Source of the DNA: Martelella limonii
GTDB lineage: Bacteria; Pseudomonadota; Alphaproteobacteria; Rhizobiales; Rhizobiaceae
Reading direction: 5' to 3'
Length of the DNA: 64,000 bases
Assembly (NCBI RefSeq): GCF_013344475.1
Contig: NZ_JABUOU010000008.1
Location: forward strand, 124,001 to 188,000
Both the position numbers and the translations under genes were made by a program. Every line of letters starts with the position of its first letter. Within the stretch, counting starts at the first letter, position 1. Below, piece after piece: positions 1-64,000 of the stretch. The notes under the pieces were generated by a model that saw nothing but the letters and a program-made list of their open reading frames with translations, was not told the DNA's origin and searched no databases.

Positions 1-1658
1 AGGGCGGCGATCGCAAACAGCCCTGCACGCAGCTGGCGGGAGGCGCGATCCTCGCCGCGCATCGTGCGGTCCGTGAGAAAGGCCATGACCAGGGACACCG
101 CGAGAAGATGGATACTCCAGCGGTAGGTTCCAACGGCCAGTTCTGGCGACCACAGGAACTGGAAGATGAAGGCCATGGCCGGCGCGAGCACCGCTGCGGC
201 AAGCGCAAAGCCGATCGCCGCTTTCGGATCCTCATGCTCCCGCGTCATCCGCCAGAAGGCAAGCACGGAGGCAAGTGTTGCCAGGATCACCCCAAGCGTG
301 ATGAAGAATGCCGAGGTGCTCACATCCGATCCGGCCCCGTTTATCGCAAGGATCTGGGCGTAAAGCGGGCCGTAGTCTGCCGCCTGCAACACGGGCACGG
401 CAAGGAAGGCGGCTGCCGGCAGGAGGGCAATATCCTTAAGCGCCTCGGCACGGCACATCCAGACCAGCGAAGCGGCGAGAAGTGCGGCGATGAACCCGAA
501 GACAACCGTCGCGTCGATGGCGGAGAGGCCTTCAACTGTCAGAAACAGTGCGGCGCTGCTGACAAAGAACGTCATCGCGGCTGCGACGCGGGTCGGAAAA
601 TCCGCACGCGGCCGGATGCGCATCAGTGTGGCAAGCGTGGTCTGGCCGCCGTGGTGCGGGACCAGGCTCTGTACCGGAACGATGATGGAGGCGGCCCATG
701 CAATGGCGAGAAACGCGATATAGTGCAGCGGTCCGTCGATTGCTGCATAAAGGATGCTCGCGGCCGAGCAGGTGGTAATCAGCACGATGGCCGAGACCCA
801 CGCCCAGCGCTTGACGCTGTCGACGGCAAGCCCCGCAATCGCGATGAATGCAAAATAGTAATAGATAAGCCAGCCATTGTCCGAACTGCCGCCGACGATC
901 AGGGGTGCTGCCGTGGCGCCGATAATGCCGACCGCCGTCAGCATCGCCCCGTAGAGCCAGCCGAGCCCTACAGCGAGAAAGCTGACCACCACCAGCCCCG
1001 CAAGCGTTGCCTCCGGCGATATCAGGCCATAAAGGTGGCGTGCTGCAAGCACTGCGGAAAACAGCGTGATCAGACCGGCGCCGGCAAAGACGGAAGGAAG
1101 CGAGCCGGTTGCGCCTTCTGTATCGTCTCCATAACGCCTGCGGATCACCTCGCCCGCAGCGATGAGAGCGATGCCAAGGATCAGCGCGCCCGCCACCCGC
1201 CAGAAAGGGGTCAGCAGGCCGTTTTCGACGCCATATTGCACCATGAAAACCCCGCCAAGCGCAAGCGAAAGCGCAGCAAGGGCAATTGTCCAGTTCTGCC
1301 TGATCCAGGCCCAAAAGCGCGGCAGCAGCGTCGCGCTGAAGACAAAGGCGCGCGGCGGCTCGTTGGGCGCGCCCTCGCCTTCTCCCGGTACGGCGGAAAC
1401 AGCCTCTGCCACCGGTGCTGATGGTGCAGCCGATGCAGCCGATGGGGCGCCGGCCAACGCTGGCGCGGTGCTCTCCGGCTGCGGCTTGCGCGCGGCGGGC
1501 AACATCCCGGCATCGGGCTGGCCCTCAAGCCTGTCCAGCCGGTCGCTGCTGGACTTCTGCTCGTCTTCAAGCCGCTTCAACCGCACTTTCAGCCTGGAAT
1601 TCGAAAGCGCCAGCATAATCAGCAGCAGAACAACAACAACATCCAGCAATGGACCCAT
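1..1658 (-). CDS. DUF2339 family multi-pass membrane protein (partial, C-terminus outside window)
   Basis: About 552 codons lie in the window and the gene runs off its left end. The start ATG has AGAGG about 10 bases upstream. The product begins MGPLLDVVVVLLLIM, a membrane segment, then has a short charged heptad-like stretch (about residues 21-45), a Pro/Ala-rich linker (about 46-95) and a long series of hydrophobic helices starting near WIRQNWTIALAALSLALGG. This arrangement is typical of DUF2339 inner-membrane proteins, whose function is unknown. The family assignment is from recognition of the architecture. The PAS-GGDEF gene lies upstream on the same strand, about 170 bases away. Confidence 0.8.
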   Translation of the reverse strand, partial: MGPLLDVVVVLLLIMLALSNSRLKVRLKRLEDEQKSSSDRLDRLEGQPDAGMLPAARKPQPESTAPALAGAPSAASAAPSAPVAEAVSAVPGEGEGAPNEPPRAFVFSATLLPRFWAWIRQNWTIALAALSLALGGVFMVQYGVENGLLTPFWRVAGALILGIALIAAGEVIRRRYGDDTEGATGSLPSVFAGAGLITLFSAVLAARHLYGLISPEATLAGLVVVSFLAVGLGWLYGAMLTAVGIIGATAAPLIVGGSSDNGWLIYYYFAFIAIAGLAVDSVKRWAWVSAIVLITTCSAASILYAAIDGPLHYIAFLAIAWAASIIVPVQSLVPHHGGQTTLATLMRIRPRADFPTRVAAAMTFFVSSAALFLTVEGLSAIDATVVFGFIAALLAASLVWMCRAEALKDIALLPAAAFLAVPVLQAADYGPLYAQILAINGAGSDVSTSAFFITLGVILATLASVLAFWRMTREHEDPKAAIGFALAAAVLAPAMAFIFQFLWSPELAVGTYRWSIHLLAVSLVMAFLTDRTMRGEDRASRQLRAGLFAIAA

Positions 1659-1827
1659 ACCGAGCAGACCTCTTTCAACAGACAGCAACCGTTCTAGAGC
1701 CTGAACTGCAGGCGCGGAAGCCGTTTCTTTTCCACGCATGGCCTAAGACGGCCCTGACAGCGCCACTCGCTGCGGCAAGGAAGCGATTTTCGTTGATGCA
1801 GAGAGGCGTGGATAAGACGCGCGCGTC

Positions 1828-2850
1828 CTATCTGTCGAGCGTGGTACAGCTTTCGGACCAGACTGCAATCCGGTTGCGCTGCTCCTTTGCCTTGTAGAGA
1901 GCCATATCCGCGCGCTCAAGCAGCCGATCGGCAGTCAATCCCGGATTATATTCGGCGATCCCTCCCGAAAAGGTAACGGATATGGCGCGCTCGCTGACAG
2001 GCGTGCCGGTCACCAGCGACAGCAAGCGTTCAACCGCTCGCTTGGCCTCGGGGCAGGTACTTGCCGGCATGATGATCAGCAATTCCTCACCGCCGTACCG
2101 CACAAGCGTGTCGGCCTTGCGCATGTTGTCGGACAAACGCGCTGCCACCACACTCAAGACCTGATCGCCCACGCGGTGCCCATAGGTATCGTTGACCGCC
2201 TTGAAGTGGTCTATATCGATCAGCGCGATGCAGAGCTGCCGTCCCGTTCTCCTGGCGGCGAGCATCTCCCGTTCCATGATCTCGAGGCCTGCCCTGCGGT
2301 TGAAGATTGACATCAGCATGTCATGATCGGCCATGAAGGCGAGCTTGGCATTGGTTTTCAGGAGACCGCGCTCGGTCTCCTTATGCCCGGTGACATCCAC
2401 GACGAAGGTCACCTTGTAGGGGTTTCCAAGATCATCGGTGATGCGCAGCGCTTCTGCCTGGATGACCTTTCGGTTGCCGCCGCGATCGATCACGATCCAC
2501 TCGCCGATCATGTCCTCCTCACCCGCGCCGAGATTGTCGCTTCCGGTCTCGATGAAATTGTGATGCATTTTCCACGCGACCTCCTTGAAATGATCCTGGA
2601 CCACGAGCGTGAACTCCTGGCCGATCAGATCTTCCAGCGGATAGCCGTAAAGATGGCAATAGGCGCGATTTGCAAAGGTGAACCTGCCCTCGGCATCGGT
2701 GATGCATATGGCCAACGGCGAGGCAGTGACCAGATCGAAAAGCGGGCGCGGATTGGAAGAGAATATCTTCTCGAGCAAACGTATATATTTCGTGTTCAAT
2801 GCGCTTCCGATCAGCTGACTACCACTGGAGAGCGGGATGCCAAGATACAA
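1828..2850 (-). CDS. PAS-GGDEF diguanylate cyclase
   Basis: 340 residues. A PAS domain (about residues 35-155, SPLAICITDAEGRFTFANRA) is followed by a GGDEF domain. The active-site motif is GGEEL (residues 253-257), a form compatible with cyclase activity. RKAD five residues before it matches the RxxD inhibitory site, so feedback inhibition by cyclic di-GMP is likely. There is no signal peptide or clear membrane segment, so it is probably a cytoplasmic sensor making cyclic di-GMP from two GTP. The start used is TTG, and the nearby ATG is out of frame, so the exact start is uncertain. There is no obvious operon partner. Confidence 0.9.
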   Translation of the reverse strand: MYLGIPLSSGSQLIGSALNTKYIRLLEKIFSSNPRPLFDLVTASPLAICITDAEGRFTFANRAYCHLYGYPLEDLIGQEFTLVVQDHFKEVAWKMHHNFIETGSDNLGAGEEDMIGEWIVIDRGGNRKVIQAEALRITDDLGNPYKVTFVVDVTGHKETERGLLKTNAKLAFMADHDMLMSIFNRRAGLEIMEREMLAARRTGRQLCIALIDIDHFKAVNDTYGHRVGDQVLSVVAARLSDNMRKADTLVRYGGEELLIIMPASTCPEAKRAVERLLSLVTGTPVSERAISVTFSGGIAEYNPGLTADRLLERADMALYKAKEQRNRIAVWSESCTTLDR

Positions 2851-3345
2851 CTCATAACAGCATTCTATAATATTCCGGAGAAATAACGCTTCTGTATCAT
2901 ACGCTTTTTTTAATCAACAAAGACCTGTTTATTTTACGGTATCTTTTGACAACCGATTGGCATTCTTTCACCAGCCGATACTGACATTATCAAAGCCATC
3001 CTGACCGAAATGGCGACGACATACCGTCAACAGCACACCTCAACAAAACGCCGAAACCAGCAGGCGCCTCACCGCAAAGTCCGTCGGGAAGAACACTGCC
3101 CGCACGCATTAACGGCAGACGCGACCGCTATGTTCCATACCCAAGACAGCACCTTTCAATCTTGCCGTGGCATATTCTGACGGACCTTCAATGGGCAAGG
3201 GTAGCGCTCAGCGCAAGGCGCACTTCGGCTCACCGGCCTTGACCACGGCCCTCCCTTCCCCCTTAATCGGGAGCCCGAAGCCCAGAACCGGGTGATGAAG
3301 GGTGGAGAAAAAGGGGGCCCTGTCGCTGCTGCATGAAGCTATGAG
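2851..3345. other. Intergenic region between divergent diguanylate cyclase and MscS genes
   Basis: About 495 bases without a convincing gene. The part near the cyclase gene is AT-rich, with a run of T and several weak minus-10-like hexamers, and presumably carries its promoter. The part before mscS is GC-richer. I see no dyad, RNA fold or repeat strong enough to name. Confidence 0.5.
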
Positions 3346-5838
3346 ATGGACGGCGTGATGCGCGGATCGCTTTCAAACCTGCGCACCCTCCTTCTGGGCA
3401 TCGCTCTCGTTCTGGCATGCGCCCTGCAGGCTGCTGCGGCCTCGCCGGACTGGACGGGTGCCTGGGATTCCCGCTGGTTCGATGGCGGCGCGCGGGTCTA
3501 CATGCAGCAGACCGACAACCAGGTGACCGGCCGCTATCCCGCCTACAAGGGCAAGTTGGAGGGCGAGGTCGACGGCAATCGGCTGACGGGAACATGGAGC
3601 ACGCCGAAAGCCAGCGGCTCCTTTGAATTCGTGCTCTCCGACGATGGCAAGAGCTTCATCGGCAGGCTTGGCAACAAGCAATGGTGGACGGGTTCGCGGA
3701 TCCGTCCCAATCATGACCAGGCGCTGCGCGCCTTTCAGTCTTCGCCCGCGGAAACGCTGCGCACGTTCCTGATCGCCGCAGAGGCCGTGCAGAGCGGGCG
3801 GCTGGAATATCAGGACGACCTGCTATCTCTGCTGATCTTTCCAGGCGGCGGGCGCGAGAACCATGGCCGGGAACTGGCTCCGCTTGCCCTTCTTCTCGAC
3901 CAGTTCACCGTCGATCCGGCGATCTTCGAAACCGCGCCGCCTGAAGGCAGCGAAGCGGAGATCACGCTCACCCGATATGACGGGAAGACGCTGACACTGC
4001 AATTTCGCAAGCCCAATGATGACTGGTTCATGGTTGCCCCGCCGGTTGAAGATGTGAAGGCTCTGCTTGCCGAAATCTCGGCCCAGACGCCGGCGATCGT
4101 CCATAGCGGCAGCACCCAGTTCGATGGGTCGACGCCACGCGCGGCCATGGAGAGCTTCATCGATGCGATGCGCGCCGGGCCCGCCATGCAGGATACTGCC
4201 ATTGCCGCGCTCGACCTTTCCGAGCTGCCCCCGGTGGTCCGCGACCGGCAGGCGGTGCTGGTGGCCGAATACCTGAACGAAGTCATCGCGCGGATCGGCG
4301 AAGTTGTTTTCCAGGAAATTCCGAACGATCCAAGCTCGCGCGAGCCCTTCATCTATTTCGTGCATCCGGCAGGCGATATCGTGCTGGCGCCGACGGAGAC
4401 CGAAGACGGGGTGATGTGGAAATTCACGCCGGAGACGGTCCGATCCATCCGCTCGCTTTACGGCGAGACCGAAAACCTGCCGCAGGCAACACGGGTCCTG
4501 CCGTATGACACCCAGTCACAGGCCCCTTATTTTCGCATCCGCGCATGGATCGCAGGGCTCAGCACGACATGGCTCCAGCCCATCGGCCCGCTCGAAGCGT
4601 GGCAATGGGCAAGCCTGCTTTGCCTGATTGCGGTTGGCGTGATCGCGAGCGTCCTGACGGGCATCGTCCTGATGCTGGGCCAACGCCTGTTGAGGCGCGG
4701 CAACGAGATCTCCAACAGCGCCTATTTCGCCATCTGGGGCATTCGCCTTCTGGTGTTCGGCATCATCAACTATATCGGCTTTGCCGTGCTCGGCCTGCCG
4801 TCCGGCTTCGGCTCGACCATCAAGTCTTTCGCCGTGCTTCTGATGATCGTCGGCTCCATCCCGTTCTCGTTCTGGCTCGTGGACCGGTTTCGGAAGATCG
4901 TTTCCAATGCCGGCCTCATCACCCCGCGCGGCGAATTTCTGGCCACCCTGCTTGTCGGAATGACCAAGGTTCTGATCATCTGCGCAAGCGTGCTGATGTT
5001 TGCCGAAGCGCTCAGGATCCCCTATGGCGCGGCCGTTGCCGGCCTCGGCATCAGCGGTATCGCGATCGCCTTTGCGGCACGGTCGACGCTGGAGAATGTG
5101 ATTTCAGCCGTCATCCTGTTCATCGACCGGCCGGTCGATGTGAATGATTTCGGCCGCTACAATGGACGGATCGGCTCGATCGAGCATATCGGCCTGCGCG
5201 CAACTGTCGTCCGCACCCTTGAACGCACGCTGATCACCATTCCCAATTCCGATTTCATGAGCTCCGACATCGAGAATTTCACCCGCCGCGACAGCGTGCT
5301 GATGCGGCGCACCTTTGCACTCAGGCCGGAAACCAGTCTCGACCAGTTGCGCTTCGTGCTGACGGAAATCCGCAGGCTTCTGATCGGCCACCCGAAGGTG
5401 CTCAAGGATCCAGCCCGTGTGCGGCTTTTGGGCGTTGCCGATAACCGGGTGGAATACGAGATCTTCGCCTATATCAAGACCGTCGATTATTCGGAGTTTC
5501 TCGCCATTCAGGAAGACATCATCTTCCGGATGATGGACGTGATCGAAAAGGCGGGTACGGACTTCGCCTCTCCGGCGCGGACCCTTTACATGGCACGCGA
5601 TCGCGGAATGGACGCAGACAAGGGCACCGAGGCTGCGGAAAAGGTCGCGGGATGGCGGGAGACGGGCGAGCTTCCCTTCCCGAACCTGACCGATGCCGAA
5701 GTGCGCACGCTTCAGGACACGCTTGATTTCCCTCCCGAAGGAGCGCCACCGGAAGACCAGCAGTTTCGCCCCGCAAGCCCCTCCACCTCGCCCGCCCGCT
5801 CGAGACGCTTTCGCTTCTTCGGTCTCGGCCGCAACTGA
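3346..5838 (+). CDS. Large MscS-family mechanosensitive channel
   Basis: 830 residues. A Sec signal peptide ends near ALQAAAA. A beta-rich periplasmic domain follows (about residues 33-115, with Gly-Thr-Trp and YPAYKGKLEG elements), then an alpha-rich periplasmic region. Membrane helices lie at about 421-445, 465-485, 493-513, 533-553 and 565-595. The MscS pore and beta domain lie at about 555-745 (GISGIAIAFAARSTLENV, then FIDRPVDVNDFG and TLITIPNSDF). It would open under membrane tension to release solutes. At 830 residues it is far longer than E. coli MscS (286). A second in-frame ATG at 3358 has a better ribosome-binding site and may be the real start. The C-terminal 90 residues look disordered. 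Confidence 0.9.
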   Translation: MDGVMRGSLSNLRTLLLGIALVLACALQAAAASPDWTGAWDSRWFDGGARVYMQQTDNQVTGRYPAYKGKLEGEVDGNRLTGTWSTPKASGSFEFVLSDDGKSFIGRLGNKQWWTGSRIRPNHDQALRAFQSSPAETLRTFLIAAEAVQSGRLEYQDDLLSLLIFPGGGRENHGRELAPLALLLDQFTVDPAIFETAPPEGSEAEITLTRYDGKTLTLQFRKPNDDWFMVAPPVEDVKALLAEISAQTPAIVHSGSTQFDGSTPRAAMESFIDAMRAGPAMQDTAIAALDLSELPPVVRDRQAVLVAEYLNEVIARIGEVVFQEIPNDPSSREPFIYFVHPAGDIVLAPTETEDGVMWKFTPETVRSIRSLYGETENLPQATRVLPYDTQSQAPYFRIRAWIAGLSTTWLQPIGPLEAWQWASLLCLIAVGVIASVLTGIVLMLGQRLLRRGNEISNSAYFAIWGIRLLVFGIINYIGFAVLGLPSGFGSTIKSFAVLLMIVGSIPFSFWLVDRFRKIVSNAGLITPRGEFLATLLVGMTKVLIICASVLMFAEALRIPYGAAVAGLGISGIAIAFAARSTLENVISAVILFIDRPVDVNDFGRYNGRIGSIEHIGLRATVVRTLERTLITIPNSDFMSSDIENFTRRDSVLMRRTFALRPETSLDQLRFVLTEIRRLLIGHPKVLKDPARVRLLGVADNRVEYEIFAYIKTVDYSEFLAIQEDIIFRMMDVIEKAGTDFASPARTLYMARDRGMDADKGTEAAEKVAGWRETGELPFPNLTDAEVRTLQDTLDFPPEGAPPEDQQFRPASPSTSPARSRRFRFFGLGRN

Positions 5839-5961
5839 GGCCGGCCGGTTTCGGGACAAGCGAGGGTTCTGCGGCGCGCGGCAAGTTCAAACAAAGTGGC
5901 TGGAGAGGCCACCCCGGTCGGGCCGGTGGCGATGAGGCGCAAGCGTTCCTTTAGAGGAAAG

Positions 5962-6005
5962 GGCTCCCCGGCCCCGGACATCTGGAAAGTCCCGGGCCGG
6001 GAGGC
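5962..6005. terminator. GC-rich hairpin between convergent mscS-like and dctM genes
   Basis: Arms GGCTCCCCGGCCCCGGAC and GTCCCGGGCCGGGAGGC pair with few mismatches around a 9-base loop. Only a weak T-rich stretch follows on the minus strand, so it may act mainly as a transcription barrier or RNA stabiliser between the two converging genes. Confidence 0.5.
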
Positions 6006-6029
6006 TTCACGTTCGTCATGCAACCGGCG

Positions 6030-7655
6030 CTAGCGGGTCACGATTTCCGGTCCCATCAACCAGTAAGGCAGCGCCGTGGAGATTACGGGAACATAGGTTA
6101 CCAGGATCAGGAACACGAACAGGACCGCCACGAAGGGAAGGGCTGCCTTGACCACCTTAATCAGGCTCATGCCGGTTATCCCCGACGTGACGAACAGGTT
6201 GAGCCCGATCGGCGGCGTGATCATGCCGATCTCCATGTTCACCACCATGATGATGCCGAGATGGATCGGATCGACGCCGAGTTCCATCGCGATCGGAAAC
6301 ACCACCGGCGCAACGATCAAGAGAAGGCCTGACGGCTCCATGAACTGACCGCCGATCAGAAGCAGCACATTGACCGCAATCAGGAAGGTGAACCAGTTGA
6401 AACCGGCATCGATCATGACGGAGGTGATCGCCTGCGGAATGCGCTCCGCGGTCAGAACATGGGCAAAAAGCAGCGCGTTGACGATGATGAACATCAGCAT
6501 CACGGTGGTCTTGGCGGCGCTCACGGTGGTCTGGCGGGTATCGCCATGCGACAGGCAGAAGGGCGTCTTCAGGATATTGGCCTTCAGATTGCGATACCAG
6601 ATCGGAACACCGGCGGCGAGATAGCCCGGCACCTCGGCGATGCCGGCCCGCTCACCGCGCCAGAGCGTGTAGGCAACGATGACCCCGAGCGAAAGCACGA
6701 TCCCGGCAACGAGCCTGGATGTCAGGCTTGCCCATTGCGCCTCCACGCCATCGGTGGCGAAGAAGGCGAGGATCAGGAACACCAGAAGGAAGGAGATGCC
6801 GTAGACCGAGGCCTTGAAGCCGGTCTTCGCGCGCCGGCTGTCGGTTTCCTCCACCCAGCGCATGCCCTTGAGCGGGCCCATGTCACGGTAGATATAGATC
6901 GATACCAGGAAGGCGTAGACGGCCGCGACCGCTGCCGCTTCCGTCGGCGTGAACACGCCGCCATAGATGCCGCCGAGGATGATGACGATCAGGAACAGGC
7001 CCCACCCCGCATCCCTGCCGGCCTCGAGGATTTCTATAAAGCCCTTCCAGGGTTCGGAAGGCAGGTTCTTGACCCGCGCCATCACATAGATGGCCGCCAT
7101 CAGCATGAAACCAGCGATCAGGCCCGGAATGATGCCCGCGAGGAACATCCGCCCGACCGAAACATCGGTGGCCGCCGCATAGACCACCATCACGATCGAT
7201 GGCGGAATGAGGATGCCGAGCGTGCCGGCATTGGCGATGATGCCGGCTGCGAACTCCTTCGAATAGCCGACCTGGCGCATGCCGGCGATCGCGATCGTGC
7301 CGATGGCGACGACGGTTGCCGGCGAGGAACCGGAAAGCGCCGCAAACAGCATGCAGGAAAGGACCGAGGCCATGGCAAGCCCGCCGCGGAAATGGCCGAC
7401 GGCTGCAATCGCGAACCGCACCAGCCGCTGCGCCACGCCGCCCGTGGACATGAAGGCCGAGGCAAGCACGAAGAACGGGATCGCAAGCAGCGTATAGTTC
7501 TGAGAGGCCGTGAACAGCTGCAGCGCAACCGAAGACATGGAATCGCGCGAGAAGAAGGCGATCGCCACGACCGAAGACAGGCCGAGTGAAATGGCGACCG
7601 GTGCGCCGGCAAACAGCAGACCGAAGACCAGAATGAAGAGAACAGCAATTTCCAT
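6030..7655 (-). CDS. dctM: TRAP transporter large permease, DctM family (extended)
   Basis: 541 residues, about 110 more than the usual 425-430. It starts MEIAVLFILVFGLLFAGAPV and has typical DctM motifs (GGVAQRLVRF, ANAGTLGILIPPS, GGVFTPTEAAAVA, FMEPSGLLLIVAPV). This is the main membrane subunit of a sodium-driven TRAP importer for organic acids. Between the sixth-helix region (YRDMGPLKG) and SAAKTTVMLMFI there is an insert carrying two extra hydrophobic stretches. It follows dctQ directly (4 bases apart) and is last in the dctP-dctQ-dctM order. Substrate is inferred from the DctB/DctD neighbours, not proven. Confidence 0.92.
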   Translation of the reverse strand: MEIAVLFILVFGLLFAGAPVAISLGLSSVVAIAFFSRDSMSSVALQLFTASQNYTLLAIPFFVLASAFMSTGGVAQRLVRFAIAAVGHFRGGLAMASVLSCMLFAALSGSSPATVVAIGTIAIAGMRQVGYSKEFAAGIIANAGTLGILIPPSIVMVVYAAATDVSVGRMFLAGIIPGLIAGFMLMAAIYVMARVKNLPSEPWKGFIEILEAGRDAGWGLFLIVIILGGIYGGVFTPTEAAAVAAVYAFLVSIYIYRDMGPLKGMRWVEETDSRRAKTGFKASVYGISFLLVFLILAFFATDGVEAQWASLTSRLVAGIVLSLGVIVAYTLWRGERAGIAEVPGYLAAGVPIWYRNLKANILKTPFCLSHGDTRQTTVSAAKTTVMLMFIIVNALLFAHVLTAERIPQAITSVMIDAGFNWFTFLIAVNVLLLIGGQFMEPSGLLLIVAPVVFPIAMELGVDPIHLGIIMVVNMEIGMITPPIGLNLFVTSGITGMSLIKVVKAALPFVAVLFVFLILVTYVPVISTALPYWLMGPEIVTR

Positions 7656-7659
7656 GGTC

Positions 7660-8340
7660 CTAGTCCTTCAGCACGTCTTTGTTCTCGGCCACCAGCTCTT
7701 CGGCTTCATGGCCTGCGATGACGAGCTCGCGTTTGCCCGTCCATATCTGGATGAAGGCTTCGAGGGAGCGGTAGGCGAGAAGCGCAAGGCCGACCGGCAG
7801 GATGATGTAGGCGATCCAGCGCTGGACGCGCTCCTGCACCCCGAACCACTCCTGGATGAAAACCGGATAGCGCAGATCATCAAGGCCGATGCCTGCCGTG
7901 AAGAAACGGTGCCAGTAGAACACGGCACCGCCCTTGGAGTTGGCGCCGAAGATCTGCAGCCAGTCGGAGGAGAGCAGGATCACGGCGTAAAGCAGCCCCG
8001 TCAGGGCGCCGAACAGAGCAAATACGCGGAATGCCCGATGCGGCAACGTCCGGATCAGGGCATCGACGCCCAGATGCAGGCCGGTCTTCAGCCCGTAGCT
8101 CATGCCGAACAGGATCATCCAGGCAAACAGGATGCGCGTCAGCTCCAGCGCACCGCCCCAACCGCTGTTGAACCCGTAGCGCATGACGACCTGCGCAAAC
8201 GAGATCACGGTGATGGCGGCGAGCAGGATCGCCAGCACGTTTTCCTCAAGCCGCGTCACGAGATCGCGATGGCGGCGCTCCACGAGGTAGAGCAGGACGA
8301 GTATCAGTAACAGCACGAAATAAGGCCAGTAAGCGGCCAT
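7660..8340 (-). CDS. dctQ: TRAP transporter small permease, DctQ family
   Basis: 226 residues from the ATG at 8340, which has GGAAGGGGA upstream. An in-frame ATG six codons earlier lacks such a site. Four hydrophobic helices are seen, as usual for DctQ, the small membrane subunit that packs against DctM. The third and fourth helices are separated by a longer polar loop (about 60 residues containing GANSKGGAVFYWHRFFTAG) than in short DctQ proteins. It lies between dctP and dctM and is probably cotranscribed with both. Confidence 0.88.
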   Translation of the reverse strand: MAAYWPYFVLLLILVLLYLVERRHRDLVTRLEENVLAILLAAITVISFAQVVMRYGFNSGWGGALELTRILFAWMILFGMSYGLKTGLHLGVDALIRTLPHRAFRVFALFGALTGLLYAVILLSSDWLQIFGANSKGGAVFYWHRFFTAGIGLDDLRYPVFIQEWFGVQERVQRWIAYIILPVGLALLAYRSLEAFIQIWTGKRELVIAGHEAEELVAENKDVLKD

Positions 8341-8498
8341 GGCGGGTCCCCTTCCCATGCGTCAGGCAAAGAGCGGTGCGCCGCACCGCCCCATCAGGCG
8401 CCTTGCGTGCGAATGGACGCAGCAAGGACGCACCAGCGTGTTCATTCCGCGCATCGCGCTTTGCGAAAATCGAAGCCGATTTCCGCGCCGATGCGCCA

Positions 8499-8540
8499 GG
8501 CCCGCCGCCGGGGCTCACATCCCCTGCCCGACGGCGGGCC
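8499..8540 (-). other. Stable hairpin in the dctP-dctQ gap
   Basis: In the 224-base gap between dctP and dctQ, arms GGCCCGCCG (8499-8507) and CGGCGGGCC (8532-8540) pair perfectly. GGGG/CCCC inside extends the fold around a loop of about 7 bases. No T run follows. Such hairpins after binding-protein genes often protect the upstream mRNA or partly stop transcription, so that more binding protein than permease is made. That role is inference here. Confidence 0.5.
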
Positions 8541-8564
8541 GGCCTTGCTTCGCAAAAGCGGGTT

Positions 8565-9572
8565 CTAGTTGTTGGATTCGACGGCGGCCTGAATCAGGTC
8601 GGCACCGATATCGCCCTCGAACTCGGTCCAGACCGGCTTCATGGCGTCAATCCAGGCCTGGCGCTGTTCAGGCGTCAGCACCCGCACTTCCGAGCCGGCA
8701 TTGATGATGTTGGCGCGGTTCTCTTCTTCCTTGGCGGCCACTGACGCGTTGGCTTCAGCCGTCACTTCCTCGACGATCGCCAGGAAGCGGTCGCGGAAAT
8801 CGGGATCCAGGCCATCGAGCCAGTCGGTCGAGGTCACCAGCAGATAGGCCAGAAGCTGGTGGTTGGTCTGGGTTATGCCGTCCTGCACCTCGAAGAACTT
8901 CTGGGTGTAGATGTTCGACCAGCTGTTTTCCTGCCCGTCGACGACGCCGGTCTGCAGCGCGCCGTAGACTTCCTTGAAGGCGAGCTTCTGGGCGGAGGCA
9001 TCAAGCGCATTGATCATGGCAACAGCCACATCGGAGGTCTGCACCCGGAACTTGAGACCGGCCGCGTCGCTCGGCATGATCAGCGGCTTGTTGGCCGAAA
9101 ACTGCTTCAGGCCGGAAGACCAGTAGCCAAGGCCCATATAGCCCTTGTCTTCCATCGCGGTCAGCATGCCCTTGCCGGCATCGCTGGTGGTGAAGCTTTC
9201 AACCGCGTCGAGGCTCGAGAACAGGAACGGCAGGTCATAGAGCCGGTATTTCAGCGTGTAGGCCTCGAACTTGGCGAGCGAGGGAGCAGCAAGCTGGACA
9301 TCGCCGAGCAGCAGCGCTTCCAGCACCTTGTCGTCGTCGAACAGCGTGGAATTGGGGAAGACCTCCATGCAGGCCTCGCCATCGAGTTCCTTGTTGACGC
9401 GGTCGGCCAGCATGCGCGCGGCATCGCCCTTCGGATGGCCCTGATCGGCCACGACGTGGCTGAACTTGATGACCATCTCGTCGCCGCTGCAGGCATCGTC
9501 CGCTGCGGAAACGGCGGAAGCAGCGGCAAAGAGCGCGGCTGCGGATACGGCGGCTGTCAGAAATTTCTTCAT
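8565..9572 (-). CDS. dctP: TRAP transporter substrate-binding protein, DctP family
   Basis: 335 residues, start ATG preceded by GGGAGGACGTAAACC. Signal peptide MKKFLTAAVSAAALFAAASAVSA. The mature part has the DctP pattern, including KFSHVVADQGHPKGDAARM near the N-terminus, the conserved Arg region LKFRVQTSDVAVAMINALDA that binds carboxylate in this family, and VVDGQENSWSNIYTQKF. It would bind an organic acid in the periplasm and deliver it to DctQM. It is the first gene after the sigma-54 promoter and follows dctB and dctD on the same strand. The exact substrate cannot be read from the sequence. Confidence 0.93.
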   Translation of the reverse strand: MKKFLTAAVSAAALFAAASAVSAADDACSGDEMVIKFSHVVADQGHPKGDAARMLADRVNKELDGEACMEVFPNSTLFDDDKVLEALLLGDVQLAAPSLAKFEAYTLKYRLYDLPFLFSSLDAVESFTTSDAGKGMLTAMEDKGYMGLGYWSSGLKQFSANKPLIMPSDAAGLKFRVQTSDVAVAMINALDASAQKLAFKEVYGALQTGVVDGQENSWSNIYTQKFFEVQDGITQTNHQLLAYLLVTSTDWLDGLDPDFRDRFLAIVEEVTAEANASVAAKEEENRANIINAGSEVRVLTPEQRQAWIDAMKPVWTEFEGDIGADLIQAAVESNN

Positions 9573-9749
9573 GGTTTACGTCCTCCCGTTAAACCCTCAT
9601 CATGTCACAATGGGACCATCGTCCCGGCGAAGCGTGCACACGGCAGCCCCGCATCGATCTACATGACAGCGGCAATTCCGGACGCCCGCTCGCGGTCGCG
9701 TGAAACCCCTCCCGCGACGTCACCCCTCCGCCGCTGCCTCCCGTTATCC

Positions 9750-9765
9750 AGCAAACGGCGTGCCA
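9750..9765 (-). promoter_or_regulatory. Sigma-54 (RpoN) promoter of dctPQM
   Basis: On the minus strand, TGGCAC-GCCGT-TTGCT matches the minus-24/minus-12 consensus TGGCAC-N5-TTGCA/T exactly, with the required GG and GC spacing. It lies about 185 bases upstream of the dctP start codon and downstream of dctD, which encodes the matching sigma-54 activator. Confidence 0.85.
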
Positions 9766-9794
9766 GTTTGAAGTTTTTTTTAATTATTTATTAT

Positions 9795-9814
9795 ATTCAG
9801 CAACTTAGCTGAAT
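9795..9814. other. 7-base inverted repeat between promoter and activator sites
   Basis: ATTCAGC-aactta-GCTGAAT next to a strongly AT-rich tract (9771-9797). It lies between the sigma-54 promoter and the upstream dyads, where an IHF bend is usually needed. It only partly fits the IHF consensus. No T run follows on either strand in the right place, so a terminator is unlikely. Confidence 0.4.
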
Positions 9815-9849
9815 CTCTCCGTGAGCACTGACGCGACCCTGCAGCCGAT

Positions 9850-9865
9850 GTGTCGCCGACGACAC
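9850..9865 (-). promoter_or_regulatory. Upstream activator dyad 1 (probable DctD site)
   Basis: Perfect dyad GTGTCG-TCGG-CGACAC (minus strand), about 85 bases upstream of the minus-24 element. Position and symmetry fit a DctD enhancer site. A second, degenerate copy lies 34 bases further upstream. Confidence 0.55.
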
Positions 9866-9883
9866 GTCGCGCCATCCCCGAAT

Positions 9884-9899
9884 GGGTAGCAGACGACAC
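9884..9899 (-). promoter_or_regulatory. Upstream activator site 2 (degenerate copy)
   Basis: Minus-strand GTGTCGTCTGCTACCC shares its first eight bases with dyad 1 and half of the rest. The centre-to-centre distance to dyad 1 is 34 bases, about three helical turns, as for paired enhancer sites of NtrC-type activators. Confidence 0.45.
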
Positions 9900-9909
9900 A
9901 TTGCGCCTG

Positions 9910-11265
9910 CTATTCGCCGTCATCGACATAGTCGATCCGCAGGCGCTTCATCTTGTCGTAGAGACCCTTGCGCGAAATCTGCAGCGCCTCATAGGTGGGC
10001 TTCAGCGCGCCGTCATGGCGTGCCAGTTCGCCGGCGATGACCTGGCGCTCGAAGGCCTGCAACTGGTCGGCAAGCGGCACGCCGGCAGAAGGCGCGATCT
10101 GGGCTCTGTCATCGAAGCCCTGCCAGAGACCGAGGACGAAACGGTCGGCATAGTTTCTGAGTTCGCGCACATTGCCCGGCCAGTCCTGCGCCATCAGATC
10201 GGCCTGCAGGAGCGGTGATATTTCAGGGATCTCCCGGCGGAAGCGCGCACGCGCATCGCGCGCCAGAAAGAAGAACAGCAGCGGAATATCGTCGCGTCGT
10301 TCCCGGAGCGGGGGAATATCAAGCGTCACGACGTTCAGCCGGTAGTAAAGGTCCGCCCGGAACCGCCCTGCATCGCTCTCAAGCTTCAGATCGGACTTGG
10401 ACGCAGCCACGATGCGGATATCGAGCGCGATCTGCTTGTTGGAGCCCAGCCGCTCGATGGTGCGGGTCTCGATCGCCCGCAGGATCTTGGCCTGAAGGTC
10501 GAGCGGCATCGATTCGATCTCGTCGAGAAACACCGTGCCGCCATCGGCGTGCTCCAGCTTGCCGATGCGCTGCTTGCTCGCTCCGGTAAAGGCGCCGGCC
10601 TCGTGGCCGAAGAGCTCCGCTTCCATCATGTCGGCCGGGATTGCCGCGCAGTTGATGGCAACGAAATTGCCGCTCGCCCGCCTGCCGGTGTCGTGCAGCG
10701 CGCGCGCCACCACTTCCTTGCCGGAGCCGGTTTCCCCGCGCACAAGCACATCCACATCGGTATCGGCGAGCATCGCGATCTGTTCTCGGAGCCGGACGAT
10801 GCCCCTGGTGCGGCCGACAAGGCGCAGCGACAGCGCGTCGTGACCGTCGAGTTCCGAGCGGAGGGTGCGGTTTTCGAGCACGAGGCGGCGCTTTTCCAGC
10901 GCGCGATCGATCACGGTATAGAGACGGGAGGCCTGAAACGGCTTCTCGATGAAATCATAGGCGCCGGCGCGCATCGCATCGACCGCCATCTGCACGTCGC
11001 CGTGCCCCGTGATCAGGATCACCGGAAAGGTCGGATCGATCGACAGCGCCGATTTCAGGAGCGCCATGCCATCCATGCCCGGCATCCGGATATCGGAGAC
11101 CAGCACCGCATAGGCTTCGTGGGTGATCCGCTCCAGCGCGCTTGCCGCATTGTCATGCACGGCAACATTGACGCCTTCAAGCTCCAGCCCCTGGGCCAGC
11201 GCATGGCGCAGATCGTCATCATCATCGACCAGATGGACGAGCGGTATCGCCGCCTGCATTTCCAT
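9910..11265 (-). CDS. dctD: Sigma-54-dependent response regulator, DctD type
   Basis: 451 residues, ATG preceded by GGAGAGG. Receiver domain with phospho-acceptor Asp58 (LVSDIRMPG) and an acidic pocket in VDDDDD. AAA+ domain with Walker A GETGSGKE, the intact sigma-54 contact loop GAFTGA and arginine fingers near PPLRERRDDIP. C-terminal Fis-type helix-turn-helix (YEALQISRKGLYDKMKRL). When phosphorylated by the adjacent kinase it should oligomerise on enhancers and use ATP to open the sigma-54 promoter of dctPQM. The gap to dctB is 12 bases, so the two are one operon. Confidence 0.93.
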   Translation of the reverse strand: MEMQAAIPLVHLVDDDDDLRHALAQGLELEGVNVAVHDNAASALERITHEAYAVLVSDIRMPGMDGMALLKSALSIDPTFPVILITGHGDVQMAVDAMRAGAYDFIEKPFQASRLYTVIDRALEKRRLVLENRTLRSELDGHDALSLRLVGRTRGIVRLREQIAMLADTDVDVLVRGETGSGKEVVARALHDTGRRASGNFVAINCAAIPADMMEAELFGHEAGAFTGASKQRIGKLEHADGGTVFLDEIESMPLDLQAKILRAIETRTIERLGSNKQIALDIRIVAASKSDLKLESDAGRFRADLYYRLNVVTLDIPPLRERRDDIPLLFFFLARDARARFRREIPEISPLLQADLMAQDWPGNVRELRNYADRFVLGLWQGFDDRAQIAPSAGVPLADQLQAFERQVIAGELARHDGALKPTYEALQISRKGLYDKMKRLRIDYVDDGE

Positions 11266-11277
11266 GATCCGCCTCTC

Positions 11278-13017
11278 CTATTCCGCCGGCTTCAGCCACA
11301 GTTCGAAGACCGCGCCGTCCGCATTCGGCAACAGACGGACGCCGCCGCCGAAATCCTGCATGATGTTGTATACGATGGATAGTCCAAGACCGCTGCCCTG
11401 CCCGGTGCGCGTGGTGAAGAACGGCTCGAATACCTCGCCCGCGACGTCCGGCGAAATCCCCGGACCATTGTCGCTAACTTCAATATGAACCCACTCGCCG
11501 ATACCTTTGAGCTGAACGCGGATCAGTCCGTCCGTCCGCCCATCGAGCGCGTCGATCGCATTGCTGAACAGGTTGACGAAGACCTGCGACAGCCTGATGC
11601 GGCCTGCGTCGACCATCACGCCGCCAAGCGCCGGATCGACCTCGATCGAAACCCCCGCCCTGTCCGCTTTTGGCCGGATCAGGATCAGCGCCTCACGCAA
11701 CGCCGCCTGAACCGCCACGGGCTGGCTCTTGGTCGCGGGCTTGCGCGAAAATGCCAGCAGCGTTCCCGACAGTTCCGAAATCCGGGCGACCATGGCCGTG
11801 ATCCGGTCCAGATTGCCCTCGGCAATTTCGCCCTTGCCAAGCGTCAGCGCTTTCCTGGTGTTGGCGGCATAGGTTTCGATTGCCGCCAGCGGCTGGTTGA
11901 TTTCGTGGCTGAGCGCTGCCGCCATCTGCCCGACGCCGGCAAGCTTGGCGGCCTGGATCAGCTCGCGCTGCACCCGCTTCAACTCGCGCTCCGCCTCCTT
12001 GCGCTCCTCGACCTCGTGCGACAGGTTGCGGTTTGCAAGGCTGAGCGCGCGGGTGCGATCCCTGACCGCGCGTTCGAGACGCAGCGCCTGCGCCCGCTCG
12101 CGCCGTCTCAGGCGCAGACGGTCCTCGATCCGACCGATCAGGAAAAAGGCGATGACGGCAACCAGCAGGAAGATCAGCAGCGAAATGCCGATGGCCGCCG
12201 ACTGCGCGGACACGATCCGGCTGCGGTCCCCCAGGACATGCAGTTGCCACCCCATCAGCGGCAGGTCGCGCATGACGTCGATATGGGTTTGCGCACGGCC
12301 TCTTTCGGCACTGAAACGGGCGTCGATCTCCGACACCGGCTTCAACAGCCAGTTTTCCCGGTTGGACAGGAAGATCGTGCCGCCGCCATCGGTGACGAAT
12401 ATCGGATTGTCCGACAGCGCCCAGGTCCGTTCGACCGCATCGAAGCCGACATAAACGGCGACAACGCCCATCAGCCTTCCATTGCGGCGGATGCCGGAGC
12501 CGAAGGCATAGACGCGGCTCTTGCCCTTGAGAAGCGCAATGGTGCGGCCAAGGCGGTTTTCCTGCGCCGCCCTCATGAGCTCGGCGCGGCCGGCCGGCTC
12601 ATCGCCGAAAATATCGCGCGCGGCGGCAAGCAATTCGCCGTCTGCAGAAAAGAACGCGACGTCGCGCGCGCCTGAAAGCCCGGCGATCTCTTCCGCAAGG
12701 TTCCCCGCGATCTTGCGCACATAATCCCGCGAGGCGAGGTTTGCAAAGACCAGCGCGACCTCGTCCTGACGGGCAAGAAGCGGCGGAATGAGCCGGTATT
12801 TCTCGAGCACGCCATTCAGCACCTCCGCCTGCACCGCAAGCGTTTCAGCGGCCTGATCCTGGACATATTCACGGGTGCGGACGGTGACCACCTTCCAGGC
12901 GGCATAGGTCGAGGCGAGCGCAAGGACGACAAGAAAAAGGGCGACGCCTGCGCGCAGCCTGAAGAAGCGGCGTCTGAGCGCTGCTCCGGTAAGCCAGCTA
13001 TCCATCCCCTCCCCCAT
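11278..13017 (-). CDS. dctB: C4-dicarboxylate sensor histidine kinase, DctB type
   Basis: 579 residues. An N-terminal membrane helix (about 20-42), a periplasmic double-Cache/PAS sensor of about 250 residues, a second helix near 300 (IGISLLIFLLVAVIAFFL), a coiled-coil linker, a HisKA domain with the phospho-acceptor His at about 371 (ALSHEINQPLAAIETYA) and an HATPase domain with N and G boxes (DNGPGI, GSGLGLSI). It should sense an extracytoplasmic organic acid and phosphorylate DctD. A second ATG at 13005 directly follows a GGGGGAGGGG run and is an alternative start. Upstream lies a 311-base region shared with the divergent ATPase gene. Confidence 0.92.
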   Translation of the reverse strand: MGEGMDSWLTGAALRRRFFRLRAGVALFLVVLALASTYAAWKVVTVRTREYVQDQAAETLAVQAEVLNGVLEKYRLIPPLLARQDEVALVFANLASRDYVRKIAGNLAEEIAGLSGARDVAFFSADGELLAAARDIFGDEPAGRAELMRAAQENRLGRTIALLKGKSRVYAFGSGIRRNGRLMGVVAVYVGFDAVERTWALSDNPIFVTDGGGTIFLSNRENWLLKPVSEIDARFSAERGRAQTHIDVMRDLPLMGWQLHVLGDRSRIVSAQSAAIGISLLIFLLVAVIAFFLIGRIEDRLRLRRRERAQALRLERAVRDRTRALSLANRNLSHEVEERKEAERELKRVQRELIQAAKLAGVGQMAAALSHEINQPLAAIETYAANTRKALTLGKGEIAEGNLDRITAMVARISELSGTLLAFSRKPATKSQPVAVQAALREALILIRPKADRAGVSIEVDPALGGVMVDAGRIRLSQVFVNLFSNAIDALDGRTDGLIRVQLKGIGEWVHIEVSDNGPGISPDVAGEVFEPFFTTRTGQGSGLGLSIVYNIMQDFGGGVRLLPNADGAVFELWLKPAE

Positions 13018-13328
13018 GGCCGATGCATTGCCCGGCCCTGCCTCTCATTCGCCGAGAGAGAGGGCCATCACACGATCAGAAGGCAATTCAGGGACAGAAT
13101 GTCAACCGAGCGGATGGTAAGGGTTGCCGGCGGGCGTGGATGGGCGGTGGCAGGCGGGCCTGCGTCCCGCACCCGCAACACCGGATCTTCCTCAGAGCAA
13201 CAATGGGCTGCGCGGGACCGCGCCGGCGCCGGAAACAGAGGCAATCTTTGTGCGAAGCTGGGCCGACAATATCTTGACTTCTGATCCAGACCGGAAACAA
13301 TGGTTTGAAAGACTTCTGGGAGGAAGAA
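13018..13328. other. Intergenic region between divergent dctB and the MalK-type ATPase gene
   Basis: 311 bases without a supported gene. The side near the ATPase gene carries a possible sigma-70 promoter (TTGACT at 13274, AACAAT at 13296, 16-base spacer). I found no clear dctB promoter. Confidence 0.5.
13274..13301 (+). promoter_or_regulatory. Possible sigma-70 promoter of the ATPase gene
   Basis: TTGACT, a 16-base spacer and AACAAT (5/6 and 4/6 matches), ending about 28 bases before the start codon. Plausible position, weak minus-10. Confidence 0.3.
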
Positions 13329-14405
13329 ATGGCTCCAATCAAGCTTGAGCATGTTTCCAAGAGCTTCGGAAACGTCAATGTCATCAATGATATTTCGCTT
13401 GCTGTGGAAAGCGGCGAACTGATGGTTTTCCTGGGTCCGTCGGGATCCGGCAAATCGACGCTGCTCAGAATGATCGCAGGCCTCGAAACCATCGATGACG
13501 GCGCGCTGATGATTGACGGCGTGCGCAGCGAAAACCTGGCGCCGGGGCAGCGCAATGTCGCCATGGTCTTCCAGAACTACGCACTCTATCCTCACATGAC
13601 CGTCCGCGACAACATGGCCTTTGGTCTCCGCAATATCGGCATGAGCGCCGAGGCGGCTGAAGAAAAGGTGCAGGAAGCGGCGCGGATGCTGGAAATGGTT
13701 CAGCTTCTCGACCGTCGCCCGGCCCAGCTTTCCGGCGGGCAGCGCCAGCGCGTGGCGATCGGCCGGGCGATCGTGAAGGAGCCGAAAGCGTTCCTGTTCG
13801 ACGAGCCGCTCTCCAATCTCGATGCAGCGCTGCGCGTCAGGACCCGTGTCGAGCTCGCCCAGCTCCACAATCGCATGAAGGCAACGATGATCTACGTCAC
13901 CCACGACCAGACCGAGGCCATGACGCTTGCCGACCGGATCGTGGTGCTGAACAATTGCCAGATCGAGCAGATCGGCACGCCGATGGAAGTCTATCTGAGG
14001 CCCGCTTCGCGCTTCGTGGCGGGCTTTGTCGGTTCGCCCGGCATGAACTTCCTCAAGGCCGACATTACCGGCTCCGAACGGCTGGAAGCACGCCTCAGCG
14101 ACGGCGCGACGATCGACGTTGCGATCGAGAATGTTGCGCCCGGCGCCTACGAGCTCGGCATTCGTCCCGAATCTGTCGCGGTTGCGACCGAAGGGCAGCA
14201 AGCCACCACCACGGCGACCGTCAGCGTTGTCGAACGGCTGGGCGAGCGGACGCTGCTCTACTGCGCGCTGGAAGACGGCTCGGAGCTGATCGCGACCGAC
14301 AGCGGGCGCTCCGATATCCGGCCCGGCGACAAGGTCGGCCTCGTCTTCGACACCACCGCGCTGCACCTGTTCGACGAAGCAGGCCGCGCCTATCACGCCC
14401 ACTGA
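13329..14405 (+). CDS. Sugar ABC transporter ATP-binding protein, MalK/UgpC/MsmX type
   Basis: 358 residues from the ATG at 13329, chosen for its strong GGGAGGAAG site. An in-frame ATG 24 bases upstream lacks one. Walker A GPSGSGKST, Q-loop NYALYPHMTV, signature LSGGQRQRVAIGRAI, Walker B AFLFDEPLSNLD and switch His THDQTEAM. The C-terminal OB-type regulatory domain (about 240-355) is typical of ATPases serving carbohydrate importers. It is convergent with, and probably energises, the permease pair whose genes end 68 bases away and which has no ATPase of its own. Relatives such as MsmX serve several importers. Confidence 0.92.
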   Translation: MAPIKLEHVSKSFGNVNVINDISLAVESGELMVFLGPSGSGKSTLLRMIAGLETIDDGALMIDGVRSENLAPGQRNVAMVFQNYALYPHMTVRDNMAFGLRNIGMSAEAAEEKVQEAARMLEMVQLLDRRPAQLSGGQRQRVAIGRAIVKEPKAFLFDEPLSNLDAALRVRTRVELAQLHNRMKATMIYVTHDQTEAMTLADRIVVLNNCQIEQIGTPMEVYLRPASRFVAGFVGSPGMNFLKADITGSERLEARLSDGATIDVAIENVAPGAYELGIRPESVAVATEGQQATTTATVSVVERLGERTLLYCALEDGSELIATDSGRSDIRPGDKVGLVFDTTALHLFDEAGRAYHAH

Positions 14406-14422
14406 TTGCGGAAAGACATGAG

Positions 14423-14451
14423 AAGGCCGCGGTGGATGACACCGCGGCCTT
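14423..14451. terminator. Bidirectional rho-independent terminator
   Basis: A perfect 12-base stem, AAGGCCGCGGTG / CACCGCGGCCTT, with a GATGA loop, followed by T residues on the plus strand and a shorter T-rich stretch on the minus strand. It lies between the convergent ATPase gene and the permease gene and can end both transcripts. Confidence 0.9.
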
Positions 14452-14472
14452 TTTCGTTTCCGTTCCGAAAGA

Positions 14473-15318
14473 CTAACCCTTGATCCCGGCCGACAGCGTG
14501 ATCGCCTGGGTCACCTTGCGCTGGAAGATGAGATAGGCGAGCGCCACCGGGAGGCCGGCGAGCACGGCAGCGGACAGTTCGCGCGCGTAATAGACGCCGA
14601 AGGCATCGTTGACCTGGGTAATGCCGACGGTGATCGTCATCATTTCCGTCTTGGTGACGGCGAGGAACGGCCACAGGAACGCATTCCACGACCAGATGAA
14701 GGTCACGATCGCCAGCGCCGTCGTCACACCCCAGTTCATCGGCATGTAGACCCGGGTCAGGATCCGCCATTCGGAGGCATTGTCCATCGCCGCAGCCTCG
14801 CGGAAATCCTTCGGCACATTGTCGAAGAACTGCTTGTAGACGATGATCACCACCGGGTGGATAAGCTGCGGCAGCACGATGCCGGCCCAGGTGTTGATGA
14901 AACCGAACCGGGCCATGAGCTCGAAATGGTTCACGATCAGCACCTGCATCGGCACCATGAAACTGGCCAGGATCAGCCACCACAGCACCCGCCGGAACGG
15001 GAATTCGAGCTGCGAGATCGCATAACCGCATAACATAGACGAGCCGACCGTCAGCACCGTGATCGAGAGCGCGGTGACGATCGAGTTCACATACCAGATG
15101 CCGATCTGGGTCTCGGTCAGCGCGGCGTAGTAATGCGAAAAGGTCAACGTCTCGGGCCAGAGCTCGATATAGCTCCGGACCACCTCGTCTTCGGGCTTGA
15201 GCGATGACACCACGCCCCAATAGAGCGGAAACGCCCAGATAATGGCGGCGACCACCGTGATCAGGGTGATGAGAAGGCCGGCAATGTTCAGCCGCTTTGC
15301 CGTTGTCGCGTTCATCAT
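14473..15318 (-). CDS. Sugar ABC transporter permease, MalG/AraQ type
   Basis: 281 residues, about six membrane helices. The EAA loop that docks to the ATPase reads DFREAAAMDNASEWRI (about residues 165-180), as in carbohydrate permeases. The start overlaps the stop of the preceding permease by 4 bases (ATGA), showing translational coupling. With its partner it forms the membrane channel of the importer. The arabinofuranosidase at the head of the operon suggests that arabino-oligosaccharides are the cargo. Confidence 0.92.
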   Translation of the reverse strand: MMNATTAKRLNIAGLLITLITVVAAIIWAFPLYWGVVSSLKPEDEVVRSYIELWPETLTFSHYYAALTETQIGIWYVNSIVTALSITVLTVGSSMLCGYAISQLEFPFRRVLWWLILASFMVPMQVLIVNHFELMARFGFINTWAGIVLPQLIHPVVIIVYKQFFDNVPKDFREAAAMDNASEWRILTRVYMPMNWGVTTALAIVTFIWSWNAFLWPFLAVTKTEMMTITVGITQVNDAFGVYYARELSAAVLAGLPVALAYLIFQRKVTQAITLSAGIKG

Positions 15319-16199
15319 GCCCTCCCCTTCGAAAGCCTGGTCAGCTGGAAGTTCAACACCGACACCACGATCACGAGAATGAACAGCACCACGGCAGCGG
15401 CTGCCGCCCGTCCGCCCTGGTCATACTGGAAGGCGCGCTGGAAGACGTAATAGACGAGAACGAGATTGTCGTTCGGGCGCCCGCCGGTCGAGAACAGGTA
15501 GACCTGATCGAAGATCTTCAGCTGAGAGATCAGCTGGATCGTCAGCACCAGCGCCGTTACCGGCCACATCAGCGGCCAGGTGAGCTTGCGGAAGGTCGTG
15601 AGCCTCGACGCATTGTCAAGCGCTGCGGCCTCGTAGATCTCGGCCGGGATGGCCCGAAGCCCTGCCAGAAACAACAGGATCGAGAACCCGGCAGTCCACC
15701 AGATCGTGATCAGGCCGACGGCGGGCATGAACCAGACTGTGGACTTGAACACGGGAACGCGATCAATGCCGAGCATGTCGAACAGATACATGGCAATGCC
15801 GAACTGGAAGTTCAGCGTCCAGTCCCAGATCAGATAGACCACCGAAACAGGCAGGATATACGGAAGGAAAAACAGCGCCAGAACCAGCGCCTGGATCCGC
15901 CCCTTGAGCCGCGAGATGCCAAGGGCAATGGCGAAGGCGACGAGCGTGCCGGGAATGACGGTAATCGCCACGAAATAGGCGGTGTTCCAGAACGCCGTAT
16001 CGAAACGGCGGTCGCTCCACAGCCTTGTATAGTTGTCGAGGCCGACAAACGCGCCGCTGCCGATCAGCGGTGCGTCCTGAAAGGAAATGATCAGCATCCG
16101 GATGGTCGGATAGATGAAGATCAGCCCGTAAATGGCGACGAACGGCGCGATCAGCAGAAGAGCAATCAGCGCTTCATTGCGTTTGTTGCGGAGCATCAT
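15315..16199 (-). CDS. Sugar ABC transporter permease, MalF/AraP type
   Basis: 294 residues with about six helices (first: NEALIALLLIAPFVAIYGLI). The EAA loop is EIYEAAALDNASRLTTFRKL. The start has TGAGG upstream. It is the first permease of the pair and follows the binding-protein gene by 67 bases on the same strand. It is shorter than E. coli MalF and of the common 290-residue CUT1 type. Confidence 0.92.
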   Translation of the reverse strand: MMLRNKRNEALIALLLIAPFVAIYGLIFIYPTIRMLIISFQDAPLIGSGAFVGLDNYTRLWSDRRFDTAFWNTAYFVAITVIPGTLVAFAIALGISRLKGRIQALVLALFFLPYILPVSVVYLIWDWTLNFQFGIAMYLFDMLGIDRVPVFKSTVWFMPAVGLITIWWTAGFSILLFLAGLRAIPAEIYEAAALDNASRLTTFRKLTWPLMWPVTALVLTIQLISQLKIFDQVYLFSTGGRPNDNLVLVYYVFQRAFQYDQGGRAAAAAVVLFILVIVVSVLNFQLTRLSKGRA

Positions 16200-16266
16200 G
16201 GTGGAGCCTCAAATCACACTCAGTTGGCGAAGGGCCCGCCGGCGGGACGCCGGCGGGCCGCTCAGA

Positions 16267-17544
16267 TCACTGCAGATCATTCAGCTCGTACTTGATTTCC
16301 TCCACCGCCTCGGCCGGCTCCATTTCGCCGTTGAGGGTCGGAACGAAGTAGGTGGACATGACATCATAGATAGGCCCGGCAACGCCCGCGAGCGTCGATT
16401 TGGGGTCGAAGATCATGTTCTCGGTCACGCTCGAATAGGTCGCGTTCGGCTCCATCTGCTGGTACTCGGCAGATTGCGTTACCGGACCATAGGCCGGGAT
16501 GTGACCGGCGGTCGCCCAGACCAGCGAGTGCTTGGTCAGCCAGGAGATGACTTCCAGCACGGCAGCCTTCTTCTCCGCGGTCATCTCATTGCCCGCATTG
16601 GCGGGGATCGCGAACGTATGGCTGTCTGCGTAGGTGCCGGCATGGTCGAAGATCACCGGAAGCTCCACAGCGCCCCATTCGAACAGCTTGCCCTGCTCGT
16701 TGAGGTCGATCATCGTCGGCACTTCCCAGACGCCGTTGATCATCATCGGCGATTCACCCGAGGTGAACAGCGCGACCGTTGCCGGATAGTCGGTATAGGT
16801 CGTCTGCAGGCCATCATTGGTCCAGCCCTGGAGCACCGAAAGAGCGTTCTCGAGCTTCTCGGCATTGTCGCCGGCGAGGAACTCCCCGTCGGTCATCAGT
16901 TCGCCGTCCTGCTGCGCCATCAGCGAATAGATGGTGCGGAACATGAAGGTGCCGTCCGCCGTGGTCGAGGCGAGCGGGAATTCGGTACCGGATTCCTTGA
17001 GCGCCTTCAGCGTGGATTCGAAGCCTTCGCGGGAATCGAGGCCCTTCGGCTTGCCATCTTCGGTCAGAAGGCCCGCCGCTTCCAGCGTATCCTTGTTGTA
17101 GTAGAGAATGATCGGGTGGGTATCGAAGGGCACGGCATACTGCTTGCCATCGACGGTCACGGCATCCCAGGTGGAGGCAGCATAATCAGCCTCCGACAGG
17201 CCCATTGTCTGCCAGTCTTCAGGCGTGATTTCCTGAAGAAGGTCCTGGCTGACAGCAAGCGGAATGCGGCTTGCGTGATAGGTCATGATATCGGGACCCT
17301 CGCCGATCGCCACCGAGGTGCGAACCTTCGAATAGAACGGCGTTCCCCATTCCAGCGTGGTGGCATCAATGGCGATCTTGCCTTCGTGCTCCGCGTTGAA
17401 ATCGGAAATCAGCTGCTTCATGCGCACGCCGTCGCCGCCGCTCAGAAAGTCCCACCAGGTGACCGTTTCCTGGGCCTGGGCCGCGCTGCCAAACACCGCC
17501 GCAGCGATGATGGCGCCTGTAGCTACACCAAAAAATTTTCTCAT
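16267..17544 (-). CDS. Extracellular sugar-binding protein of a CUT1-type ABC importer
   Basis: 425 residues, ATG preceded by GAGGAGGAG. Signal peptide MRKFFGVATGAIIAAAVFGSAAQA. The mature protein starts with the family pattern TVTWWDFLSGGDGVRMKQLI and contains PFDTHPIILYYNKDTLEAAG, both typical of solute-binding proteins for oligosaccharides. It lies directly after the arabinofuranosidase gene (52-base gap), so arabino-oligosaccharide or arabinan fragments are the likely ligand. This last point is inferred from context. Confidence 0.92.
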   Translation of the reverse strand: MRKFFGVATGAIIAAAVFGSAAQAQETVTWWDFLSGGDGVRMKQLISDFNAEHEGKIAIDATTLEWGTPFYSKVRTSVAIGEGPDIMTYHASRIPLAVSQDLLQEITPEDWQTMGLSEADYAASTWDAVTVDGKQYAVPFDTHPIILYYNKDTLEAAGLLTEDGKPKGLDSREGFESTLKALKESGTEFPLASTTADGTFMFRTIYSLMAQQDGELMTDGEFLAGDNAEKLENALSVLQGWTNDGLQTTYTDYPATVALFTSGESPMMINGVWEVPTMIDLNEQGKLFEWGAVELPVIFDHAGTYADSHTFAIPANAGNEMTAEKKAAVLEVISWLTKHSLVWATAGHIPAYGPVTQSAEYQQMEPNATYSSVTENMIFDPKSTLAGVAGPIYDVMSTYFVPTLNGEMEPAEAVEEIKYELNDLQ

Positions 17545-17596
17545 CTTCTCCTCCTCGCTTTTTTCAATGCGGCCTCCCGCCGCAAGGTTGCATTCT

Positions 17597-19105
17597 CTAA
17601 AGGGTTACACGGATCATCGAGTATGAATAGGGCGGCACCGTCACCGATACCTTGTCGCCAGACAGTTCCGCGCCATCGTGGCGGACCGGCCCGACATTGT
17701 CCGGGTTCTCCTTCGTGTTCTTCGCCTCAAGATCGTCATGCTTGATCAGAGTATGCTCGACCGATTTCGGCGTACCGAAACGCTCGAGCGAGAGATCGAT
17801 CGTCATGGGCTCCTCACCGTGACGATTGACCGCAAAGAAGGTGACCGTCCCCTCGTCGCCGTCATGGACGCCGGCGATATCGAGATAGGACACATTGGCC
17901 GCGATATCGGCATTGTAGGTCTCGCAATCGACATCGAGATCAAGCGCCGTGCCGCGACCGTAGCGCGAGGCGAACTGGAAGGGATAATAGATCGTCTGCT
18001 TCCAGGCTGCCCCGCCCGGCGCCGTCATGATCGGCGCAATGACATTCACAAGCTGGGCGATGCAGGCGATACGCACGACGTTGGAGCGCCGGATGAAGGT
18101 GTTGAGGATGCAGCCGACCTGCAGCACGTCCTCGAAATTGTAGATATCCTCCAGAAGCGCCGGCGCTTCCGGCCAGTCCCATTCCTTCATGCGCTTTTCG
18201 TCTGCTTCGCGCTCATGATACCAGACGTTCCACTCGTCGAAGGAGATCTTCACATCCTTCTTGGAGCGCTTCTTCGCCTTGATATAGTCTATCACGCCGC
18301 TGACCGAACCGATATAGCGGTCGAGCTTTTCCGGCAGCGCCAGATATTCGCGCGTGTTTTTCTCGTAGTTCATGAAATACATGTGCAGCGAGATGAAATC
18401 GATCTGATCATAGGTTTCGTCGAGCACCGTTGCTTCCCATTGCGGGAAGGTCGGCATGTCGGAATGGGACGAGCCGCACACGACCAGTTCCAGATCCTTG
18501 TCGAAGGCGCGGATGGCTTTCGCTGTCTCGTTGGCGAGGTGGCCGTATTCGGAAGCGCTCTTGTGGCCGACCTGCCAGGGACCGTCCATCTCGTTGCCAA
18601 GGCACCAGAGCTTCACATTCCAGGGATCGGCCTGACCGTTCTTGCGGCGCAGGTCCGACCAGTAGGTGCCGCCCGGATGGTTGACGTATTCGACAAAGTT
18701 GCGGGCATGATCGAGACCGCGCGAGCCGAGGTTCACGGCCAGCATCATTTCCGTATTGGCAGCTTCTGCCCAGCGGGCGAATTCATGAATGCCGACCTGA
18801 TTGGTTTCCTTGGTGCGCCAGGCAAGATCGAGCCGGGTCGGACGCTCGCTCTGCGGGCCGATGCCGTCTTCCCAGTTATAGGCGGAGACGAAATTCCCGC
18901 CCGGATACCGGCAGATCGGCGTATCGAGTTCGCGCACGAGGTCGATGACGTCGCGGCGCATGCCGTTTTCGTCCGCGGTCGGATGGCCCGGCTCATAGAT
19001 GCCGGTATAGACTGCCCGCCCGAGATGCTCGAGAAACGAGCCGTAAAGCCTCGGATCGATCGTGGAAATCGTGAAATTCTTGTGCGCTGTGACGCGGGCC
19101 TTCAT
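17597..19105 (-). CDS. abfA: Alpha-L-arabinofuranosidase, GH51
   Basis: 502 residues from the ATG at 19105, which has GGGAGGATCATCT. An upstream in-frame ATG (19126) lies inside the operator region and lacks a ribosome-binding site. The catalytic acid/base Glu is in WCLGNEMDGPWQ and the nucleophile Glu in ISFDEWNVWYHE. The N-terminus (TISTIDPRLYGSFLEHLGR) and the C-terminal beta-sandwich are typical of GH51, and the length is normal. No signal peptide, so it acts in the cytoplasm, releasing L-arabinose from imported oligosaccharides. It is first in the operon with the importer genes. Confidence 0.95.
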   Translation of the reverse strand: MKARVTAHKNFTISTIDPRLYGSFLEHLGRAVYTGIYEPGHPTADENGMRRDVIDLVRELDTPICRYPGGNFVSAYNWEDGIGPQSERPTRLDLAWRTKETNQVGIHEFARWAEAANTEMMLAVNLGSRGLDHARNFVEYVNHPGGTYWSDLRRKNGQADPWNVKLWCLGNEMDGPWQVGHKSASEYGHLANETAKAIRAFDKDLELVVCGSSHSDMPTFPQWEATVLDETYDQIDFISLHMYFMNYEKNTREYLALPEKLDRYIGSVSGVIDYIKAKKRSKKDVKISFDEWNVWYHEREADEKRMKEWDWPEAPALLEDIYNFEDVLQVGCILNTFIRRSNVVRIACIAQLVNVIAPIMTAPGGAAWKQTIYYPFQFASRYGRGTALDLDVDCETYNADIAANVSYLDIAGVHDGDEGTVTFFAVNRHGEEPMTIDLSLERFGTPKSVEHTLIKHDDLEAKNTKENPDNVGPVRHDGAELSGDKVSVTVPPYSYSMIRVTL

Positions 19106-19127
19106 AGATGATCCTCCCAAATCCATT

Positions 19128-19145
19128 TTTTGGTATAAACCAAAA
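19128..19145. promoter_or_regulatory. Operator-like palindrome upstream of abfA
   Basis: Perfect dyad TTTTGGT-ATAA-ACCAAAA, 7-base arms, 23 bases before the abfA start codon and just downstream of a plausible minus-10. It is a likely binding site for the ArsR-like regulator encoded immediately upstream. A half-site TTTTTTGG occurs in the regulator's own leader. Confidence 0.6.
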
Positions 19146-19152
19146 TTTATGG

Positions 19153-19183
19153 ATAATAATGCCGTGATTCATCCGTTCGTCAA
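19153..19183 (-). promoter_or_regulatory. Possible abfA operon promoter
   Basis: Minus strand TTGACG (19178-19183) and TATTAT (19153-19158), 19-base spacer. The palindrome begins 8 bases further downstream, where a bound repressor would block initiation. The spacer is longer than ideal. Confidence 0.4.
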
Positions 19184-19228
19184 GCGTCATTTCTGATTGT
19201 TGCGCTCGCTTCAGCGTCGCAGCACCGT

Positions 19229-20155
19229 CTATTTGGTGGTCAGCCTCAGCACGATATCCTGATCGTAATTGCCGAAACCCTTGCCGAAAATATTGACGCC
19301 GCCGGGGTGGCGCGCATCTTCGCGCACGCTGATGCACAGACGGATCGAATGCCGCGCGCCAAGCTCCAGATCGGCCAGACAGACATCCGACATCTTGATG
19401 CCGTCGACGTAAGAGCCCGTCTCGCACACACGGAAACGCTTGAGCATCCCATATTGAGAGCCGTTGAGCTTCCACCAGTCCGGCGTGAATACTCCACGGC
19501 GATCCCCGAAATCGCCCGGCGAGGTCCACTGGCCGATATCGATGCCGTTGACGGTAATGGTGATATCGGAAGGCCAGTCCGGATTGGTGCCCGGCATTTC
19601 CGAGGAGAGCTCCATCGAGAACTCGAGCTCGGTCACCTCCCGGTTGTCGAGCCTGGCATTGTTGGGGAACTGATATTCCACCTTGCCGCGCGTGAACCAC
19701 AAAAGCCCCGCCTTCATGCGCATCGGATCGAGAAAGGCATCCGGCACATCGAGCAGACCGATAATGCCCTCGCTGGTGCAAAGACCGCAGGGCGCCGTGA
19801 CCTCGAAGGCGGTATAGAGTCCGACCGGCATGGCGACCTCGATGCCGCCGCTGCGGGCATCATCGATCTTGTCGGAAAAGACGATCGCGATTTCATCATA
19901 AAGATTGGTGCAGAGTTTCTGGTTACCCTTGCGCGCCCTGATGATCTCGGTGCGGATCAGCCCGGCCTCTTCCAGCAATTGCACGCTCAAGGAGACCGTC
20001 GACTGCGGCACGCCCAGGATTTCGCCAATCTCCTTGACGTTCAGCGCGCCCCTCTTGCGCAAGAGCTTCAGCACGGCAATGCGCGCCGGCGCTGAAAGCC
20101 CCTTGATGACCTGGAAATCCTTTTCGGGATCCACAACGAGAAAGTTTCGCGACAT
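19229..20155 (-). CDS. ArsR-like transcriptional regulator with large C-terminal sensor domain
   Basis: 308 residues, about three times a minimal ArsR protein. N-terminal winged helix (about 15-85: LSAPARIAVLKLLRKRGALN, then EILGVPQSTVSLSVQLLEEA). The remaining 220 residues look beta-rich, with many Trp, Gly and Asn (GQWTSPGDFGDRRGVF, TPDWWKLNGSQYG). They also contain a Cys pair in APCGLCTSEGIIGLLD. They resemble no sensor I can name. The gene sits just upstream of the arabinofuranosidase operon on the same strand, so sensing of an arabinose derivative is likely. The helix-turn-helix is clear; the ligand is inferred. Confidence 0.8.
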   Translation of the reverse strand: MSRNFLVVDPEKDFQVIKGLSAPARIAVLKLLRKRGALNVKEIGEILGVPQSTVSLSVQLLEEAGLIRTEIIRARKGNQKLCTNLYDEIAIVFSDKIDDARSGGIEVAMPVGLYTAFEVTAPCGLCTSEGIIGLLDVPDAFLDPMRMKAGLLWFTRGKVEYQFPNNARLDNREVTELEFSMELSSEMPGTNPDWPSDITITVNGIDIGQWTSPGDFGDRRGVFTPDWWKLNGSQYGMLKRFRVCETGSYVDGIKMSDVCLADLELGARHSIRLCISVREDARHPGGVNIFGKGFGNYDQDIVLRLTTK

Positions 20156-20413
20156 GGCTGTTTTTGTTCGACTGTTCTTGCCAAAAAACTTTCATATCAG
20201 AATCCTTGGATTGGTCAATCATGTGACGTTCCTGTGACACACGCTGCAAAAGCGCCTTTTTCCTTTCCCTTCGGTTGCGTTTCCCTGCCGACGGACGCCG
20301 TGATCTGTTCCATCCTGTAAGAACGGTAAATCCACGTTTCCCACCGCAAATCCGGATCGGCGGGTTGCTCACAATATTGCCAATTGCTTAAATACCATCA
20401 GCGTGCGACTACC

Positions 20414-20425
20414 ATTGTTAACAAT
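20414..20425. promoter_or_regulatory. Palindrome upstream of the luxR-type gene
   Basis: ATTGTTAACAAT, a perfect 12-base dyad ending 11 bases before the start codon of the LuxR-type regulator. It could be an operator, but its position would also cover the ribosome-binding region. No factor can be assigned. Confidence 0.3.
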
Positions 20426-20436
20426 CACACAAGCTG

Positions 20437-21255
20437 ATGTTGGACGAAACCATCGATACCGAACGGATTTATGCCCTCTGGGATGAACTGGCGGACTTTG
20501 AGGCGTCCCGCATGCCGGCGGCGCGTCATCACCTGCTTTCTGTCGTCTGTGACATGATCGATGCTCCGCAGGCCGACTGGATCGGGGCCGTGCGGCTTGA
20601 CGACAACGTTCAGCGCGATCCGCTTTTCGGCTGGCGTCCCCGCAGCCTTTCGGCGCTTTACCCCGATGAGGAAACGGAAAAGACCATCCAGCAAGCCTTT
20701 GCCCTGATGGAGAAGGGTGAGCCGGACATCACCACGATCCGCAACGCACAGCTTGCCGGCAAATTCCGTGTGTTCATGCTGGATGAGCTTGCGACGCCGG
20801 AATGGTTTGAAAGCAATTCATACAAGACGTTTTACCGCGGCCTGGACCGGCTTGATTCCATCTGGGTCGGGATTCCCATCAATGCGGATGCCGAAATCCA
20901 GATCGGCTTTCACCGCTCGCTCTCGCAGGAAAAATTCAGCGAACATGAGCGTCAAATCGTGGCCCATGCCCTGCGCGGCATCCGGTGGTTTTACCGCCTG
21001 CAGATGCTCTCGGAAGGGATCGGCGTCGCCTCGGAGCCGCTGACCCCGATGGAAAACCGGGTTCTGCACGACTTGCTCCAGGGGCTATCGGAGCGCAAGA
21101 TCGCAGAGGACAACGGCCAGAGCCACCATACCGTGCATGATCACGTCAAGCGGATCTACCGGAAATACGGCGTTACCAGCCGCGCGGCCCTGATGGCGCT
21201 GTGGCTTGGAAAGCCCACCCCCCTAAATAGGGGATTCCAAACGCAGGACGCCTGA
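20437..21255 (+). CDS. LuxR-family transcriptional regulator
   Basis: 272 residues. The N-terminal 190 residues resemble a GAF/autoinducer-like sensor fold (IWVGIPINADAEIQIGFHRS) but lack a clear acyl-homoserine-lactone signature. A C-terminal LuxR helix-turn-helix (about 205-260: LTPMENRVLHDLLQGLSERK, then HHTVHDHVKRIYRKYGV) is clear. No receiver domain and no luxI gene nearby, so it is an orphan regulator. No good ribosome-binding site precedes the ATG. The next gene, a two-partner-secretion transporter on the same strand 106 bases downstream, is its most likely target. Confidence 0.85.
   Translation: MLDETIDTERIYALWDELADFEASRMPAARHHLLSVVCDMIDAPQADWIGAVRLDDNVQRDPLFGWRPRSLSALYPDEETEKTIQQAFALMEKGEPDITTIRNAQLAGKFRVFMLDELATPEWFESNSYKTFYRGLDRLDSIWVGIPINADAEIQIGFHRSLSQEKFSEHERQIVAHALRGIRWFYRLQMLSEGIGVASEPLTPMENRVLHDLLQGLSERKIAEDNGQSHHTVHDHVKRIYRKYGVTSRAALMALWLGKPTPLNRGFQTQDA
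21220..21233. promoter_or_regulatory. Palindrome CCCCTAAATAGGGG inside the end of the luxR-type gene
   Basis: Perfect 14-base dyad (CCCCTA-AA-TAGGGG) 129 bases upstream of the TpsB start codon and inside the last codons of the regulator gene. LuxR-type proteins bind dyads of about this length, so it is a candidate operator for the downstream gene. Confidence 0.4.
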
Positions 21256-21361
21256 TCGATAAGCATTTTCTGAATGGGACTCGCCAGAAACGGTGCGCCA
21301 AGCCTTACCTTTAGAGAAGGCAGAGCTGGGTTCCTCAAGCAACGCTCCATGTGGGGGAACC

Positions 21362-23158
21362 ATGCAGCAGCAGGCTTTGTCAAAGATATCAGGCTTCGTC
21401 GCAGACGCGGTTCCGCAGCCACCTGCCGTCGTCGATCCGCAGACGGCTGAATGTAAGTCTGCAGAGACCCAGATCAAGAACGGGGCGGAGGTTCGGTCCG
21501 TTTCGTTCAGGCAGGTGTGCGTAGCCCTCGGTTCGCTTGCAATGGGTTGCCTTTTCGCAAACGCCGCACTTGCGCAAACCGCAGGCCGGATCGAACAGAC
21601 GGTCGCCGGCCAGAACACGATCCTTGAACGGTTCACGCCGCCGCCGCGTGTCGGCACGGTGGATATCCAGGTTCAGGATCAGCGCACGCGCACTCCCGAA
21701 AAGGACGCGGAGGCGATCCGTTTCACGCTGAATTCCGTGACGATCGAGGGCGCCGACACACTTCCGGCAACGGCATTTTCCGGTCTCTGGCAGGGCATGG
21801 TGGGTAAGGTGATCACCCTAGCCGATCTCTACCGGCTCGCAGGCGAGGTCGACGCCCGATACCTGAACGCCGGCTATCTTTCGATGACCGTCGTGCCCGT
21901 TCAGGACTTTTCATCCGGCAAGATCACGCTGCGCGTCTATGAAAGCTACGTCGAGACGCTGGAGATCAACAGCGACATTCCCGGCATTCGGGATCGGCTC
22001 GCGCCTTATATCGATCGGATCATCGCCATGCGGCCGATCCGGATCAAGGAGGCCGAGCGCATCCTGCTGCTGATGAGCGATCTTGGCGGCCTCGATATCG
22101 AAGGCACGCTGATACGGCCGGAAAATCCTCAGGGCGGCGGCACATTGCGTCTCAACATCGGCTTCGACCGGTCCTCGGGGGGCGTCGGGCTCGACAATCT
22201 CGGCACCGATGAGGTCGGGCCGCTGGAATTGTCCGGCAATGTCACCGTCAACGACCTGCTCGGGCTTTTCGACACGGCAAGCCTTGTGGGCGTGACGGTT
22301 CCCAACATGCCGCAGGAAATGATCTTTCTGCAGGCCTCACAGGATATTCCGATCGGCTTCAACGGTCTGTCAGCCGGCTACGACCTTTCATACATCACCC
22401 AGAAGCCGGGCGGCGACCTGAAATCCGACGACATCCATATTGAGTCCGTGATCGGCACGATGCGTCTCGATTATCCCTTCGTGCGCACGATCGACCAAAG
22501 CCTGTTCGGACGGATCGAGGTCAATCTGCGCAACGACCGGGTCGATGTCATGGGCGCGCGGGCAGCGCGCGAGCAGACGCGCTGGGCCGCCATGTCGCTG
22601 ACCTATGACCGCCAGATCGGATCGACCGCATTTCTGACGACAAGCGAATTCGGCCAGGGCCTCGGCCAGGAAGCCGCATCACCGGAGGTACCGGAGGACT
22701 ACCGGTTCGCGCGGCTGAGCTTCGACATCGCGCATGAACTTACCGCCGACACCGCCATTCGCCTGCGCAGCGCCGGGCAGTATTCCGCAACGCCCCTGCC
22801 TTCGGCAGCGCAGTTTTCGCTCGGGGGCGATCCCTATGGCTGGGCGTTCGACGGCAGCACCCTTTCAGGTGCCAGCGGCGCGGCCGCCGCCCTGGAACTC
22901 AGCCATGATATCGAAACCGGCTGGTCCGCCCTTCCCGGCCTCACGCTGACGACCTTCGCGGATTATGGCGTGGTGTGGAACGAAGAGGCGAGCGCCGACT
23001 ATGCGCGCGATGCCCTCGGCTCGGTCGGCGTCGGCGTCAGCGGCATGCTTGCGGAAAAGATGACCTTTCAGCTGATCGCGGCCGTACCGTGGTACAGTCC
23101 CGACAATGGCGAGGATGAAGGCCTCCGGGTTTTCTTCAGACTTGGACTGCCGCTCTGA
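21362..23158 (+). CDS. Two-partner secretion outer-membrane transporter, TpsB/ShlB/FhaC family
   Basis: 598 residues from the ATG at 21362, preceded by GGGGGAACC. An in-frame ATG at 21293 lacks a site. A polar leader of about 45 residues precedes the hydrophobic core ending at NAALAQ, an unusually long signal region. Next comes a linker, a POTRA-2/ShlB region (about 115-260: VTIEGADTLPATAF, RYLNAGYLSMTVVPVQDFSS) and a 16-strand-type barrel ending in FFRLGLPL. These proteins export one large TpsA exoprotein across the outer membrane. No TpsA with a haemagglutinin-type secretion domain is present nearby. Confidence 0.88.
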   Translation: MQQQALSKISGFVADAVPQPPAVVDPQTAECKSAETQIKNGAEVRSVSFRQVCVALGSLAMGCLFANAALAQTAGRIEQTVAGQNTILERFTPPPRVGTVDIQVQDQRTRTPEKDAEAIRFTLNSVTIEGADTLPATAFSGLWQGMVGKVITLADLYRLAGEVDARYLNAGYLSMTVVPVQDFSSGKITLRVYESYVETLEINSDIPGIRDRLAPYIDRIIAMRPIRIKEAERILLLMSDLGGLDIEGTLIRPENPQGGGTLRLNIGFDRSSGGVGLDNLGTDEVGPLELSGNVTVNDLLGLFDTASLVGVTVPNMPQEMIFLQASQDIPIGFNGLSAGYDLSYITQKPGGDLKSDDIHIESVIGTMRLDYPFVRTIDQSLFGRIEVNLRNDRVDVMGARAAREQTRWAAMSLTYDRQIGSTAFLTTSEFGQGLGQEAASPEVPEDYRFARLSFDIAHELTADTAIRLRSAGQYSATPLPSAAQFSLGGDPYGWAFDGSTLSGASGAAAALELSHDIETGWSALPGLTLTTFADYGVVWNEEASADYARDALGSVGVGVSGMLAEKMTFQLIAAVPWYSPDNGEDEGLRVFFRLGLPL

Positions 23159-23217
23159 GGGGCCACGCAGTCACATGACACGAAATGCTCCGGTGAAGCC
23201 GCTGGATGCAACGCGCT

Positions 23218-23234
23218 CTGATCGCGGCGATCAG
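23218..23234. promoter_or_regulatory. Inverted repeat in the tpsB-serine hydrolase gap
   Basis: CTGATCGC-G-GCGATCAG, 8-base perfect arms, 37 bases before the serine hydrolase start codon. There is no T run, so an operator or short RNA hairpin is more likely than a terminator. Confidence 0.35.
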
Positions 23235-23270
23235 GACAATTCACATTTGGATCTAGCTGGGAGAAACCCT

Positions 23271-25415
23271 ATGAAGAAGATCTTCATTTCGCGAGGCGGT
23301 TTGGCGTCTATGGCTGCGATCGCCAGCGCCCTGTGGGCTTCGGTTGCGATGGCGGGCATGCAGGAGGACCTGCAAGCCAGGCTGGACAATTTCATTGCGG
23401 CGCGCAGCGCACCCGAAAGCGTCACCGGCATATCCGCCTATGTCAGCCTGGGTGCGGACGGACCGGACTATAGCGCCTATGCCGGGACGATGGGCAAGGA
23501 TAGCAAGGAGCCCGTCGGCCCGGACACGCTCTACCAGATCGGCAGCAACACCAAGGGCTTTACCGGAGCGCTGATCCTGGCGCTGGAAGCCGAGGGCAAG
23601 GTCGATATCCACGACACCGTAGGCGACTGGCTGCCGGAATATGAGGCATGGTCGGACGTGACGATCCAGCAATTGCTGCACATGACCAGCGGCTTGCCGA
23701 CCTATTCGGAGACGGCGGAATTGAACGAAGCCTTCGTGAACACCCCCGATCGGGATTTCACGATGCCCGAACTGATCGCCATGGCCTATCCGAGCGAAAC
23801 CGTGGACCTGCCGACCACGGAAGGCTATTTCTACTCGAATACCAATTACATTCTCGCTGGCATGATCGCCGAAAAGGCATCGGGCATGTCCTACAAGGAT
23901 GCGCTCGAGGAGAAGCTGTTCAAGCCCGCAGGCCTGACCGAGACGTTCTACGAGCCTTTTTCCTATGGCGAGGACGTGTTGTCGCGCATGCCTTCCGGTT
24001 ACTTCAACAATCCGGAATGCACACTTTATGACGCGGATTGCGAAGTCAGCCAGCTGGCCCCGCTGATGGGCCGCGACGTGAAGACGGACTCCGTCAGCTG
24101 GGCGGGCCCTGCGGGCGGCATCGTCAGCACGCCGGAGGATCTTGCGAAATGGATCCGCGCCGTCTTTTCCGGAAAGGTGCTGCCGGAAAAGCAGCTGGCG
24201 GAGTTTGTAACGCCCGTGTCGCTGGCAACCGGCGAGATCATCGATGATGTATCGGACGAGGACCCGCGGGGCTTTACCCTCGGCCTGACGCGCGTGACCG
24301 CGCCTGGCATGGACCCGATGTATTACTATCTCGGAATGACGCTCGGCTACCGCGCCGCCTTCATCTACTCGCCCGAACAGGACGTGATCGTGACCGCCGC
24401 CACCAACTCCCAGCCGCCCGCCCCAATGATGCGCATTTCCCTTGGCTTTCATGGAGAAAATCGAAAGCTCCGATGCCTGCCGAAGGCAGAGCCTCGACGA
24501 CCACTCCCTTGTACAAACGCCCGGTTTCCGGATTGCGCAGGCCGCGCCGCCTCACTCGCCCGAAAGGGCTGCCACCGGATCAAGCTTCGAGGCGCTGCGG
24601 GCCGGGAGATAGCCGAATGTGACGCCGATCAGGGTCGAGCAGATCACCGCGGCGACAATCGAACCCGGCGAATAGAGCACGGTAAAGCCGGAGCTCAGCG
24701 CCGTCAGCAGGCTGCCAAAACCGAGCGCCGCCGCAATCCCGAGGCAGCCGCCGATCAGGCAGACGATGATGGCCTCGATCAGGAACTGGAGCAGGATATC
24801 GCTGCGCCGCGCGCCGACGGCCATCCGCACGCCGATCTCCGAGACCCGTTCGGACACGGAGACCAGCATGATGTTCATCACCCCGATGCCGCCAACCACA
24901 AGGGAAATCACCGCGATCGCCGTGATCAGCAGTGCCAGCGTCATCGCGGTGCTGGTGATCGTTTCGCGAATATCGTCCGTGTTGAGGATGTAGAAATCCT
25001 GGGTGCCATGCCTTTGCGTCAAGAGCGCCGTCACCGCATTCTCGGCGTCACGCATGTCATAGCCGTCATCGACCCGCAGGATCACGCTGCGCAAAGTCGT
25101 CTTACCGAGGGCGCGCGTCTGGACGGCGGTATAGGGCATGTAGAGCGAAAGGTTGCCACTCGACCCGAACCCGGTCTGGCTGGTCTTGACCACGCCGATG
25201 ACCCTGACCGGGACATTGCCGGCCAGGATCACCTTGCCGATCGGATCCTCGCCCGCTGCAAAAAGCGTGTCGCGGGTGTTGGCGTCGATGACGGCATCCT
25301 GCGAGCGGGTCCGGACATCCGCCTCGTTGAAGAGGCTGCCTTGCTCGAGTTCAAGCGCCTTCGCCGTGAAATACGCCGCGCCGACGCCATTGACGAGCGC
25401 ATTGGACTCCACTGA
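23271..25415 (+). CDS. Beta-lactamase-family serine hydrolase with aberrant run-on C-terminus
   Basis: The start ATG has GGGAGAAACCC upstream and a signal peptide ending SVAMAG. The first about 385 residues are a class C beta-lactamase/D-alanyl-D-alanine carboxypeptidase-like domain with Ser-x-x-Lys in GSNTKGF, Tyr-Ser-Asn in YFYSNTNY and a third motif degraded to TLGYRA. After NSQPPAP (about 24425) family similarity stops. The frame stays open for about 330 more residues, of which the last 288 codons are antisense to macB. A normal protein of this family would end near here, so a frameshift has probably removed the original stop. The final product may be non-functional. It may be secreted; its substrate is unknown. 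Confidence 0.65.
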   Translation: MKKIFISRGGLASMAAIASALWASVAMAGMQEDLQARLDNFIAARSAPESVTGISAYVSLGADGPDYSAYAGTMGKDSKEPVGPDTLYQIGSNTKGFTGALILALEAEGKVDIHDTVGDWLPEYEAWSDVTIQQLLHMTSGLPTYSETAELNEAFVNTPDRDFTMPELIAMAYPSETVDLPTTEGYFYSNTNYILAGMIAEKASGMSYKDALEEKLFKPAGLTETFYEPFSYGEDVLSRMPSGYFNNPECTLYDADCEVSQLAPLMGRDVKTDSVSWAGPAGGIVSTPEDLAKWIRAVFSGKVLPEKQLAEFVTPVSLATGEIIDDVSDEDPRGFTLGLTRVTAPGMDPMYYYLGMTLGYRAAFIYSPEQDVIVTAATNSQPPAPMMRISLGFHGENRKLRCLPKAEPRRPLPCTNARFPDCAGRAASLARKGCHRIKLRGAAGREIAECDADQGRADHRGDNRTRRIEHGKAGAQRRQQAAKTERRRNPEAAADQADDDGLDQELEQDIAAPRADGHPHADLRDPFGHGDQHDVHHPDAANHKGNHRDRRDQQCQRHRGAGDRFANIVRVEDVEILGAMPLRQERRHRILGVTHVIAVIDPQDHAAQSRLTEGARLDGGIGHVERKVATRPEPGLAGLDHADDPDRDIAGQDHLADRILARCKKRVAGVGVDDGILRAGPDIRLVEEAALLEFKRLRREIRRADAIDERIGLH

Positions 25416-26501
25416 ACCGTAGCGCACCGTCGCGGCGCGCGAGACGGTGGGCGTGACGGCTGCGGCATAGGGCTGCTGGGACAGCGCGACGGCATCGTTG
25501 ACGACCAGCGTGGTGATCTTTCCGGCGCGCACATCGCCGAAGGTCTTGCCGGCGAAGATCTCCAGCGTATTCGTGCCGAGGCTCGATATGTTTTCGAGCA
25601 CCTTCGATTGCGCGCCCTGCCCGATGGCAACGACGCTCACCACCGAAGCAATGCCGATGATGATGCCGAGCATGGTGAGAAAGCTTCTCAGCTTGTGCGC
25701 CCACATGGACACAAGCGCCATCTGGAAAGCCTCTCCCAGCGCCGCACCGAACCGGAAGGGCGATCGCTTCTGATGCGGCCCTTGCGTCTCGCGCCCGGCA
25801 GCCCGGCCACCCTCGCGCGTGAGCGTGTCCGCGGTGATCTCGCCATCGGCGATCTCGATGATCCGGGCGGCGCGGCTTGCCACCTTCGGATCATGGGTCA
25901 CGATGATGACGGTGTGACCTTCGGCATTCAGCTCCTCGAGGATTTCGAGGACATCATCGCCGCTGCGCGAATCGAGCGCGCCGGTCGGCTCGTCGGCAAG
26001 GATGACATTGGCGCCGTTCATCAGGGCGCGAGCGATCGAAACGCGCTGCTGCTGGCCGCCGGACAACTGCCCCGGGCGGTGACCGGTGCGGTCTGCCATC
26101 CCGAGCCGTGCGAGCAATGCCGCAGCGCGCGTGCGCCGCGACGACGCTGCGATCCCGGCGTAGATCGCGGGAATTTCGACATTGCCGATCGCATTCAGCT
26201 CGGGCAGAAGGTGGTAGCGCTGGAAGATGAAGCCGAAGTGTTCGCGTCTGAGCGCGGCCAGTTCATCGCCGTCCAGGCTCGAAGCCGCGCGCCCGGCGAT
26301 CCGGTATTCGCCGGAGGTCGCCTGATCGAGACAGCCGAGGATATTCATCAGGGTCGACTTGCCGGAACCCGACGAGCCGATGATGGCCACCATCTCGCCC
26401 TCGGCGATATCGAGGGTGACGCCCTTCAGCGCCTCGATCTCCTCGTCGCCGGTCCTGTAGGCGCGGCGGATGCCGGAGAGACTGATGAGAGGGGTGTTCA
26501 T
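24552..26501 (-). CDS. macB: MacB-type ABC efflux protein (ATPase fused to permease)
   Basis: 649 residues, the normal MacB length. N-terminal ATPase with Walker A GSSGSGKST, signature LSGGQQQRVSIARAL, Walker B NVILADEPTGALD and switch His THDPK. Then a membrane helix near 275-300, a large periplasmic domain (about 300-520) and three C-terminal helices, with the conserved ending GYLPARSASKLDPVAALSGE. It follows macA by 3 bases. Together they form a tripartite pump that removes macrolides, peptides or lipids through a TolC-like channel, which is not encoded here. The 3-prime end overlaps the run-on part of the opposing serine hydrolase frame. Confidence 0.94.
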   Translation of the reverse strand: MNTPLISLSGIRRAYRTGDEEIEALKGVTLDIAEGEMVAIIGSSGSGKSTLMNILGCLDQATSGEYRIAGRAASSLDGDELAALRREHFGFIFQRYHLLPELNAIGNVEIPAIYAGIAASSRRTRAAALLARLGMADRTGHRPGQLSGGQQQRVSIARALMNGANVILADEPTGALDSRSGDDVLEILEELNAEGHTVIIVTHDPKVASRAARIIEIADGEITADTLTREGGRAAGRETQGPHQKRSPFRFGAALGEAFQMALVSMWAHKLRSFLTMLGIIIGIASVVSVVAIGQGAQSKVLENISSLGTNTLEIFAGKTFGDVRAGKITTLVVNDAVALSQQPYAAAVTPTVSRAATVRYGSVESNALVNGVGAAYFTAKALELEQGSLFNEADVRTRSQDAVIDANTRDTLFAAGEDPIGKVILAGNVPVRVIGVVKTSQTGFGSSGNLSLYMPYTAVQTRALGKTTLRSVILRVDDGYDMRDAENAVTALLTQRHGTQDFYILNTDDIRETITSTAMTLALLITAIAVISLVVGGIGVMNIMLVSVSERVSEIGVRMAVGARRSDILLQFLIEAIIVCLIGGCLGIAAALGFGSLLTALSSGFTVLYSPGSIVAAVICSTLIGVTFGYLPARSASKLDPVAALSGE

Positions 26502-26504
26502 GGC

Positions 26505-27707
26505 TCAAAACCCCATCCGTGGCGGGCCGCGCATGCCCTCGCCGGCCGCATTCGCGTTGCCGGGGATATCGCCGGTGACCACGCGCTGGCCCTCGCTGAG
26601 GCCGGACGTCACCTCGGCCCTGACGCGGTTGTCGAGGCCGACCTCGATCTCGGTAGGCCTGATTTCACCGGCGCCATCCAGCACTTGAACCGTGTAACGG
26701 CCTTCGCCATCGGGCGTCGTGAGAACCGAGGACGGTATGGTGAGCACATTGCTCGCCGTGCCGAGGACGATCTCGACCTCCGCCGTCATGTAGGTCCTGA
26801 GCTTGCCGTCATCGTTTGGAACGGTGAACACGCCATTATAGTAGACGGCCTCCGACGAGGACGAACTGGTTGACGATGATGACGAGAAGCTCGAGTCGTT
26901 CTTGACCGATTCAGGCGCCGGCTCGATGGTTTCGAGCGTTGCGCGATAGACCGTATCGGGATCGCCGAACACGGTGAAGGAAACGGGCATGCCGGGGGAC
27001 ACCTTGGTGATATCCGCCTCGGAAATTTCGGTGCGCACCGTCATGCGGTCGAGCTGGCCCAGAACGACGATGGTCGGGGCCGACTGCAGCGCATTCACCG
27101 TCTGCCCTTCCTGGCTGACGATGGCAAGCACGGTGCCGTCGCTGGGCGCGGTGATCCTGGTATAGCCGAGATTGACCTTGGCCGTGTCGACCGCGACCTC
27201 TGCCTCGACGATCGCCGCCTGGATCGCCGCGATCTGGGCGGTGGTGACGCCGACCTCGGCAAGCGCGCTCTCATAATCGGCGCGGCTTCCCGTGTTCTTC
27301 CTGAGCAGTTCGGTGTAGCGCTCAAGCTTCTGCCTGTTGAGCGTCAGCGTCGCCTGTTTCTCCTGAAGCTGCGCCTTGGCGTTGTCGAGCGCTGCATTGG
27401 CGGTACGAAGTGCGTTTTCCTGGGTGCCGGAATCGATCTCGGCGATCAGATCGCCCTGCCTGACCTTGTCGCCGAGCTTCACGGCGACGGAGGTGATGCG
27501 GCCGGAAGCCTGGGCCCCGACGGCAACAAGACCGACAGGCTTCACGATGCCGGTGGCGAGCACGGTTTCCTCGATATCGCCGCGTGTGACAACCGCCGTC
27601 GCCGGCAGATCTCCCTTCGGTTTTTCGTAACGGCTCCACAACCAATACCCCGCCCCGCCCAGAACAATAAGAGCAAAAGCGGTGGTTGCGATTGTGCGGG
27701 ATTTCAT
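26505..27707 (-). CDS. macA: MacA-type periplasmic adaptor (HlyD/RND membrane-fusion family)
   Basis: 400 residues from the ATG at 27707 (GAAGG upstream). The 14 upstream in-frame codons lack support. N-terminal anchor helix (TIATTAFALIVLGGAGYWLW), biotinyl-lipoyl domain halves (GLVAVGAQASGRITSVAVKL and ITAPSDGTVLAIVSQEGQTV), an alpha-helical hairpin between them, then beta-barrel and membrane-proximal domains. A stretch made almost only of Ser (FSSSSSTSSSSSE, about residues 278-290) interrupts the barrel region, where many MacA proteins have a shorter polar loop. It links MacB to an outer-membrane channel. Confidence 0.93.
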   Translation of the reverse strand: MKSRTIATTAFALIVLGGAGYWLWSRYEKPKGDLPATAVVTRGDIEETVLATGIVKPVGLVAVGAQASGRITSVAVKLGDKVRQGDLIAEIDSGTQENALRTANAALDNAKAQLQEKQATLTLNRQKLERYTELLRKNTGSRADYESALAEVGVTTAQIAAIQAAIVEAEVAVDTAKVNLGYTRITAPSDGTVLAIVSQEGQTVNALQSAPTIVVLGQLDRMTVRTEISEADITKVSPGMPVSFTVFGDPDTVYRATLETIEPAPESVKNDSSFSSSSSTSSSSSEAVYYNGVFTVPNDDGKLRTYMTAEVEIVLGTASNVLTIPSSVLTTPDGEGRYTVQVLDGAGEIRPTEIEVGLDNRVRAEVTSGLSEGQRVVTGDIPGNANAAGEGMRGPPRMGF

Positions 27708-28081
27708 CTTCGGACCTTCGGTTGGCAGCGGCGGCGCTGAACAGTGCATCCCACCTCATACCGGAGGGCGAACCTGCCCGAAAGCATTCAGATCAATCAG
27801 CACCACGGCAGGAACCCGATTTTCGAATTGCTTTCGCCGCGACCGGCATCGGAATTCATGCACGGAACCCGCGCGAAAATCGCTTCCCGCGCGATCTTGG
27901 TACCTGAAGAAGATGGCATTTCTCTGCACCTTTCGGCACAGCGCGGCGGGAGGAGGCTGGTCAACGGTTGCCGTGAGGCGAAAACAGGCAAGCTGAGGAG
28001 ATCGCCCTGGCGTTCGTTTCACCGCCTCTCCGCAGAACCAGACAGACCTTCGTCGTCTTCCAGCAAATCCGCCTGAGCCTC
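27708..28081. other. Intergenic region upstream of macA
   Basis: About 370 bases between macA and the small ferredoxin-fold gene. It must contain the macAB promoter, but I see no confident promoter hexamers, dyads or small gene. Short open frames on both strands have no family likeness. Confidence 0.4.
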
Positions 28082-28414
28082 TCAGGCCGGGGCGTACTGG
28101 TCGCCGTCGAGGACATGATGGTGGACACGGCCGGTGAACATTTCCAGAAGGCCCTTGGTGACTTCGCGACCTCTTGAGCGGACGTCGGATTCCAGCGCCT
28201 TCGCCACAGCATCGAGATTGTCGTAGCGAACGCCCATGACGAGGGCATATTCGGGAGCGCCCTCATCGCGCTCTACGCCGAAATAGACCTGGAGGTCCTG
28301 CGCGCCGGGAAATTGCCGCCATATCGGAATGAGATTGTCGTGGACATAAGCCTTGAACTCGGCCTCACGGCCCTCATGGATCGTGCCTTCGAAAAGGGCA
28401 TAACGGATGATCAT
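28082..28414 (-). CDS. Small dimeric alpha/beta-barrel-type protein of unknown function
   Basis: 110 residues, ATG preceded by AGGAAGGACACG. The pattern MIIRYALFEGTIHEGREAEF, then DLQVYFGVERDEGAPEYALV, fits a ferredoxin-like dimeric alpha/beta barrel (EthD, Dabb or antibiotic-monooxygenase-like families). No catalytic residues can be assigned. It is the last gene of the minus-strand group with gluconate 5-dehydrogenase, gluconokinase and a beta-hydroxyacid dehydrogenase (87-base gap), so it may have a minor role in sugar-acid metabolism. Confidence 0.65.
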   Translation of the reverse strand: MIIRYALFEGTIHEGREAEFKAYVHDNLIPIWRQFPGAQDLQVYFGVERDEGAPEYALVMGVRYDNLDAVAKALESDVRSRGREVTKGLLEMFTGRVHHHVLDGDQYAPA

Positions 28415-28501
28415 GTGCGTGTCCTTCCTGGACCTTCCATGAACGGAAGGAACCCTGTTGAAGATCGAGGCTTTACCCTGCCCCCGGTGCGATCTGCCGG
28501 A

Positions 28502-29386
28502 TCAGCCCGGCGCGGTGTCGCCGTCGAGCAGCCGCATCATTTCGGCCGAATCCTTCGACCCGAGCCCGGCGGCAACGAGCAGCCGGTGAATCTCCGTAAC
28601 CTGACCGGTCATCGGCAGCGGCGTACGGGTCTTCAGCGCGAAGGCCTGCAGGCTGTCGAGGTCCTTCAGCATGTTGTCGATCCGGCCCGTCGGGGTGTAA
28701 TCGCGCGCCGCAAACTTGGCCATGAACTCCTGCATGATGCTGCTGTCGGCACGGCCGCCGGCGAGTGCCTGCGGGATTGCGGCAGCATCGACGCCGCCGG
28801 CTTCGGCAAGCTTGACGGCTTCGGCGACGGCCTGAAACTGGACAGCGCAGAACAGCTGGTTGATCAGCTTTGTCGTCTGCCCTGCCCCGCTCGGGCCCAT
28901 CAGCGTGTAATTGGCGCAAAGGTCCGCCATCACCGCGCGGGCCTTCTCGAAATCATCGCGCGTGCCGCCTGCCATCACCGTCAACCGGCCGGAAAGCGCG
29001 CCCGGCGCGCCGCCGGAAAGCGGGCAATCGACCCATCCCATGCCGGTTTCAGCAAGGAGCTTTTCCGACATTTCGGCTGTCACCTTCGGATCGATCGATG
29101 ACATGTCGATCAGGAGCTTGCCGGAACTTGCCGCTTCGGCAACGCCATTTGCGCCGAAGACCACGGCCTTGACGATATCGGCATGGTTCAGGCTCATGAT
29201 GATGAAGTCGGCAGCGCTCGCGGCCTCTTTCGGATTTGCGGCGGCGCGGGCGCCGAGCGCGACAAGCCTCTCGACCTTGGCAGCATCCAGATCGGAGATG
29301 AAGACCGTGTGCGCCTTCTCGAGAAGACGCGTGGCAATCGCCGTGCCCATGATGCCTGCGCCGATGACGGCGATTTTCTCACTCAT
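28502..29386 (-). CDS. NAD(P)-dependent beta-hydroxyacid dehydrogenase (GarR/6-phosphogluconate dehydrogenase superfamily)
   Basis: 294 residues from the ATG at 29386 with GGAGGGAGC upstream. The start overlaps the end of the gluconokinase gene by 8 bases. Rossmann motif GAGIMG, substrate loop DCPLSGG and catalytic Lys in TTKLINQ. The family reduces or oxidises short beta-hydroxyacids such as tartronate semialdehyde or 3-hydroxyisobutyrate. In a gluconate/idonate cluster a sugar-acid or tartronate-type substrate is likely, but not determined. A paralogue lies at 38599. Confidence 0.88.
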   Translation of the reverse strand: MSEKIAVIGAGIMGTAIATRLLEKAHTVFISDLDAAKVERLVALGARAAANPKEAASAADFIIMSLNHADIVKAVVFGANGVAEAASSGKLLIDMSSIDPKVTAEMSEKLLAETGMGWVDCPLSGGAPGALSGRLTVMAGGTRDDFEKARAVMADLCANYTLMGPSGAGQTTKLINQLFCAVQFQAVAEAVKLAEAGGVDAAAIPQALAGGRADSSIMQEFMAKFAARDYTPTGRIDNMLKDLDSLQAFALKTRTPLPMTGQVTEIHRLLVAAGLGSKDSAEMMRLLDGDTAPG

Positions 29387-29900
29387 TGTCTGCTCCCTCC
29401 GTTGCATTCAAGAATGCAAGCGACGTCTCGATGATGAGACCTTGTTCCATGGCGCAATCAACCTCTAGAACGTCTTGCTCGCCATAGGTGGCTTCGAGTG
29501 TCGCAAGCTGGCTGTCAAGCAGCGAGACCGGCATGCAATGTCCCGGCCGGTTGACCATGCGCGCGGCAAGCACCGCACGATCCCCGGTCAGGTGGATGAA
29601 GCGGAGTTCCGGCCCGGCGCGATCGCGCAACAGGTCGCGGTAGCGCTTTTTCAGCGCGGAACAGGCAATGACGACGCCACCGTCTTCGCCCGCGTCCGCA
29701 AGCGCCTTGCCAATCTTTTCCAGCCAGGGTTTGCGGTCATCATCATCGAGCGGGCTCCCGGCGCGCATCTTGTCCACATTGGCTTGCGGGTGGAGGCTGT
29801 CGCCTTCGACGAAACGGACGCCGAGGCGCTGCGCAAGCAGGCTGCCGGCGGATGACTTTCCGCAGCCGCTCACGCCCATGACGACGACGACGCTTTTCAT
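29379..29900 (-). CDS. gntK: Gluconokinase, GntK/IdnK type
   Basis: 173 residues. Walker A GVSGCGKSS near the N-terminus, the substrate region FVEGDSLHPQANVDKM and the family motif ACSALKKRYRDLLR. It phosphorylates D-gluconate to 6-phosphogluconate with ATP in the cytoplasm, feeding the Entner-Doudoroff or pentose phosphate routes. The length is normal. The start is one base from the end of the gluconate 5-dehydrogenase gene, so they are cotranscribed. Confidence 0.95.
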   Translation of the reverse strand: MKSVVVVMGVSGCGKSSAGSLLAQRLGVRFVEGDSLHPQANVDKMRAGSPLDDDDRKPWLEKIGKALADAGEDGGVVIACSALKKRYRDLLRDRAGPELRFIHLTGDRAVLAARMVNRPGHCMPVSLLDSQLATLEATYGEQDVLEVDCAMEQGLIIETSLAFLNATEGADNE

Positions 29901-29901
29901 G

Positions 29902-30666
29902 TCAGACGCTCACCGTGATGCCGCCATCGACGGCGAGCACATGACCGTTCACGAATGAAGAGGCCGGCGATGCGAGGAAGACGGCCGCGCCGACAAGTTC
30001 TTCGACATTGCCCCAGCGGCGCGCGGGGGTGCGGTTTTCGAGCCAGGCCGAAAATTCGGGATTGTCGACCAGCGCCTGGTTGAGCGGCGTCTTGAAGTAT
30101 CCGGGCGCAATGCCATTGATCTGCAGTCCGTATTTGGCCCAGTCCGTGCACATGCCGCGGGTCAGGTTGCGTACAGCGCCCTTGGTGGCCGTGTAGGGCG
30201 CGATGCCGGGACGCGCCAGCTCGCTCTGGACCGAGCAGATATTGATGATCTTGCCGCTGCCGCGCTTGATCATGTGGCGTGCGACAGCCTGAGCGGTGAG
30301 GAAAACGCCGGTGATATTGGTATCCAGCAGCCGGTGCCATTGCTCTTCCGGGAAATCTTCGAGAGGCGAGCGATACTGGATGCCGGCATTGTTGATCAGG
30401 ATCTCGATCGGGCCGACCGTCTCCTCGATGGCGTTGATGCCATCTTCAACCGCGTGCTTATCGGTAACATCGAAAGGGGCGGCATAGGCCTTGATGCCCT
30501 GTTCCTCGAAAGCCTTGACGGCCGCTGCCGTGCGCTCGGCATTTCTGTTGTTGACGACCGGGATCGCCCCCTGGGCTGCAAGCCCCGACAACAGCGCGTG
30601 GCCGATGCCCTGGCTTGAACCCGTTACAAGGGCAAGCTTTCCATCGAGTCTGAAGATGTCGGACAT
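29902..30666 (-). CDS. idnO: SDR-family gluconate 5-dehydrogenase (5-keto-D-gluconate reductase)
   Basis: 254 residues from the ATG at 30666 (GAAGAGGAAACC upstream); 12 upstream codons are rejected. Cofactor motif TGSSQGIG, NNAGIQYR, catalytic Ser in CSVQSE and Tyr-x-x-x-Lys in YTATK, ending with NGHVLAVDGG. It interconverts 5-ketogluconate and gluconate. Together with idonate 5-dehydrogenase, encoded divergently, and gluconokinase it gives the known L-idonate pathway: idonate, 5-ketogluconate, gluconate, 6-phosphogluconate. Confidence 0.9.
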   Translation of the reverse strand: MSDIFRLDGKLALVTGSSQGIGHALLSGLAAQGAIPVVNNRNAERTAAAVKAFEEQGIKAYAAPFDVTDKHAVEDGINAIEETVGPIEILINNAGIQYRSPLEDFPEEQWHRLLDTNITGVFLTAQAVARHMIKRGSGKIINICSVQSELARPGIAPYTATKGAVRNLTRGMCTDWAKYGLQINGIAPGYFKTPLNQALVDNPEFSAWLENRTPARRWGNVEELVGAAVFLASPASSFVNGHVLAVDGGITVSV

Positions 30667-30748
30667 GGTTTCCTCTTCCCTTTGGCCGGCGCGATCGGGC
30701 ATTTTTTGTCCGGATGAACGGCAGTATCAGCGCCTTTTCCGATTGATC

Positions 30749-30776
30749 TTGACTTAACTGTTATCGATAACATAAT
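30749..30776 (+). promoter_or_regulatory. idnD promoter with embedded operator
   Basis: TTGACT, a 16-base spacer and CATAAT (5/6 matches each). The operator TGTTATCGATAACA fills most of the spacer, so a bound repressor would exclude RNA polymerase. Confidence 0.65.
30759..30772. promoter_or_regulatory. LacI-family operator 1 (idnD / idnO-gntK divergent region)
   Basis: Perfect palindrome TGTTATCGATAACA between the divergent idnO and idnD genes. It is identical to operator 2 and one base different from operators 3 and 4. It resembles sites of gluconate/idonate repressors such as GntR and IdnR. Confidence 0.8.
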
Positions 30777-30890
30777 CAAGGCTAAAATCAGCGCGGAAGC
30801 GTCCGCCCTCGCAATCGGACGATGACCTCAGGGCTCAGGAAAGCCGGTCATCGCCGTGAGGCCGGGCAATGCTCACAATGGGAGGTCGTG

Positions 30891-31925
30891 ATGAAAGCTG
30901 CGATTATTCATGCTGCAAAGGACTTGCGCATTGAAGACATGGAACCGGAGGCCGCCGGTCCCGGTCAGGTGGAAATCCGCATCGGCGCGGGCGGCATATG
31001 CGGCTCGGATCTGCACTATTACAATCACGGCGGTTTCGGCGATGTGCGCATCCGCCACCCCATGATCCTCGGCCATGAGGTCGCCGGCACGATTACCGCC
31101 CTTGGCCGGGGCGTGAGCCAGTTCGCTGTCGGCGATCGTGTCGCGATCTCCCCTTCCCGTCCCTGCAATGCCTGCAAATATTGCCTGAAGGGGTTGCAGA
31201 ACCACTGCATGAACATGCGTTTTTATGGCAGCGCCATGCCGATGCCGCACATCCAGGGCGCGTTCCGTGAAACTCTGGTGGCCGAAGCCTGGCAATGCCA
31301 CAAGGTCGCCGACCATGTTTCCCTTGGCGAGGCCGCGATGGCAGAGCCGCTGGCGGTGACGCTGCATGCCGTTTCGCGTGCGGGTTCGCTTCTGGGCAAG
31401 CGCGTTCTGGTGTCCGGCTGCGGGCCCATCGGCGCGCTGTGCATCGTCTCCGCCCGCGCCCATGGCGCGCGGGAGATTGTCGTGACCGATGTTCTGGATG
31501 AGGTTCTGCCCTATGCCCAGGCTGTCGGCGCCAACCGCGTCATCAATGTTGCGAACAAGCCTGAGGATCTCGCGGCCTATGCGGCGGGCAAGGGCTATTT
31601 CGATGTCATGTTCGAGGCCTCCGGCAACGCCCGCGCGCTTGCCAGCGGCCTGCAGGCGCTTGCCCCGCGCAGCGTGCTGGTGCAACTCGGCCTTGGCGGT
31701 GAAGTCGGCCTGCCGCAAAACATGGTGGTGTCGAAGGAGATCGATATCCGAGGATCATTCCGCTTCCATGAGGAATATGGCCTCGCGGTCGATCTCCTCA
31801 ATCAGGGGCTGGTCGACGTCAAGCCGCTCATTTCCGAAACCTATCCGCTCTCCGATGCCGTCAATGCCTTCGAGACCGCCAGCGACCGCGCGCGATCAAT
31901 GAAGGTGCAGCTGGCTTTCGAATAA
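30891..31925 (+). CDS. idnD: L-idonate 5-dehydrogenase (zinc medium-chain dehydrogenase)
   Basis: 344 residues from the ATG at 30891 with GGGAGG upstream. Catalytic zinc ligands in GGICGSDLHYYNHGG and GHEVAG, and the four-Cys structural zinc site CNACKYCLKGLQNHC. The NAD(P) motif reads VSGCGPIGALC. The spacing HYYNHGGFGDVRI is characteristic of idonate dehydrogenases. It oxidises L-idonate to 5-ketogluconate, the substrate of the divergently encoded reductase. Transcription is probably blocked by the operator in its promoter. Confidence 0.92.
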   Translation: MKAAIIHAAKDLRIEDMEPEAAGPGQVEIRIGAGGICGSDLHYYNHGGFGDVRIRHPMILGHEVAGTITALGRGVSQFAVGDRVAISPSRPCNACKYCLKGLQNHCMNMRFYGSAMPMPHIQGAFRETLVAEAWQCHKVADHVSLGEAAMAEPLAVTLHAVSRAGSLLGKRVLVSGCGPIGALCIVSARAHGAREIVVTDVLDEVLPYAQAVGANRVINVANKPEDLAAYAAGKGYFDVMFEASGNARALASGLQALAPRSVLVQLGLGGEVGLPQNMVVSKEIDIRGSFRFHEEYGLAVDLLNQGLVDVKPLISETYPLSDAVNAFETASDRARSMKVQLAFE

Positions 31926-31968
31926 CGCCGGCCTGGCGCCGGCCACCTGCTGAAGTGCATCCCATTGA

Positions 31969-31998
31969 AAACGCCCCGGCCGCAAGACCGGGGCGTTT
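31969..31998. terminator. Terminator between idnD and the ABC importer genes
   Basis: A perfect 11-base stem AAACGCCCCGG / CCGGGGCGTTT with an 8-base loop. It ends in TTT on the plus strand and, by symmetry, on the minus strand, so it can serve both convergent transcripts. Confidence 0.8.
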
Positions 31999-32026
31999 CA
32001 TCTGCGGGGGAGGACCCGCCTGAGGC

Positions 32027-33130
32027 TTACTGGACGCCCCAGATTTTCTTGTATTCGTCGCGATAGCCATTGCCCGGATCGAATGTGTTTTCCGGTCCGC
32101 CGTCATATTCGACATTGTCCTTGGTCACCACGTGGAATGGCGCAATATAGCCGGACCAGTCCTGGCCCGCGAAGGCCCGGTTCAACTCATCGACGAGCTG
32201 CCAGCCCTGCAGGTAAAGCGGTTCCGCCACGGTGACGGCCTGATACTGCCCGGCGCGGATGCGCTGATAGGCGCTTTCCGAACCGTCGCCGGCAGCGACA
32301 TTGACCGGAGCGCCATCGCCCGGCAGGCCTGCTGCTGCAAGCGACGGCCCCATGAAGTCGAAATATAGGTCGTTGATCGCCAGCGAATGCGTCCACTTGT
32401 CTCCGTATTTCTGCAGGAGCGAGGTGGTAAGCTGCGGCATGCGCTGGGACGTCTCAGCAATTGGCGTATCGACATATTCGAGCACCGTGCCGCCGAGATC
32501 CTCGATCTGCTTTTTCATCTCATCGGCTTTGGCGATGGCGATGGCATAGGTCGAGTCGGTAAAGATGATCACGCCCGGCTTGCCGTCGGCATCAACGAAG
32601 GCCCAGTCGGCAGCCGCCTTGGAAACATTCATCGGATCGGTGGTGACATTGGTGAAGATGCCGAGATCGGCATCGGGGCCAGCGGCAGGCGCTGCATGCC
32701 ATGCGACCATCGGAATGCCGGCAGCCTTGGCCTGCTCCATGGCGGGGCCTTGTTCGACGGCATCAAAACCATTGATGATGATGCCATCGGGCTTCAGCGC
32801 CATGGCCTGCCCGAAGGCGGCGGTTCGGCCGGCAATCGAGCCGGCGCCGTCGAGCGTCGTCACCTTCCAGCCGACAGAGTCGGCTGCTTCACCAATACCA
32901 TCTACCACTTTCAGGATGCCGCCATTTTTCATGTCTGCGGCCAGCACCACGATGGTCTTGCCGCTTTCGGCCTTCGGGCCGCTGGTCGGGCCGTCCCAGG
33001 TCGTGACCTGGGTGGCATAGCTGTCGACGAAGCTCTTGGCATCCGACATCGCATCCGCCAGGGCCGGCCCTGCCAGCGCGAGCATGGCAGCCGTTCCCGC
33101 CATCATCTGAATAAAAGTTCTGCGTTTCAT
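32027..33130 (-). CDS. Ribose-type (CUT2) ABC importer substrate-binding protein
   Basis: 367 residues. Twin-Arg-like or Sec leader MKRRTFIQMMAGTAAMLALA ending near GPALADA. Periplasmic-binding-protein type 1 fold: TIVVLAADMKNGGILKVVDG, DGIIINGFDAVEQ, a C-terminal lobe with VNVAAGDGSESAYQRI. It should bind a monosaccharide or aldonate in the periplasm. It is last of the binding protein, permease, ATPase set, all on the minus strand behind operator 2. The ligand is inferred from the regulon as gluconate- or idonate-like. Confidence 0.9.
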   Translation of the reverse strand: MKRRTFIQMMAGTAAMLALAGPALADAMSDAKSFVDSYATQVTTWDGPTSGPKAESGKTIVVLAADMKNGGILKVVDGIGEAADSVGWKVTTLDGAGSIAGRTAAFGQAMALKPDGIIINGFDAVEQGPAMEQAKAAGIPMVAWHAAPAAGPDADLGIFTNVTTDPMNVSKAAADWAFVDADGKPGVIIFTDSTYAIAIAKADEMKKQIEDLGGTVLEYVDTPIAETSQRMPQLTTSLLQKYGDKWTHSLAINDLYFDFMGPSLAAAGLPGDGAPVNVAAGDGSESAYQRIRAGQYQAVTVAEPLYLQGWQLVDELNRAFAGQDWSGYIAPFHVVTKDNVEYDGGPENTFDPGNGYRDEYKKIWGVQ

Positions 33131-33172
33131 GTATTCCTCCCGTTTGAAAAAGGACTTCCGCTCCCGTGAAGC

Positions 33173-34210
33173 CTATTTTGGCGCGGCGCGTTTGGTGCTG
33201 GCGCCGCGTTTACGCTGGGCGTAACCCGCGATGCCGATGGCGACCAGAAGCGTCACACCGTTGAACAGCGGCTCGACGAAGAAAGAACCACCGAATTGCT
33301 GGATGCCGGAGATACCCACGGCCAGGATGATCACGCCAACCACCGTGCCCCAGACGTTGACGCGGCCGGGCTTGATGGTTGTGGACCCGAGAAACGCGCC
33401 CACGAGAGCCGGCAAGAGATATTCAAGCCCGACGCTCGCCTGTCCGATCCGGAGCTTGGAGGCCAGGAGGACCCCTGCCAGCGCTGACAGGAAGCCCGAG
33501 CTGATGAATGCGCCGATGACGAATTTGCGGACCGGAATACCGTTCAGGGCGGCGGCCTTGGGATTGGCCCCGATGGCATAGAGGTAACGGCCGATCGGCA
33601 GATATTCGAGCGCGATCCACATCAGCAGCGCTATGCCGAGCACATAGAAGCCGGTGATCGGCAGACCGAATATCATGGTGCCGTTGAGGTCGTAGAACCC
33701 CTGCGGAAGGACGCCCACGACCTGCCGTCCACCGGTGTGCCACAGCGCGATCGCATAGAGCACCGTGCCGGTGCCGAGCGTGGCGATGAAGGAATCGATC
33801 TTTGCGACTTCAACGAGAAAGCCGTTGATGAGGCCGGTCAGGCTGCCGAGCGCGAGCACGATGAGGACGGCAGCCGGCCAGGGAATCCCAAAGACGGTCT
33901 GCAGGCTGATGGCCAGAATGTGCCAGAGAACGATACCGTAGCCGACCGTCAGGTCGATCCGCCCTGCCGCCATCGGGATCATCGCCGCCAGCGACAGGAT
34001 CGCGATGATGGCCTTGTCCGAGATGATGGAGCGGACATTCAGCAGCGTCGGAAAGGTATTCGGCAGCATGATCGAGAACAGGATGATCAACAGCGCCGTG
34101 AGAATGACCAGACCATAGACAGGCAGAAAACGCCCGATCCGCTGTGCCGCCGAAAGACCCTTGAGTTCCGCTCTGGTGGGTTCCAGGGCGGTTGATTCCA
34201 GTGATTGCAT
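33173..34210 (-). CDS. Ribose-type ABC importer permease, RbsC family
   Basis: 345 residues with 8-10 hydrophobic helices (GLVILTALLIILFSIML at the start) and the family loop IGRYLYAIGANPKAAALNGI that contacts the ATPase. It forms the membrane channel of the importer. It is 13 bases downstream of the ATPase gene and 42 bases upstream of the binding-protein gene, so it belongs to one operon. Confidence 0.92.
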   Translation of the reverse strand: MQSLESTALEPTRAELKGLSAAQRIGRFLPVYGLVILTALLIILFSIMLPNTFPTLLNVRSIISDKAIIAILSLAAMIPMAAGRIDLTVGYGIVLWHILAISLQTVFGIPWPAAVLIVLALGSLTGLINGFLVEVAKIDSFIATLGTGTVLYAIALWHTGGRQVVGVLPQGFYDLNGTMIFGLPITGFYVLGIALLMWIALEYLPIGRYLYAIGANPKAAALNGIPVRKFVIGAFISSGFLSALAGVLLASKLRIGQASVGLEYLLPALVGAFLGSTTIKPGRVNVWGTVVGVIILAVGISGIQQFGGSFFVEPLFNGVTLLVAIGIAGYAQRKRGASTKRAAPK

Positions 34211-34223
34211 TTTATCCTCCCGT

Positions 34224-35720
34224 TCAGGCCGCTTCGGAAGCGGAGGCCGCTGTGATCAGCGCCTGTGTCGTCAATTCATCGCCCTCCAGGGCGCGCACGA
34301 TTTGGCCGCGCGAAAACACAAGCGCGCGGTTGCAGATATTGGCGACCTCTTCAAAATCCGTGGACACGACGACGACGGCGAGCCCGGCCTCCACCGCGCG
34401 CGCAATCAGCCTGTAGATTTCCGCCTTGGCGCCGACATCGACGCCGGCTGTCGGATCTTCTGCAATCAGAAGCTTGCGGCCGGTGGCAAGCCAGCGACCG
34501 ACGACAACCTTCTGCTGGTTGCCGCCCGAAAGCGCTTCGACCGCGATCTCCGGATCATTCGGGCGCAGGCCGACGCTTTCGCCAATGGTGGCGGTCAGGG
34601 CGGCCTCGCTGCCATGGCTGAGGAACTTGAACAGGCTTCGCCCGACAGCGCCCGGGTTCATGAACATGTTTTCCCGCACCGAAAGCGGCATCGCGACCGA
34701 TTCCTCGGCACGGTCACGGGCAATCAGGCCGATCCCGGCCTTCATTGCGCTGCGGGGCGAGGACAGGTCCGGCACCTCTCCGTTGAGCGTTATCTCGCCA
34801 CCGAATTCGACCGCTCCGAAAAGCGCCCTGCCGACAGCCTCTTGGCCCGCGCCGCGCAGGCCGACGAGGCCGAGAAGCTCGCCTCTGTGAATGTCAAAGC
34901 TGACCGGGCCGACTCCGTCGGAGGTGAGATCATTGACACGCGCGACAACCCCGCCCTGCTTCAGCTTTGCCCGGAAGAAAAGCTCTTCCGTCTTGCGCCC
35001 GACGATCAGTTCGACGAGCTCGCCCGGCGTGGTATCCGCCACGGGCTTCTCGCCGACAAGCTTGCCGTCGCGCAGGACCGCGACGCGGTCGGCGATGCGG
35101 AAGATCTCATCAAGGCGGTGAGAAACATAAATCATCCCGACGCCGCGCTCCTTGAGCGGACGAATGGCATCGAAGAGCCGCTCCACCTCGTCTGCGGGAA
35201 GGCTGGCGGTCGGCTCATCGAGAACCAGAACATCGGCGTCCGTCGCAAGCGCCCGTGCAATTGCCACGAGCGCCTTTTCTGTTCTGGTGAGGCTCGAGAT
35301 CCGGGTCTGGGGATCGAAATCGCAGCCGACGAGCTTCAGGGCCTCAGCAGCGCGGTCATCGGTCGAGGACCAGTCGATCAGTCCGGAACGGAGCGAAAAC
35401 CCCTGGGCGAGGCCGACATTTTCGCCGACGGTCATCCATTCGATGAGCCCCATGTCCTGATGGATGAAGGCGACCGGTTGACGCTGAAGCGGCCTGGGCG
35501 GGCGATGCACATAGGGCTCGCCGCGAAAGTGGATTTCGCCGCTGTCCGGCTTGTGGATGCCCGCCAGGGTCTTGATGAGTGTCGATTTGCCGGCGCCGTT
35601 TTCCCCGAGAAGGGCGAGGATTTCCCCTGGCCGCAAAGCAAGCGTGACCTCCGACAGCGCGCGCGTTCCACCGAATATCTTGGTGATCGCGCGAAACTCC
35701 ACGAGATTTGCGTCAACCAT
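34224..35720 (-). CDS. Ribose-type ABC importer ATPase with two nucleotide-binding domains, RbsA family
   Basis: 498 residues. The first half carries Walker A GENGAGKST, a signature region ISSLTRTEKALVAIARAL and Walker B DVLVLDEPTAS. The second half has a degraded Walker A (GLRGAGQEAVG, no Lys-Ser/Thr), signature LSGGNQQKVVVGRWL and Walker B LLIAEDPTAGVD. This asymmetry is usual for RbsA/MglA proteins. In the first half the signature ends SLTRTEK instead of the usual LSVGQ-type sequence, so that half may be a weaker partner. A GAGGAGTG site precedes the start. First gene of the importer operon. Confidence 0.92.
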   Translation of the reverse strand: MVDANLVEFRAITKIFGGTRALSEVTLALRPGEILALLGENGAGKSTLIKTLAGIHKPDSGEIHFRGEPYVHRPPRPLQRQPVAFIHQDMGLIEWMTVGENVGLAQGFSLRSGLIDWSSTDDRAAEALKLVGCDFDPQTRISSLTRTEKALVAIARALATDADVLVLDEPTASLPADEVERLFDAIRPLKERGVGMIYVSHRLDEIFRIADRVAVLRDGKLVGEKPVADTTPGELVELIVGRKTEELFFRAKLKQGGVVARVNDLTSDGVGPVSFDIHRGELLGLVGLRGAGQEAVGRALFGAVEFGGEITLNGEVPDLSSPRSAMKAGIGLIARDRAEESVAMPLSVRENMFMNPGAVGRSLFKFLSHGSEAALTATIGESVGLRPNDPEIAVEALSGGNQQKVVVGRWLATGRKLLIAEDPTAGVDVGAKAEIYRLIARAVEAGLAVVVVSTDFEEVANICNRALVFSRGQIVRALEGDELTTQALITAASASEAA

Positions 35721-35754
35721 CGAGCACTCCTCCCGAATTCTCGAATATGATTTT

Positions 35755-35770
35755 ATGTTATCGATAACAT
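35755..35770. promoter_or_regulatory. LacI-family operator 2 (ABC importer operon)
   Basis: Extended perfect palindrome ATGTTATCGATAACAT, containing the same 14-base core as operator 1, 35 bases upstream of the ATPase start codon. Confidence 0.8.
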
Positions 35771-35783
35771 TTCAGAGTGTCAA
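35755..35783 (-). promoter_or_regulatory. Promoter of the ABC importer operon
   Basis: Minus strand TTGACA (35778-35783, perfect), a 17-base spacer and TAACAT (35755-35760, 4/6). The operator covers the minus-10 and part of the spacer. Confidence 0.65.
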
Positions 35784-35833
35784 GTTGAAAATGCGCAGAC
35801 CGGCTGCGCGACCACTTTCGCTTGTGAGCAGGA

Positions 35834-36253
35834 TCAGACCGTATCGGCGCCGATCGCCTCAAGTGCCGCCGTCGCAACGACGACATCCTGATCGCCCGTG
35901 CCGGAACCGATACCGATCGCGCCGGCGAGCAGCCCGCCGAAGCGGATCGGAAGGCCGCCTTTGAGGTTAATGACCTCGCCATCGGTTGCGATCGCGGCCG
36001 CAACAGCGAATTCAGGCGCCATCTGTCCCGTCGCTGTATTCAGGGATGCCGCCGTGATGGCTTTCGCCCGAGCAGTCTTCATCGACGTGAACTTGGCGCC
36101 GTCCATGCGGAAGATCGCCAGCGTCACGCCGCTTTGATCGACGATCACGACGTTCTGCGGCACGTTGATTTCCTCGGCCTTGGCGACAGCGGCGGCAAGA
36201 GCCGTCATGACGCCGTTGTGGCTGAGGGCGGTGGCGGGGCGGGTGTGGGACAA
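35834..36253 (-). CDS. GlcG/HbpS-like (DUF336 family) protein
   Basis: About 139 residues if the TTG at 36253 is used, which has GAGGAAAA upstream. A longer frame from 36355 would add a Pro/Leu-rich tail unlike the family. Core ALAAAVAKAEEINVPQNVVI, then KFTSMKTARAKAITAASLNT and GGLPIRFGGLLAGAIGIGSG, typical of the GlcG/HbpS family. Members bind haem or cobalamin, or occur in glycolate clusters, and most are uncharacterised. It lies between the LacI regulator and the ABC importer. Its role in the regulon is unknown. Confidence 0.8.
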   Translation of the reverse strand: MSHTRPATALSHNGVMTALAAAVAKAEEINVPQNVVIVDQSGVTLAIFRMDGAKFTSMKTARAKAITAASLNTATGQMAPEFAVAAAIATDGEVINLKGGLPIRFGGLLAGAIGIGSGTGDQDVVVATAALEAIGADTV

Positions 36254-36365
36254 ATCGTTTTCCTCTTCGAATATGTTCAATGGCAGACCCGACAAAACCG
36301 GCAAAACCGGCAGAGCCTGCCGCATCTTGTGTCCTGCCGTCACAGCCTGCGGCAAGGGCAGATGG

Positions 36366-37418
36366 TCAGGTGCTTTCGCGCAGAATGACCTTGTAAGGCG
36401 TCAGTATCAGTTCGTCGCCGCCGGCCTCCTCACCTGCCAGCACCCGCAGCAGCTTTTCGGCGGCAAGACGGCCGATTTCAAGACAGCCGACATTCACCGT
36501 GGAAATGCGGGGATGGCAGAAGGCCGAAATTTCGTAGTCTCCGAAACCCGCAATCGCGATGTCATCCGGCACCTTGATGCCGCGCCTGTGGCACTCCATG
36601 ATGGCGCCGAAGGCCGAGAGGTCGGATACGCAAATCACCGCTTCCGTGTCCGGCCAGCGCTCGAGCATCGAAACGATGGCCTGCGCGCCCTGCTCTATCG
36701 AGATCGGCGGAACGCCGAAGGAGATGAGCCTGCCGGGCTCCAGATCCAGTTCCCTGATCGCATCGAGAAAGCCGGTCCGGCGCATGTTGCCGCGGGTGTC
36801 CCGCGTCGTGGTGCCGCCGATATAGCCGAATTTCCTGTAGCCCTTCGCGGCCAGTGCCTTGACCATGTCGCGCGTCACGGCACTGTTGGAGAACCCGACC
36901 ACGCTATCGATCGGATCCTCGGGGATCTCCCAGGTCTCGATAACGGGAATGCCGGAATTGACGAGCATCCGCCGCGCGCTCGGGGTATGCGCGCTGCCGG
37001 TCAGAATGATCCCTTCCGGCCGCCGCTGCAGCATCGACTGGATGAGCTGCTCCTCCTTCTCCCTGGAATAGTCGGTATAGCCAAGAAGCAGTTGGAGGCC
37101 CGACCCTTCGAGCGCCTCGGTGATGCCGCGTGCCGTTTCGGAGAAATTGGAGTTGTTGATGGACGGCACGAGCGCCGCCACGAAGCCCGTCTTGCGCGAG
37201 GAAAGCGAGCCGGCAGACTGGTCGAGCACATAGCCAAGCTCGTCGACAGCAGACAGAATCCGCTTCCGCGTTTCGTCGGAGACGTGGCTGTCCTTCTTCA
37301 AGGCCCGCGACACCGTCATCGTCGATACGCCCGCCCGTTGCGCGACGTCAGCCATTGTCGGCGCAGCCTGCGGTCGCTGCCCGCCTCGTTGGCCACTATT
37401 CCTGCTACCTGCTGCCAA
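36366..37418 (-). CDS. LacI-family repressor, gluconate-operon (GntR/IdnR) type
   Basis: 350 residues from a TTG start at 37418. An internal ATG at 37355 (MADVAQRAGVS) would also give a complete helix-turn-helix. DNA-binding motif TMADVAQRAGVSTMTVSRAL, hinge helix DQSAGSLSSRKTG, then a type-1 periplasmic-binding-protein-like sensor domain. An N-terminal extension of about 20 basic residues before the helix-turn-helix is common in gluconate repressors. It is the only LacI protein here, lies in the middle of the four identical operators and is the obvious protein to bind them. The inducer is probably gluconate, idonate or a phosphorylated derivative. Confidence 0.9.
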   Translation of the reverse strand: MAAGSRNSGQRGGQRPQAAPTMADVAQRAGVSTMTVSRALKKDSHVSDETRKRILSAVDELGYVLDQSAGSLSSRKTGFVAALVPSINNSNFSETARGITEALEGSGLQLLLGYTDYSREKEEQLIQSMLQRRPEGIILTGSAHTPSARRMLVNSGIPVIETWEIPEDPIDSVVGFSNSAVTRDMVKALAAKGYRKFGYIGGTTTRDTRGNMRRTGFLDAIRELDLEPGRLISFGVPPISIEQGAQAIVSMLERWPDTEAVICVSDLSAFGAIMECHRRGIKVPDDIAIAGFGDYEISAFCHPRISTVNVGCLEIGRLAAEKLLRVLAGEEAGGDELILTPYKVILREST

Positions 37419-37606
37419 TCTAAGTCCCCGTAGAACCCAACCTCGCCGTGGAGCGTAAGATCCACGGCCCTCTTCGATACGATTTCTTCTGGTCCGAGTA
37501 CCGGACAGGTGTCAATGTTGCACGGACGCAACCGCCGGAGTTGGCGCAAATGGCACGGCCGAAATCCAACTTGTTCCGGGCTTTCACTTGACGCAGATAG
37601 CATATC

Positions 37607-37620
37607 TGTTATCGATATCA
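37607..37620. promoter_or_regulatory. LacI-family operator 3 (lactonase operon; possibly lacI autoregulation)
   Basis: TGTTATCGATATCA, one base away from the perfect dyad. It follows TTGACG (37588-37593) at minus-10 distance, 51 bases upstream of the lactonase start codon and 189 bases upstream of the divergent repressor gene. Confidence 0.75.
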
Positions 37621-37670
37621 TAGAGATTTCTTGGGCTTGGCCGGCCAGCACAGGTGACAAGGGGGGAGTG

Positions 37671-38597
37671 ATGTACGGCATCTTGGAAGGAACCGGGTTT
37701 GAAGTGCTCGATCCCAGGTTTGAAGCGTGCTTTGTGGGGCATGCGCGGGTCGAGCGCCTCTGGACCGGAGGGCGCTGGCTGGAAGGGCCTGCATGGTTTG
37801 CGCCGGGCCGGTTTGTGCTGTTCTCCGACATCCCAAACAACCGCATGATGCGCTACGACGAGGCGAGCGGCCAGACCTGCGTTTTCCGTCAGCCTTCGAA
37901 CAACAGCAACGGCAATACCGTCGACAATCAGGGGCGCCTGGTCACCTGCGAACATGGTGCCAGACGTGTTACGCGCACCGACTTTAACGGTCAGACCCGG
38001 GTGCTGGCTGACCGTTTCGAGGGCAAAAGGCTGAATTCGCCCAATGATGTTGTGGTGAAATCCGATGGTACGGTGTGGTTCACCGACCCCTCCTACGGGA
38101 TCATGCATGATTACGAGGGCGACTACGCCGAACAGGAGATCGCGGGCTGCCATGTCTATTGCATCGACCCCGAAACTGGCAGGATCGCCCGCGTCGCTGA
38201 CGATTTCGAAAAACCGAATGGCCTCGCCTTTTCGCCCGACGAAAGCCTGCTCTACATCGCCGATACCGGCGCGACGCACAAGGATGGCGGACCGCGCCAT
38301 ATCAGAAAATTCTGGGTCGGCGCGGACAATGCGCTGGAAGACCGCGGCGTCTTTGCCACCTGCACAAACGGATTGTTTGACGGCTTCCGGGTTGATCGCT
38401 GCGGCCGCATCTGGACCAGCGCGGCAGATGGCGTTCACTGCTACGATCCCGACGGAACCCTGATCGGCAAGATCCATCTGCCGGAGCTGGTTTCCAACCT
38501 GACATTCGGGGGTGAAAAGCGGAACCGTCTGTTCATCACCGCGTCCAGCTCGCTTTATGCGGTTTATGTCACCGCCAATGGCTGCAAACTGGGGTGA
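37671..38597 (+). CDS. SMP-30/gluconolactonase-family sugar lactonase
   Basis: 308 residues from the ATG at 37671 (GGGGGGAGTG upstream); 54 in-frame codons upstream cover the operator and are rejected. Six-bladed propeller with the metal ligands Glu in WLEGPAWF, Asn in SPNDVVV and Asp in FDGFRVDRCG. It opens aldonolactones to aldonates in the cytoplasm, supplying substrate for the gluconate/idonate enzymes. No signal peptide. First of three plus-strand genes. Confidence 0.9.
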   Translation: MYGILEGTGFEVLDPRFEACFVGHARVERLWTGGRWLEGPAWFAPGRFVLFSDIPNNRMMRYDEASGQTCVFRQPSNNSNGNTVDNQGRLVTCEHGARRVTRTDFNGQTRVLADRFEGKRLNSPNDVVVKSDGTVWFTDPSYGIMHDYEGDYAEQEIAGCHVYCIDPETGRIARVADDFEKPNGLAFSPDESLLYIADTGATHKDGGPRHIRKFWVGADNALEDRGVFATCTNGLFDGFRVDRCGRIWTSAADGVHCYDPDGTLIGKIHLPELVSNLTFGGEKRNRLFITASSSLYAVYVTANGCKLG

Positions 38598-38598
38598 G

Positions 38599-39477
38599 AT
38601 GACGATGAAAATCGCCTTTCTGGGCATTGGACTGATGGGGGCGCCAATGGCCCTCAACCTTCTCAAGGCAGGCTTCCCGATCACCGTGTGGAACCGGAGC
38701 AACGGTAAGACCGGCACGGTTCGAGAGGCAGGCGCTCTGGTTGCGGACACGCCGGCAGATGCCGTCTCCGGGGCGGATATCGTGATCACCATGGTGTCCG
38801 ATGGTTCGGCGGTCGAAGATCTGCTGTTCGGCAGCGGCGCCGCAGAGCGGATCCTCGAAGGCGCGATCGTCATCGACATGAGCTCGATCAAGCCTGAAGA
38901 GGCGCGCGCGCATGCCCGCCGGCTGGCCGATCTGGGCGTGAGCCATCTCGATGCCCCCGTCAGCGGCGGCACCCGTGGCGCGCAGAATGGCACGCTTGCC
39001 ATCATGGCCGGTGGCGAGGAACAGGCTTTCGCGCGTGCAGCGAAGGTTTTCGAACCGATGGGCAGGGCGATCCTTCTCGGCCCCTCCGGCAGCGGCCAGC
39101 TTGCGAAACTCGCCAATCAGGCAATCGTTGCCATCACCATCGGCGCAGTCGCCGAGGCAACGCTGCTGGTGCGTGAAGGCGGCATCGACCCGGCGCGCTT
39201 TCGGGCCGTGCTCAAGGGCGGCTTTGCAGACTCGGTCATTCTTCAGCAGCATGGCGAACGCATGCAATCTTCCGATTTCACGCCCGGCGGCCGCTCGGCC
39301 TTTCAGCTGAAGGATCTCGACAATGTGCTTGCAGAGTGCCGGAACATGGGCCTTTCCCTTCCGTTGACGACGTTGCAGCGTGACCGGTTTGCCGACCTGG
39401 TGAGCCGTCTCGACGGCGGCGACCTCGATCATTCCGCATTGTTTCTGGAACTGCTCGACCGAAATCACCTGAGCTGA
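38599..39477 (+). CDS. NAD(P)-dependent beta-hydroxyacid dehydrogenase (GarR-like), second copy
   Basis: 292 residues, beginning one base after the lactonase stop codon, so cotranslated. An ATG two codons further is an alternative start. Rossmann motif GIGLMG, substrate loop DAPVSGGTRG, catalytic Lys in LAKLANQ. Overall closely related in architecture to the protein at 28502, but clearly diverged. It oxidises or reduces a short beta-hydroxyacid. Substrate unknown. Confidence 0.88.
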   Translation: MTMKIAFLGIGLMGAPMALNLLKAGFPITVWNRSNGKTGTVREAGALVADTPADAVSGADIVITMVSDGSAVEDLLFGSGAAERILEGAIVIDMSSIKPEEARAHARRLADLGVSHLDAPVSGGTRGAQNGTLAIMAGGEEQAFARAAKVFEPMGRAILLGPSGSGQLAKLANQAIVAITIGAVAEATLLVREGGIDPARFRAVLKGGFADSVILQQHGERMQSSDFTPGGRSAFQLKDLDNVLAECRNMGLSLPLTTLQRDRFADLVSRLDGGDLDHSALFLELLDRNHLS

Positions 39478-39528
39478 ACTTTCGGGCCGCCGGCGCACAC
39501 GCAGGCGGCTCTTTTCTTAGAACAATAT

Positions 39529-39542
39529 GATATCGATAACAA
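39529..39542. promoter_or_regulatory. LacI-family operator 4 (2-hydroxyacid dehydrogenase)
   Basis: TGATATCGATAACA, one base from the perfect dyad and the mirror of operator 3, 16 bases before the start codon. No good minus-35 is seen, so it may control an internal promoter or block elongation. Confidence 0.7.
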
Positions 39543-39557
39543 AATTGGAGAACACCC

Positions 39558-40505
39558 ATGTCGAAAGTCGAGATCCTGCAGGTCGGTCCATATCCGATCT
39601 GGGATGATGAACGCCTCAATGCACGCTTCACCATGCACCGCTATTTCGAGGCGGAGGACAAGCAGGCTTTCCTGAAGGAGCATGCGCAGAAGATCCGCGG
39701 CATCGCCACCCGCGGCGAACTGGGAGCGAGCCGGGCCATGATCGAGGCGCTGCCGGCGCTCGAGATCATCAGCGTTTATGGCGTCGGCTATGACGCAGTC
39801 GATCTCGATGCCGCCCGCGCGCGCAACATACGCGTCACCAATACGCCCGATGTGCTGACCAAGGACGTTGCGGACCTCGGCGTCGCAATGATGATGTGTC
39901 TTTCGCGCGGCATGATCGGTGCGGAAGCCTGGGTGAAGAGCGGCAACTGGGCATCGAAAGGGCTCTATCCCCTCAAGCATCGCGTCCATGGCAAGCGTGC
40001 CGGCATTCTGGGCCTTGGCCGCATCGGCTACGAGGTGGGTCGACGGCTTTCAGGCTTCGACATGGATATCCTTTACAGCGATGTCGCGGCTAAGGACTAT
40101 GCACCCGACTGGACCTTCGTCGAGGGCGCAGAAAAGCTTGCAGAGAGCTGCGACTTCCTGTTCGTGACGCTCGCGGCATCGGCCGCGACCCGCCATATCG
40201 TCGGCAAGCAGGTGATCGAGGCCTTGGGTCCGGAAGGCATGCTGATCAATATTTCGCGCGCGTCCAATATCGATGAAGACGCACTGCTTGACGCCCTTGA
40301 AAGCGGCAAGCTGGGTTCGGCGGCATTGGATGTCTTCGAAGGGGAACCGAACCTCAACCCGCGCTTCCTCGCGCTTGATAACGTCCTCCTGCAGCCGCAC
40401 CATGCTTCGGGGACCTACGAAACGCGCAAGGCGATGGGAAAACTGGTCTTCGACAATCTCGATGCCCATTTCTCCGGCAAGCCGCTGCCGACACCGGTGT
40501 TGTGA
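39558..40505 (+). CDS. D-2-hydroxyacid dehydrogenase (glyoxylate/hydroxypyruvate or 2-ketoaldonate reductase-like)
   Basis: 315 residues. NAD(P) motif GLGRIGYEVG, catalytic Arg in NISRAS, Glu in FEGEPNLN and His in QPHHASGTYE. Its setting behind the gluconate operator suggests reduction of a 2-ketoaldonate such as 2-ketogluconate, as in GhrB-type enzymes, but glyoxylate or hydroxypyruvate reduction fits equally. The 80-base gap from the previous gene contains operator 4. Confidence 0.9.
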   Translation: MSKVEILQVGPYPIWDDERLNARFTMHRYFEAEDKQAFLKEHAQKIRGIATRGELGASRAMIEALPALEIISVYGVGYDAVDLDAARARNIRVTNTPDVLTKDVADLGVAMMMCLSRGMIGAEAWVKSGNWASKGLYPLKHRVHGKRAGILGLGRIGYEVGRRLSGFDMDILYSDVAAKDYAPDWTFVEGAEKLAESCDFLFVTLAASAATRHIVGKQVIEALGPEGMLINISRASNIDEDALLDALESGKLGSAALDVFEGEPNLNPRFLALDNVLLQPHHASGTYETRKAMGKLVFDNLDAHFSGKPLPTPVL

Positions 40506-40598
40506 AGACAGGCGCAGCGTCAAGAACAAAAGCCGGCAGCGGCCGCAGGAGCGTCAGGCTGAGACCCTGCGGGACGGGAATGCGTGCGCTCGCGACAC

Positions 40599-41033
40599 TC
40601 AATCGCCGGCGCTCCAGCGCTCCTTGTGACCGAAGCCCCTGCCATTGTCCGTGAGCTTGATCATGGCAGGAGAGAACGACCAGAGCTGCGCGCTTGCGCC
40701 GGATGCTTCCGGAAAGGCGGCCTTGAAAATCGCTTCGCCTTTCCTTGCCTCCTCACCGTCCAGCATGGCCGTCCTGCCGCTTGCCTGCAGGCCGCAGAGC
40801 CGGCTGATATCGCGGTCCTGGCCGGCGATGGTTACCGCCGCAGCACCGTGCAGCAACAAGGCGGCACCATGACGCGTCGAAGCCGATGTGAAGAACAGCA
40901 GCCGGCGCGCCGCGCGATCTGCCACATAGAAGACGCTTGCAGCCCACAGTCCATCCGCATCTGACGTCGCGACCGACATGACGTGGTGGTCGAGGAGAAA
41001 AGCATCAATCGTTCGTGAAAAGGCGATCGTCAT
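40599..41033 (-). CDS. Pyridoxamine 5-phosphate oxidase-like flavin-binding split-barrel protein
   Basis: 144 residues from the ATG at 41033, which lies 29 bases inside the end of the tandem LysR gene, so translation is probably coupled. The split-barrel pattern is clear: ISVATSDADG-like strand MSVATSDADGLWAASVFYVA, then LLFFTSASTRHGAALL and ISRLCGLQASGRTAML. These proteins bind FMN or F420/haem and usually reduce or sense small molecules. Probably a general flavin reductase-like protein. No specific role can be given. Confidence 0.78.
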   Translation of the reverse strand: MTIAFSRTIDAFLLDHHVMSVATSDADGLWAASVFYVADRAARRLLFFTSASTRHGAALLLHGAAAVTIAGQDRDISRLCGLQASGRTAMLDGEEARKGEAIFKAAFPEASGASAQLWSFSPAMIKLTDNGRGFGHKERWSAGD

Positions 41034-42903
41034 CCGCGGGCACATCCAGTTCTTTGGGGGAATGGGCAAAGGCGGCAACGAGCACCTGAATGATCGCGCG
41101 CTCCGCCGCCGAGAGCGCCCGGTCCATGGAAAAGATGACCGAAAGCTGACCGGAAATGTCTTCCGCTGCAATCGGCACGGTTTTAAGCCGCCCCTCGGCC
41201 ACATCGCGGCGTACCGAGGAGGCGGGCAGGATGGTGCAGAGCGGCGCGCGTCTTGCCATGGCAATCGCCAGCGGCAATGAACCGGCCTCGACCACCGGCT
41301 GAAGCCTGAGATTTCGCGCTCTTGCGGCCGCCATGATGCTCTGGTGGATACTCAGGTGCCGGCTGCCCATGACGAGCGGCAACTGGCAGACATCCTCAAG
41401 CGTCAACGCCTCCTTGTCGCCGAGAACGATCGCCGGATTGGCGACGACTGAAAGCGGCTCGCCCGGCCCCAGGGCGATCTTGCCAACCTTGGTGCCTGCA
41501 ACGCCGACGATGGCGAGATTGAGCGCTCCCGAGTGGACCAGATCGTTGAGCACGGCGTTGGACGCCTCTGTGATTTCAAGGCGCCAGTCGGGATTGCTGG
41601 CGTGCACCCGCGTCGCCATCGCGGCCACGCGGGCGGTCAGCGCACTGTCGTGACCGGAGCTTGGCAGCGTCCCGATGGATACGATTGCCTGAGTATGGGC
41701 CGCGATATCGTGCGACAGCCTGAGCATCGCCGCTTCCCGCGCCTCGATTTCCAGCGTGAAGGGCAGCAGCCGGTCGCCTGTCTGCGCGATCGCGCTGCCA
41801 TCGCTGCGCCGGTTGAAAAGCGCGCTTCCGATGCTTTTCTCCAGTTTGTTCAACTGGACCGAAACGGAGGGCTGGGAGAGGTTTGCAACCCGTGCCGCAG
41901 CCGAAATCCCGCCGCTGCGGCAGGCGAGATTGAAGAGCTGTATCTGCCGCATCGTTGCTTCGGGCTCGAAGACGATATTGTCTTCCGGCGCGGCGAGGTT
42001 CTCCTTCACGAGCGCAAGAAAGGTTTCGCCACGCCCGGCAAGTGCGCCGCTGATCCGCGCTCCGATCGTCGATGTGAGCGGCGGACTGAGCGGCGTCGCC
42101 TCCACATGATGCAAGCCCATGCGCGCAGAGAGCATGGAGGCGGGCATCAGAAACCGCAGATGCGGCTTCTTGAGCACGAGATCCCCGAGATCATAGGGGT
42201 CCGCATCGATGTGAAGAAGCGGGTTGCCGAGGCCGTTCACCTCCACATAGCGGGCGATCGCATTGGCAAGCGCGGGACGCATCCGGGTCACGGCAAGCTT
42301 GTCGGTCACGATATTGAGCGGTGCCTCGCCGGCGCTGGCACTGACCGAAACCCAGGGGTCCTGGTAGAGTTCATCGGAAACGATGGGGCCGCTCAGCTCT
42401 ATCTCGGGAAAGGAAAAGATATCGATCCGCGCACTCAATTCGCGCGGTATGCGCGCGCCAAGACCGCCTTCCTGCGCGGCCTCAGGCGTCCGGAAATCGG
42501 CAAAACGGCATTCGATCAGCGTCTGCGGCGCAAGGGTGCCCATGCGATGGATCGCCCTGTCGACGGCTTTCGACAGCCGGCCGATCGCAAAGGAAAGATC
42601 GATATCGACGACAAGCCTTTCCAGCGGCCCGGCCTCGACCTGACCGGCATAGTGCCGGGCCTGATGTTCCAGCTGAAGGATACGGCAGGCATCCCTGTAA
42701 AGCCAGAAAGCAGAGGGCATCATCCGCAGATGTCCGCCCTGACGCGAGAACAGGCGCATTCCGATGCGCGTTTCGAGCGTCTTCAGCGCTGTGCTGAATG
42801 TGGAGGTTCCAAGACCGTGTCCAGCCGCCGCTTCGGAAATCTTGAGGTTCTGGCAAGCCAGAACAAACTTCGCCAGCAATCTGAACTTGGTGACGCTTTC
42901 CAT
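41005..42903 (-). CDS. Tandem LysR regulator: two complete LysR modules in one polypeptide
   Basis: 632 residues from the ATG at 42903. Module 1 (about 1-317) starts with a helix-turn-helix (LACQNLKISEAAAGHGLGTS, then LKTLETRIGMRLFSRQGGHL) and an effector domain. Module 2 starts with a second helix-turn-helix from about residue 318 (MRQIQLFNLACRSGGISAAA, then SQPSVSVQLNKLEKSIGSAL) and a standard LysR substrate-binding domain (VSIGTLPSSGHDS, VVEAGSLPLAIAMAR). A single LysR is about 300 residues, so this is a fused tandem duplication. It directly follows the ammonia-lyase gene and probably controls the catabolic operon above it. Confidence 0.88.
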   Translation of the reverse strand: MESVTKFRLLAKFVLACQNLKISEAAAGHGLGTSTFSTALKTLETRIGMRLFSRQGGHLRMMPSAFWLYRDACRILQLEHQARHYAGQVEAGPLERLVVDIDLSFAIGRLSKAVDRAIHRMGTLAPQTLIECRFADFRTPEAAQEGGLGARIPRELSARIDIFSFPEIELSGPIVSDELYQDPWVSVSASAGEAPLNIVTDKLAVTRMRPALANAIARYVEVNGLGNPLLHIDADPYDLGDLVLKKPHLRFLMPASMLSARMGLHHVEATPLSPPLTSTIGARISGALAGRGETFLALVKENLAAPEDNIVFEPEATMRQIQLFNLACRSGGISAAARVANLSQPSVSVQLNKLEKSIGSALFNRRSDGSAIAQTGDRLLPFTLEIEAREAAMLRLSHDIAAHTQAIVSIGTLPSSGHDSALTARVAAMATRVHASNPDWRLEITEASNAVLNDLVHSGALNLAIVGVAGTKVGKIALGPGEPLSVVANPAIVLGDKEALTLEDVCQLPLVMGSRHLSIHQSIMAAARARNLRLQPVVEAGSLPLAIAMARRAPLCTILPASSVRRDVAEGRLKTVPIAAEDISGQLSVIFSMDRALSAAERAIIQVLVAAFAHSPKELDVPADDDRLFTND

Positions 42904-42997
42904 TCCGGCAAGTGTACTTGCGGCGTTGCGGCTTTTCAATATCGTCCCACCGGAAGGGCCGCCTCCTTTGACGGGAGGCGGCGCGATGCGTGAAAGC

Positions 42998-44611
42998 TCA
43001 ATTGAGCGCGCCGACGGCACCCTCGGCAACGGTGAGGATCTTCGCCGACGTGACCATCTCGAAGGCCGGGCGGATCTGCCGCTGCATGTAGCTGTCTTCC
43101 TCGACCAGCGGAATGACATCGGTCAGCGCCTTGTAGAGGGCGGATGTGCCCTTGCCGAGCGCAAACCCGCCGAGCTTGTCCTGCGTCAGGAAGATCGCGC
43201 GGGTGGCGAGCAGGGTCTCGACGCCGATGATCTTGTGCATGTTGTCGAGGATCTGCTGGGCCTTGCGGCACGACCAGGGCGCCATCGAAACATGGTCTTC
43301 CTGGCTGCTCTTGGTCGAGATCGAATCGGCGACCGAGGGAAAGGCGAGCGTCTTGTTTTCCGACGCCACGGCGGTGGCCGCGGTGGCGATGATGCCGTAG
43401 CCGTAGTTCAGACCGATCGGCCGGCCGGCAAGGTTCGGCGGCAGACCGTAATTCAGCGTGGTGTCGCAGAGCGCGAAGAGCCGCCGCTCGGAGATATTGC
43501 CGATCTCGACCAGCGCGATCGACAGGATATCCATGGCGAAGGCAATCGGCTCGCAGTGAAAGTTGCCGCCGGAGAGGAATTCCAGCGCACCTGCTTCGTT
43601 CCAGAAGACCAGCGGGTTGTCGGTGGCGGCATTCAGGTCGCGGGTGACAAGATTGCGGGCATGATCGAGCTGGTCGCGGCAGGAGCCATGCACCTGCGGC
43701 ATGCAGCGGAAAGAATACTGGTCCTGGACGCGGGCGTGATGGACCGGATGCAGGATGTCGTCATCGAGATGAACGGCGCGCGATGCCTCCGAGGTGCGGC
43801 GCGAGCCCTCGATCAGGCGGCGGACGTTTTCCGCGGCGTTGATCTGGCCAACCTGCTTGCGCACGGCATGGATGCGCGCATCGAAGGCCGCCTGCTCGCC
43901 GCGGATCGCCTCGAGGCTGAGGGCCGCGATGGCATCGGCCATCTTCATCATCTTCTCGGCATCGTAAAGCGTCAGCGCGGCCATGCCGGCGCAGAGACTG
44001 TTGCCGTTGATCAGCGCCAGGCAGTCCTTGGCCTGCAGCACGAATTCGATCGGCGTGATGCCGGCCTTTTCCAACGCTTCCGGCGCGCTCATGCGAACGC
44101 CTTCGAAATAGGCCTCGGCCTCCTCGTAGCCGATCATCACCGAGACCATGTGGGCAAGCGGCGCCAGGTCGCCACAGGCGCCGACCGACCCCTGGATCGG
44201 CACGACCGGATGAACGCCGCGGTTCAGCATGTCGAGCAGGCGATCGACAACCTCGATACGCAGGCCCGAGACGCCGACGCAGAAGGCATTGATGCGCACG
44301 GTCATCATGGCGCGGACCATTTCCTCCGACACAGGTTCGCCAACGCCGGACGAATGCGACAGCACGATATTCCTCTGGAACGTCTCGTTGTCGGCCTGGC
44401 TGATCGGGTAATCCTTCAGCTTGCCGACGCCGGTGTTGAAGCCATAGGTGGCAGGCGCGTTTTCCGTCAGCCAGTTTTCTTCGATATAGGCGCGCTTCTT
44501 GATGATCTCCGCACGCGCGGCTTCGGAAATTTCAACCTTCGCGCCCTCGCGGGCAACCGCGACGACCTGCTCGATGGTCAGGCTGTCGCCGTCCAGAATG
44601 ATAGTGCTCAT
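42998..44611 (-). CDS. Histidine/aromatic amino acid ammonia-lyase with Cys in the MIO triad
   Basis: 537 residues, slightly longer than HutH (about 510). Catalytic Tyr56 (TYGFNTGVG), His86 (LSHSSGVGEP, the position of His83 in Pseudomonas HutH), and QEDHVSM near the C-terminus. The self-forming MIO cofactor triad, normally Ala-Ser-Gly, is Ala145-Cys146-Gly147 (GSVGACGDLAPLAH; codon TGT at 44174-44176). It should remove ammonia from an L-amino acid to give an alpha,beta-unsaturated acid. No other hut gene is present. It lies 46 bases downstream of the N-carbamoyl-amino-acid-hydrolase-like gene, so the substrate may come from that step. Confidence 0.9.
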   Translation of the reverse strand: MSTIILDGDSLTIEQVVAVAREGAKVEISEAARAEIIKKRAYIEENWLTENAPATYGFNTGVGKLKDYPISQADNETFQRNIVLSHSSGVGEPVSEEMVRAMMTVRINAFCVGVSGLRIEVVDRLLDMLNRGVHPVVPIQGSVGACGDLAPLAHMVSVMIGYEEAEAYFEGVRMSAPEALEKAGITPIEFVLQAKDCLALINGNSLCAGMAALTLYDAEKMMKMADAIAALSLEAIRGEQAAFDARIHAVRKQVGQINAAENVRRLIEGSRRTSEASRAVHLDDDILHPVHHARVQDQYSFRCMPQVHGSCRDQLDHARNLVTRDLNAATDNPLVFWNEAGALEFLSGGNFHCEPIAFAMDILSIALVEIGNISERRLFALCDTTLNYGLPPNLAGRPIGLNYGYGIIATAATAVASENKTLAFPSVADSISTKSSQEDHVSMAPWSCRKAQQILDNMHKIIGVETLLATRAIFLTQDKLGGFALGKGTSALYKALTDVIPLVEEDSYMQRQIRPAFEMVTSAKILTVAEGAVGALN

Positions 44612-44657
44612 GTTTCTTCCTTTGAAAGATTTGATCCGGGCCGGTCACGCCGGCTTG

Positions 44658-45908
44658 TCACGATTGGTCGAGACGCATCAGCGTCTCGGCGAGAAGATTT
44701 GCGGCTGAGACGAAGTCGGCCGTATCGGTCCATTCCTCCGGACAATGGCTGCGCCCGTCCTTCGACGGGACGAAGATCATCGCGGCTGGCGCGAGCCGGG
44801 CGACGAATGCCGCATCGTGACCGGCGCCCGAAGCGAGCGGGCGGGAGGTCAGGCCAAGATGATCTGCGGCATCGGCGATCGTTGCCTGAAGACGCGGGTC
44901 GCAGGGTACGGCGAAGGTCCGGCTGAGCTGCGTCACCGAAACGGTGCAGCCTTCGGCATCCGCCGCCGCGCGTGCCATGTCCTCGGCGTCCGCCATGAAC
45001 GTGTCCATGGCGCCATCGTCCTCGGCGCGGATATCGACAATAACCTCCGCGCTACCCGGCACGACGTTGGCGCCGTTCGGTTCGACATGGACCACGCCGG
45101 TGGTCGCGGTGAAATGGCCGCGACCGGCATTGGCGAGCGTTTGCGCGCCATCGCGGATGGCAAGCATGAACCGTGCGGCCGAGAGGCCCGCATCCTGGCG
45201 CATGGGCATGGGCGCCGTGCCTGCATGAGCGGCGATGCCTTGGAACCGCACCTTGAGCCGGCCGATGCCGGCAATGCCGGTGACGATGCCGATGGGCACA
45301 TCTTCCGCCTCCAGCACCGGACCCTGTTCGATATGGATTTCGACGAAGGCACGGATATCGTCACGCAAGGGCCTGCCGAGCGCTGACGTGTCACCGCCGA
45401 TGCGGTCGATCGCTGCATCAAGCCGCTCCTGATCCGGCCCCGGAAGGGCAAGCTCGGTCGGGCCGAGCGCGCCCGCCATCCCGCGACTGCCGACGCAGGA
45501 AAGACCCCATTCGCTCGGCTCCTCGGCGAGGAAATCCACCAGCTCGATCGTATGCCGCGGCTTGTACCCGCTCGTCTTCAGCGCCCGGATGGCGGCAAGG
45601 CCGCAGACGATGCCGGCAATGCCGTCGAACCGTCCGCCGGACGGAACCGTGTCGGAGTGGGAACCGGTCATGATCACGCCGGGCTCCGACCCCTCCAGCC
45701 GTCCTATCAGATTGCCCGCAGGATCCAGCCGAACGGACAGGCCTTCCTCTTCGAAGCGTGCCTTCAGGTAGTCACGCCCCTTGAGAAACGTCGGCGTGAA
45801 CGACCGCCGCGTCCACGGCCTGTCAGGCTCCGTGATCGCCGCAAGATTGTCGAAATCGGCCTGCAGCGGCGCCGCCTCGACGGCGGCGAGGTTGATCCGC
45901 CCGCTCAT
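44658..45908 (-). CDS. M20-family zinc hydrolase, N-carbamoyl-L-amino acid hydrolase / allantoate amidohydrolase type
   Basis: 416 residues. Metal ligands in GSHSDTVPSGGRFDG, the catalytic pair EEPSEWG, HIEQGPVLE and the C-terminal His of GRSHCPEEW. A central dimerisation domain is present. HyuC/AmaB enzymes split N-carbamoyl-L-amino acids into amino acid, carbon dioxide and ammonia; close relatives act on allantoate. It overlaps the amidohydrolase gene by 4 bases (ATGA), indicating sequential steps of one pathway. The product would be a free L-amino acid, the substrate class of the lyase gene that follows. Confidence 0.9.
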   Translation of the reverse strand: MSGRINLAAVEAAPLQADFDNLAAITEPDRPWTRRSFTPTFLKGRDYLKARFEEEGLSVRLDPAGNLIGRLEGSEPGVIMTGSHSDTVPSGGRFDGIAGIVCGLAAIRALKTSGYKPRHTIELVDFLAEEPSEWGLSCVGSRGMAGALGPTELALPGPDQERLDAAIDRIGGDTSALGRPLRDDIRAFVEIHIEQGPVLEAEDVPIGIVTGIAGIGRLKVRFQGIAAHAGTAPMPMRQDAGLSAARFMLAIRDGAQTLANAGRGHFTATTGVVHVEPNGANVVPGSAEVIVDIRAEDDGAMDTFMADAEDMARAAADAEGCTVSVTQLSRTFAVPCDPRLQATIADAADHLGLTSRPLASGAGHDAAFVARLAPAAMIFVPSKDGRSHCPEEWTDTADFVSAANLLAETLMRLDQS

Positions 45909-47284
45909 CGCGCCTGTCCCGGAAGCGGGCGGGACGGCCGCACGAAGCGCCCTGCCCCAAGCGCCGCCAGCACATTGGTGCCGTCGAAGATCGCCGCGCC
46001 ACGCTGGAAGGTCGCGACCGGTGCATGCCGTATCCGCATGCCCTCATAGGGGCTCCAGCCGACGACATTGTGTCCGCTTGCGCCGGCATCGTAGATGCGC
46101 GGGCGCTCGGCGAAGACTGCGATATCGGCGTCAAGACCGACCTTCAGGCCGCCCTTTTGATCGGCGATCCTGAAGAGCCGCGCCGGATTGCCTGCCATCA
46201 GCCTCGCGGCAATCGGGAGCGGCAGGCCGCGGGCGGTGAGCCCGTCGAGGAAAAGGCTTGCCATGACCTCGAGGCCGGGCATGCCGGAGGCGTTTTCCAG
46301 CATGTTGTCGGAGGATTTCGCCTGAAGGCTCCAGGCAACGTGGTCGGTCGAGATCACCGTGACATTGCCGGCCGCCACCTGTTTCCAGAGCGCCTCGCGC
46401 TCCTTCATGGTGCGGATCGGCGGGTTGCATTTGGCGCGCCCCAGAAGGCGGGAGACGTCCTCCTCCTCCGAGAGCACCAGATAGTGGATGCAGGCCTCGA
46501 TGGTCGCCTCGAAGCCCTGCGCGCGATAGGCTGCGGCCATGTCGTAGCCGCGGCTCGCCGAGCAATGGACGATATGCGCCGGACACCCGGTCGCGGCGCC
46601 AAGCTCGTAGACCTCCGCCGTCGCAAGCATTTCGGCCACGATCGGGCGGGATGCGGAATGGGCGGCGTAATCGGTCCGCCCGGCGTCCTTCATGGCCTTG
46701 AGCCAGGTCTTCACGCATTCGTCGTTCTCGTTGTGGACGCCGGCGGCAAGGCCGGTTTTCGCCACTTCGGCGAAGGCATCATGCAGCATCGGCGTGGTGA
46801 TGCGCGGAAACCGGTTCGGGTCGGTGTCGAAGGTCGAGAACTTGAAGGCCGCCGCCCCCGCTTCCGCCATTTCGGCGATATGGGCGGCGCCATGCTGTGG
46901 GTTGATCGTGCCGTAGAGCGCGAAGTCGACGCGGGCCTGCGCGCCGGCGCTCTCGGCCTTTTCGGCGATCATCGCGCCGGTCGAAATCAGCTTGCCGGCA
47001 TCATAGGGCATGTCGACAATGGTGGTGACGCCGCCGGCTGCGGCAGAGCGCGTCGACCAGATGAAATCCTCCTGGTCCTTCTGCGAGCGCGAATGCACCT
47101 GCGGGTCGATCGCGCCGGGAAGAACGAGCGCCGCCCCGAAATCGTGGGTTTCGCGCGCGGCAGGCGGCACGCCCGTACCGATACGGGCGATCCTGCCGTC
47201 GCGGATGGCGACATGGCCGCCTTCGCTGACGCCCTCTTCCGTCACCAGCGTGCCCGTTATCACGGTATCGAAATCACTCATCAT
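45905..47284 (-). CDS. Cyclic amidohydrolase (hydantoinase/dihydroorotase/allantoinase-like) with altered metal site
   Basis: 459 residues. The usual HxH pair reads DPQVHSR, so the first His is Gln62 and only His64 remains. Carboxylated Lys148 (AFKFST), His184 (GVHNEND), His240 (HIVHCSA) and Asp314 (STDHVAW) are kept. The family opens cyclic ureides or amides such as hydantoins, dihydropyrimidines, allantoin and dihydroorotate. Coupled by a 4-base overlap to the carbamoyl-amino acid hydrolase-like gene, so a hydantoin-like substrate fits. The Gln change also occurs in some annotated dihydroorotases, so activity is not excluded. Confidence 0.85.
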   Translation of the reverse strand: MMSDFDTVITGTLVTEEGVSEGGHVAIRDGRIARIGTGVPPAARETHDFGAALVLPGAIDPQVHSRSQKDQEDFIWSTRSAAAGGVTTIVDMPYDAGKLISTGAMIAEKAESAGAQARVDFALYGTINPQHGAAHIAEMAEAGAAAFKFSTFDTDPNRFPRITTPMLHDAFAEVAKTGLAAGVHNENDECVKTWLKAMKDAGRTDYAAHSASRPIVAEMLATAEVYELGAATGCPAHIVHCSASRGYDMAAAYRAQGFEATIEACIHYLVLSEEEDVSRLLGRAKCNPPIRTMKEREALWKQVAAGNVTVISTDHVAWSLQAKSSDNMLENASGMPGLEVMASLFLDGLTARGLPLPIAARLMAGNPARLFRIADQKGGLKVGLDADIAVFAERPRIYDAGASGHNVVGWSPYEGMRIRHAPVATFQRGAAIFDGTNVLAALGAGRFVRPSRPLPGQAR

Positions 47285-47311
47285 CTGATCCTTTTCTGAT
47301 CCTGCTTCCGC

Positions 47312-48331
47312 TCAGGCCGTCTTTAGGCCCGGGGCCGGCTCGTCATGGGGAAAATGGCAGGCCGCGCGCTGCCCGCCCGGAGCCCGCTCGAGCCTCGGCG
47401 TCACGCTTGCGCAGATCGCCTCAGCGCGCGGGCATCTCAGCCTGAAGGCACAGCCTTCCGGCGGGCGGATGCGCGAGGGAACAGCGGCACGGGCTTCGCC
47501 GGGCGTGACCTTCTGGTCAAGATCGATCACCGGCACGGCGTCCAGCAGCGTGCGCGTATAGGGATGGGCCGGACGGTCGTAAATCGCTTCCGCGTCGCCC
47601 AGCTCGACGATGCGGCCCATATAGAGCACGCAGACGCGGTCCGAGACATTCTTCACCACCGCGAGATCGTGAGAGATGAAGATCAGCGCGAGCTGACGCT
47701 GTTCGCGGATGTCCTGCAACAGATTGATGATATGGGCCTGTACCGAGACATCGAGCGATGCGACCGGCTCGTCGCAGACGATCAGCTGCGGCTCGACGGC
47801 GAGCGCGCGGGCGATCGCAAGGCGCTGGCACTGGCCGCCGGAAAACTGATGCGGCTTGCGCCCGGCCACCTCGTTGCGGGTGAAGCCGACGGCGGCAAGC
47901 GCGGCGTCGACGCGCCGGTCGCGCTCGGCCCGCGGCACGCCCTGGATCTCGAGCCCCTCGGCAACGATATCCTCGACCTTGCGGCGCGGGTTGAAGGAGG
48001 AGACCGGGTCCTGAAAGATCATCTGCAGGTGGCGGCGCATGCGACGCATGTCGCCGGCGGACAAGCCGTTTATATCCTGGCCCGCGAAGGTGACCGCGCC
48101 TTCGGTGCTGGTGTTGGAGGCGCCGAGGAGCCGCAGCACGGCGCGCCCGATCGTCGTCTTGCCGGACCCGGATTCGCCGACCAGCCCCAATGTCTCCCCG
48201 GCGGCGACATCGATGGAGACATCATCGACAGCGACCATCGTCTTGCCCGAACGGGTAAAGCGGACCGCGAGGTTGCTGACCTTCAAAAGCGCATCGTCGC
48301 GCAGCGTATCGGCCACGGGTTGATTGCTCAT
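47312..48331 (-). CDS. Oligopeptide-type ABC importer ATPase, DppF/OppF family
   Basis: 339 residues. Walker A GESGSGKTT, signature FSGGQCQRLAIARAL, Walker B LIVCDEPVASLD, and the C-terminal Cys-containing oligopeptide/dipeptide region (AFRLRCPRAEAIC) that is common in this subfamily and can bind an iron-sulfur cluster. It pairs with the adjacent DppD-type ATPase; stop and start are next to each other. It supplies energy for the importer. Confidence 0.93.
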   Translation of the reverse strand: MSNQPVADTLRDDALLKVSNLAVRFTRSGKTMVAVDDVSIDVAAGETLGLVGESGSGKTTIGRAVLRLLGASNTSTEGAVTFAGQDINGLSAGDMRRMRRHLQMIFQDPVSSFNPRRKVEDIVAEGLEIQGVPRAERDRRVDAALAAVGFTRNEVAGRKPHQFSGGQCQRLAIARALAVEPQLIVCDEPVASLDVSVQAHIINLLQDIREQRQLALIFISHDLAVVKNVSDRVCVLYMGRIVELGDAEAIYDRPAHPYTRTLLDAVPVIDLDQKVTPGEARAAVPSRIRPPEGCAFRLRCPRAEAICASVTPRLERAPGGQRAACHFPHDEPAPGLKTA

Positions 48332-49366
48332 CTACTCGGCCCTTTCTGCTCTGGCATGCGACACCGCCAGGCCATCCTCAGCTCCGACGGGGAAGTGGCA
48401 GGCGAACCGATGCCCGCTCTCCTCGCCCTCCGTCATGGCCGGCATGTCTTCATGGCAAACCGTCTCAGCGGCGCCGCAGCGCGGGGCGAATGGACAGCCC
48501 TTCCGCTCGGCCGAGAGCGATGGCGGGGCGCCCGGAATGGTGGCAAGTTTCGTGTGGGCCGGCTGGTCCATTCGCGGCATCGCCGAAAGCAGCGCCGCCG
48601 TGTAATGGTGGCGCGGATTGCGGAACACAGCGTCGGTCCTGCCATATTCGACGATATGGCCGCCATAGAGCACCAGGAGTTCGTCGGTTCGGCCGGCCAC
48701 GATCGCCAGATTGTGGGACACGATGATCATCGACATCTGACGCTCGCGCTGCAGCGCCTGGAGAAGATCGAGGACTTCCTTCTGCACCGTCACGTCCAGT
48801 GCCGTCGTCGCCTCGTCGGCGATCAGGAGGTCGGGTTTGCAGGCAAGGGCTGCGGCGATCATGATGCGCTGCTTCATGCCGCCGGAGAAATGATGCGGAA
48901 AATAGCCGTAGCAATCCTCCGGATCGGCGATGCCGACCACGCCCAGGAGTTCGATCGCGCGGGCGCGGGCCTCCCGTTTCGAAAGTCCCAGATGGGCACG
49001 CGCGGCCTCCTCGATCTGGCGGCCGACGCGGACGAACGGATTGAGCGACGTCATCGGGTTCTGGAACACCATGCCGACCCGCCGTACGAGCAGTTCGGAA
49101 CGCTTCTGGCGCGGCAGGCCGAGCAAATCCTCGCCGTCGAACACGATCCGGCCGTCGACGCGCATGCCGTTCGGGGTGATGCCCATGATCGCCTTGATCA
49201 GCATGGATTTCCCGGCCCCGCTTTCGCCGACGATCCCGAGCGCGGTTCTGGGCCTCAGTCTGAAATCGATGCCCTCAAGCACGCGGATCGGCCCGCTGTC
49301 CGTATCCAGCGTGCAGGCAATATGGTCGACCCTCAGCAGCGGAGTTTCGTTCTGATTGTCCAACAT
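48332..49366 (-). CDS. Oligopeptide-type ABC importer ATPase, DppD/OppD family
   Basis: 344 residues. Walker A GESGAGKSML, signature FSGGMKQRIMIAAAL, Walker B LLIADEATTALDVTV, and the terminal Cys-rich region (GCPFAPRCGAAETVC). DEATTALD replaces the more common DEPTTALD. First ATPase of the pair. It follows the permease gene by one base. It serves a dipeptide/oligopeptide or other nitrogen-containing solute importer. Confidence 0.93.
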   Translation of the reverse strand: MLDNQNETPLLRVDHIACTLDTDSGPIRVLEGIDFRLRPRTALGIVGESGAGKSMLIKAIMGITPNGMRVDGRIVFDGEDLLGLPRQKRSELLVRRVGMVFQNPMTSLNPFVRVGRQIEEAARAHLGLSKREARARAIELLGVVGIADPEDCYGYFPHHFSGGMKQRIMIAAALACKPDLLIADEATTALDVTVQKEVLDLLQALQRERQMSMIIVSHNLAIVAGRTDELLVLYGGHIVEYGRTDAVFRNPRHHYTAALLSAMPRMDQPAHTKLATIPGAPPSLSAERKGCPFAPRCGAAETVCHEDMPAMTEGEESGHRFACHFPVGAEDGLAVSHARAERAE

Positions 49367-49367
49367 G

Positions 49368-50294
49368 TCACGCGCTCCGATCGCGGCTGTTGAGCCGCTT
49401 GGCGAAATAGTCGCCGACCGTGTTCAGCGAATAGACCGTCAGCACGATCGCAAGGATCGGTCCGAGGATCAGCAGCGGAAAGCGGCTGATCAGGTCCGTC
49501 GAAGCGGCGATCATCCCGCCCCAGGAGGGCGCCGGCGCGGGAACGCCGTAGCCCAGGAAGGACAGCGAGCCTTCCGTCACGATCAGGCCGGCCATCAGTG
49601 TCGGCATGATCGCCGTCAGCGCCGGCACCAGGTTCGGCAGGATTTCCTTCAGAAGAATGCGCCGGTCAGAGGCGCCCATGGCGCGTGCGGCCAGCACATA
49701 GTCGCGGCTCGACTGCGAGATCACACCGCCCTTGGCAACGCGGGCATAGGTGCCGATATCGAGAAGGCCAAGCACGAGCGTGATGGTCAAGACCGAGGAG
49801 CCGGTCACGGCGACAAAGGCGAGGACCACGAGGATCGACGGCAGCGACGACATCGTGTTGGCATAGAGGTCGACGATGCGCTCCACCATGCCGCGGTAGA
49901 AGCCCGCCAGAAGGCCGAGCATCAGCCCGAAGCCTGCCGAGATCAAGGTGGCGAACAGGACGATGGTGAGCGACGCCCGCGCGCCCCAGATGACGCGCGA
50001 GAAAATGCTGCGTCCGATTTCATCGGTTCCAAACAATCCGTTCAGCGTCCATTCCGGCGGCTGCGAAAAATCGCCGTAGGGAAAGATCGGGCTGACGAGG
50101 CCGGGAATAGAGTTCACGAAGGCTGCGGCCAGGACCAGAATGATCAGGAATACCGCAGACAGCAGTTCGAAGGCCGAGGCATCGACAAATCGCAGATGTC
50201 GGGTCCTTGGCATGGCCGCTTCAACGATCGCCGCAAGCGTCGCCTTCTCGCCTTCTTCAGGCAGGCCGGTCGGAACATGGGACGACTGGTTCAT
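49368..50294 (-). CDS. Oligopeptide-type ABC importer permease, DppC/OppC family
   Basis: 308 residues. An N-terminal cytoplasmic tail and DppC-type N-terminal segment (HLRFVDASAFELLSAVFLIIL), then about five more helices and the EAA loop DYVLAARAMGASDRRILLKE. The start overlaps the partner permease gene by 4 bases. It forms half of the membrane channel. Confidence 0.93.
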   Translation of the reverse strand: MNQSSHVPTGLPEEGEKATLAAIVEAAMPRTRHLRFVDASAFELLSAVFLIILVLAAAFVNSIPGLVSPIFPYGDFSQPPEWTLNGLFGTDEIGRSIFSRVIWGARASLTIVLFATLISAGFGLMLGLLAGFYRGMVERIVDLYANTMSSLPSILVVLAFVAVTGSSVLTITLVLGLLDIGTYARVAKGGVISQSSRDYVLAARAMGASDRRILLKEILPNLVPALTAIMPTLMAGLIVTEGSLSFLGYGVPAPAPSWGGMIAASTDLISRFPLLILGPILAIVLTVYSLNTVGDYFAKRLNSRDRSA

Positions 50295-51256
50295 GCCACA
50301 TCCACCCTGGGATCGATGATGGCGTAGCAGAGATCGACGAGAATGAAGATCACGACGAAGATGATGACGGTGAGCGAGAGGATGCCCTGCACCAGGGCAA
50401 GGTCGTGGCTCTTGACCGCGGAAAGAACGGTCCAGCCGATGCCCGGAACCGCGAAGTAGGCCTCCACGACGAAGGAGCCGGCGAGCAGATAGGTCATCGA
50501 CATGCCCACGACCGTGATGATCTGGGGCAGCGCCGGCCTCAGCACATGGCGAAACAGGATATAGCCGAGCGAAAGCCCCTTCACCCGCGCAACCTGAACG
50601 AAATCCTCCTGCAGCGCGCTCACGAATTCATTGCGCGCGACGCGGTAGAGATAGGCGCATTGATGGGCCGAGAGGCACATGACGGGCAGACAGACATACC
50701 AGAGATTGGCCAGTGGATCGTCCGAAAACGAGACCCAGCCGGTGGCGGGCAGCCAGCGCAGGATCAGCGCGAAGACATAGGACAGAAGCACGACGATGAC
50801 GAAGGTCGGCACGGCCAGCAAAAGCGATGAGACCGACCGCATCGCCGTATCCGTCAGCTTGCCGGGATGGCTTGCCGTGTACATTGCCAGCGGCACGCCG
50901 ATGAGGAAGGAAATGAGCTGTGCCAGAATGGCGATCTCGAAGGTAACCGCGGCGCGTTCCAGCATCAGTTGCAAGACCGGCTGCTGCGAAAACAGGGTCA
51001 CGCCGAAATCGCCATGGAAAACGCCGCCAAGCCAGTGCAGGTAGCGCTCGAAAACCGGCAGGTCATAGCCATATTCGGCATTGAGCCTGGCGATCTGTTC
51101 CGAGGTGGCATTTTCCCCGAGGATCAGTTGGGCCGGCGATCCAGGCGACAGGTTCGCAAGCGCGGTCGCCGCAAAGGTGACGAGGAAGAACACCGGCACA
51201 CCAGCGGCCAGCCGCATGCCGATCGCCTTTCCATAAAGCAGCAAGCCATGTCTCAA
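50291..51256 (-). CDS. Oligopeptide-type ABC importer permease, DppB/OppB family
   Basis: 321 residues from a TTG at 51256 with AAGAGGA upstream. An ATG at 51217 with GGAAAGG is an alternative start. DppB pattern with GSPAQLILGENATSEQIARL in the first periplasmic loop, about six helices and the EAA loop EFVSALQEDFVQVARVKGLS. It forms the second half of the channel. It lies 54 bases after the isocitrate-lyase-like gene on the same strand. Confidence 0.92.
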   Translation of the reverse strand: MRHGLLLYGKAIGMRLAAGVPVFFLVTFAATALANLSPGSPAQLILGENATSEQIARLNAEYGYDLPVFERYLHWLGGVFHGDFGVTLFSQQPVLQLMLERAAVTFEIAILAQLISFLIGVPLAMYTASHPGKLTDTAMRSVSSLLLAVPTFVIVVLLSYVFALILRWLPATGWVSFSDDPLANLWYVCLPVMCLSAHQCAYLYRVARNEFVSALQEDFVQVARVKGLSLGYILFRHVLRPALPQIITVVGMSMTYLLAGSFVVEAYFAVPGIGWTVLSAVKSHDLALVQGILSLTVIIFVVIFILVDLCYAIIDPRVDVA

Positions 51257-51310
51257 CGCGCCAATCCTCTTGCTTTTCCGTTTGTGCCCGGCCGGTTCAA
51301 GATGAAATCC

Positions 51311-52243
51311 TCAGACTCTCTTCCACTCGGCTTCGGCATCAAGCCAGCCGCTGTCGCGCTCCAGCAACTGCTTCTGCTCGGCCTTCGAATAGCCGCCCAT
51401 GTCGTGCTCGTCGGCATACCGGGTCGACTGCTCGGCAAAGACGCGACGGCCGTAGTCCATCATGCCGAACATCGATGCCTTTTCGAGGTAGTGCATGGTG
51501 ACGAGGTTGAAGCCGAGCTCGGCGATTTCCTCGAGCGTCACGAACGGCTTGCCGTTGACGGTCGCGACGTCGCCGAACATCTTCCAGCCCGGCAGAACCT
51601 TGGCGACCTTCCGGCATTCTTCCAGCGTGCGCAGGCCGTGGACATAGGTCATTTCGGCGCCGAGCTCTTGCGCGCGCACGCACCGCTCGATCGCATCATC
51701 GAGGCCCTTTTCGAGCTTGGATTCGGAGCGCGCGATCACAACGCAGTCCGTGCCCTCGCAGGCCTCGATGCCGGCCTTGATCTTGGCGAGCCAGAGATCC
51801 TGAGGGACGACCTCGTGGGTGACGTTGCCGTCGAGCTTGCCGGCAAGCGTCGCCTCTTCCATGGCCCGGCCGAACCGGGCATAGCCGCGCTCGTTCGGCG
51901 TGTCCTCGATCAGGATGGCGGCGGCGCCCGCCTTGGCGAGGCGCTTGCAGGTGCGATAGGCCTGTGCGACATCGCCGAAGCCGTCATCGGCGTCGATGAT
52001 CAGCGGGAGCGGCGAGTAGTCGGCGATCCGGTCGGTTGCCCAGACCAGCTCCTCCTGATTGTGCAAACCCAGATCGGGCACGCCGGACATGGAGAAGCCG
52101 AGGGATGCGCCGGAAAGCAGAATGGCCTTGAAGCCGGCCATTTCGGCGGCCTTGGCCGAATAGCAGTCCCAGACGCAAGGGGTGAAGACCTGTTCGCGGG
52201 CGAAGAGCTCGCGGAAAGTGGTTCTGGGTCGCTTGTCGAACAT
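51311..52243 (-). CDS. Isocitrate lyase / phosphoenolpyruvate mutase superfamily enzyme
   Basis: 310 residues. TIM-barrel metal site DADDGFGDVAQAY and EDTPNER. The catalytic loop KRCGH/KKCGH of isocitrate and methylisocitrate lyases is absent; the segment reads TPNERGYARFGRAM. So it belongs to a side branch, such as oxaloacetate decarboxylase, phosphonopyruvate hydrolase or an uncharacterised carbon-carbon lyase. It sits between the importer binding-protein gene and the permeases and is cotranscribed. It may process the carbon skeleton of the imported compound. Substrate unknown. Confidence 0.85.
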   Translation of the reverse strand: MFDKRPRTTFRELFAREQVFTPCVWDCYSAKAAEMAGFKAILLSGASLGFSMSGVPDLGLHNQEELVWATDRIADYSPLPLIIDADDGFGDVAQAYRTCKRLAKAGAAAILIEDTPNERGYARFGRAMEEATLAGKLDGNVTHEVVPQDLWLAKIKAGIEACEGTDCVVIARSESKLEKGLDDAIERCVRAQELGAEMTYVHGLRTLEECRKVAKVLPGWKMFGDVATVNGKPFVTLEEIAELGFNLVTMHYLEKASMFGMMDYGRRVFAEQSTRYADEHDMGGYSKAEQKQLLERDSGWLDAEAEWKRV

Positions 52244-52331
52244 GTGTGCTGGCCTTTGCAGGAAATCGTTGGTTGCACCGGACGGGCCGGCAGCGATCCG
52301 CCGGGAAGGCGGATCGCGGTTTCAGTCGTGT

Positions 52332-53948
52332 TTACTTCGATGCCGCGCAGGCGTCGTCGCAGACATAGAGATACTGTTTCTGCAGCATGCCGCCATCGGA
52401 AGGAACGATGCCGCCGGTGTTGTCGCGCAGAAGCAGGAAGCGGGTTTCGGAGCCGAAGATGTAAAGTGGCAGGTCTTCCGCCACCATCTTCTGGACCTCG
52501 TCATAGTCGGCCTTTACCTCAGCCTCGTCCATCGTGGCGCTGGCGGCCTTCAGCTCCTCATCCATCTTCGGATTATCGTACTGGCCCCAGTTGTAGATGC
52601 CGTCGGAAGCCAGATGACCGGAAATGGTCGGTTCCGCCCCATTGGCAACCAGAACGCCGCCGTCGACGCAGAGGTCGAAGTTCATCTGCTCCTTGCAGGT
52701 CTGCGTCAGCATCGCCTGATCGACGATGTTCACATCGATCTTGACGTTCTTGTACGCGCTCATGACCTGCTGGACGTAGGAGGCAAGGCGTTTCAGGTCC
52801 GAGTTGGAATAGGTCACCAGCGTCATTTCGAAGGGCTTGCCCTCCTCGGCCAGCGCGTCGAAAATCTTCTGCGCGTCTTCGGGATTGTAGTCCGGCAGCG
52901 TGTATGCCGTCTGATAGTAAGGCGAGGTCTCGGTGAAGTAATTGATCGGCGTGACATAGCCGTCGGACTGGGTATAGGCCTTCATCAGGCGGGCACGGTC
53001 GATCGCCTCGTAGAAGGCCTTGCGGGCGCGCACATCGGTGAACACGCCGGTCTTCTGGTTGAAGAAGGCGCGGTAGAGACCCGGAATCGGGATTTCGTGG
53101 GTGGCAACGCCTTCCGCATCGGCATTGGAGCCGAACTGATAGGGGTAACCCGCCATCATCGTCGCCCCGCCCTGCACGACCGTTGCAATGCGGCTATTGG
53201 TTTCCGGAATGATCTTGAAATTCAGCGTATCGAGATAGGGCCGCGGCTGATCCCAGTATTCCGGGTTGCGCTTCAGCGTCATCGAAATGCCCTGGTCCCA
53301 GCTGTCGAAGATGAACGCGCCGGCGCCGACAGGCTTGATGTCCGATGGCTGCTTCGCCGCAGCCAGCACCTTGGGGGAACCGATGAAAGGCGCCTGCTGG
53401 GCAAGCTGCGAGCCGAAATTGCGGTTGGGTTGATCAAGCGTGATGGTCAGCGTGAGCGGATCGACGATCTCGACACTCTTGTTCCAGGACGAAACGAAGG
53501 ATTGGGTCGGCGCCATGGTTTCCGGATCGGCCATCCGGTCCCAGTTGTATTTCACGGCTTCGGCATCGTAGGGCTCGCCGTCGGTGAAGGTGACGTCCGG
53601 GCGCAGCTTGAGGGTCCAGGTCTTTGCATCGTCGCTGGTGAGGTTCTCGGCCATGCCGCCCTGGATCTTGCCGTCGACGTCGAGATAGACGAGCACGCCA
53701 TAGATGGCATCACGAACGTCCATGGGGCCGCCCGGATAGGTGCCGTTGATGAGCGCAGGGTCCCAACTGGTGATATCCGAACCGTTGATGATGGTCATCT
53801 CGCCGCCGGAAATCGGCTGCTGGTCGTCCGCCAAGGCCCTGGTCGCTCCTGAAATCGCAGGGACTGCCGCGGCAAGCGCGAGTGCGATCATGGCCACCCG
53901 GCCCGAGCTCAGGAAAGTGCCGCTAAGGCGCTTTGAGTTGAATTGCAT
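52332..53948 (-). CDS. Oligopeptide-type ABC importer solute-binding protein (family 5)
   Basis: 538 residues from the ATG at 53948 with GGAGAAAC upstream; a TTG five codons earlier is the alternative. Signal peptide with core VAMIALALAAAVPAISGA, ending RALA. Solute-binding family 5 pattern: LTSDDAKTWTLKLRPDVTFT, then DGEPYDAEAVKYNWDRM. These proteins bind di- or oligopeptides, nickel, opines and other nitrogenous ligands. The surrounding hydrolases point to an unusual amino-acid derivative. The other importer parts follow downstream after the isocitrate-lyase-like gene. Confidence 0.92.
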   Translation of the reverse strand: MQFNSKRLSGTFLSSGRVAMIALALAAAVPAISGATRALADDQQPISGGEMTIINGSDITSWDPALINGTYPGGPMDVRDAIYGVLVYLDVDGKIQGGMAENLTSDDAKTWTLKLRPDVTFTDGEPYDAEAVKYNWDRMADPETMAPTQSFVSSWNKSVEIVDPLTLTITLDQPNRNFGSQLAQQAPFIGSPKVLAAAKQPSDIKPVGAGAFIFDSWDQGISMTLKRNPEYWDQPRPYLDTLNFKIIPETNSRIATVVQGGATMMAGYPYQFGSNADAEGVATHEIPIPGLYRAFFNQKTGVFTDVRARKAFYEAIDRARLMKAYTQSDGYVTPINYFTETSPYYQTAYTLPDYNPEDAQKIFDALAEEGKPFEMTLVTYSNSDLKRLASYVQQVMSAYKNVKIDVNIVDQAMLTQTCKEQMNFDLCVDGGVLVANGAEPTISGHLASDGIYNWGQYDNPKMDEELKAASATMDEAEVKADYDEVQKMVAEDLPLYIFGSETRFLLLRDNTGGIVPSDGGMLQKQYLYVCDDACAASK

Positions 53949-54049
53949 TGCCTGTTTCTCCAATCTCTCCGCCCTTGAACAGAACGGATATTTGTTCCCG
54001 TTGTTATTTTATATGCGGCGTGAATCACCCGCCGTTCATGCACTTGATT

Positions 54050-54631
54050 TTACTGGCTTTCGCCGGCCTCGTCCCTCCATCTTCTGACGGCCGGATGGGT
54101 GATATCGAAGAGGTCGAGTGCCCGGCCGACACTCTGGCTGATGATGTCGTCGATGGTCTTCGGCTTGGTATAGAAGCCCGGAACCGGCGGCATGATGATC
54201 CCACCGCTGCGCGTTACCTGATCCATCAGCGCGATGTGCCCGGCATGAAAGGGCGTCTCGCGCAGCATCAGCACCAGCCGGCGCCGTTCCTTGAGGCACA
54301 CATCGGCAGCCCGGGTGATCAGATCGTCGGCATAGCAATGGGCGATTCCGCTCATCGTCTTCACCGAGCAGGGCGCGACCAGCATGCCGTCCGAGCGGAA
54401 CGACCCGGAGGCGATCGCCGCCCCGATATCGCGGTGGCTGTAGGTGCGATCGGCAAGCGCGCGGATGTCGTCGGCGCTCATGTCGATGCCCTCTTCCTGC
54501 GCCGTACGGATCGCAGACGGCGATATCACCAGATGGGTCTCGACGTCCTCGATCGCGCGCAACATTTCGAGTGCGCGAATGCCGTAACACGTGCCGGAAG
54601 CCCCGGTGATGGCGACGATCAATCGGCGCAA
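54050..54631 (-). CDS. ubiX: UbiX-type flavin prenyltransferase
   Basis: 193 residues using the TTG at 54631, which has GGGAGAGAC upstream and gives the standard N-terminus (LIVAITGASGTCYGIRAL); longer in-frame forms add unrelated residues. Family motifs APCSVKTMSGIA, DDLITRAADVCLKERRRLVL and RETPFH are present. UbiX joins dimethylallyl phosphate to FMN, giving the prenylated flavin cofactor needed by UbiD. It is placed directly downstream of the ubiD-type gene (67-base gap), so the pair is dedicated to one decarboxylation. Confidence 0.9.
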   Translation of the reverse strand: MRRLIVAITGASGTCYGIRALEMLRAIEDVETHLVISPSAIRTAQEEGIDMSADDIRALADRTYSHRDIGAAIASGSFRSDGMLVAPCSVKTMSGIAHCYADDLITRAADVCLKERRRLVLMLRETPFHAGHIALMDQVTRSGGIIMPPVPGFYTKPKTIDDIISQSVGRALDLFDITHPAVRRWRDEAGESQ

Positions 54632-54698
54632 TGGTCTCTCCCGCAGCACGCGTTCCGTGCGCTGTTGCCGGAAAATCCGGGAGTGGCTGCAGATGTTT

Positions 54699-56123
54699 TC
54701 ATGGCAGGAGATCCGGACGGATTTCGGCAAGCAGATCCTGCATGCGCTGATAGGCCTCCAACGGTGGAAGCGCCCTGTCGTAGCCCTGGCGCCGATCACC
54801 GGCCTTCATCGTGGCGTCGTAGCCGATCTTGGCAACCACGCCGCCATCCTCCTGCGCTTCCGAGCGGTCGGCCGGCAGGCCGTCGACAATCAGGACATCG
54901 CGCTCGGCCCGCATGCGGGTCATCTTGGCGAGCTCGACCGCGGCGAGGTCCCAGGGGTCGACATCATCGTCGACGATGGTGACATTCTTGATGATGCTGA
55001 CCGCGCCCCAGCAGATCGCCATGGCGCGCCGCGCCTGTCCGGGCCGGGGCGAGCGGAGCTGCACGATCACATCATTTCTGCCCGATCCCGATGCGGTGAC
55101 GGCCACCTCGCCGACATTCTGCAGCGATCGCGAGAGCTGGGCTTTGAGCGATGCCGCGATCGGCACGGCGGCGATGTAGATATGCTCGGCGTGGTAGCCG
55201 GGCTCGATCACCTGGAACATGGCATCGGTACGATTGGTGCGCGCCTGGAAGGTGCAGATCAGACCGCTGCCGTAATCTTCATACATGCCGTGATATTCCG
55301 ATACCGGCCCTTCGACATGAGCCCGATCGGAATGGATCAGGCCTTCGAGCACGATCTCGGCTTCGGCCGGCACCAGCAGATCGGACGTGATCGTCTTGGT
55401 CATGCGCACCGGGGCACCGAGGAGCGCGCCGGCATTCTCCATCTCGTCATCGCCAAGGCCGAGATAGAGGCACGCGGCAAGCTGAATGGCCGGATGCGCG
55501 CCGAGGACCACGGCAAAGGGAAGCGGCCTGCCCATAGCCGCGGCCTTGCGCGCCATGATCGCCAGATGGTGGTTCGGCGCAATCCCGATCATCGCCTCGC
55601 TGCCGCCGAGAACCTTGAGGCGCGCATAGGACGCATTGCCAAGCCCGGCTTCCGGATCCTTCGCGATGATCATGCCGGCGGTGATATAGGGCGCGGTTTC
55701 GCGCTCGAAGAAGTACGGGACCGGCAGGCCAGACAGGACATTTTCGCGCACGACAACCTGCTGGACCGGCGCATCCTGCACGACCTCCGGCTTGATGGGC
55801 TGGCGTACGGCATCCGTCAGCGTCGCCTGGATCTCGTGGACATCAACGCCCAGCGCCATGGCGATCCGCGCGCGGCTCGTCAGCAGATTGCCGAACAACC
55901 TTATCTGCGATCCCTCCACCCGCTCGAAGCGCACCGCGGCGCGGTCATCGGCAAGCGAGAGCATGGCGGAAACGTCGAACTTGGCGCTCACGGGCTTTTC
56001 GACGACGAGGAGTTCACCCCTGCCCTCAAGGTCGTCCAGCATCGCCCTGCATGACTGATCGCCCCCGAGGCTGTTACCTGCCGCAAGGTTGGGGGATCGG
56101 TTTAGTTCCAACAAAGATTTCAC
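54699..56123 (-). CDS. UbiD-family prenylated-FMN decarboxylase
   Basis: 474 residues from a GTG at 56123 with GAAGGACC upstream. The family core begins near AMLDDLEGRGELLVV, so a later start (ATG at 56042) is possible. UbiD motifs: IGIAPNHHLAIMARKA, EGPVSEYHGMY with the catalytic Glu, and MTRMRAERD. These enzymes reversibly (de)carboxylate aromatic or alpha,beta-unsaturated acids. The ammonia-lyase in the same cluster makes alpha,beta-unsaturated acids, which would fit, but no substrate can be read from the sequence. First gene of the minus-strand cluster. Confidence 0.9.
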   Translation of the reverse strand: MKSLLELNRSPNLAAGNSLGGDQSCRAMLDDLEGRGELLVVEKPVSAKFDVSAMLSLADDRAAVRFERVEGSQIRLFGNLLTSRARIAMALGVDVHEIQATLTDAVRQPIKPEVVQDAPVQQVVVRENVLSGLPVPYFFERETAPYITAGMIIAKDPEAGLGNASYARLKVLGGSEAMIGIAPNHHLAIMARKAAAMGRPLPFAVVLGAHPAIQLAACLYLGLGDDEMENAGALLGAPVRMTKTITSDLLVPAEAEIVLEGLIHSDRAHVEGPVSEYHGMYEDYGSGLICTFQARTNRTDAMFQVIEPGYHAEHIYIAAVPIAASLKAQLSRSLQNVGEVAVTASGSGRNDVIVQLRSPRPGQARRAMAICWGAVSIIKNVTIVDDDVDPWDLAAVELAKMTRMRAERDVLIVDGLPADRSEAQEDGGVVAKIGYDATMKAGDRRQGYDRALPPLEAYQRMQDLLAEIRPDLLP

Positions 56124-56319
56124 GCAGACGGTCCTTCACCCCAATCATGTTCTGAGGCGATTATGAAAGACGGCAGCACCGCGCGGTAGCGGCGATCCGT
56201 CGAAGCAGGCCATAGGAAAAATTGAACCGGTGGCACAGAAGGCGGGTTAAGGAATTGTCGATTGATTTAGAGAGGTTCCTAATTGTAAGTTAGCAAAAAT
56301 CAAAAAAAACAGGTGCTCG
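56124..56319. other. Divergent promoter region between ubiD-type and PAS kinase genes
   Basis: 196 bases. The right half is AT-rich and contains LysR-like T-N11-A arrangements by chance-level frequency only. It must hold the promoters of both the 15-kb cluster and the kinase unit. No confident hexamers identified. Confidence 0.4.
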
Positions 56320-57768
56320 ATGCAATCGGTGCGAGACGGCGGAAATTCCTACGGGAAAGCAGCCATGAACATCACGCCGGAGGGCGTAATTTCATACTGG
56401 AGCGGCGCCGCCGAGCAACTGCTCGGTTACTCTTCAGATGAGATCGTCGGAAGAAACCTTTTCGAGCGTCTCGTTCCCTCGCGTTACGAAACCGGCTTCA
56501 TCAAGCATCTGAGCCTGTCACAGCTGTCTTCCGATGGCGCGAATTTCGAATTCCCGTGCCTGCACAAGGACGGCTGTTTCATCGACATTTGCGCCTCCGT
56601 CGCACCGATCGTCACGGAAGGCACACGCACTCCCGGCTATACTGCAATCCTTGAAAACCTCGCCTTTCGCCGCAGCATGCAGGATCGCCTGGTGGCAATT
56701 CTCGAGACCATACCGACCGGTGTTCTGGTGGTCGATGAAGCCGGCACGATCGACCTGGTGAACAGGCATTTCGAGGTGATGTCCGCCTATCCCCGCAGGG
56801 AGCTGAAGGGAATGAAGGTCGAGCAACTGGTGCCGGACAAGCATCGCGCGGCCCATGCCGGGCACCGGCATGAATATTTCAGGAAGCCTGTTCCAAGGCT
56901 CATGGGCAATGGTCGCGATCTGACCCTGCGGCGCAAGGATGGCAGTGAAATACCGGTTGAGGTCGGCATCAGCGCCGTTGCCGTGCCCACCGGAAAGCAG
57001 GTTCTGGCGATCGTGACCGATATTTCCCAGCGGGTCGAAACCGAGGAACGGCTGAACCGGCAGCAGGTCGATCTCGAGCGCACGGTCGAGGAGCTCACGA
57101 CCTTTGCCTATGTCGCTTCCCATGACCTGAAATCGCCGCTGCGGGGCATCGCGCAGATTTCACAATGGATCGAAGAGGATATGGACGACCGGGAAGCGGT
57201 TTCCGATCATATCAGGCTGCTGCGCAGCCGCATCGCCCGGATGGAGCGGCTTCTGAACGATCTCCTCGCCTATTCCCGTGCCGGCCGTTCTGCCGGCGGC
57301 ATGGGCGAGGTGTCCATCGCGGTGGTGGGGCGGGACATCTTCGAGCTGCTCTCGCCGCCGGAAGGCATGAGGCTCAGCCTCGATGGCGACCTGCCGACCT
57401 TCCAGACCCTTCGCACGCCGCTGGAGCAGATCATTCACAACCTTTTCTCCAACGCGATCAAGCACCACGACCGCGCAGCGGAAGGCAACATCACGCTCTC
57501 TTGCCAGCAGGCATCGCGCGCGTTTTTCGAATTCTGCGTCAAGGATGACGGGCCCGGAATCGACCCGCAATATCATGAACGCGTGTTCGGAATGTTCCAG
57601 ACGCTGCGCCCGCGCGATGAAGTCGAAGGGAGCGGCATGGGGCTTGCGCTGATCCGCAAGATCGTCACCACCTTTGGCGGAACGGTTTGGATCGTATCCG
57701 AAGCGGGACAGGGCTGTGCGGTGCATTTTACGTGGCCTGTTGAGATTGAGACGAAGGACAAAGCATGA
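56320..57768 (+). CDS. PAS-PAS sensor histidine kinase
   Basis: 482 residues. Two PAS domains (about 15-120 and 125-240; ITPEGVISYWSGAAEQLLGY and LVVDEAGTIDLVNRHFEVMS), a coiled-coil linker, HisKA with phospho-acceptor His268 (VASHDLKSPLRGIAQIS) and HATPase with DDGPGI and GMGLALI. No membrane helix, so it senses a cytoplasmic signal such as redox state, light or a small ligand. The H box SHDLKSPL is of the phytochrome-associated type. It overlaps the receiver gene by 4 bases. Confidence 0.93.
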   Translation: MQSVRDGGNSYGKAAMNITPEGVISYWSGAAEQLLGYSSDEIVGRNLFERLVPSRYETGFIKHLSLSQLSSDGANFEFPCLHKDGCFIDICASVAPIVTEGTRTPGYTAILENLAFRRSMQDRLVAILETIPTGVLVVDEAGTIDLVNRHFEVMSAYPRRELKGMKVEQLVPDKHRAAHAGHRHEYFRKPVPRLMGNGRDLTLRRKDGSEIPVEVGISAVAVPTGKQVLAIVTDISQRVETEERLNRQQVDLERTVEELTTFAYVASHDLKSPLRGIAQISQWIEEDMDDREAVSDHIRLLRSRIARMERLLNDLLAYSRAGRSAGGMGEVSIAVVGRDIFELLSPPEGMRLSLDGDLPTFQTLRTPLEQIIHNLFSNAIKHHDRAAEGNITLSCQQASRAFFEFCVKDDGPGIDPQYHERVFGMFQTLRPRDEVEGSGMGLALIRKIVTTFGGTVWIVSEAGQGCAVHFTWPVEIETKDKA

Positions 57769-58232
57769 GTGAAGATCAGAATCCGACCTCTCCGGCAGAG
57801 CCACAGGCCTTTCGGCATGCCTCCATTTTCGTCGTAGACGATGATGATATCGATGTGACGTCGATCCGCCGGAGCCTCAAGAAACTGCGGCTTCTGAACC
57901 CCATCGTCAGGGCACGGGACGGGCAGGAGGCGCTCGACATGCTGCGGGATGGCAGGGTGCAGGCGCCCTATATCATTCTGCTCGACCTGAACATGCCACG
58001 GCTCGGCGGGCTGGAGTTTCTGCGCATCCTGCGTGAGGATCCTGTCCTCACCAACGCGATCGTTTTCGTACTGACGACATCGCAGGCGGATGAGGATATC
58101 ACGGCCGCCTACCGCGACCACGTTGCCGGCTATATGCTGAAACAGCGGGTGGGAGAGGACTTCCTGAACCTTATCGGATTGATCGAACATTATTGGCGTC
58201 TGGTCGAACTGCCTGGCGACAGTTCGTCATGA
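57765..58232 (+). CDS. Single-domain response regulator (Rcp1-like)
   Basis: 155 residues, one receiver domain with acidic pocket VDDDDIDV, phospho-acceptor Asp74 (ILLDLNMPRLGG), Thr in VLTTSQADED and Lys in YMLKQRVG. No output domain. Proteins of this type accept phosphate from PAS or phytochrome kinases and pass it on or act as sinks. ATGA overlaps with both neighbours show one translational unit with the kinase and the GGDEF-EAL protein. Confidence 0.93.
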   Translation: MSEDQNPTSPAEPQAFRHASIFVVDDDDIDVTSIRRSLKKLRLLNPIVRARDGQEALDMLRDGRVQAPYIILLDLNMPRLGGLEFLRILREDPVLTNAIVFVLTTSQADEDITAAYRDHVAGYMLKQRVGEDFLNLIGLIEHYWRLVELPGDSSS

Positions 58233-59941
58233 GGATACTGCTTGTCGACGATGATGAAGTCGATCGCCGGACGGTGATGCGCCTGCTGGCCACAGAAAGG
58301 CAGGACATCGAGATTGTCGTCGCAAAAACCGCGGCCGAAGCGCTGGACCTGATCGGGCATGACAGTTTCGATACCGTCCTTCTCGACTATCGGCTGCCTG
58401 ACATGGACGGCATGGATGTCCTGAAAACCATTCAGGCGGAAAACGCGCGCGGCATGGCAATCATCATGCTGACCGGCATGACGGACGAAGAGCAGGAACG
58501 ACAGTGCATCGAAGCTGGCGCGCAGGACTTCGTCCCGAAAAGCGAGGTCAACGCGCAGCGCCTCAGGCGCGCCATGATGCACAGCCGCATAAGGCTCATG
58601 CTGGAACAGCGCCTGCGCGACAGCCGGAGCCAATTGCAGCAAATGGCGGAAACGGACACGCTGACAGGCCTCGGCAACCGCTACCGTTTCGAACAGGCAC
58701 TGGCGGCAGAAACCGAAGCGCTCCGCAAGGGCGACGGCGCCGGCTGTGCCCTGTTTCTGATCGATATCGACAATTTCAAGCTCGTGAATGACAGCTTCGG
58801 CCATCACGCGGGCGATGCACTGCTGATGGAAACCGCCGAGCGGCTGGCAGATCGGACGGCCCCTTCCAACGTTGTCTGCAGGCTCGGCGGTGACGAATTC
58901 GCCATCATTGTGCCTGGCAACTTTGCCTGCGAACAGCTCGACGCCTTCGCCGTGAGGCTCCAGAGCCTTTTCGAAAAACCATTTTCGCTCGGCCACAACT
59001 CCATCGTGATCGGCATCTCGGCGGGGATCGCCAAACTGACAGCGATAGCACCTGCGACAAACGACCTGCTGAAGGCGGCGAGCATCGCTCTCAGATCCGC
59101 GAAAAAGGAGGGCAAGAACGGTTTCAAGCATTTCTCGTCCGACATGCGCGAGGAGGCCGTTCGTCATGCAGAGCTCGCCTATGACATGCAGAAGCCCGAC
59201 TTCACCAGTCAGCTCGCGCTGCATTACCAGCCGCTGTTCGAGGCATCCTCCAAAACGCTTTGCGGCGCGGAAGCACTGGTACGCTGGCAGCATCCCGTTC
59301 ACGGGCTGCTGGCGCCTGGCGCGTTCCTGCCGACCGCCCAGGCCGCGGGCCTCATGAAGAAGGTCGACGGCTGGGTGCACAGGGCCGCCTGCAATCAGGT
59401 TTCCGAATGGCATCGCAAGGGACAGGTCGGCAGGACCTTCCGCATGTCGTTCAATGCCTGCGCAGCAACATTGCGACAGGACGCCTTCGCGGACGCGCTT
59501 CTCGAAGATGTCGCTGCAAGCGGGGCGCCGCCAACGCTGCTGCGTCTCGAGATCACCGAGACGGACCTGATAGCGAATTTCGAACACGCAGCCTGCCAGT
59601 TGCTTCGCCTGCGTGAGCGCGGCATCGACATTGCCATTGACGACTTCGGGACGGGGTATTCCTCGCTGTCATACCTCAGACGCCTGCCCGCCGACACGGT
59701 GAAGCTGGATCGCGCCTTTGTCAAAAATGTCCCGGTCAGCGAAGAGGAACGCCGACTGCTGAAGGCGCTGATCACCCTGGCGCACAGTCTCGGCCTGTCC
59801 GTCACCTGCGAGGGAATTGAAGAGCGGGATCAGAGCATATTCTGCGAGAGCTACGGGGCGGATGTGCTGCAGGGCTTCTATTACGGCCGCCCGCTGTCGG
59901 CGTCGGACTTCGCCGACAGCTTTCTGCAGCAACCCGGCTGA
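58229..59941 (+). CDS. Receiver-GGDEF-EAL cyclic di-GMP enzyme
   Basis: 571 residues from the ATG at 58229, overlapping the preceding stop by 4 bases. Receiver domain with Asp53 (VLLDYRLPDMDG). GGDEF at 220-224 is canonical, but the upstream RxxD inhibitory site is missing. EAL at 348-350 with the usual partners ITETDL, DDFGTGYSS, KLDRAFV and CEGIEE, so both activities may be present. Phosphorylation of the receiver by the upstream kinase would switch cyclic di-GMP synthesis or breakdown. No membrane segment. Confidence 0.93.
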   Translation: MRILLVDDDEVDRRTVMRLLATERQDIEIVVAKTAAEALDLIGHDSFDTVLLDYRLPDMDGMDVLKTIQAENARGMAIIMLTGMTDEEQERQCIEAGAQDFVPKSEVNAQRLRRAMMHSRIRLMLEQRLRDSRSQLQQMAETDTLTGLGNRYRFEQALAAETEALRKGDGAGCALFLIDIDNFKLVNDSFGHHAGDALLMETAERLADRTAPSNVVCRLGGDEFAIIVPGNFACEQLDAFAVRLQSLFEKPFSLGHNSIVIGISAGIAKLTAIAPATNDLLKAASIALRSAKKEGKNGFKHFSSDMREEAVRHAELAYDMQKPDFTSQLALHYQPLFEASSKTLCGAEALVRWQHPVHGLLAPGAFLPTAQAAGLMKKVDGWVHRAACNQVSEWHRKGQVGRTFRMSFNACAATLRQDAFADALLEDVAASGAPPTLLRLEITETDLIANFEHAACQLLRLRERGIDIAIDDFGTGYSSLSYLRRLPADTVKLDRAFVKNVPVSEEERRLLKALITLAHSLGLSVTCEGIEERDQSIFCESYGADVLQGFYYGRPLSASDFADSFLQQPG

Positions 59942-60060
59942 CCTCCGCCGCGCCCCCGACTGTGGCTTTCGCGGCACCGGTATGCCACTGAGTTTGCAGG
60001 GCTTCACCACCGATCGCGGCCCCGTCAGCCGGAGCGCTCGACGGGATGTCTGTCATTCTC

Positions 60061-61656
60061 TCAATAAGCGAGTGCGGCGCCGTCGGCGCGTGGGTCGCTG
60101 GCCGCTTCGAACAGCCCGTCGGGATGGCGCAGGACGGCGCCGGCATGCCCTGCAAGATCGGAAAACGGCGCGATCCGCTCCACATCATGTCCGGCCGCCT
60201 GAAGTGCTTCGATCACCGCAGGATCAAAGCGATCTTCGAGTTTCAGCGATGTTGCCTCGTCGCCCCAGGTCCGGCCCAGGAGCCATCGCGGGGCGGTGAT
60301 CGCCTGCTGAAGATCCATGCCGAACTGCACATAGCGGGTGAAGATGGCTGATTGGGTCTGGGGCTGGCCTTCACCGCCCATCGTGCCATAGGCAAGCACA
60401 CGCCCGTCCGACAGGACCGCAAGCGCCGGATTGAGCGTATGGAACGGGCGTTTGCCCGGGGCGAGCTGGTTGGGCCCGGGCAGCAGCGAAAAGCCCGCGC
60501 CCCGGTTCTGGAAGTAGACGCCGGTTTCGGGCGAGGTCACGCCGGAGCCGAATTCCCAATAGACGCTCTGGATAAAACTCACGACCGTGCCATCGGCATC
60601 GGCCGCGCCCATCCAGATCGTGTCGCCCTGTTTCGGCTCATATGGCCAGTCAAGGGCGCGATGGGGATCGATGTGCGCGGCCATAGCGTCAAGGCAACCA
60701 GGCTCAAGCCAGCTCTGAGCGGGGCTTTCCATGGTGCGCGGATCGCCAAGTTCGCGATTGCGTTTGATGAAAGCCTGTTTCGTTGCTTCCACCAGCCCGT
60801 GGATATGCGCATAACTTTCGCCCTCGCGCACGTTGAGCCTGTCGAACATCCCGAGGATCATCAGCGAAGCGACGCCCTGGGTGGGCGCCACCATGTTGTA
60901 GAGCCTGCCATGAGACGTATCGAGCCTGAGCGGCGCGACGATTTCGGGCTCATAGTCGACGAAGTCATCAAAACGCAGCGGACTTCCGCAGGCTTCAAGC
61001 ATCCGCGCATGGTTTTTTGCGAGTGCGCCCCGATAGAAGCTCTCGAGCCCGTTTTCCGCAAGCGACCTGAAGGTCTGCGCGAGCGCCTTCTGCCGCAGGC
61101 GATAGCCAGCGGGGGGCGGCGCGCCTTCCGTCAGAAACACCTCGGCAAATCCCGGAACATCGCGCAGGCCATCGAGCTTATCGGCCGTCGTTTGCGCCTG
61201 GTTGCCGGTCACGGCGATACCGTTTTCGGCATAGTCGATGGCGGCGGCCAGCAGGGCCGGCAATGGCAGGCGGCGCCTTTGCGGCACGAGTGACAGCGCC
61301 TTGCTCCAGCCCCCGATCGTGCCGGGCACGGTCAGCGCGGCCAGACCGCCGCGCGTTGGAAGACTGTCTCCATGAACGCGTTGCGCATACCAGTCCGGGC
61401 TTGCCAGCGCCGCCGCCTGCCCGCAGGCAGAGATGCCGACGGGCGCCTCGCCAGGCCTGTGGATCAGCCAGAACCCGTCACCGCCGATACCGTTCATATG
61501 CGGATAGGTGACAGCGATCGTCGCGGCCGCGGCGATCATGGCTTCTATCGCCGTGCCGCCCTTCTCGAGTATGTCGCGACCCGCCAGAGCGGCAGCGCGA
61601 TGAGGGGCGGACATTGCCCCTTTATATCCAAGTGCAGAATGCAGCATCTTTTTCAC
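60061..61656 (-). CDS. Gamma-glutamyltransferase-family Ntn hydrolase (oxamate amidohydrolase-like)
   Basis: 531 residues. The large subunit begins SAPHRAAALAGRDILEKGGT. The autocatalytic cleavage site is around Asp-Thr-Ile-Trp (GDTIWMGAAD), where classical GGT enzymes have Thr-Thr-His, so the nucleophile Thr is kept but its two neighbours differ. The C-terminal pattern YGTMGGEGQPQTQ is typical of a branch that includes amidases such as HpxW rather than the glutathione enzyme. No signal peptide, so it is cytoplasmic. Followed on the same strand by an amidase and NitT-type transporter genes upstream, so it probably acts on an imported amide. Confidence 0.85.
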   Translation of the reverse strand: MKKMLHSALGYKGAMSAPHRAAALAGRDILEKGGTAIEAMIAAAATIAVTYPHMNGIGGDGFWLIHRPGEAPVGISACGQAAALASPDWYAQRVHGDSLPTRGGLAALTVPGTIGGWSKALSLVPQRRRLPLPALLAAAIDYAENGIAVTGNQAQTTADKLDGLRDVPGFAEVFLTEGAPPPAGYRLRQKALAQTFRSLAENGLESFYRGALAKNHARMLEACGSPLRFDDFVDYEPEIVAPLRLDTSHGRLYNMVAPTQGVASLMILGMFDRLNVREGESYAHIHGLVEATKQAFIKRNRELGDPRTMESPAQSWLEPGCLDAMAAHIDPHRALDWPYEPKQGDTIWMGAADADGTVVSFIQSVYWEFGSGVTSPETGVYFQNRGAGFSLLPGPNQLAPGKRPFHTLNPALAVLSDGRVLAYGTMGGEGQPQTQSAIFTRYVQFGMDLQQAITAPRWLLGRTWGDEATSLKLEDRFDPAVIEALQAAGHDVERIAPFSDLAGHAGAVLRHPDGLFEAASDPRADGAALAY

Positions 61657-61697
61657 ATCCAGGACGCAATGGCACGCATCCCGCCATCAGGCTTGTT

Positions 61698-62861
61698 TCA
61701 CCAGGTACCGGTTTCGAACCGTGTCATCGCGATCTCGATCAAGGCTAGATCGCTCTCGGCCGGTCCGATCAGGGACAGGCCGAGAGGAGCGCCGTCGATC
61801 TTGGCGGCGGGAACGCTCAGTTGCGGCAATCCTGCATGACCCGCGATCGAAAGCAACCTCAGCGCAGTGTTGCGGTAGCGATCCATTTCGGCGCCGGTGG
61901 TATTCAGGAGCGGCGCAGCCCCCGGTGCCGTGGGCAGAAGAAGAACGCCATCCTTGCCGAGCACCTCGCGGACGTGTCGGCTGATTCTTGCGCGCTCGTC
62001 GCGCGCCTGCGCAATCGCGGCCGGATCCAGCGCAATCGCGCCTTCGAAGCGCTCGCGGACGCCCGGGCCGAAGGCAGGCGTTTTTTCGCGGATCCAGTCG
62101 CCAAAGGTCGCGGCAACCTGGGCGCCCTGGACAATGCCGAAAACGGGCTGAAGACGGCCGATGATTTCCGGCTCGAAAAGCGGTGTCGGATCACATGCCG
62201 GCAACAGGGGACGAAGAATATCGGCTGTGGCGGCGGGAACCTGGTTCCAGATGTCCGATGGTGCCAGGAACCGCGGGGCGAATGTCTCTGCTGACAACAA
62301 CAGCACCCTCGCCGCGCGCAGCAGCGTTGCGCCATCGCGCGTCAACAGCCCGGGCACGTCATAGTCAGCAGCAAGGGCCTGCAAACCTTCGGCGGAGAGA
62401 AGTCCATGAGATGGGCGCCAACCCCAAAGGCCACAGAAAGAGGCGGGAATGCGCACCGACCCCCCGGTATCGGTCCCGAGGCCGATATCGGCCAGTCCCT
62501 GCGCGACTGCCGATGCCGATCCGGACGAGGACCCGCCGGGGACGCGATCCGGCGCTGCAGGATTGAGCGGGGTGCCGTAATGGGCGTTTTCGCCCATCAG
62601 CGAATAGGCAAGTTCATCCATATGCGTCTTGCCGACGGGTCGCGCGCCTGCGGCAATCATGGCATCGACGACGGCGGCATTTCGCGTTGCAGGCAGGTGC
62701 GCTGCCTTCCACAGGGGATGTCCGCAACCGGTGACGACGCCCTTCAGATCGAAATTGTCCTTGATCGCAAGCGTCAGGCCGGCAAGAGGACCTTCAACAG
62801 GGCAGTCGGGTGCGGCAGTTGCCTGCGAAACCTCAGTTTCGATGAAGGGGAATATGGACAT
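61698..62861 (-). CDS. Amidase-signature family enzyme
   Basis: 387 residues from the ATG at 62861 (GGAAAGC upstream); 39 upstream in-frame codons lie inside the ATPase gene and are rejected. Catalytic Lys in IKDNFDLKG, the Gly/Ser-rich motif PGGSSSGSASAVAQG with cis-Ser, and nucleophile Ser in TDTGGSVRIPA, so the Ser-cisSer-Lys triad is complete. It hydrolyses amides. It is slightly shorter than most amidases (450-500). It starts one base after the stop of the ATPase gene and is cotranscribed with it and the GGT-like gene. Confidence 0.9.
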   Translation of the reverse strand: MSIFPFIETEVSQATAAPDCPVEGPLAGLTLAIKDNFDLKGVVTGCGHPLWKAAHLPATRNAAVVDAMIAAGARPVGKTHMDELAYSLMGENAHYGTPLNPAAPDRVPGGSSSGSASAVAQGLADIGLGTDTGGSVRIPASFCGLWGWRPSHGLLSAEGLQALAADYDVPGLLTRDGATLLRAARVLLLSAETFAPRFLAPSDIWNQVPAATADILRPLLPACDPTPLFEPEIIGRLQPVFGIVQGAQVAATFGDWIREKTPAFGPGVRERFEGAIALDPAAIAQARDERARISRHVREVLGKDGVLLLPTAPGAAPLLNTTGAEMDRYRNTALRLLSIAGHAGLPQLSVPAAKIDGAPLGLSLIGPAESDLALIEIAMTRFETGTW

Positions 62862-62862
62862 G

Positions 62863-63651
62863 TCAGCTTTCCATGGCACGGGCGAGCAGTCCACTGACGT
62901 TGCGGCAGTGCTCGGAATAGACGGGAGAGAGGCGGAAGGACGCATCCCGCGGATAGGGCTCGTCGATGGCGATCTCACCGATAATCCGGCCCGGGCGCGC
63001 GGCCATGACCACGATTCGGTTTGAAAGATACACGCTTTCGAACACCGAATGGGTCACAAAGATCACGGTCGATTGGGTCTTCTTCCAGAGCTGGAGCAGG
63101 TCCTGGGACAGCTTGTTTCGGGTGATTTCATCGAGCGCGGCAAAGGGTTCGTCCATAAGGAGAAGGCGCGGTCTTGTAACCAGGGCGCGCGCGATCGAGA
63201 CGCGCATCTTCATCCCGCCCGAAAGCTCGCGCGGGTAGCTTTCATGAAACCCGCCGAGACCGACGGTATCGAGGATGGCCGCGACATCGCCGCCTGCATC
63301 CTTTCGGGAGACGCCCGACAGCTTCAACGGCAGGTAGACATTGTCGAACACCGAAAGCCAGGGCATCAGGTTGGGCTCCTGAAACACGAAGCCGATATCG
63401 CCCGCTTTCGCACGCACGCCGTTGATCTCGTCTTCACCCGGCCGCTGGATGCGGCCCGCCGTGTGTTCGGCGAGCCCCGCCGCGATCTTGAGCGCCGTCG
63501 ACTTGCCGCACCCCGACGGACCAAGCAGCGACACGAACTCGCCCGGATAGACGTCGAGATAGAGCTGACGCAGCGCTTCCGTTCCGTTCGGATACACCTT
63601 GTCGAGATTCTGCATCCGCATCACGGGTGCGAGAGTGGTGGTTTCAGCCAT
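62863..63651 (-). CDS. NitT/TauT-type ABC importer ATPase
   Basis: 262 residues from the ATG at 63651 with AAGGGGG upstream; eight upstream codons are rejected. Walker A GPSGCGKST, Q-loop FQEPNLMPWLSV, signature LSGGMKMRVSIARAL, Walker B LLLMDEPFAALD and switch His VTHSVFES. This type drives import of nitrate, sulfonates, pyrimidine precursors or similar small molecules. It begins right after the permease gene ends. Confidence 0.92.
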   Translation of the reverse strand: MAETTTLAPVMRMQNLDKVYPNGTEALRQLYLDVYPGEFVSLLGPSGCGKSTALKIAAGLAEHTAGRIQRPGEDEINGVRAKAGDIGFVFQEPNLMPWLSVFDNVYLPLKLSGVSRKDAGGDVAAILDTVGLGGFHESYPRELSGGMKMRVSIARALVTRPRLLLMDEPFAALDEITRNKLSQDLLQLWKKTQSTVIFVTHSVFESVYLSNRIVVMAARPGRIIGEIAIDEPYPRDASFRLSPVYSEHCRNVSGLLARAMES

Positions 63652-63652
63652 C

Positions 63653-64000
63653 TCAGTGGCCCCCTTCGAGTTCACTCTCGTGCCAGCGGCTCAGCAGCCT
63701 CGCCTGCACCACGGACGTCGCCCACCAGATCAGCAGGCCGAAGATGGAGAGGATGAACAGAGCGGCAAACATGCGCGGGACGTCGAGCAGGGTTCCGCTC
63801 TCCACGATCACCCAGGCAAGGCCCGTCGAGGCACCCGAGCCCGCGACGAATTCCGCGACCACGCCGCCAATGACGGCAAGGCTCGAGGAAATGCGCGCGC
63901 CCGTCAGGATGTAGGGCAGAGCGGCGGGAAGCTGAAGGTGGCGGAAACGTTGCCAGCGGCTGGCCTGATAGAGCGTCATCACGTCCTGAAGGCCGCGATC
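63653..64000 (-). CDS. NitT/TauT-type ABC importer permease (partial, N-terminus outside window)
   Basis: The last 115 residues or so of a permease whose start lies beyond the right edge. The EAA loop is DVMTLYQASRWQRFRHLQLP, followed by helices GGVVAEFVAGSG and FAALFILSIFGLLIWWA, typical of SsuC/TauC/NrtB permeases. The frame stays open to base 64000. The matching binding protein is probably just outside the window. Confidence 0.88.
   Translation of the reverse strand, partial: DRGLQDVMTLYQASRWQRFRHLQLPAALPYILTGARISSSLAVIGGVVAEFVAGSGASTGLAWVIVESGTLLDVPRMFAALFILSIFGLLIWWATSVVQARLLSRWHESELEGGH

Follow-up and report, generated by a model that had tools for sequence, protein, structure and literature searches.

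We examined a 64,000-nucleotide stretch of Martelella limonii DNA (the window), in which genes of a UbiD/UbiX pair, an amino acid lyase, two amidohydrolases, and an ABC importer lie side by side. The questions are which compound this cluster degrades and in which order its enzymes act. Sequence comparisons favor, with a probability of about 0.55, the import of a histidine-related imidazole amino acid and its degradation to glutamate, UbiD replacing a urocanase-type hydratase.

Organization of the cluster

Open reading frames (ORFs) and Pfam/NCBIfam profile searches delimited a cluster of 13 genes at 40599-56123, all on the minus strand. The UbiD-family prenylated FMN (prFMN) enzyme gene (54699..56123) matched PF01977, PF20696, PF20695, and TIGR00148 (271 bits; cut-off 245), and its product carries the motifs NHH and EGPVSEYHG. 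Next to it lies a UbiX-family flavin prenyltransferase gene (54050..54631, with a likely TTG start at 54631) above the cut-offs of NF004685 (259 bits; cut-off 188) and TIGR00421; the competing ORF at this site, 54036-54590, had no Pfam or NCBIfam match. These are followed by genes for a family 5 extracellular solute-binding protein (SBP_bac_5; 52332..53948, ORF opening at 53963; PF00496, 225 bits), an isocitrate lyase/PEP mutase superfamily enzyme (PEPM; 51311..52243; PF13714), ABC permeases of the OppB type (50291..51256) and the OppC type (49368..50294; both PF00528), and ABC ATPases of the OppD type (48332..49366) and the OppF type (47312..48331; both PF00005 and PF08352). The remaining genes encode an ErtD-type hydantoin-5-propionate amidohydrolase (45905..47284), an ErtE-type N-carbamoyl-L-glutamate amidohydrolase of the M20 family (44658..45908), a HAL-like, probably MIO-type aromatic amino acid lyase (42998..44611; PF00221, 562 bits), a LysR-type regulator (likely 41005..42903, ORF opening at 43119; PF00126 in two stretches, PF03466), and a small PNPOx/YhbP-like protein (likely 40599..41033; PF01243, 34.4 bits with 40599-41036 as the query).

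The two permease genes overlap by four bases, as do the amidohydrolase and M20 genes, and the largest gap with the start codons chosen here is 101 bases, between UbiX and the solute-binding protein. Judged from this spacing, a single transcript is plausible. The promoter scan gave no excess over shuffled sequences (2 sites versus a mean of 2.6), and terminator-like sites on both strands numbered 19 versus 11.0 in shuffles. Every gene listed in an earlier note on this DNA was recovered, on one strand and with short gaps or four-base overlaps. Its "tandem LysR" does comprise two LysR helix-turn-helix stretches, but they belong to a single fused protein, likely of 632 aa, and its "flavin protein" is more exactly the PNPOx/YhbP-like protein, for which a role in prFMN maturation or alkene reduction is our guess.

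Conservation of the cluster in related genomes

Using the PEPM protein as the query, we found 33 loci, 28 of which have a PEPM at least 77% identical and are referred to as close loci. All eleven genes from UbiD to the lyase are present in identical order and strand in 17 of the 28, which span Martelella, Rhizobium, Devosia, Agrobacterium (A. vitis), and others. This colinearity is beyond chance. The earlier note was right in proposing a catabolic unit, here found conserved, that joins an importer and UbiD/UbiX to a cyclic amidohydrolase, a carbamoylase, and an ammonia-lyase. A homologue of the fused LysR regulator occurs in 24 close loci. The other 11 close loci include two at contig ends (L059 and L070), a broken one (L061), four whose cluster is missing ErtD/ErtE (L077, L078, L079, and L084), one in which UbiX was not detected (L080), and two rearranged ones (L081 and L082).

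In the last close locus, L083, the importer and PEPM are present without UbiD or the lyase, while L102 and L103 keep UbiD, UbiX, ErtD, ErtE, the lyase, and the flavin protein, with PEPM and the Opp importer absent. (The PNPOx/YhbP-like gene adjoins the cluster in L100 as well as in L102 and L103.) Such loci would fit two separate functions, an importer and PEPM for a hydroxy or sugar acid beside an unrelated hydantoin-5-propionate salvage set, and a distant PEPM relative (L086) indeed adjoins phosphogluconate dehydrogenase and hexonate epimerase genes. However, the colinearity of eleven genes in 17 of 28 loci across these genera makes this separation improbable.

The PEPM enzyme fell far below the cut-off of the PrpB methylisocitrate lyase model (135.3 versus 354.4). 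In the alignment, the window PEPM and 30 close relatives do not have the K-R-C-G-H motif, whose Cys is presumably the catalytic Cys of isocitrate and methylisocitrate lyases. A function as (methyl)isocitrate lyase was rejected on these two grounds.

Assignment of the two hydrolases as ErtD and ErtE

The amidohydrolase passed the ErtD model NF058538 with 744.5 bits (cut-off 600); for comparison, two ErtDs from ergothioneine loci scored 776 and 783. The M20 hydrolase passed the ErtE model NF058540 (554.7 bits; cut-off 520). Both enzymes also exceed these cut-offs in A. vitis and E. canadensis, as does ErtD in L106; ErtE was not found in L107. According to NCBIfam, ErtD and ErtE are the last enzymes of ergothioneine breakdown, converting hydantoin-5-propionate to N-carbamoylglutamate and then to glutamate. 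Since the two hydrolases score as ErtD and ErtE, the route should finish at glutamate. The earlier note had set this branch aside for want of a urocanase-type gene; that gene is indeed absent, but the branch is nevertheless the better frame, and it is the lack of urocanase that makes the cluster interesting. Its doubt about allantoin proved justified: the amidohydrolase scored 287.5 against a cut-off of 357.85 for the allantoinase AllB, the score for the allantoate deiminase AllC was 250.6 against 597.75, and allantoin breakdown was rejected because both fell below cut-off.

An ErtD (53-62%) is present in 29 of the 30 ergothionase genomes that have no cluster, whereas a second ErtD accompanies that of the cluster in only 2 of 6 ergothionase genomes (present in G074 and G081; lacking in G071, G069, G079, and G068; Fisher p=0.0012, the genomes not being independent). 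For M. alba, D. soli, and Leaf420, the loci themselves were read. In all four R. leguminosarum-type genomes, ErtD adjoins ergothionase and the cluster has lost ErtD/ErtE; in two of them a 45-residue ErtD remnant precedes the lyase. This loss pattern supports the view that ErtD and ErtE of the cluster catalyze the reactions assigned to them in ergothioneine breakdown. Counting against it, two of the six genomes have both ErtD copies, the cluster ErtD of Shinella (G069) is in pieces, ErtE of R. tropici is reduced to a remnant, and an internal stop occurs in the D. soli ergothionase and in one R. leguminosarum-type copy. From the loss pattern across genomes with ergothioneine copies, the two enzymes probably end the route, downstream of the lyase and UbiD.

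The earlier note had placed the hydrolases first, so that an imported hydantoin is opened and decarbamoylated, the amino acid is deaminated by the lyase, and the resulting acrylate is decarboxylated by UbiD. All genes for this order are present, and bagremycin/ferroverdin synthesis provides a precedent for lyase, UbiD, and UbiX, although the matches to the BagN/FevL, BagA/FevW, and BagM/FevK families were all below cut-off. However, the hydrolases score as glutamate-forming ErtD/ErtE, the cluster copies are lost where ergothioneine copies exist, and UbiD, ErtD, and ErtE occur in a locus without a lyase (E. canadensis). This order is probably wrong, and we give it very little weight. Glutamate would be an unlikely substrate for a lyase with a histidine-lyase-type pocket.

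Features of the lyase

The lyase met the broader model PRK09367 (556.9; cut-off 524) and fell short of the HutH equivalog TIGR01225 (530.7 versus 539.15). Alignment to 1GKM indicated that the HAL active-site residues are conserved. The triad from which MIO forms is Ala-Ser-Gly in MIO-dependent lyases; it is Ala-Cys-Gly in the window lyase, M. alba (L002 and L058), G366, and G430, and Ala-Ser-Gly in 25 of 27 rows of the lyase alignment as well as in L092, L093, and L104. The loop of the window lyase, GVGKLKD, follows the pattern GVGxxKD, which recurs in 26 of 27 lyases of the window type, in two rhizobial ErtAs, in the PDB ergothionase 6S7J, and in L106/L107. The loop FGKLA[SNT], present in 28 of 28 HutH-type loci (L003-L030), is absent from the window lyase.

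No second lyase of the superfamily, ergothionase included, was found in the window's genome. Together with the missing urocanase and the conserved HAL residues, this would suit a variant hut pathway for plain histidine, in which the lyase would serve as histidine ammonia-lyase for this genome and the rest of the cluster would handle urocanate. However, R. johnstonii 3841 and M. alba have the cluster plus an ordinary HutH-like lyase adjoining urocanase, and the loop is that of ergothionases instead of HutH; we find this pathway very doubtful. For the preferred histidine-related compound, a substituent on the imidazole ring is probable. Where UbiD recurs with ErtD/ErtE, the accompanying lyase varies: it is of the MIO type, of the MIO-less type (L106 and L107; L144, 79% identical), of a third type without the GVGxxKD loop (L112), or absent (E. 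canadensis).

UbiD and the missing urocanase

A profile search of the window's assembly found no member of the urocanase family PF01175, neither ErtB nor urocanate hydratase. Urocanase is lacking in 5 of 28 cluster genomes (the window's, the isolates Devosia Root685 and D. enhydra, and two MAGs); a urocanase-family gene outside the cluster, which could act in trans, is present in 23 of the 27 further genomes. Profile searches of the cluster genes gave no match to the thiohydantoin desulfurase ErtC.

The window UbiD has the N, Rift, and C domains (Pfam). UbiDs found beside ErtD/ErtE (18 rows, 17 different genes), that of the window included, form one clade (support 100/100), and 7 other UbiDs fall outside it on long branches that leave their placement unsure. 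Among the UbiD loci with ErtD that were read, only that of Thalassospira has a urocanase-type gene; its clade UbiD sits with ErtB and ErtC and is therefore not a hydratase replacement there. ErtD loci with ErtB are mostly without UbiD (L095, L097, L098, L105, L108, L109, L114-L116, L142, and L143). In E. canadensis, genes for an MFS carrier, a regulator, ErtD, ErtE, UbiD, and UbiX are adjacent, and the lyase is absent from the locus.

The closest solved relative of the window UbiD is 6H6V, which we take to be the furan-dicarboxylate decarboxylase HmfF. In an alignment read by eye, the Arg/Glu positions are conserved, and therefore the sequence gives no sign of a non-decarboxylating step. Published abstracts present UbiD enzymes as reversible (de)carboxylases, and one report describes a small quantity of imidazole formed from imidazole-4-carboxylate by PA0254/HudA, with covalent imidazole binding (PMC7976604). 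These points, and the Thalassospira locus, argue for UbiD as an ordinary decarboxylase of a ring carboxylate (a carboxylated imidazole or the lyase product), with hydantoin-5-propionate made by an outside enzyme or the PEPM protein. However, the window's assembly and two cluster-bearing isolates have no urocanase-family protein, and the E. canadensis locus would leave hydration without a known enzyme; we regard this as a lesser, though tangible, possibility.

Proposed route

The preferred reading, import and degradation of an imidazole amino acid to glutamate, draws on gene content, conserved order, the ErtD/ErtE models and loss pattern, the absence of urocanase and ergothionase, and the UbiD clade. 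What the substrate is, what PEPM does, which acid the lyase forms, and how UbiD acts on it are our inferences. The family 5 ABC importer would bring in the compound or a conjugate, which the PEPM-family enzyme would free or trim, and the MIO-type lyase would take off the amine to give a urocanate-like α,β-unsaturated acid. UbiD, with prFMN made by UbiX, would then convert this acid to hydantoin-5-propionate, thereby taking over from the urocanase-type hydratase, and from the desulfurase, that serve in ergothioneine breakdown. ErtD would open the ring to yield N-carbamoyl-L-glutamate, and ErtE would release L-glutamate, CO2, and ammonia. A more specific form, which we consider unlikely, is that the clade UbiD itself goes beyond simple decarboxylation and directly hydrates a ring-oxidized urocanate to hydantoin-5-propionate; 2-oxo-urocanate, for example, might come from 2-oxohistidine (MIO lyase) or a betaine analogue (MIO-less lyases).

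According to curated family models, bacterial routes for ergothioneine and related imidazoles converge on hydantoin-5-propionate. The present pattern suggests a further entry to it, with prFMN chemistry where known routes have a urocanase-type hydratase. Should an imidazole acid prove to be the UbiD substrate, the prFMN family would gain a natural substrate class; hydration, if that is what the enzyme carries out instead of decarboxylation, would be a new reaction for this cofactor. The compact E. canadensis locus, with one carrier, reduces the question to four proteins (UbiD, UbiX, ErtD, and ErtE).

Comparison with known systems

The cluster shares the ErtD and ErtE families, the lyase superfamily, and, by inference, the end product glutamate with ergothioneine utilization (ErtA-E). 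In contrast to that pathway, it has neither ErtB (thiourocanate hydratase) nor ErtC, its lyase is of the MIO type whereas the ergothionase ErtA is MIO-less, and UbiD/UbiX, the PEPM enzyme, and the Opp importer are additional. The S-methyl thiourocanate/thiohydantoin variant (NF058531 and NF058532; A. tumefaciens Ach5 pAt locus L115) resembles it in an ErtD above cut-off, an ErtE-like hydrolase, and a HAL-like lyase, but includes a urocanase-type hydratase together with a desulfurase and is without UbiD. Histidine utilization (hutHUI) likewise has a HAL-like lyase, whereas the window cluster is without urocanase and imidazolonepropionase and differs in the active-site loop. In the bagremycin/ferroverdin cassette (tyrosine ammonia-lyase, UbiD, and UbiX), the lyase product passes to UbiD; this cassette is biosynthetic and without hydantoin hydrolases, and the window proteins score far below its cut-offs. 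Finally, an ergothioneine sulfonate catabolic pathway, a bacterial route from oxidized ergothioneine, was reportedly described by Yan, Huang, and Zhang (ACS Catal. 2022); this pathway may overlap with the window cluster.

Gene organization and conservation of the cluster

An earlier note had proposed, from the sequence, a catabolic cluster with an amidohydrolase, an M20 hydrolase, a lyase, and UbiD/UbiX on one strand. All of these genes were located on the minus strand of the window, running from 56123 down to 40599; the window lies in the genome of M. limonii (G000; 4.5 Mb, completeness 100). UbiD is followed by UbiX, a family-5 binding protein, an isocitrate lyase/PEP mutase superfamily protein (PEPM; 51311–52243), two permeases, and two ATPases, and then by a cyclic amidohydrolase, an M20 hydrolase, an MIO-type lyase (42998–44611), a fused double LysR (41005–42903), and a small PNPOx-like protein. 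Searching genomes with the PEPM protein returned 33 loci, and in 28 the encoded protein is at least 77% identical to it. Gene order was kept in related genomes: in 17 of the 28 close loci, the stretch that starts with UbiD and closes with the lyase has all eleven genes in the same order and on the same strand. The fused LysR had homologues in 24 of the 28, and homologues with 27–28% identity over about 600 amino acids were found beside the UbiD genes of E. canadensis, R. jaguaris, and R. tropici.

The unit also occurs on A. vitis and Allorhizobium plasmids. A DUF2390/TIGR02444 protein lies between the ATPase and amidohydrolase in several relatives and is absent at that place in the window. An aminotransferase gene was present in A. 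vitis, R. leguminosarum-type, and D. enhydra loci; that of the R. johnstonii locus matched an aromatic aminotransferase model. The minimal loci of two relatives (G366 and G430) lack the importer and PEPM genes and retain the flavin-type protein. Assignment of the PEPM protein as a methylisocitrate or isocitrate lyase was rejected: its scores were far under the cut-off, and the Cys motif was missing in the window protein and 30 relatives. Tandem PEPM-family genes were observed in two Clostridia MAGs (three in L087, followed by a binding-protein-like gene; two in L088, next to a permease-like gene) and in a Spirochaetales locus (two in L090). A contig binned as Chloroflexi (L083) carries a PEPM protein 77% identical to that of the window together with importer genes; this contig is likely misbinned or transferred.

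Upstream of UbiD and divergent from it, 56320–59941 encodes a PAS histidine kinase, a response regulator, and a receiver-GGDEF-EAL protein. On the other side, plus-strand genes for SMP-30/gluconolactonase, tartronate-semialdehyde-reductase-like, and 2-hydroxyacid dehydrogenase proteins (37509–40505) converge on the cluster. None of these three sugar-acid-type genes turned up in the 15 kb past the M. alba cluster (L100), and they were therefore not counted as cluster members. Sugar-acid genes (idonate dehydrogenase, GarR-like, and 2-hydroxyacid dehydrogenase) were found near some relatives.

The hydrolases match ErtD and ErtE

The window amidohydrolase scored 744.5, above the NCBIfam equivalog cut-off for ErtD (hydantoin-5-propionate amidohydrolase), compared with 783 and 776 for two ErtDs from relatives' ergothioneine loci. 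The M20 enzyme likewise exceeded the equivalog cut-off for ErtE (N-carbamoyl-L-glutamate amidohydrolase). Allantoin breakdown was ruled out by the model scores. The relatives' ergothioneine loci contain ergothionase (ErtA), ErtD, ErtE, thiohydantoin desulfurase (ErtC), and thiourocanate hydratase (ErtB), with importer genes in some; ergothionases were named from their best solved match (6S7J) and neighbouring genes; NCBIfam offers just HAL models, which they match below cut-off. The S-methyl-type locus on A. tumefaciens Ach5 pAt (L115) carries glutathione S-transferase (3086–3697) and molybdopterin S/N-oxide reductase (6653–8983) genes, whose products perhaps act on oxidised substrates.

Urocanase (PF01175) was not found in the M. 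limonii genome (completeness 100); in the genus sample, 12 of 13 genomes have it. It was also missing from 4 of 27 further cluster genomes, namely the isolates Devosia Root685 and D. enhydra and two MAGs; the genome of L083 was excluded from this survey and from the second-ErtD survey. Thus, a hydantoin-5-propionate route, if real, runs without the urocanase family in these genomes.

Loss of duplicate ErtD and ErtE

If the cluster ErtD and ErtE carry out reactions identical to those of their ergothioneine-pathway counterparts, one copy should be dispensable in genomes with both pathways, and this prediction was put to the test. Among ergothionase genomes without the cluster, 29 of 30 have an ErtD of 53–62% identity: 23 of 24 in the order sample (397 genomes; the exception is G246) and all six in the genus sample, where one ErtD is split across two contigs. 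In the six genus genomes, ergothionase was called from a weak lyase match lying next to ErtD and to a second urocanase gene, and whole loci were read for two of them; G078, having just a fragmentary ergothionase, does not enter the count. In contrast, a second ErtD was retained in two (UR115 and Devosia RYN_483) of the six genomes having both ergothionase and a cluster ErtD, and none was found in M. alba, Shinella, D. soli, and Devosia Leaf420 (29/30 versus 2/6; Fisher p = 0.0012, the genomes not being independent).

Reading of the ergothioneine loci of M. alba (L096), D. soli, and Leaf420 showed ErtA, ErtB, and ErtC to be present and ErtD and ErtE to be missing. For three ergothioneine loci without ErtD/ErtE (L096, L139, and L140), the sole close ErtD of the genome is the cluster copy. 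The reverse arrangement was seen in four R. leguminosarum-type clusters, which lack ErtD/ErtE in genomes that all have ErtD beside ergothionase; an ErtD remnant of about 45 residues precedes the lyase in two of these clusters (L079/L099 and G062:C35). The D. soli ergothionase and one R. leguminosarum-type ergothionase copy contain an internal stop, and in Shinella the cluster copy of ErtD is fragmented, so that the D. soli, R. leguminosarum-type, and Shinella cases are weakened as examples of loss.

UbiD and its partners across genomes

A plasmid collection yielded 11 records whose match to the window UbiD reached E 1e-70 or better. In 10 of them ErtD lies within about 10 kb; the eleventh, from R. 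tropici, carries an ErtE remnant. Ten genomes of the order sample have ErtD without ergothionase, and locus readings cover nine of these (G418 left out). Four, G000, G294, G366, and G430, contain the window-type cluster. Three (G400, G114, and G151; loci L106, L107, and L144) have ErtD beside UbiD and a divergent lyase, and two (G300, L109; G352, L108) have ErtD with ErtB and ErtC, UbiD being missing, as in a second G430 locus (L105).

A tree of 25 UbiDs grouped the 18 rows belonging to ErtD/ErtE-type loci, set apart from the rest by a branch with 100/100 support, although the seven outside UbiDs have long branches and their placement is unsure. NHH and VSE motifs were common to the 18 and not found in the other seven. 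Two rows of this tree, the window UbiD and L129, are one gene. An ErtD-linked label was given to L124 (R. johnstonii) and L113 (R. tropici), whose loci retain just an ErtD or ErtE remnant; the partial UbiDs L135 and L138 were excluded, and L127 was trimmed to its last 480 residues.

The partners of these UbiDs vary. E. canadensis has ErtD, ErtE, UbiD, UbiX, and an MFS carrier, with no lyase within the 19 kb read. Two Roseobacter loci (L092 and L093) have ErtD, UbiD, TRAP genes, a lyase, and an aminotransferase, with a GlcD-like oxidase in L092 and ErtE called in L093. In Thalassospira, ErtD, ErtE, ErtC, ErtB, UbiD, and a TRAP transporter occur together; the presence of UbiD with ErtB and ErtC argues against a simple hydratase replacement there.

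No NCBIfam equivalog model matched the window UbiD above its cut-off. Furan dicarboxylate was rejected as its substrate, as the positions of the HmfF-specific residues His296 and Arg304 apparently hold neither His nor Arg in the window enzyme (alignment by eye, weak evidence).

The lyase

The window lyase retained the HAL-pocket residues in an alignment to 1GKM, the roles of which are presumably those in HAL. It is not an ergothionase, being 42–44% identical to HutH versus 23–25% to two ErtAs. The loop GVGKLKD occurs in window-type lyases (26 of 27 rows of one alignment and 5 of 5 of another), the corresponding loop being GVGAMKD or GVGWNKD in ergothionases, GVGSQKD in L106/L107, and FGKLA[SNT] in 28 of 28 HutH-type loci (L003–L030, best matches in relatives). 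The GVGxxKD loop is at most a hint of a ring-substituted substrate. Three kinds of lyase stand beside the clade UbiDs: the MIO-type of the window group, one with the MIO glycine missing (L106/L107), and one with a different sequence there (R. jaguaris and R. tropici), in which the GVGxxKD motif is absent and whose R. jaguaris copy matches PF00221. The MIO triad is Ala-Cys-Gly in place of Ala-Ser-Gly in the window, M. alba (L058), G366 (L102), and G430 (L103), a change tolerated in HAL. These are also the four genomes in which the small PNPOx-like protein was seen next to the cluster; many other loci end short of its position.

Proposed order of steps and comparison with known systems

The best-supported order would be import, lyase, UbiD, ErtD, and ErtE. 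The earlier note had placed the hydrolases first, acting on an imported cyclic ureide, with the lyase and UbiD last. That order is improbable: it would hand glutamate to the lyase and gives no account of the loss pattern of ErtD/ErtE or of the lyase-free locus. UbiD would, conservatively, remove a ring carboxylate; a bolder proposal is that it may hydrate a ring-oxidised urocanate. Xanthine breakdown, histidine opines (e.g., cucumopine), pseudopaline-type metallophores, willardiine, and Amadori compounds were considered as substrates or substrate routes and received no support from the results.

No title or abstract describing this cluster was found under UbiD, HAL, hydantoinase, ergothioneine, and urocanate topics, in a search with partial coverage of subscription journals that is not proof of novelty. 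An ergothioneine-sulfonate catabolic pathway (Yan 2022) is cited in PMC13405746, and one of these loci might belong to this published pathway.

UbiDs have been described as reversible (de)carboxylases. For HudA, PMC7976604 describes a small amount of imidazole formed from imidazole-4-carboxylate and a covalent prFMN-imidazole adduct. The small flavin-type protein of the cluster may mature prFMN, as does PhdC, a known prFMN maturase described in PMC13040415 as a distant HpaC-like flavin reductase; the likeness of PhdC to the window PNPOx-like protein is one of analogy, and homology is not claimed.
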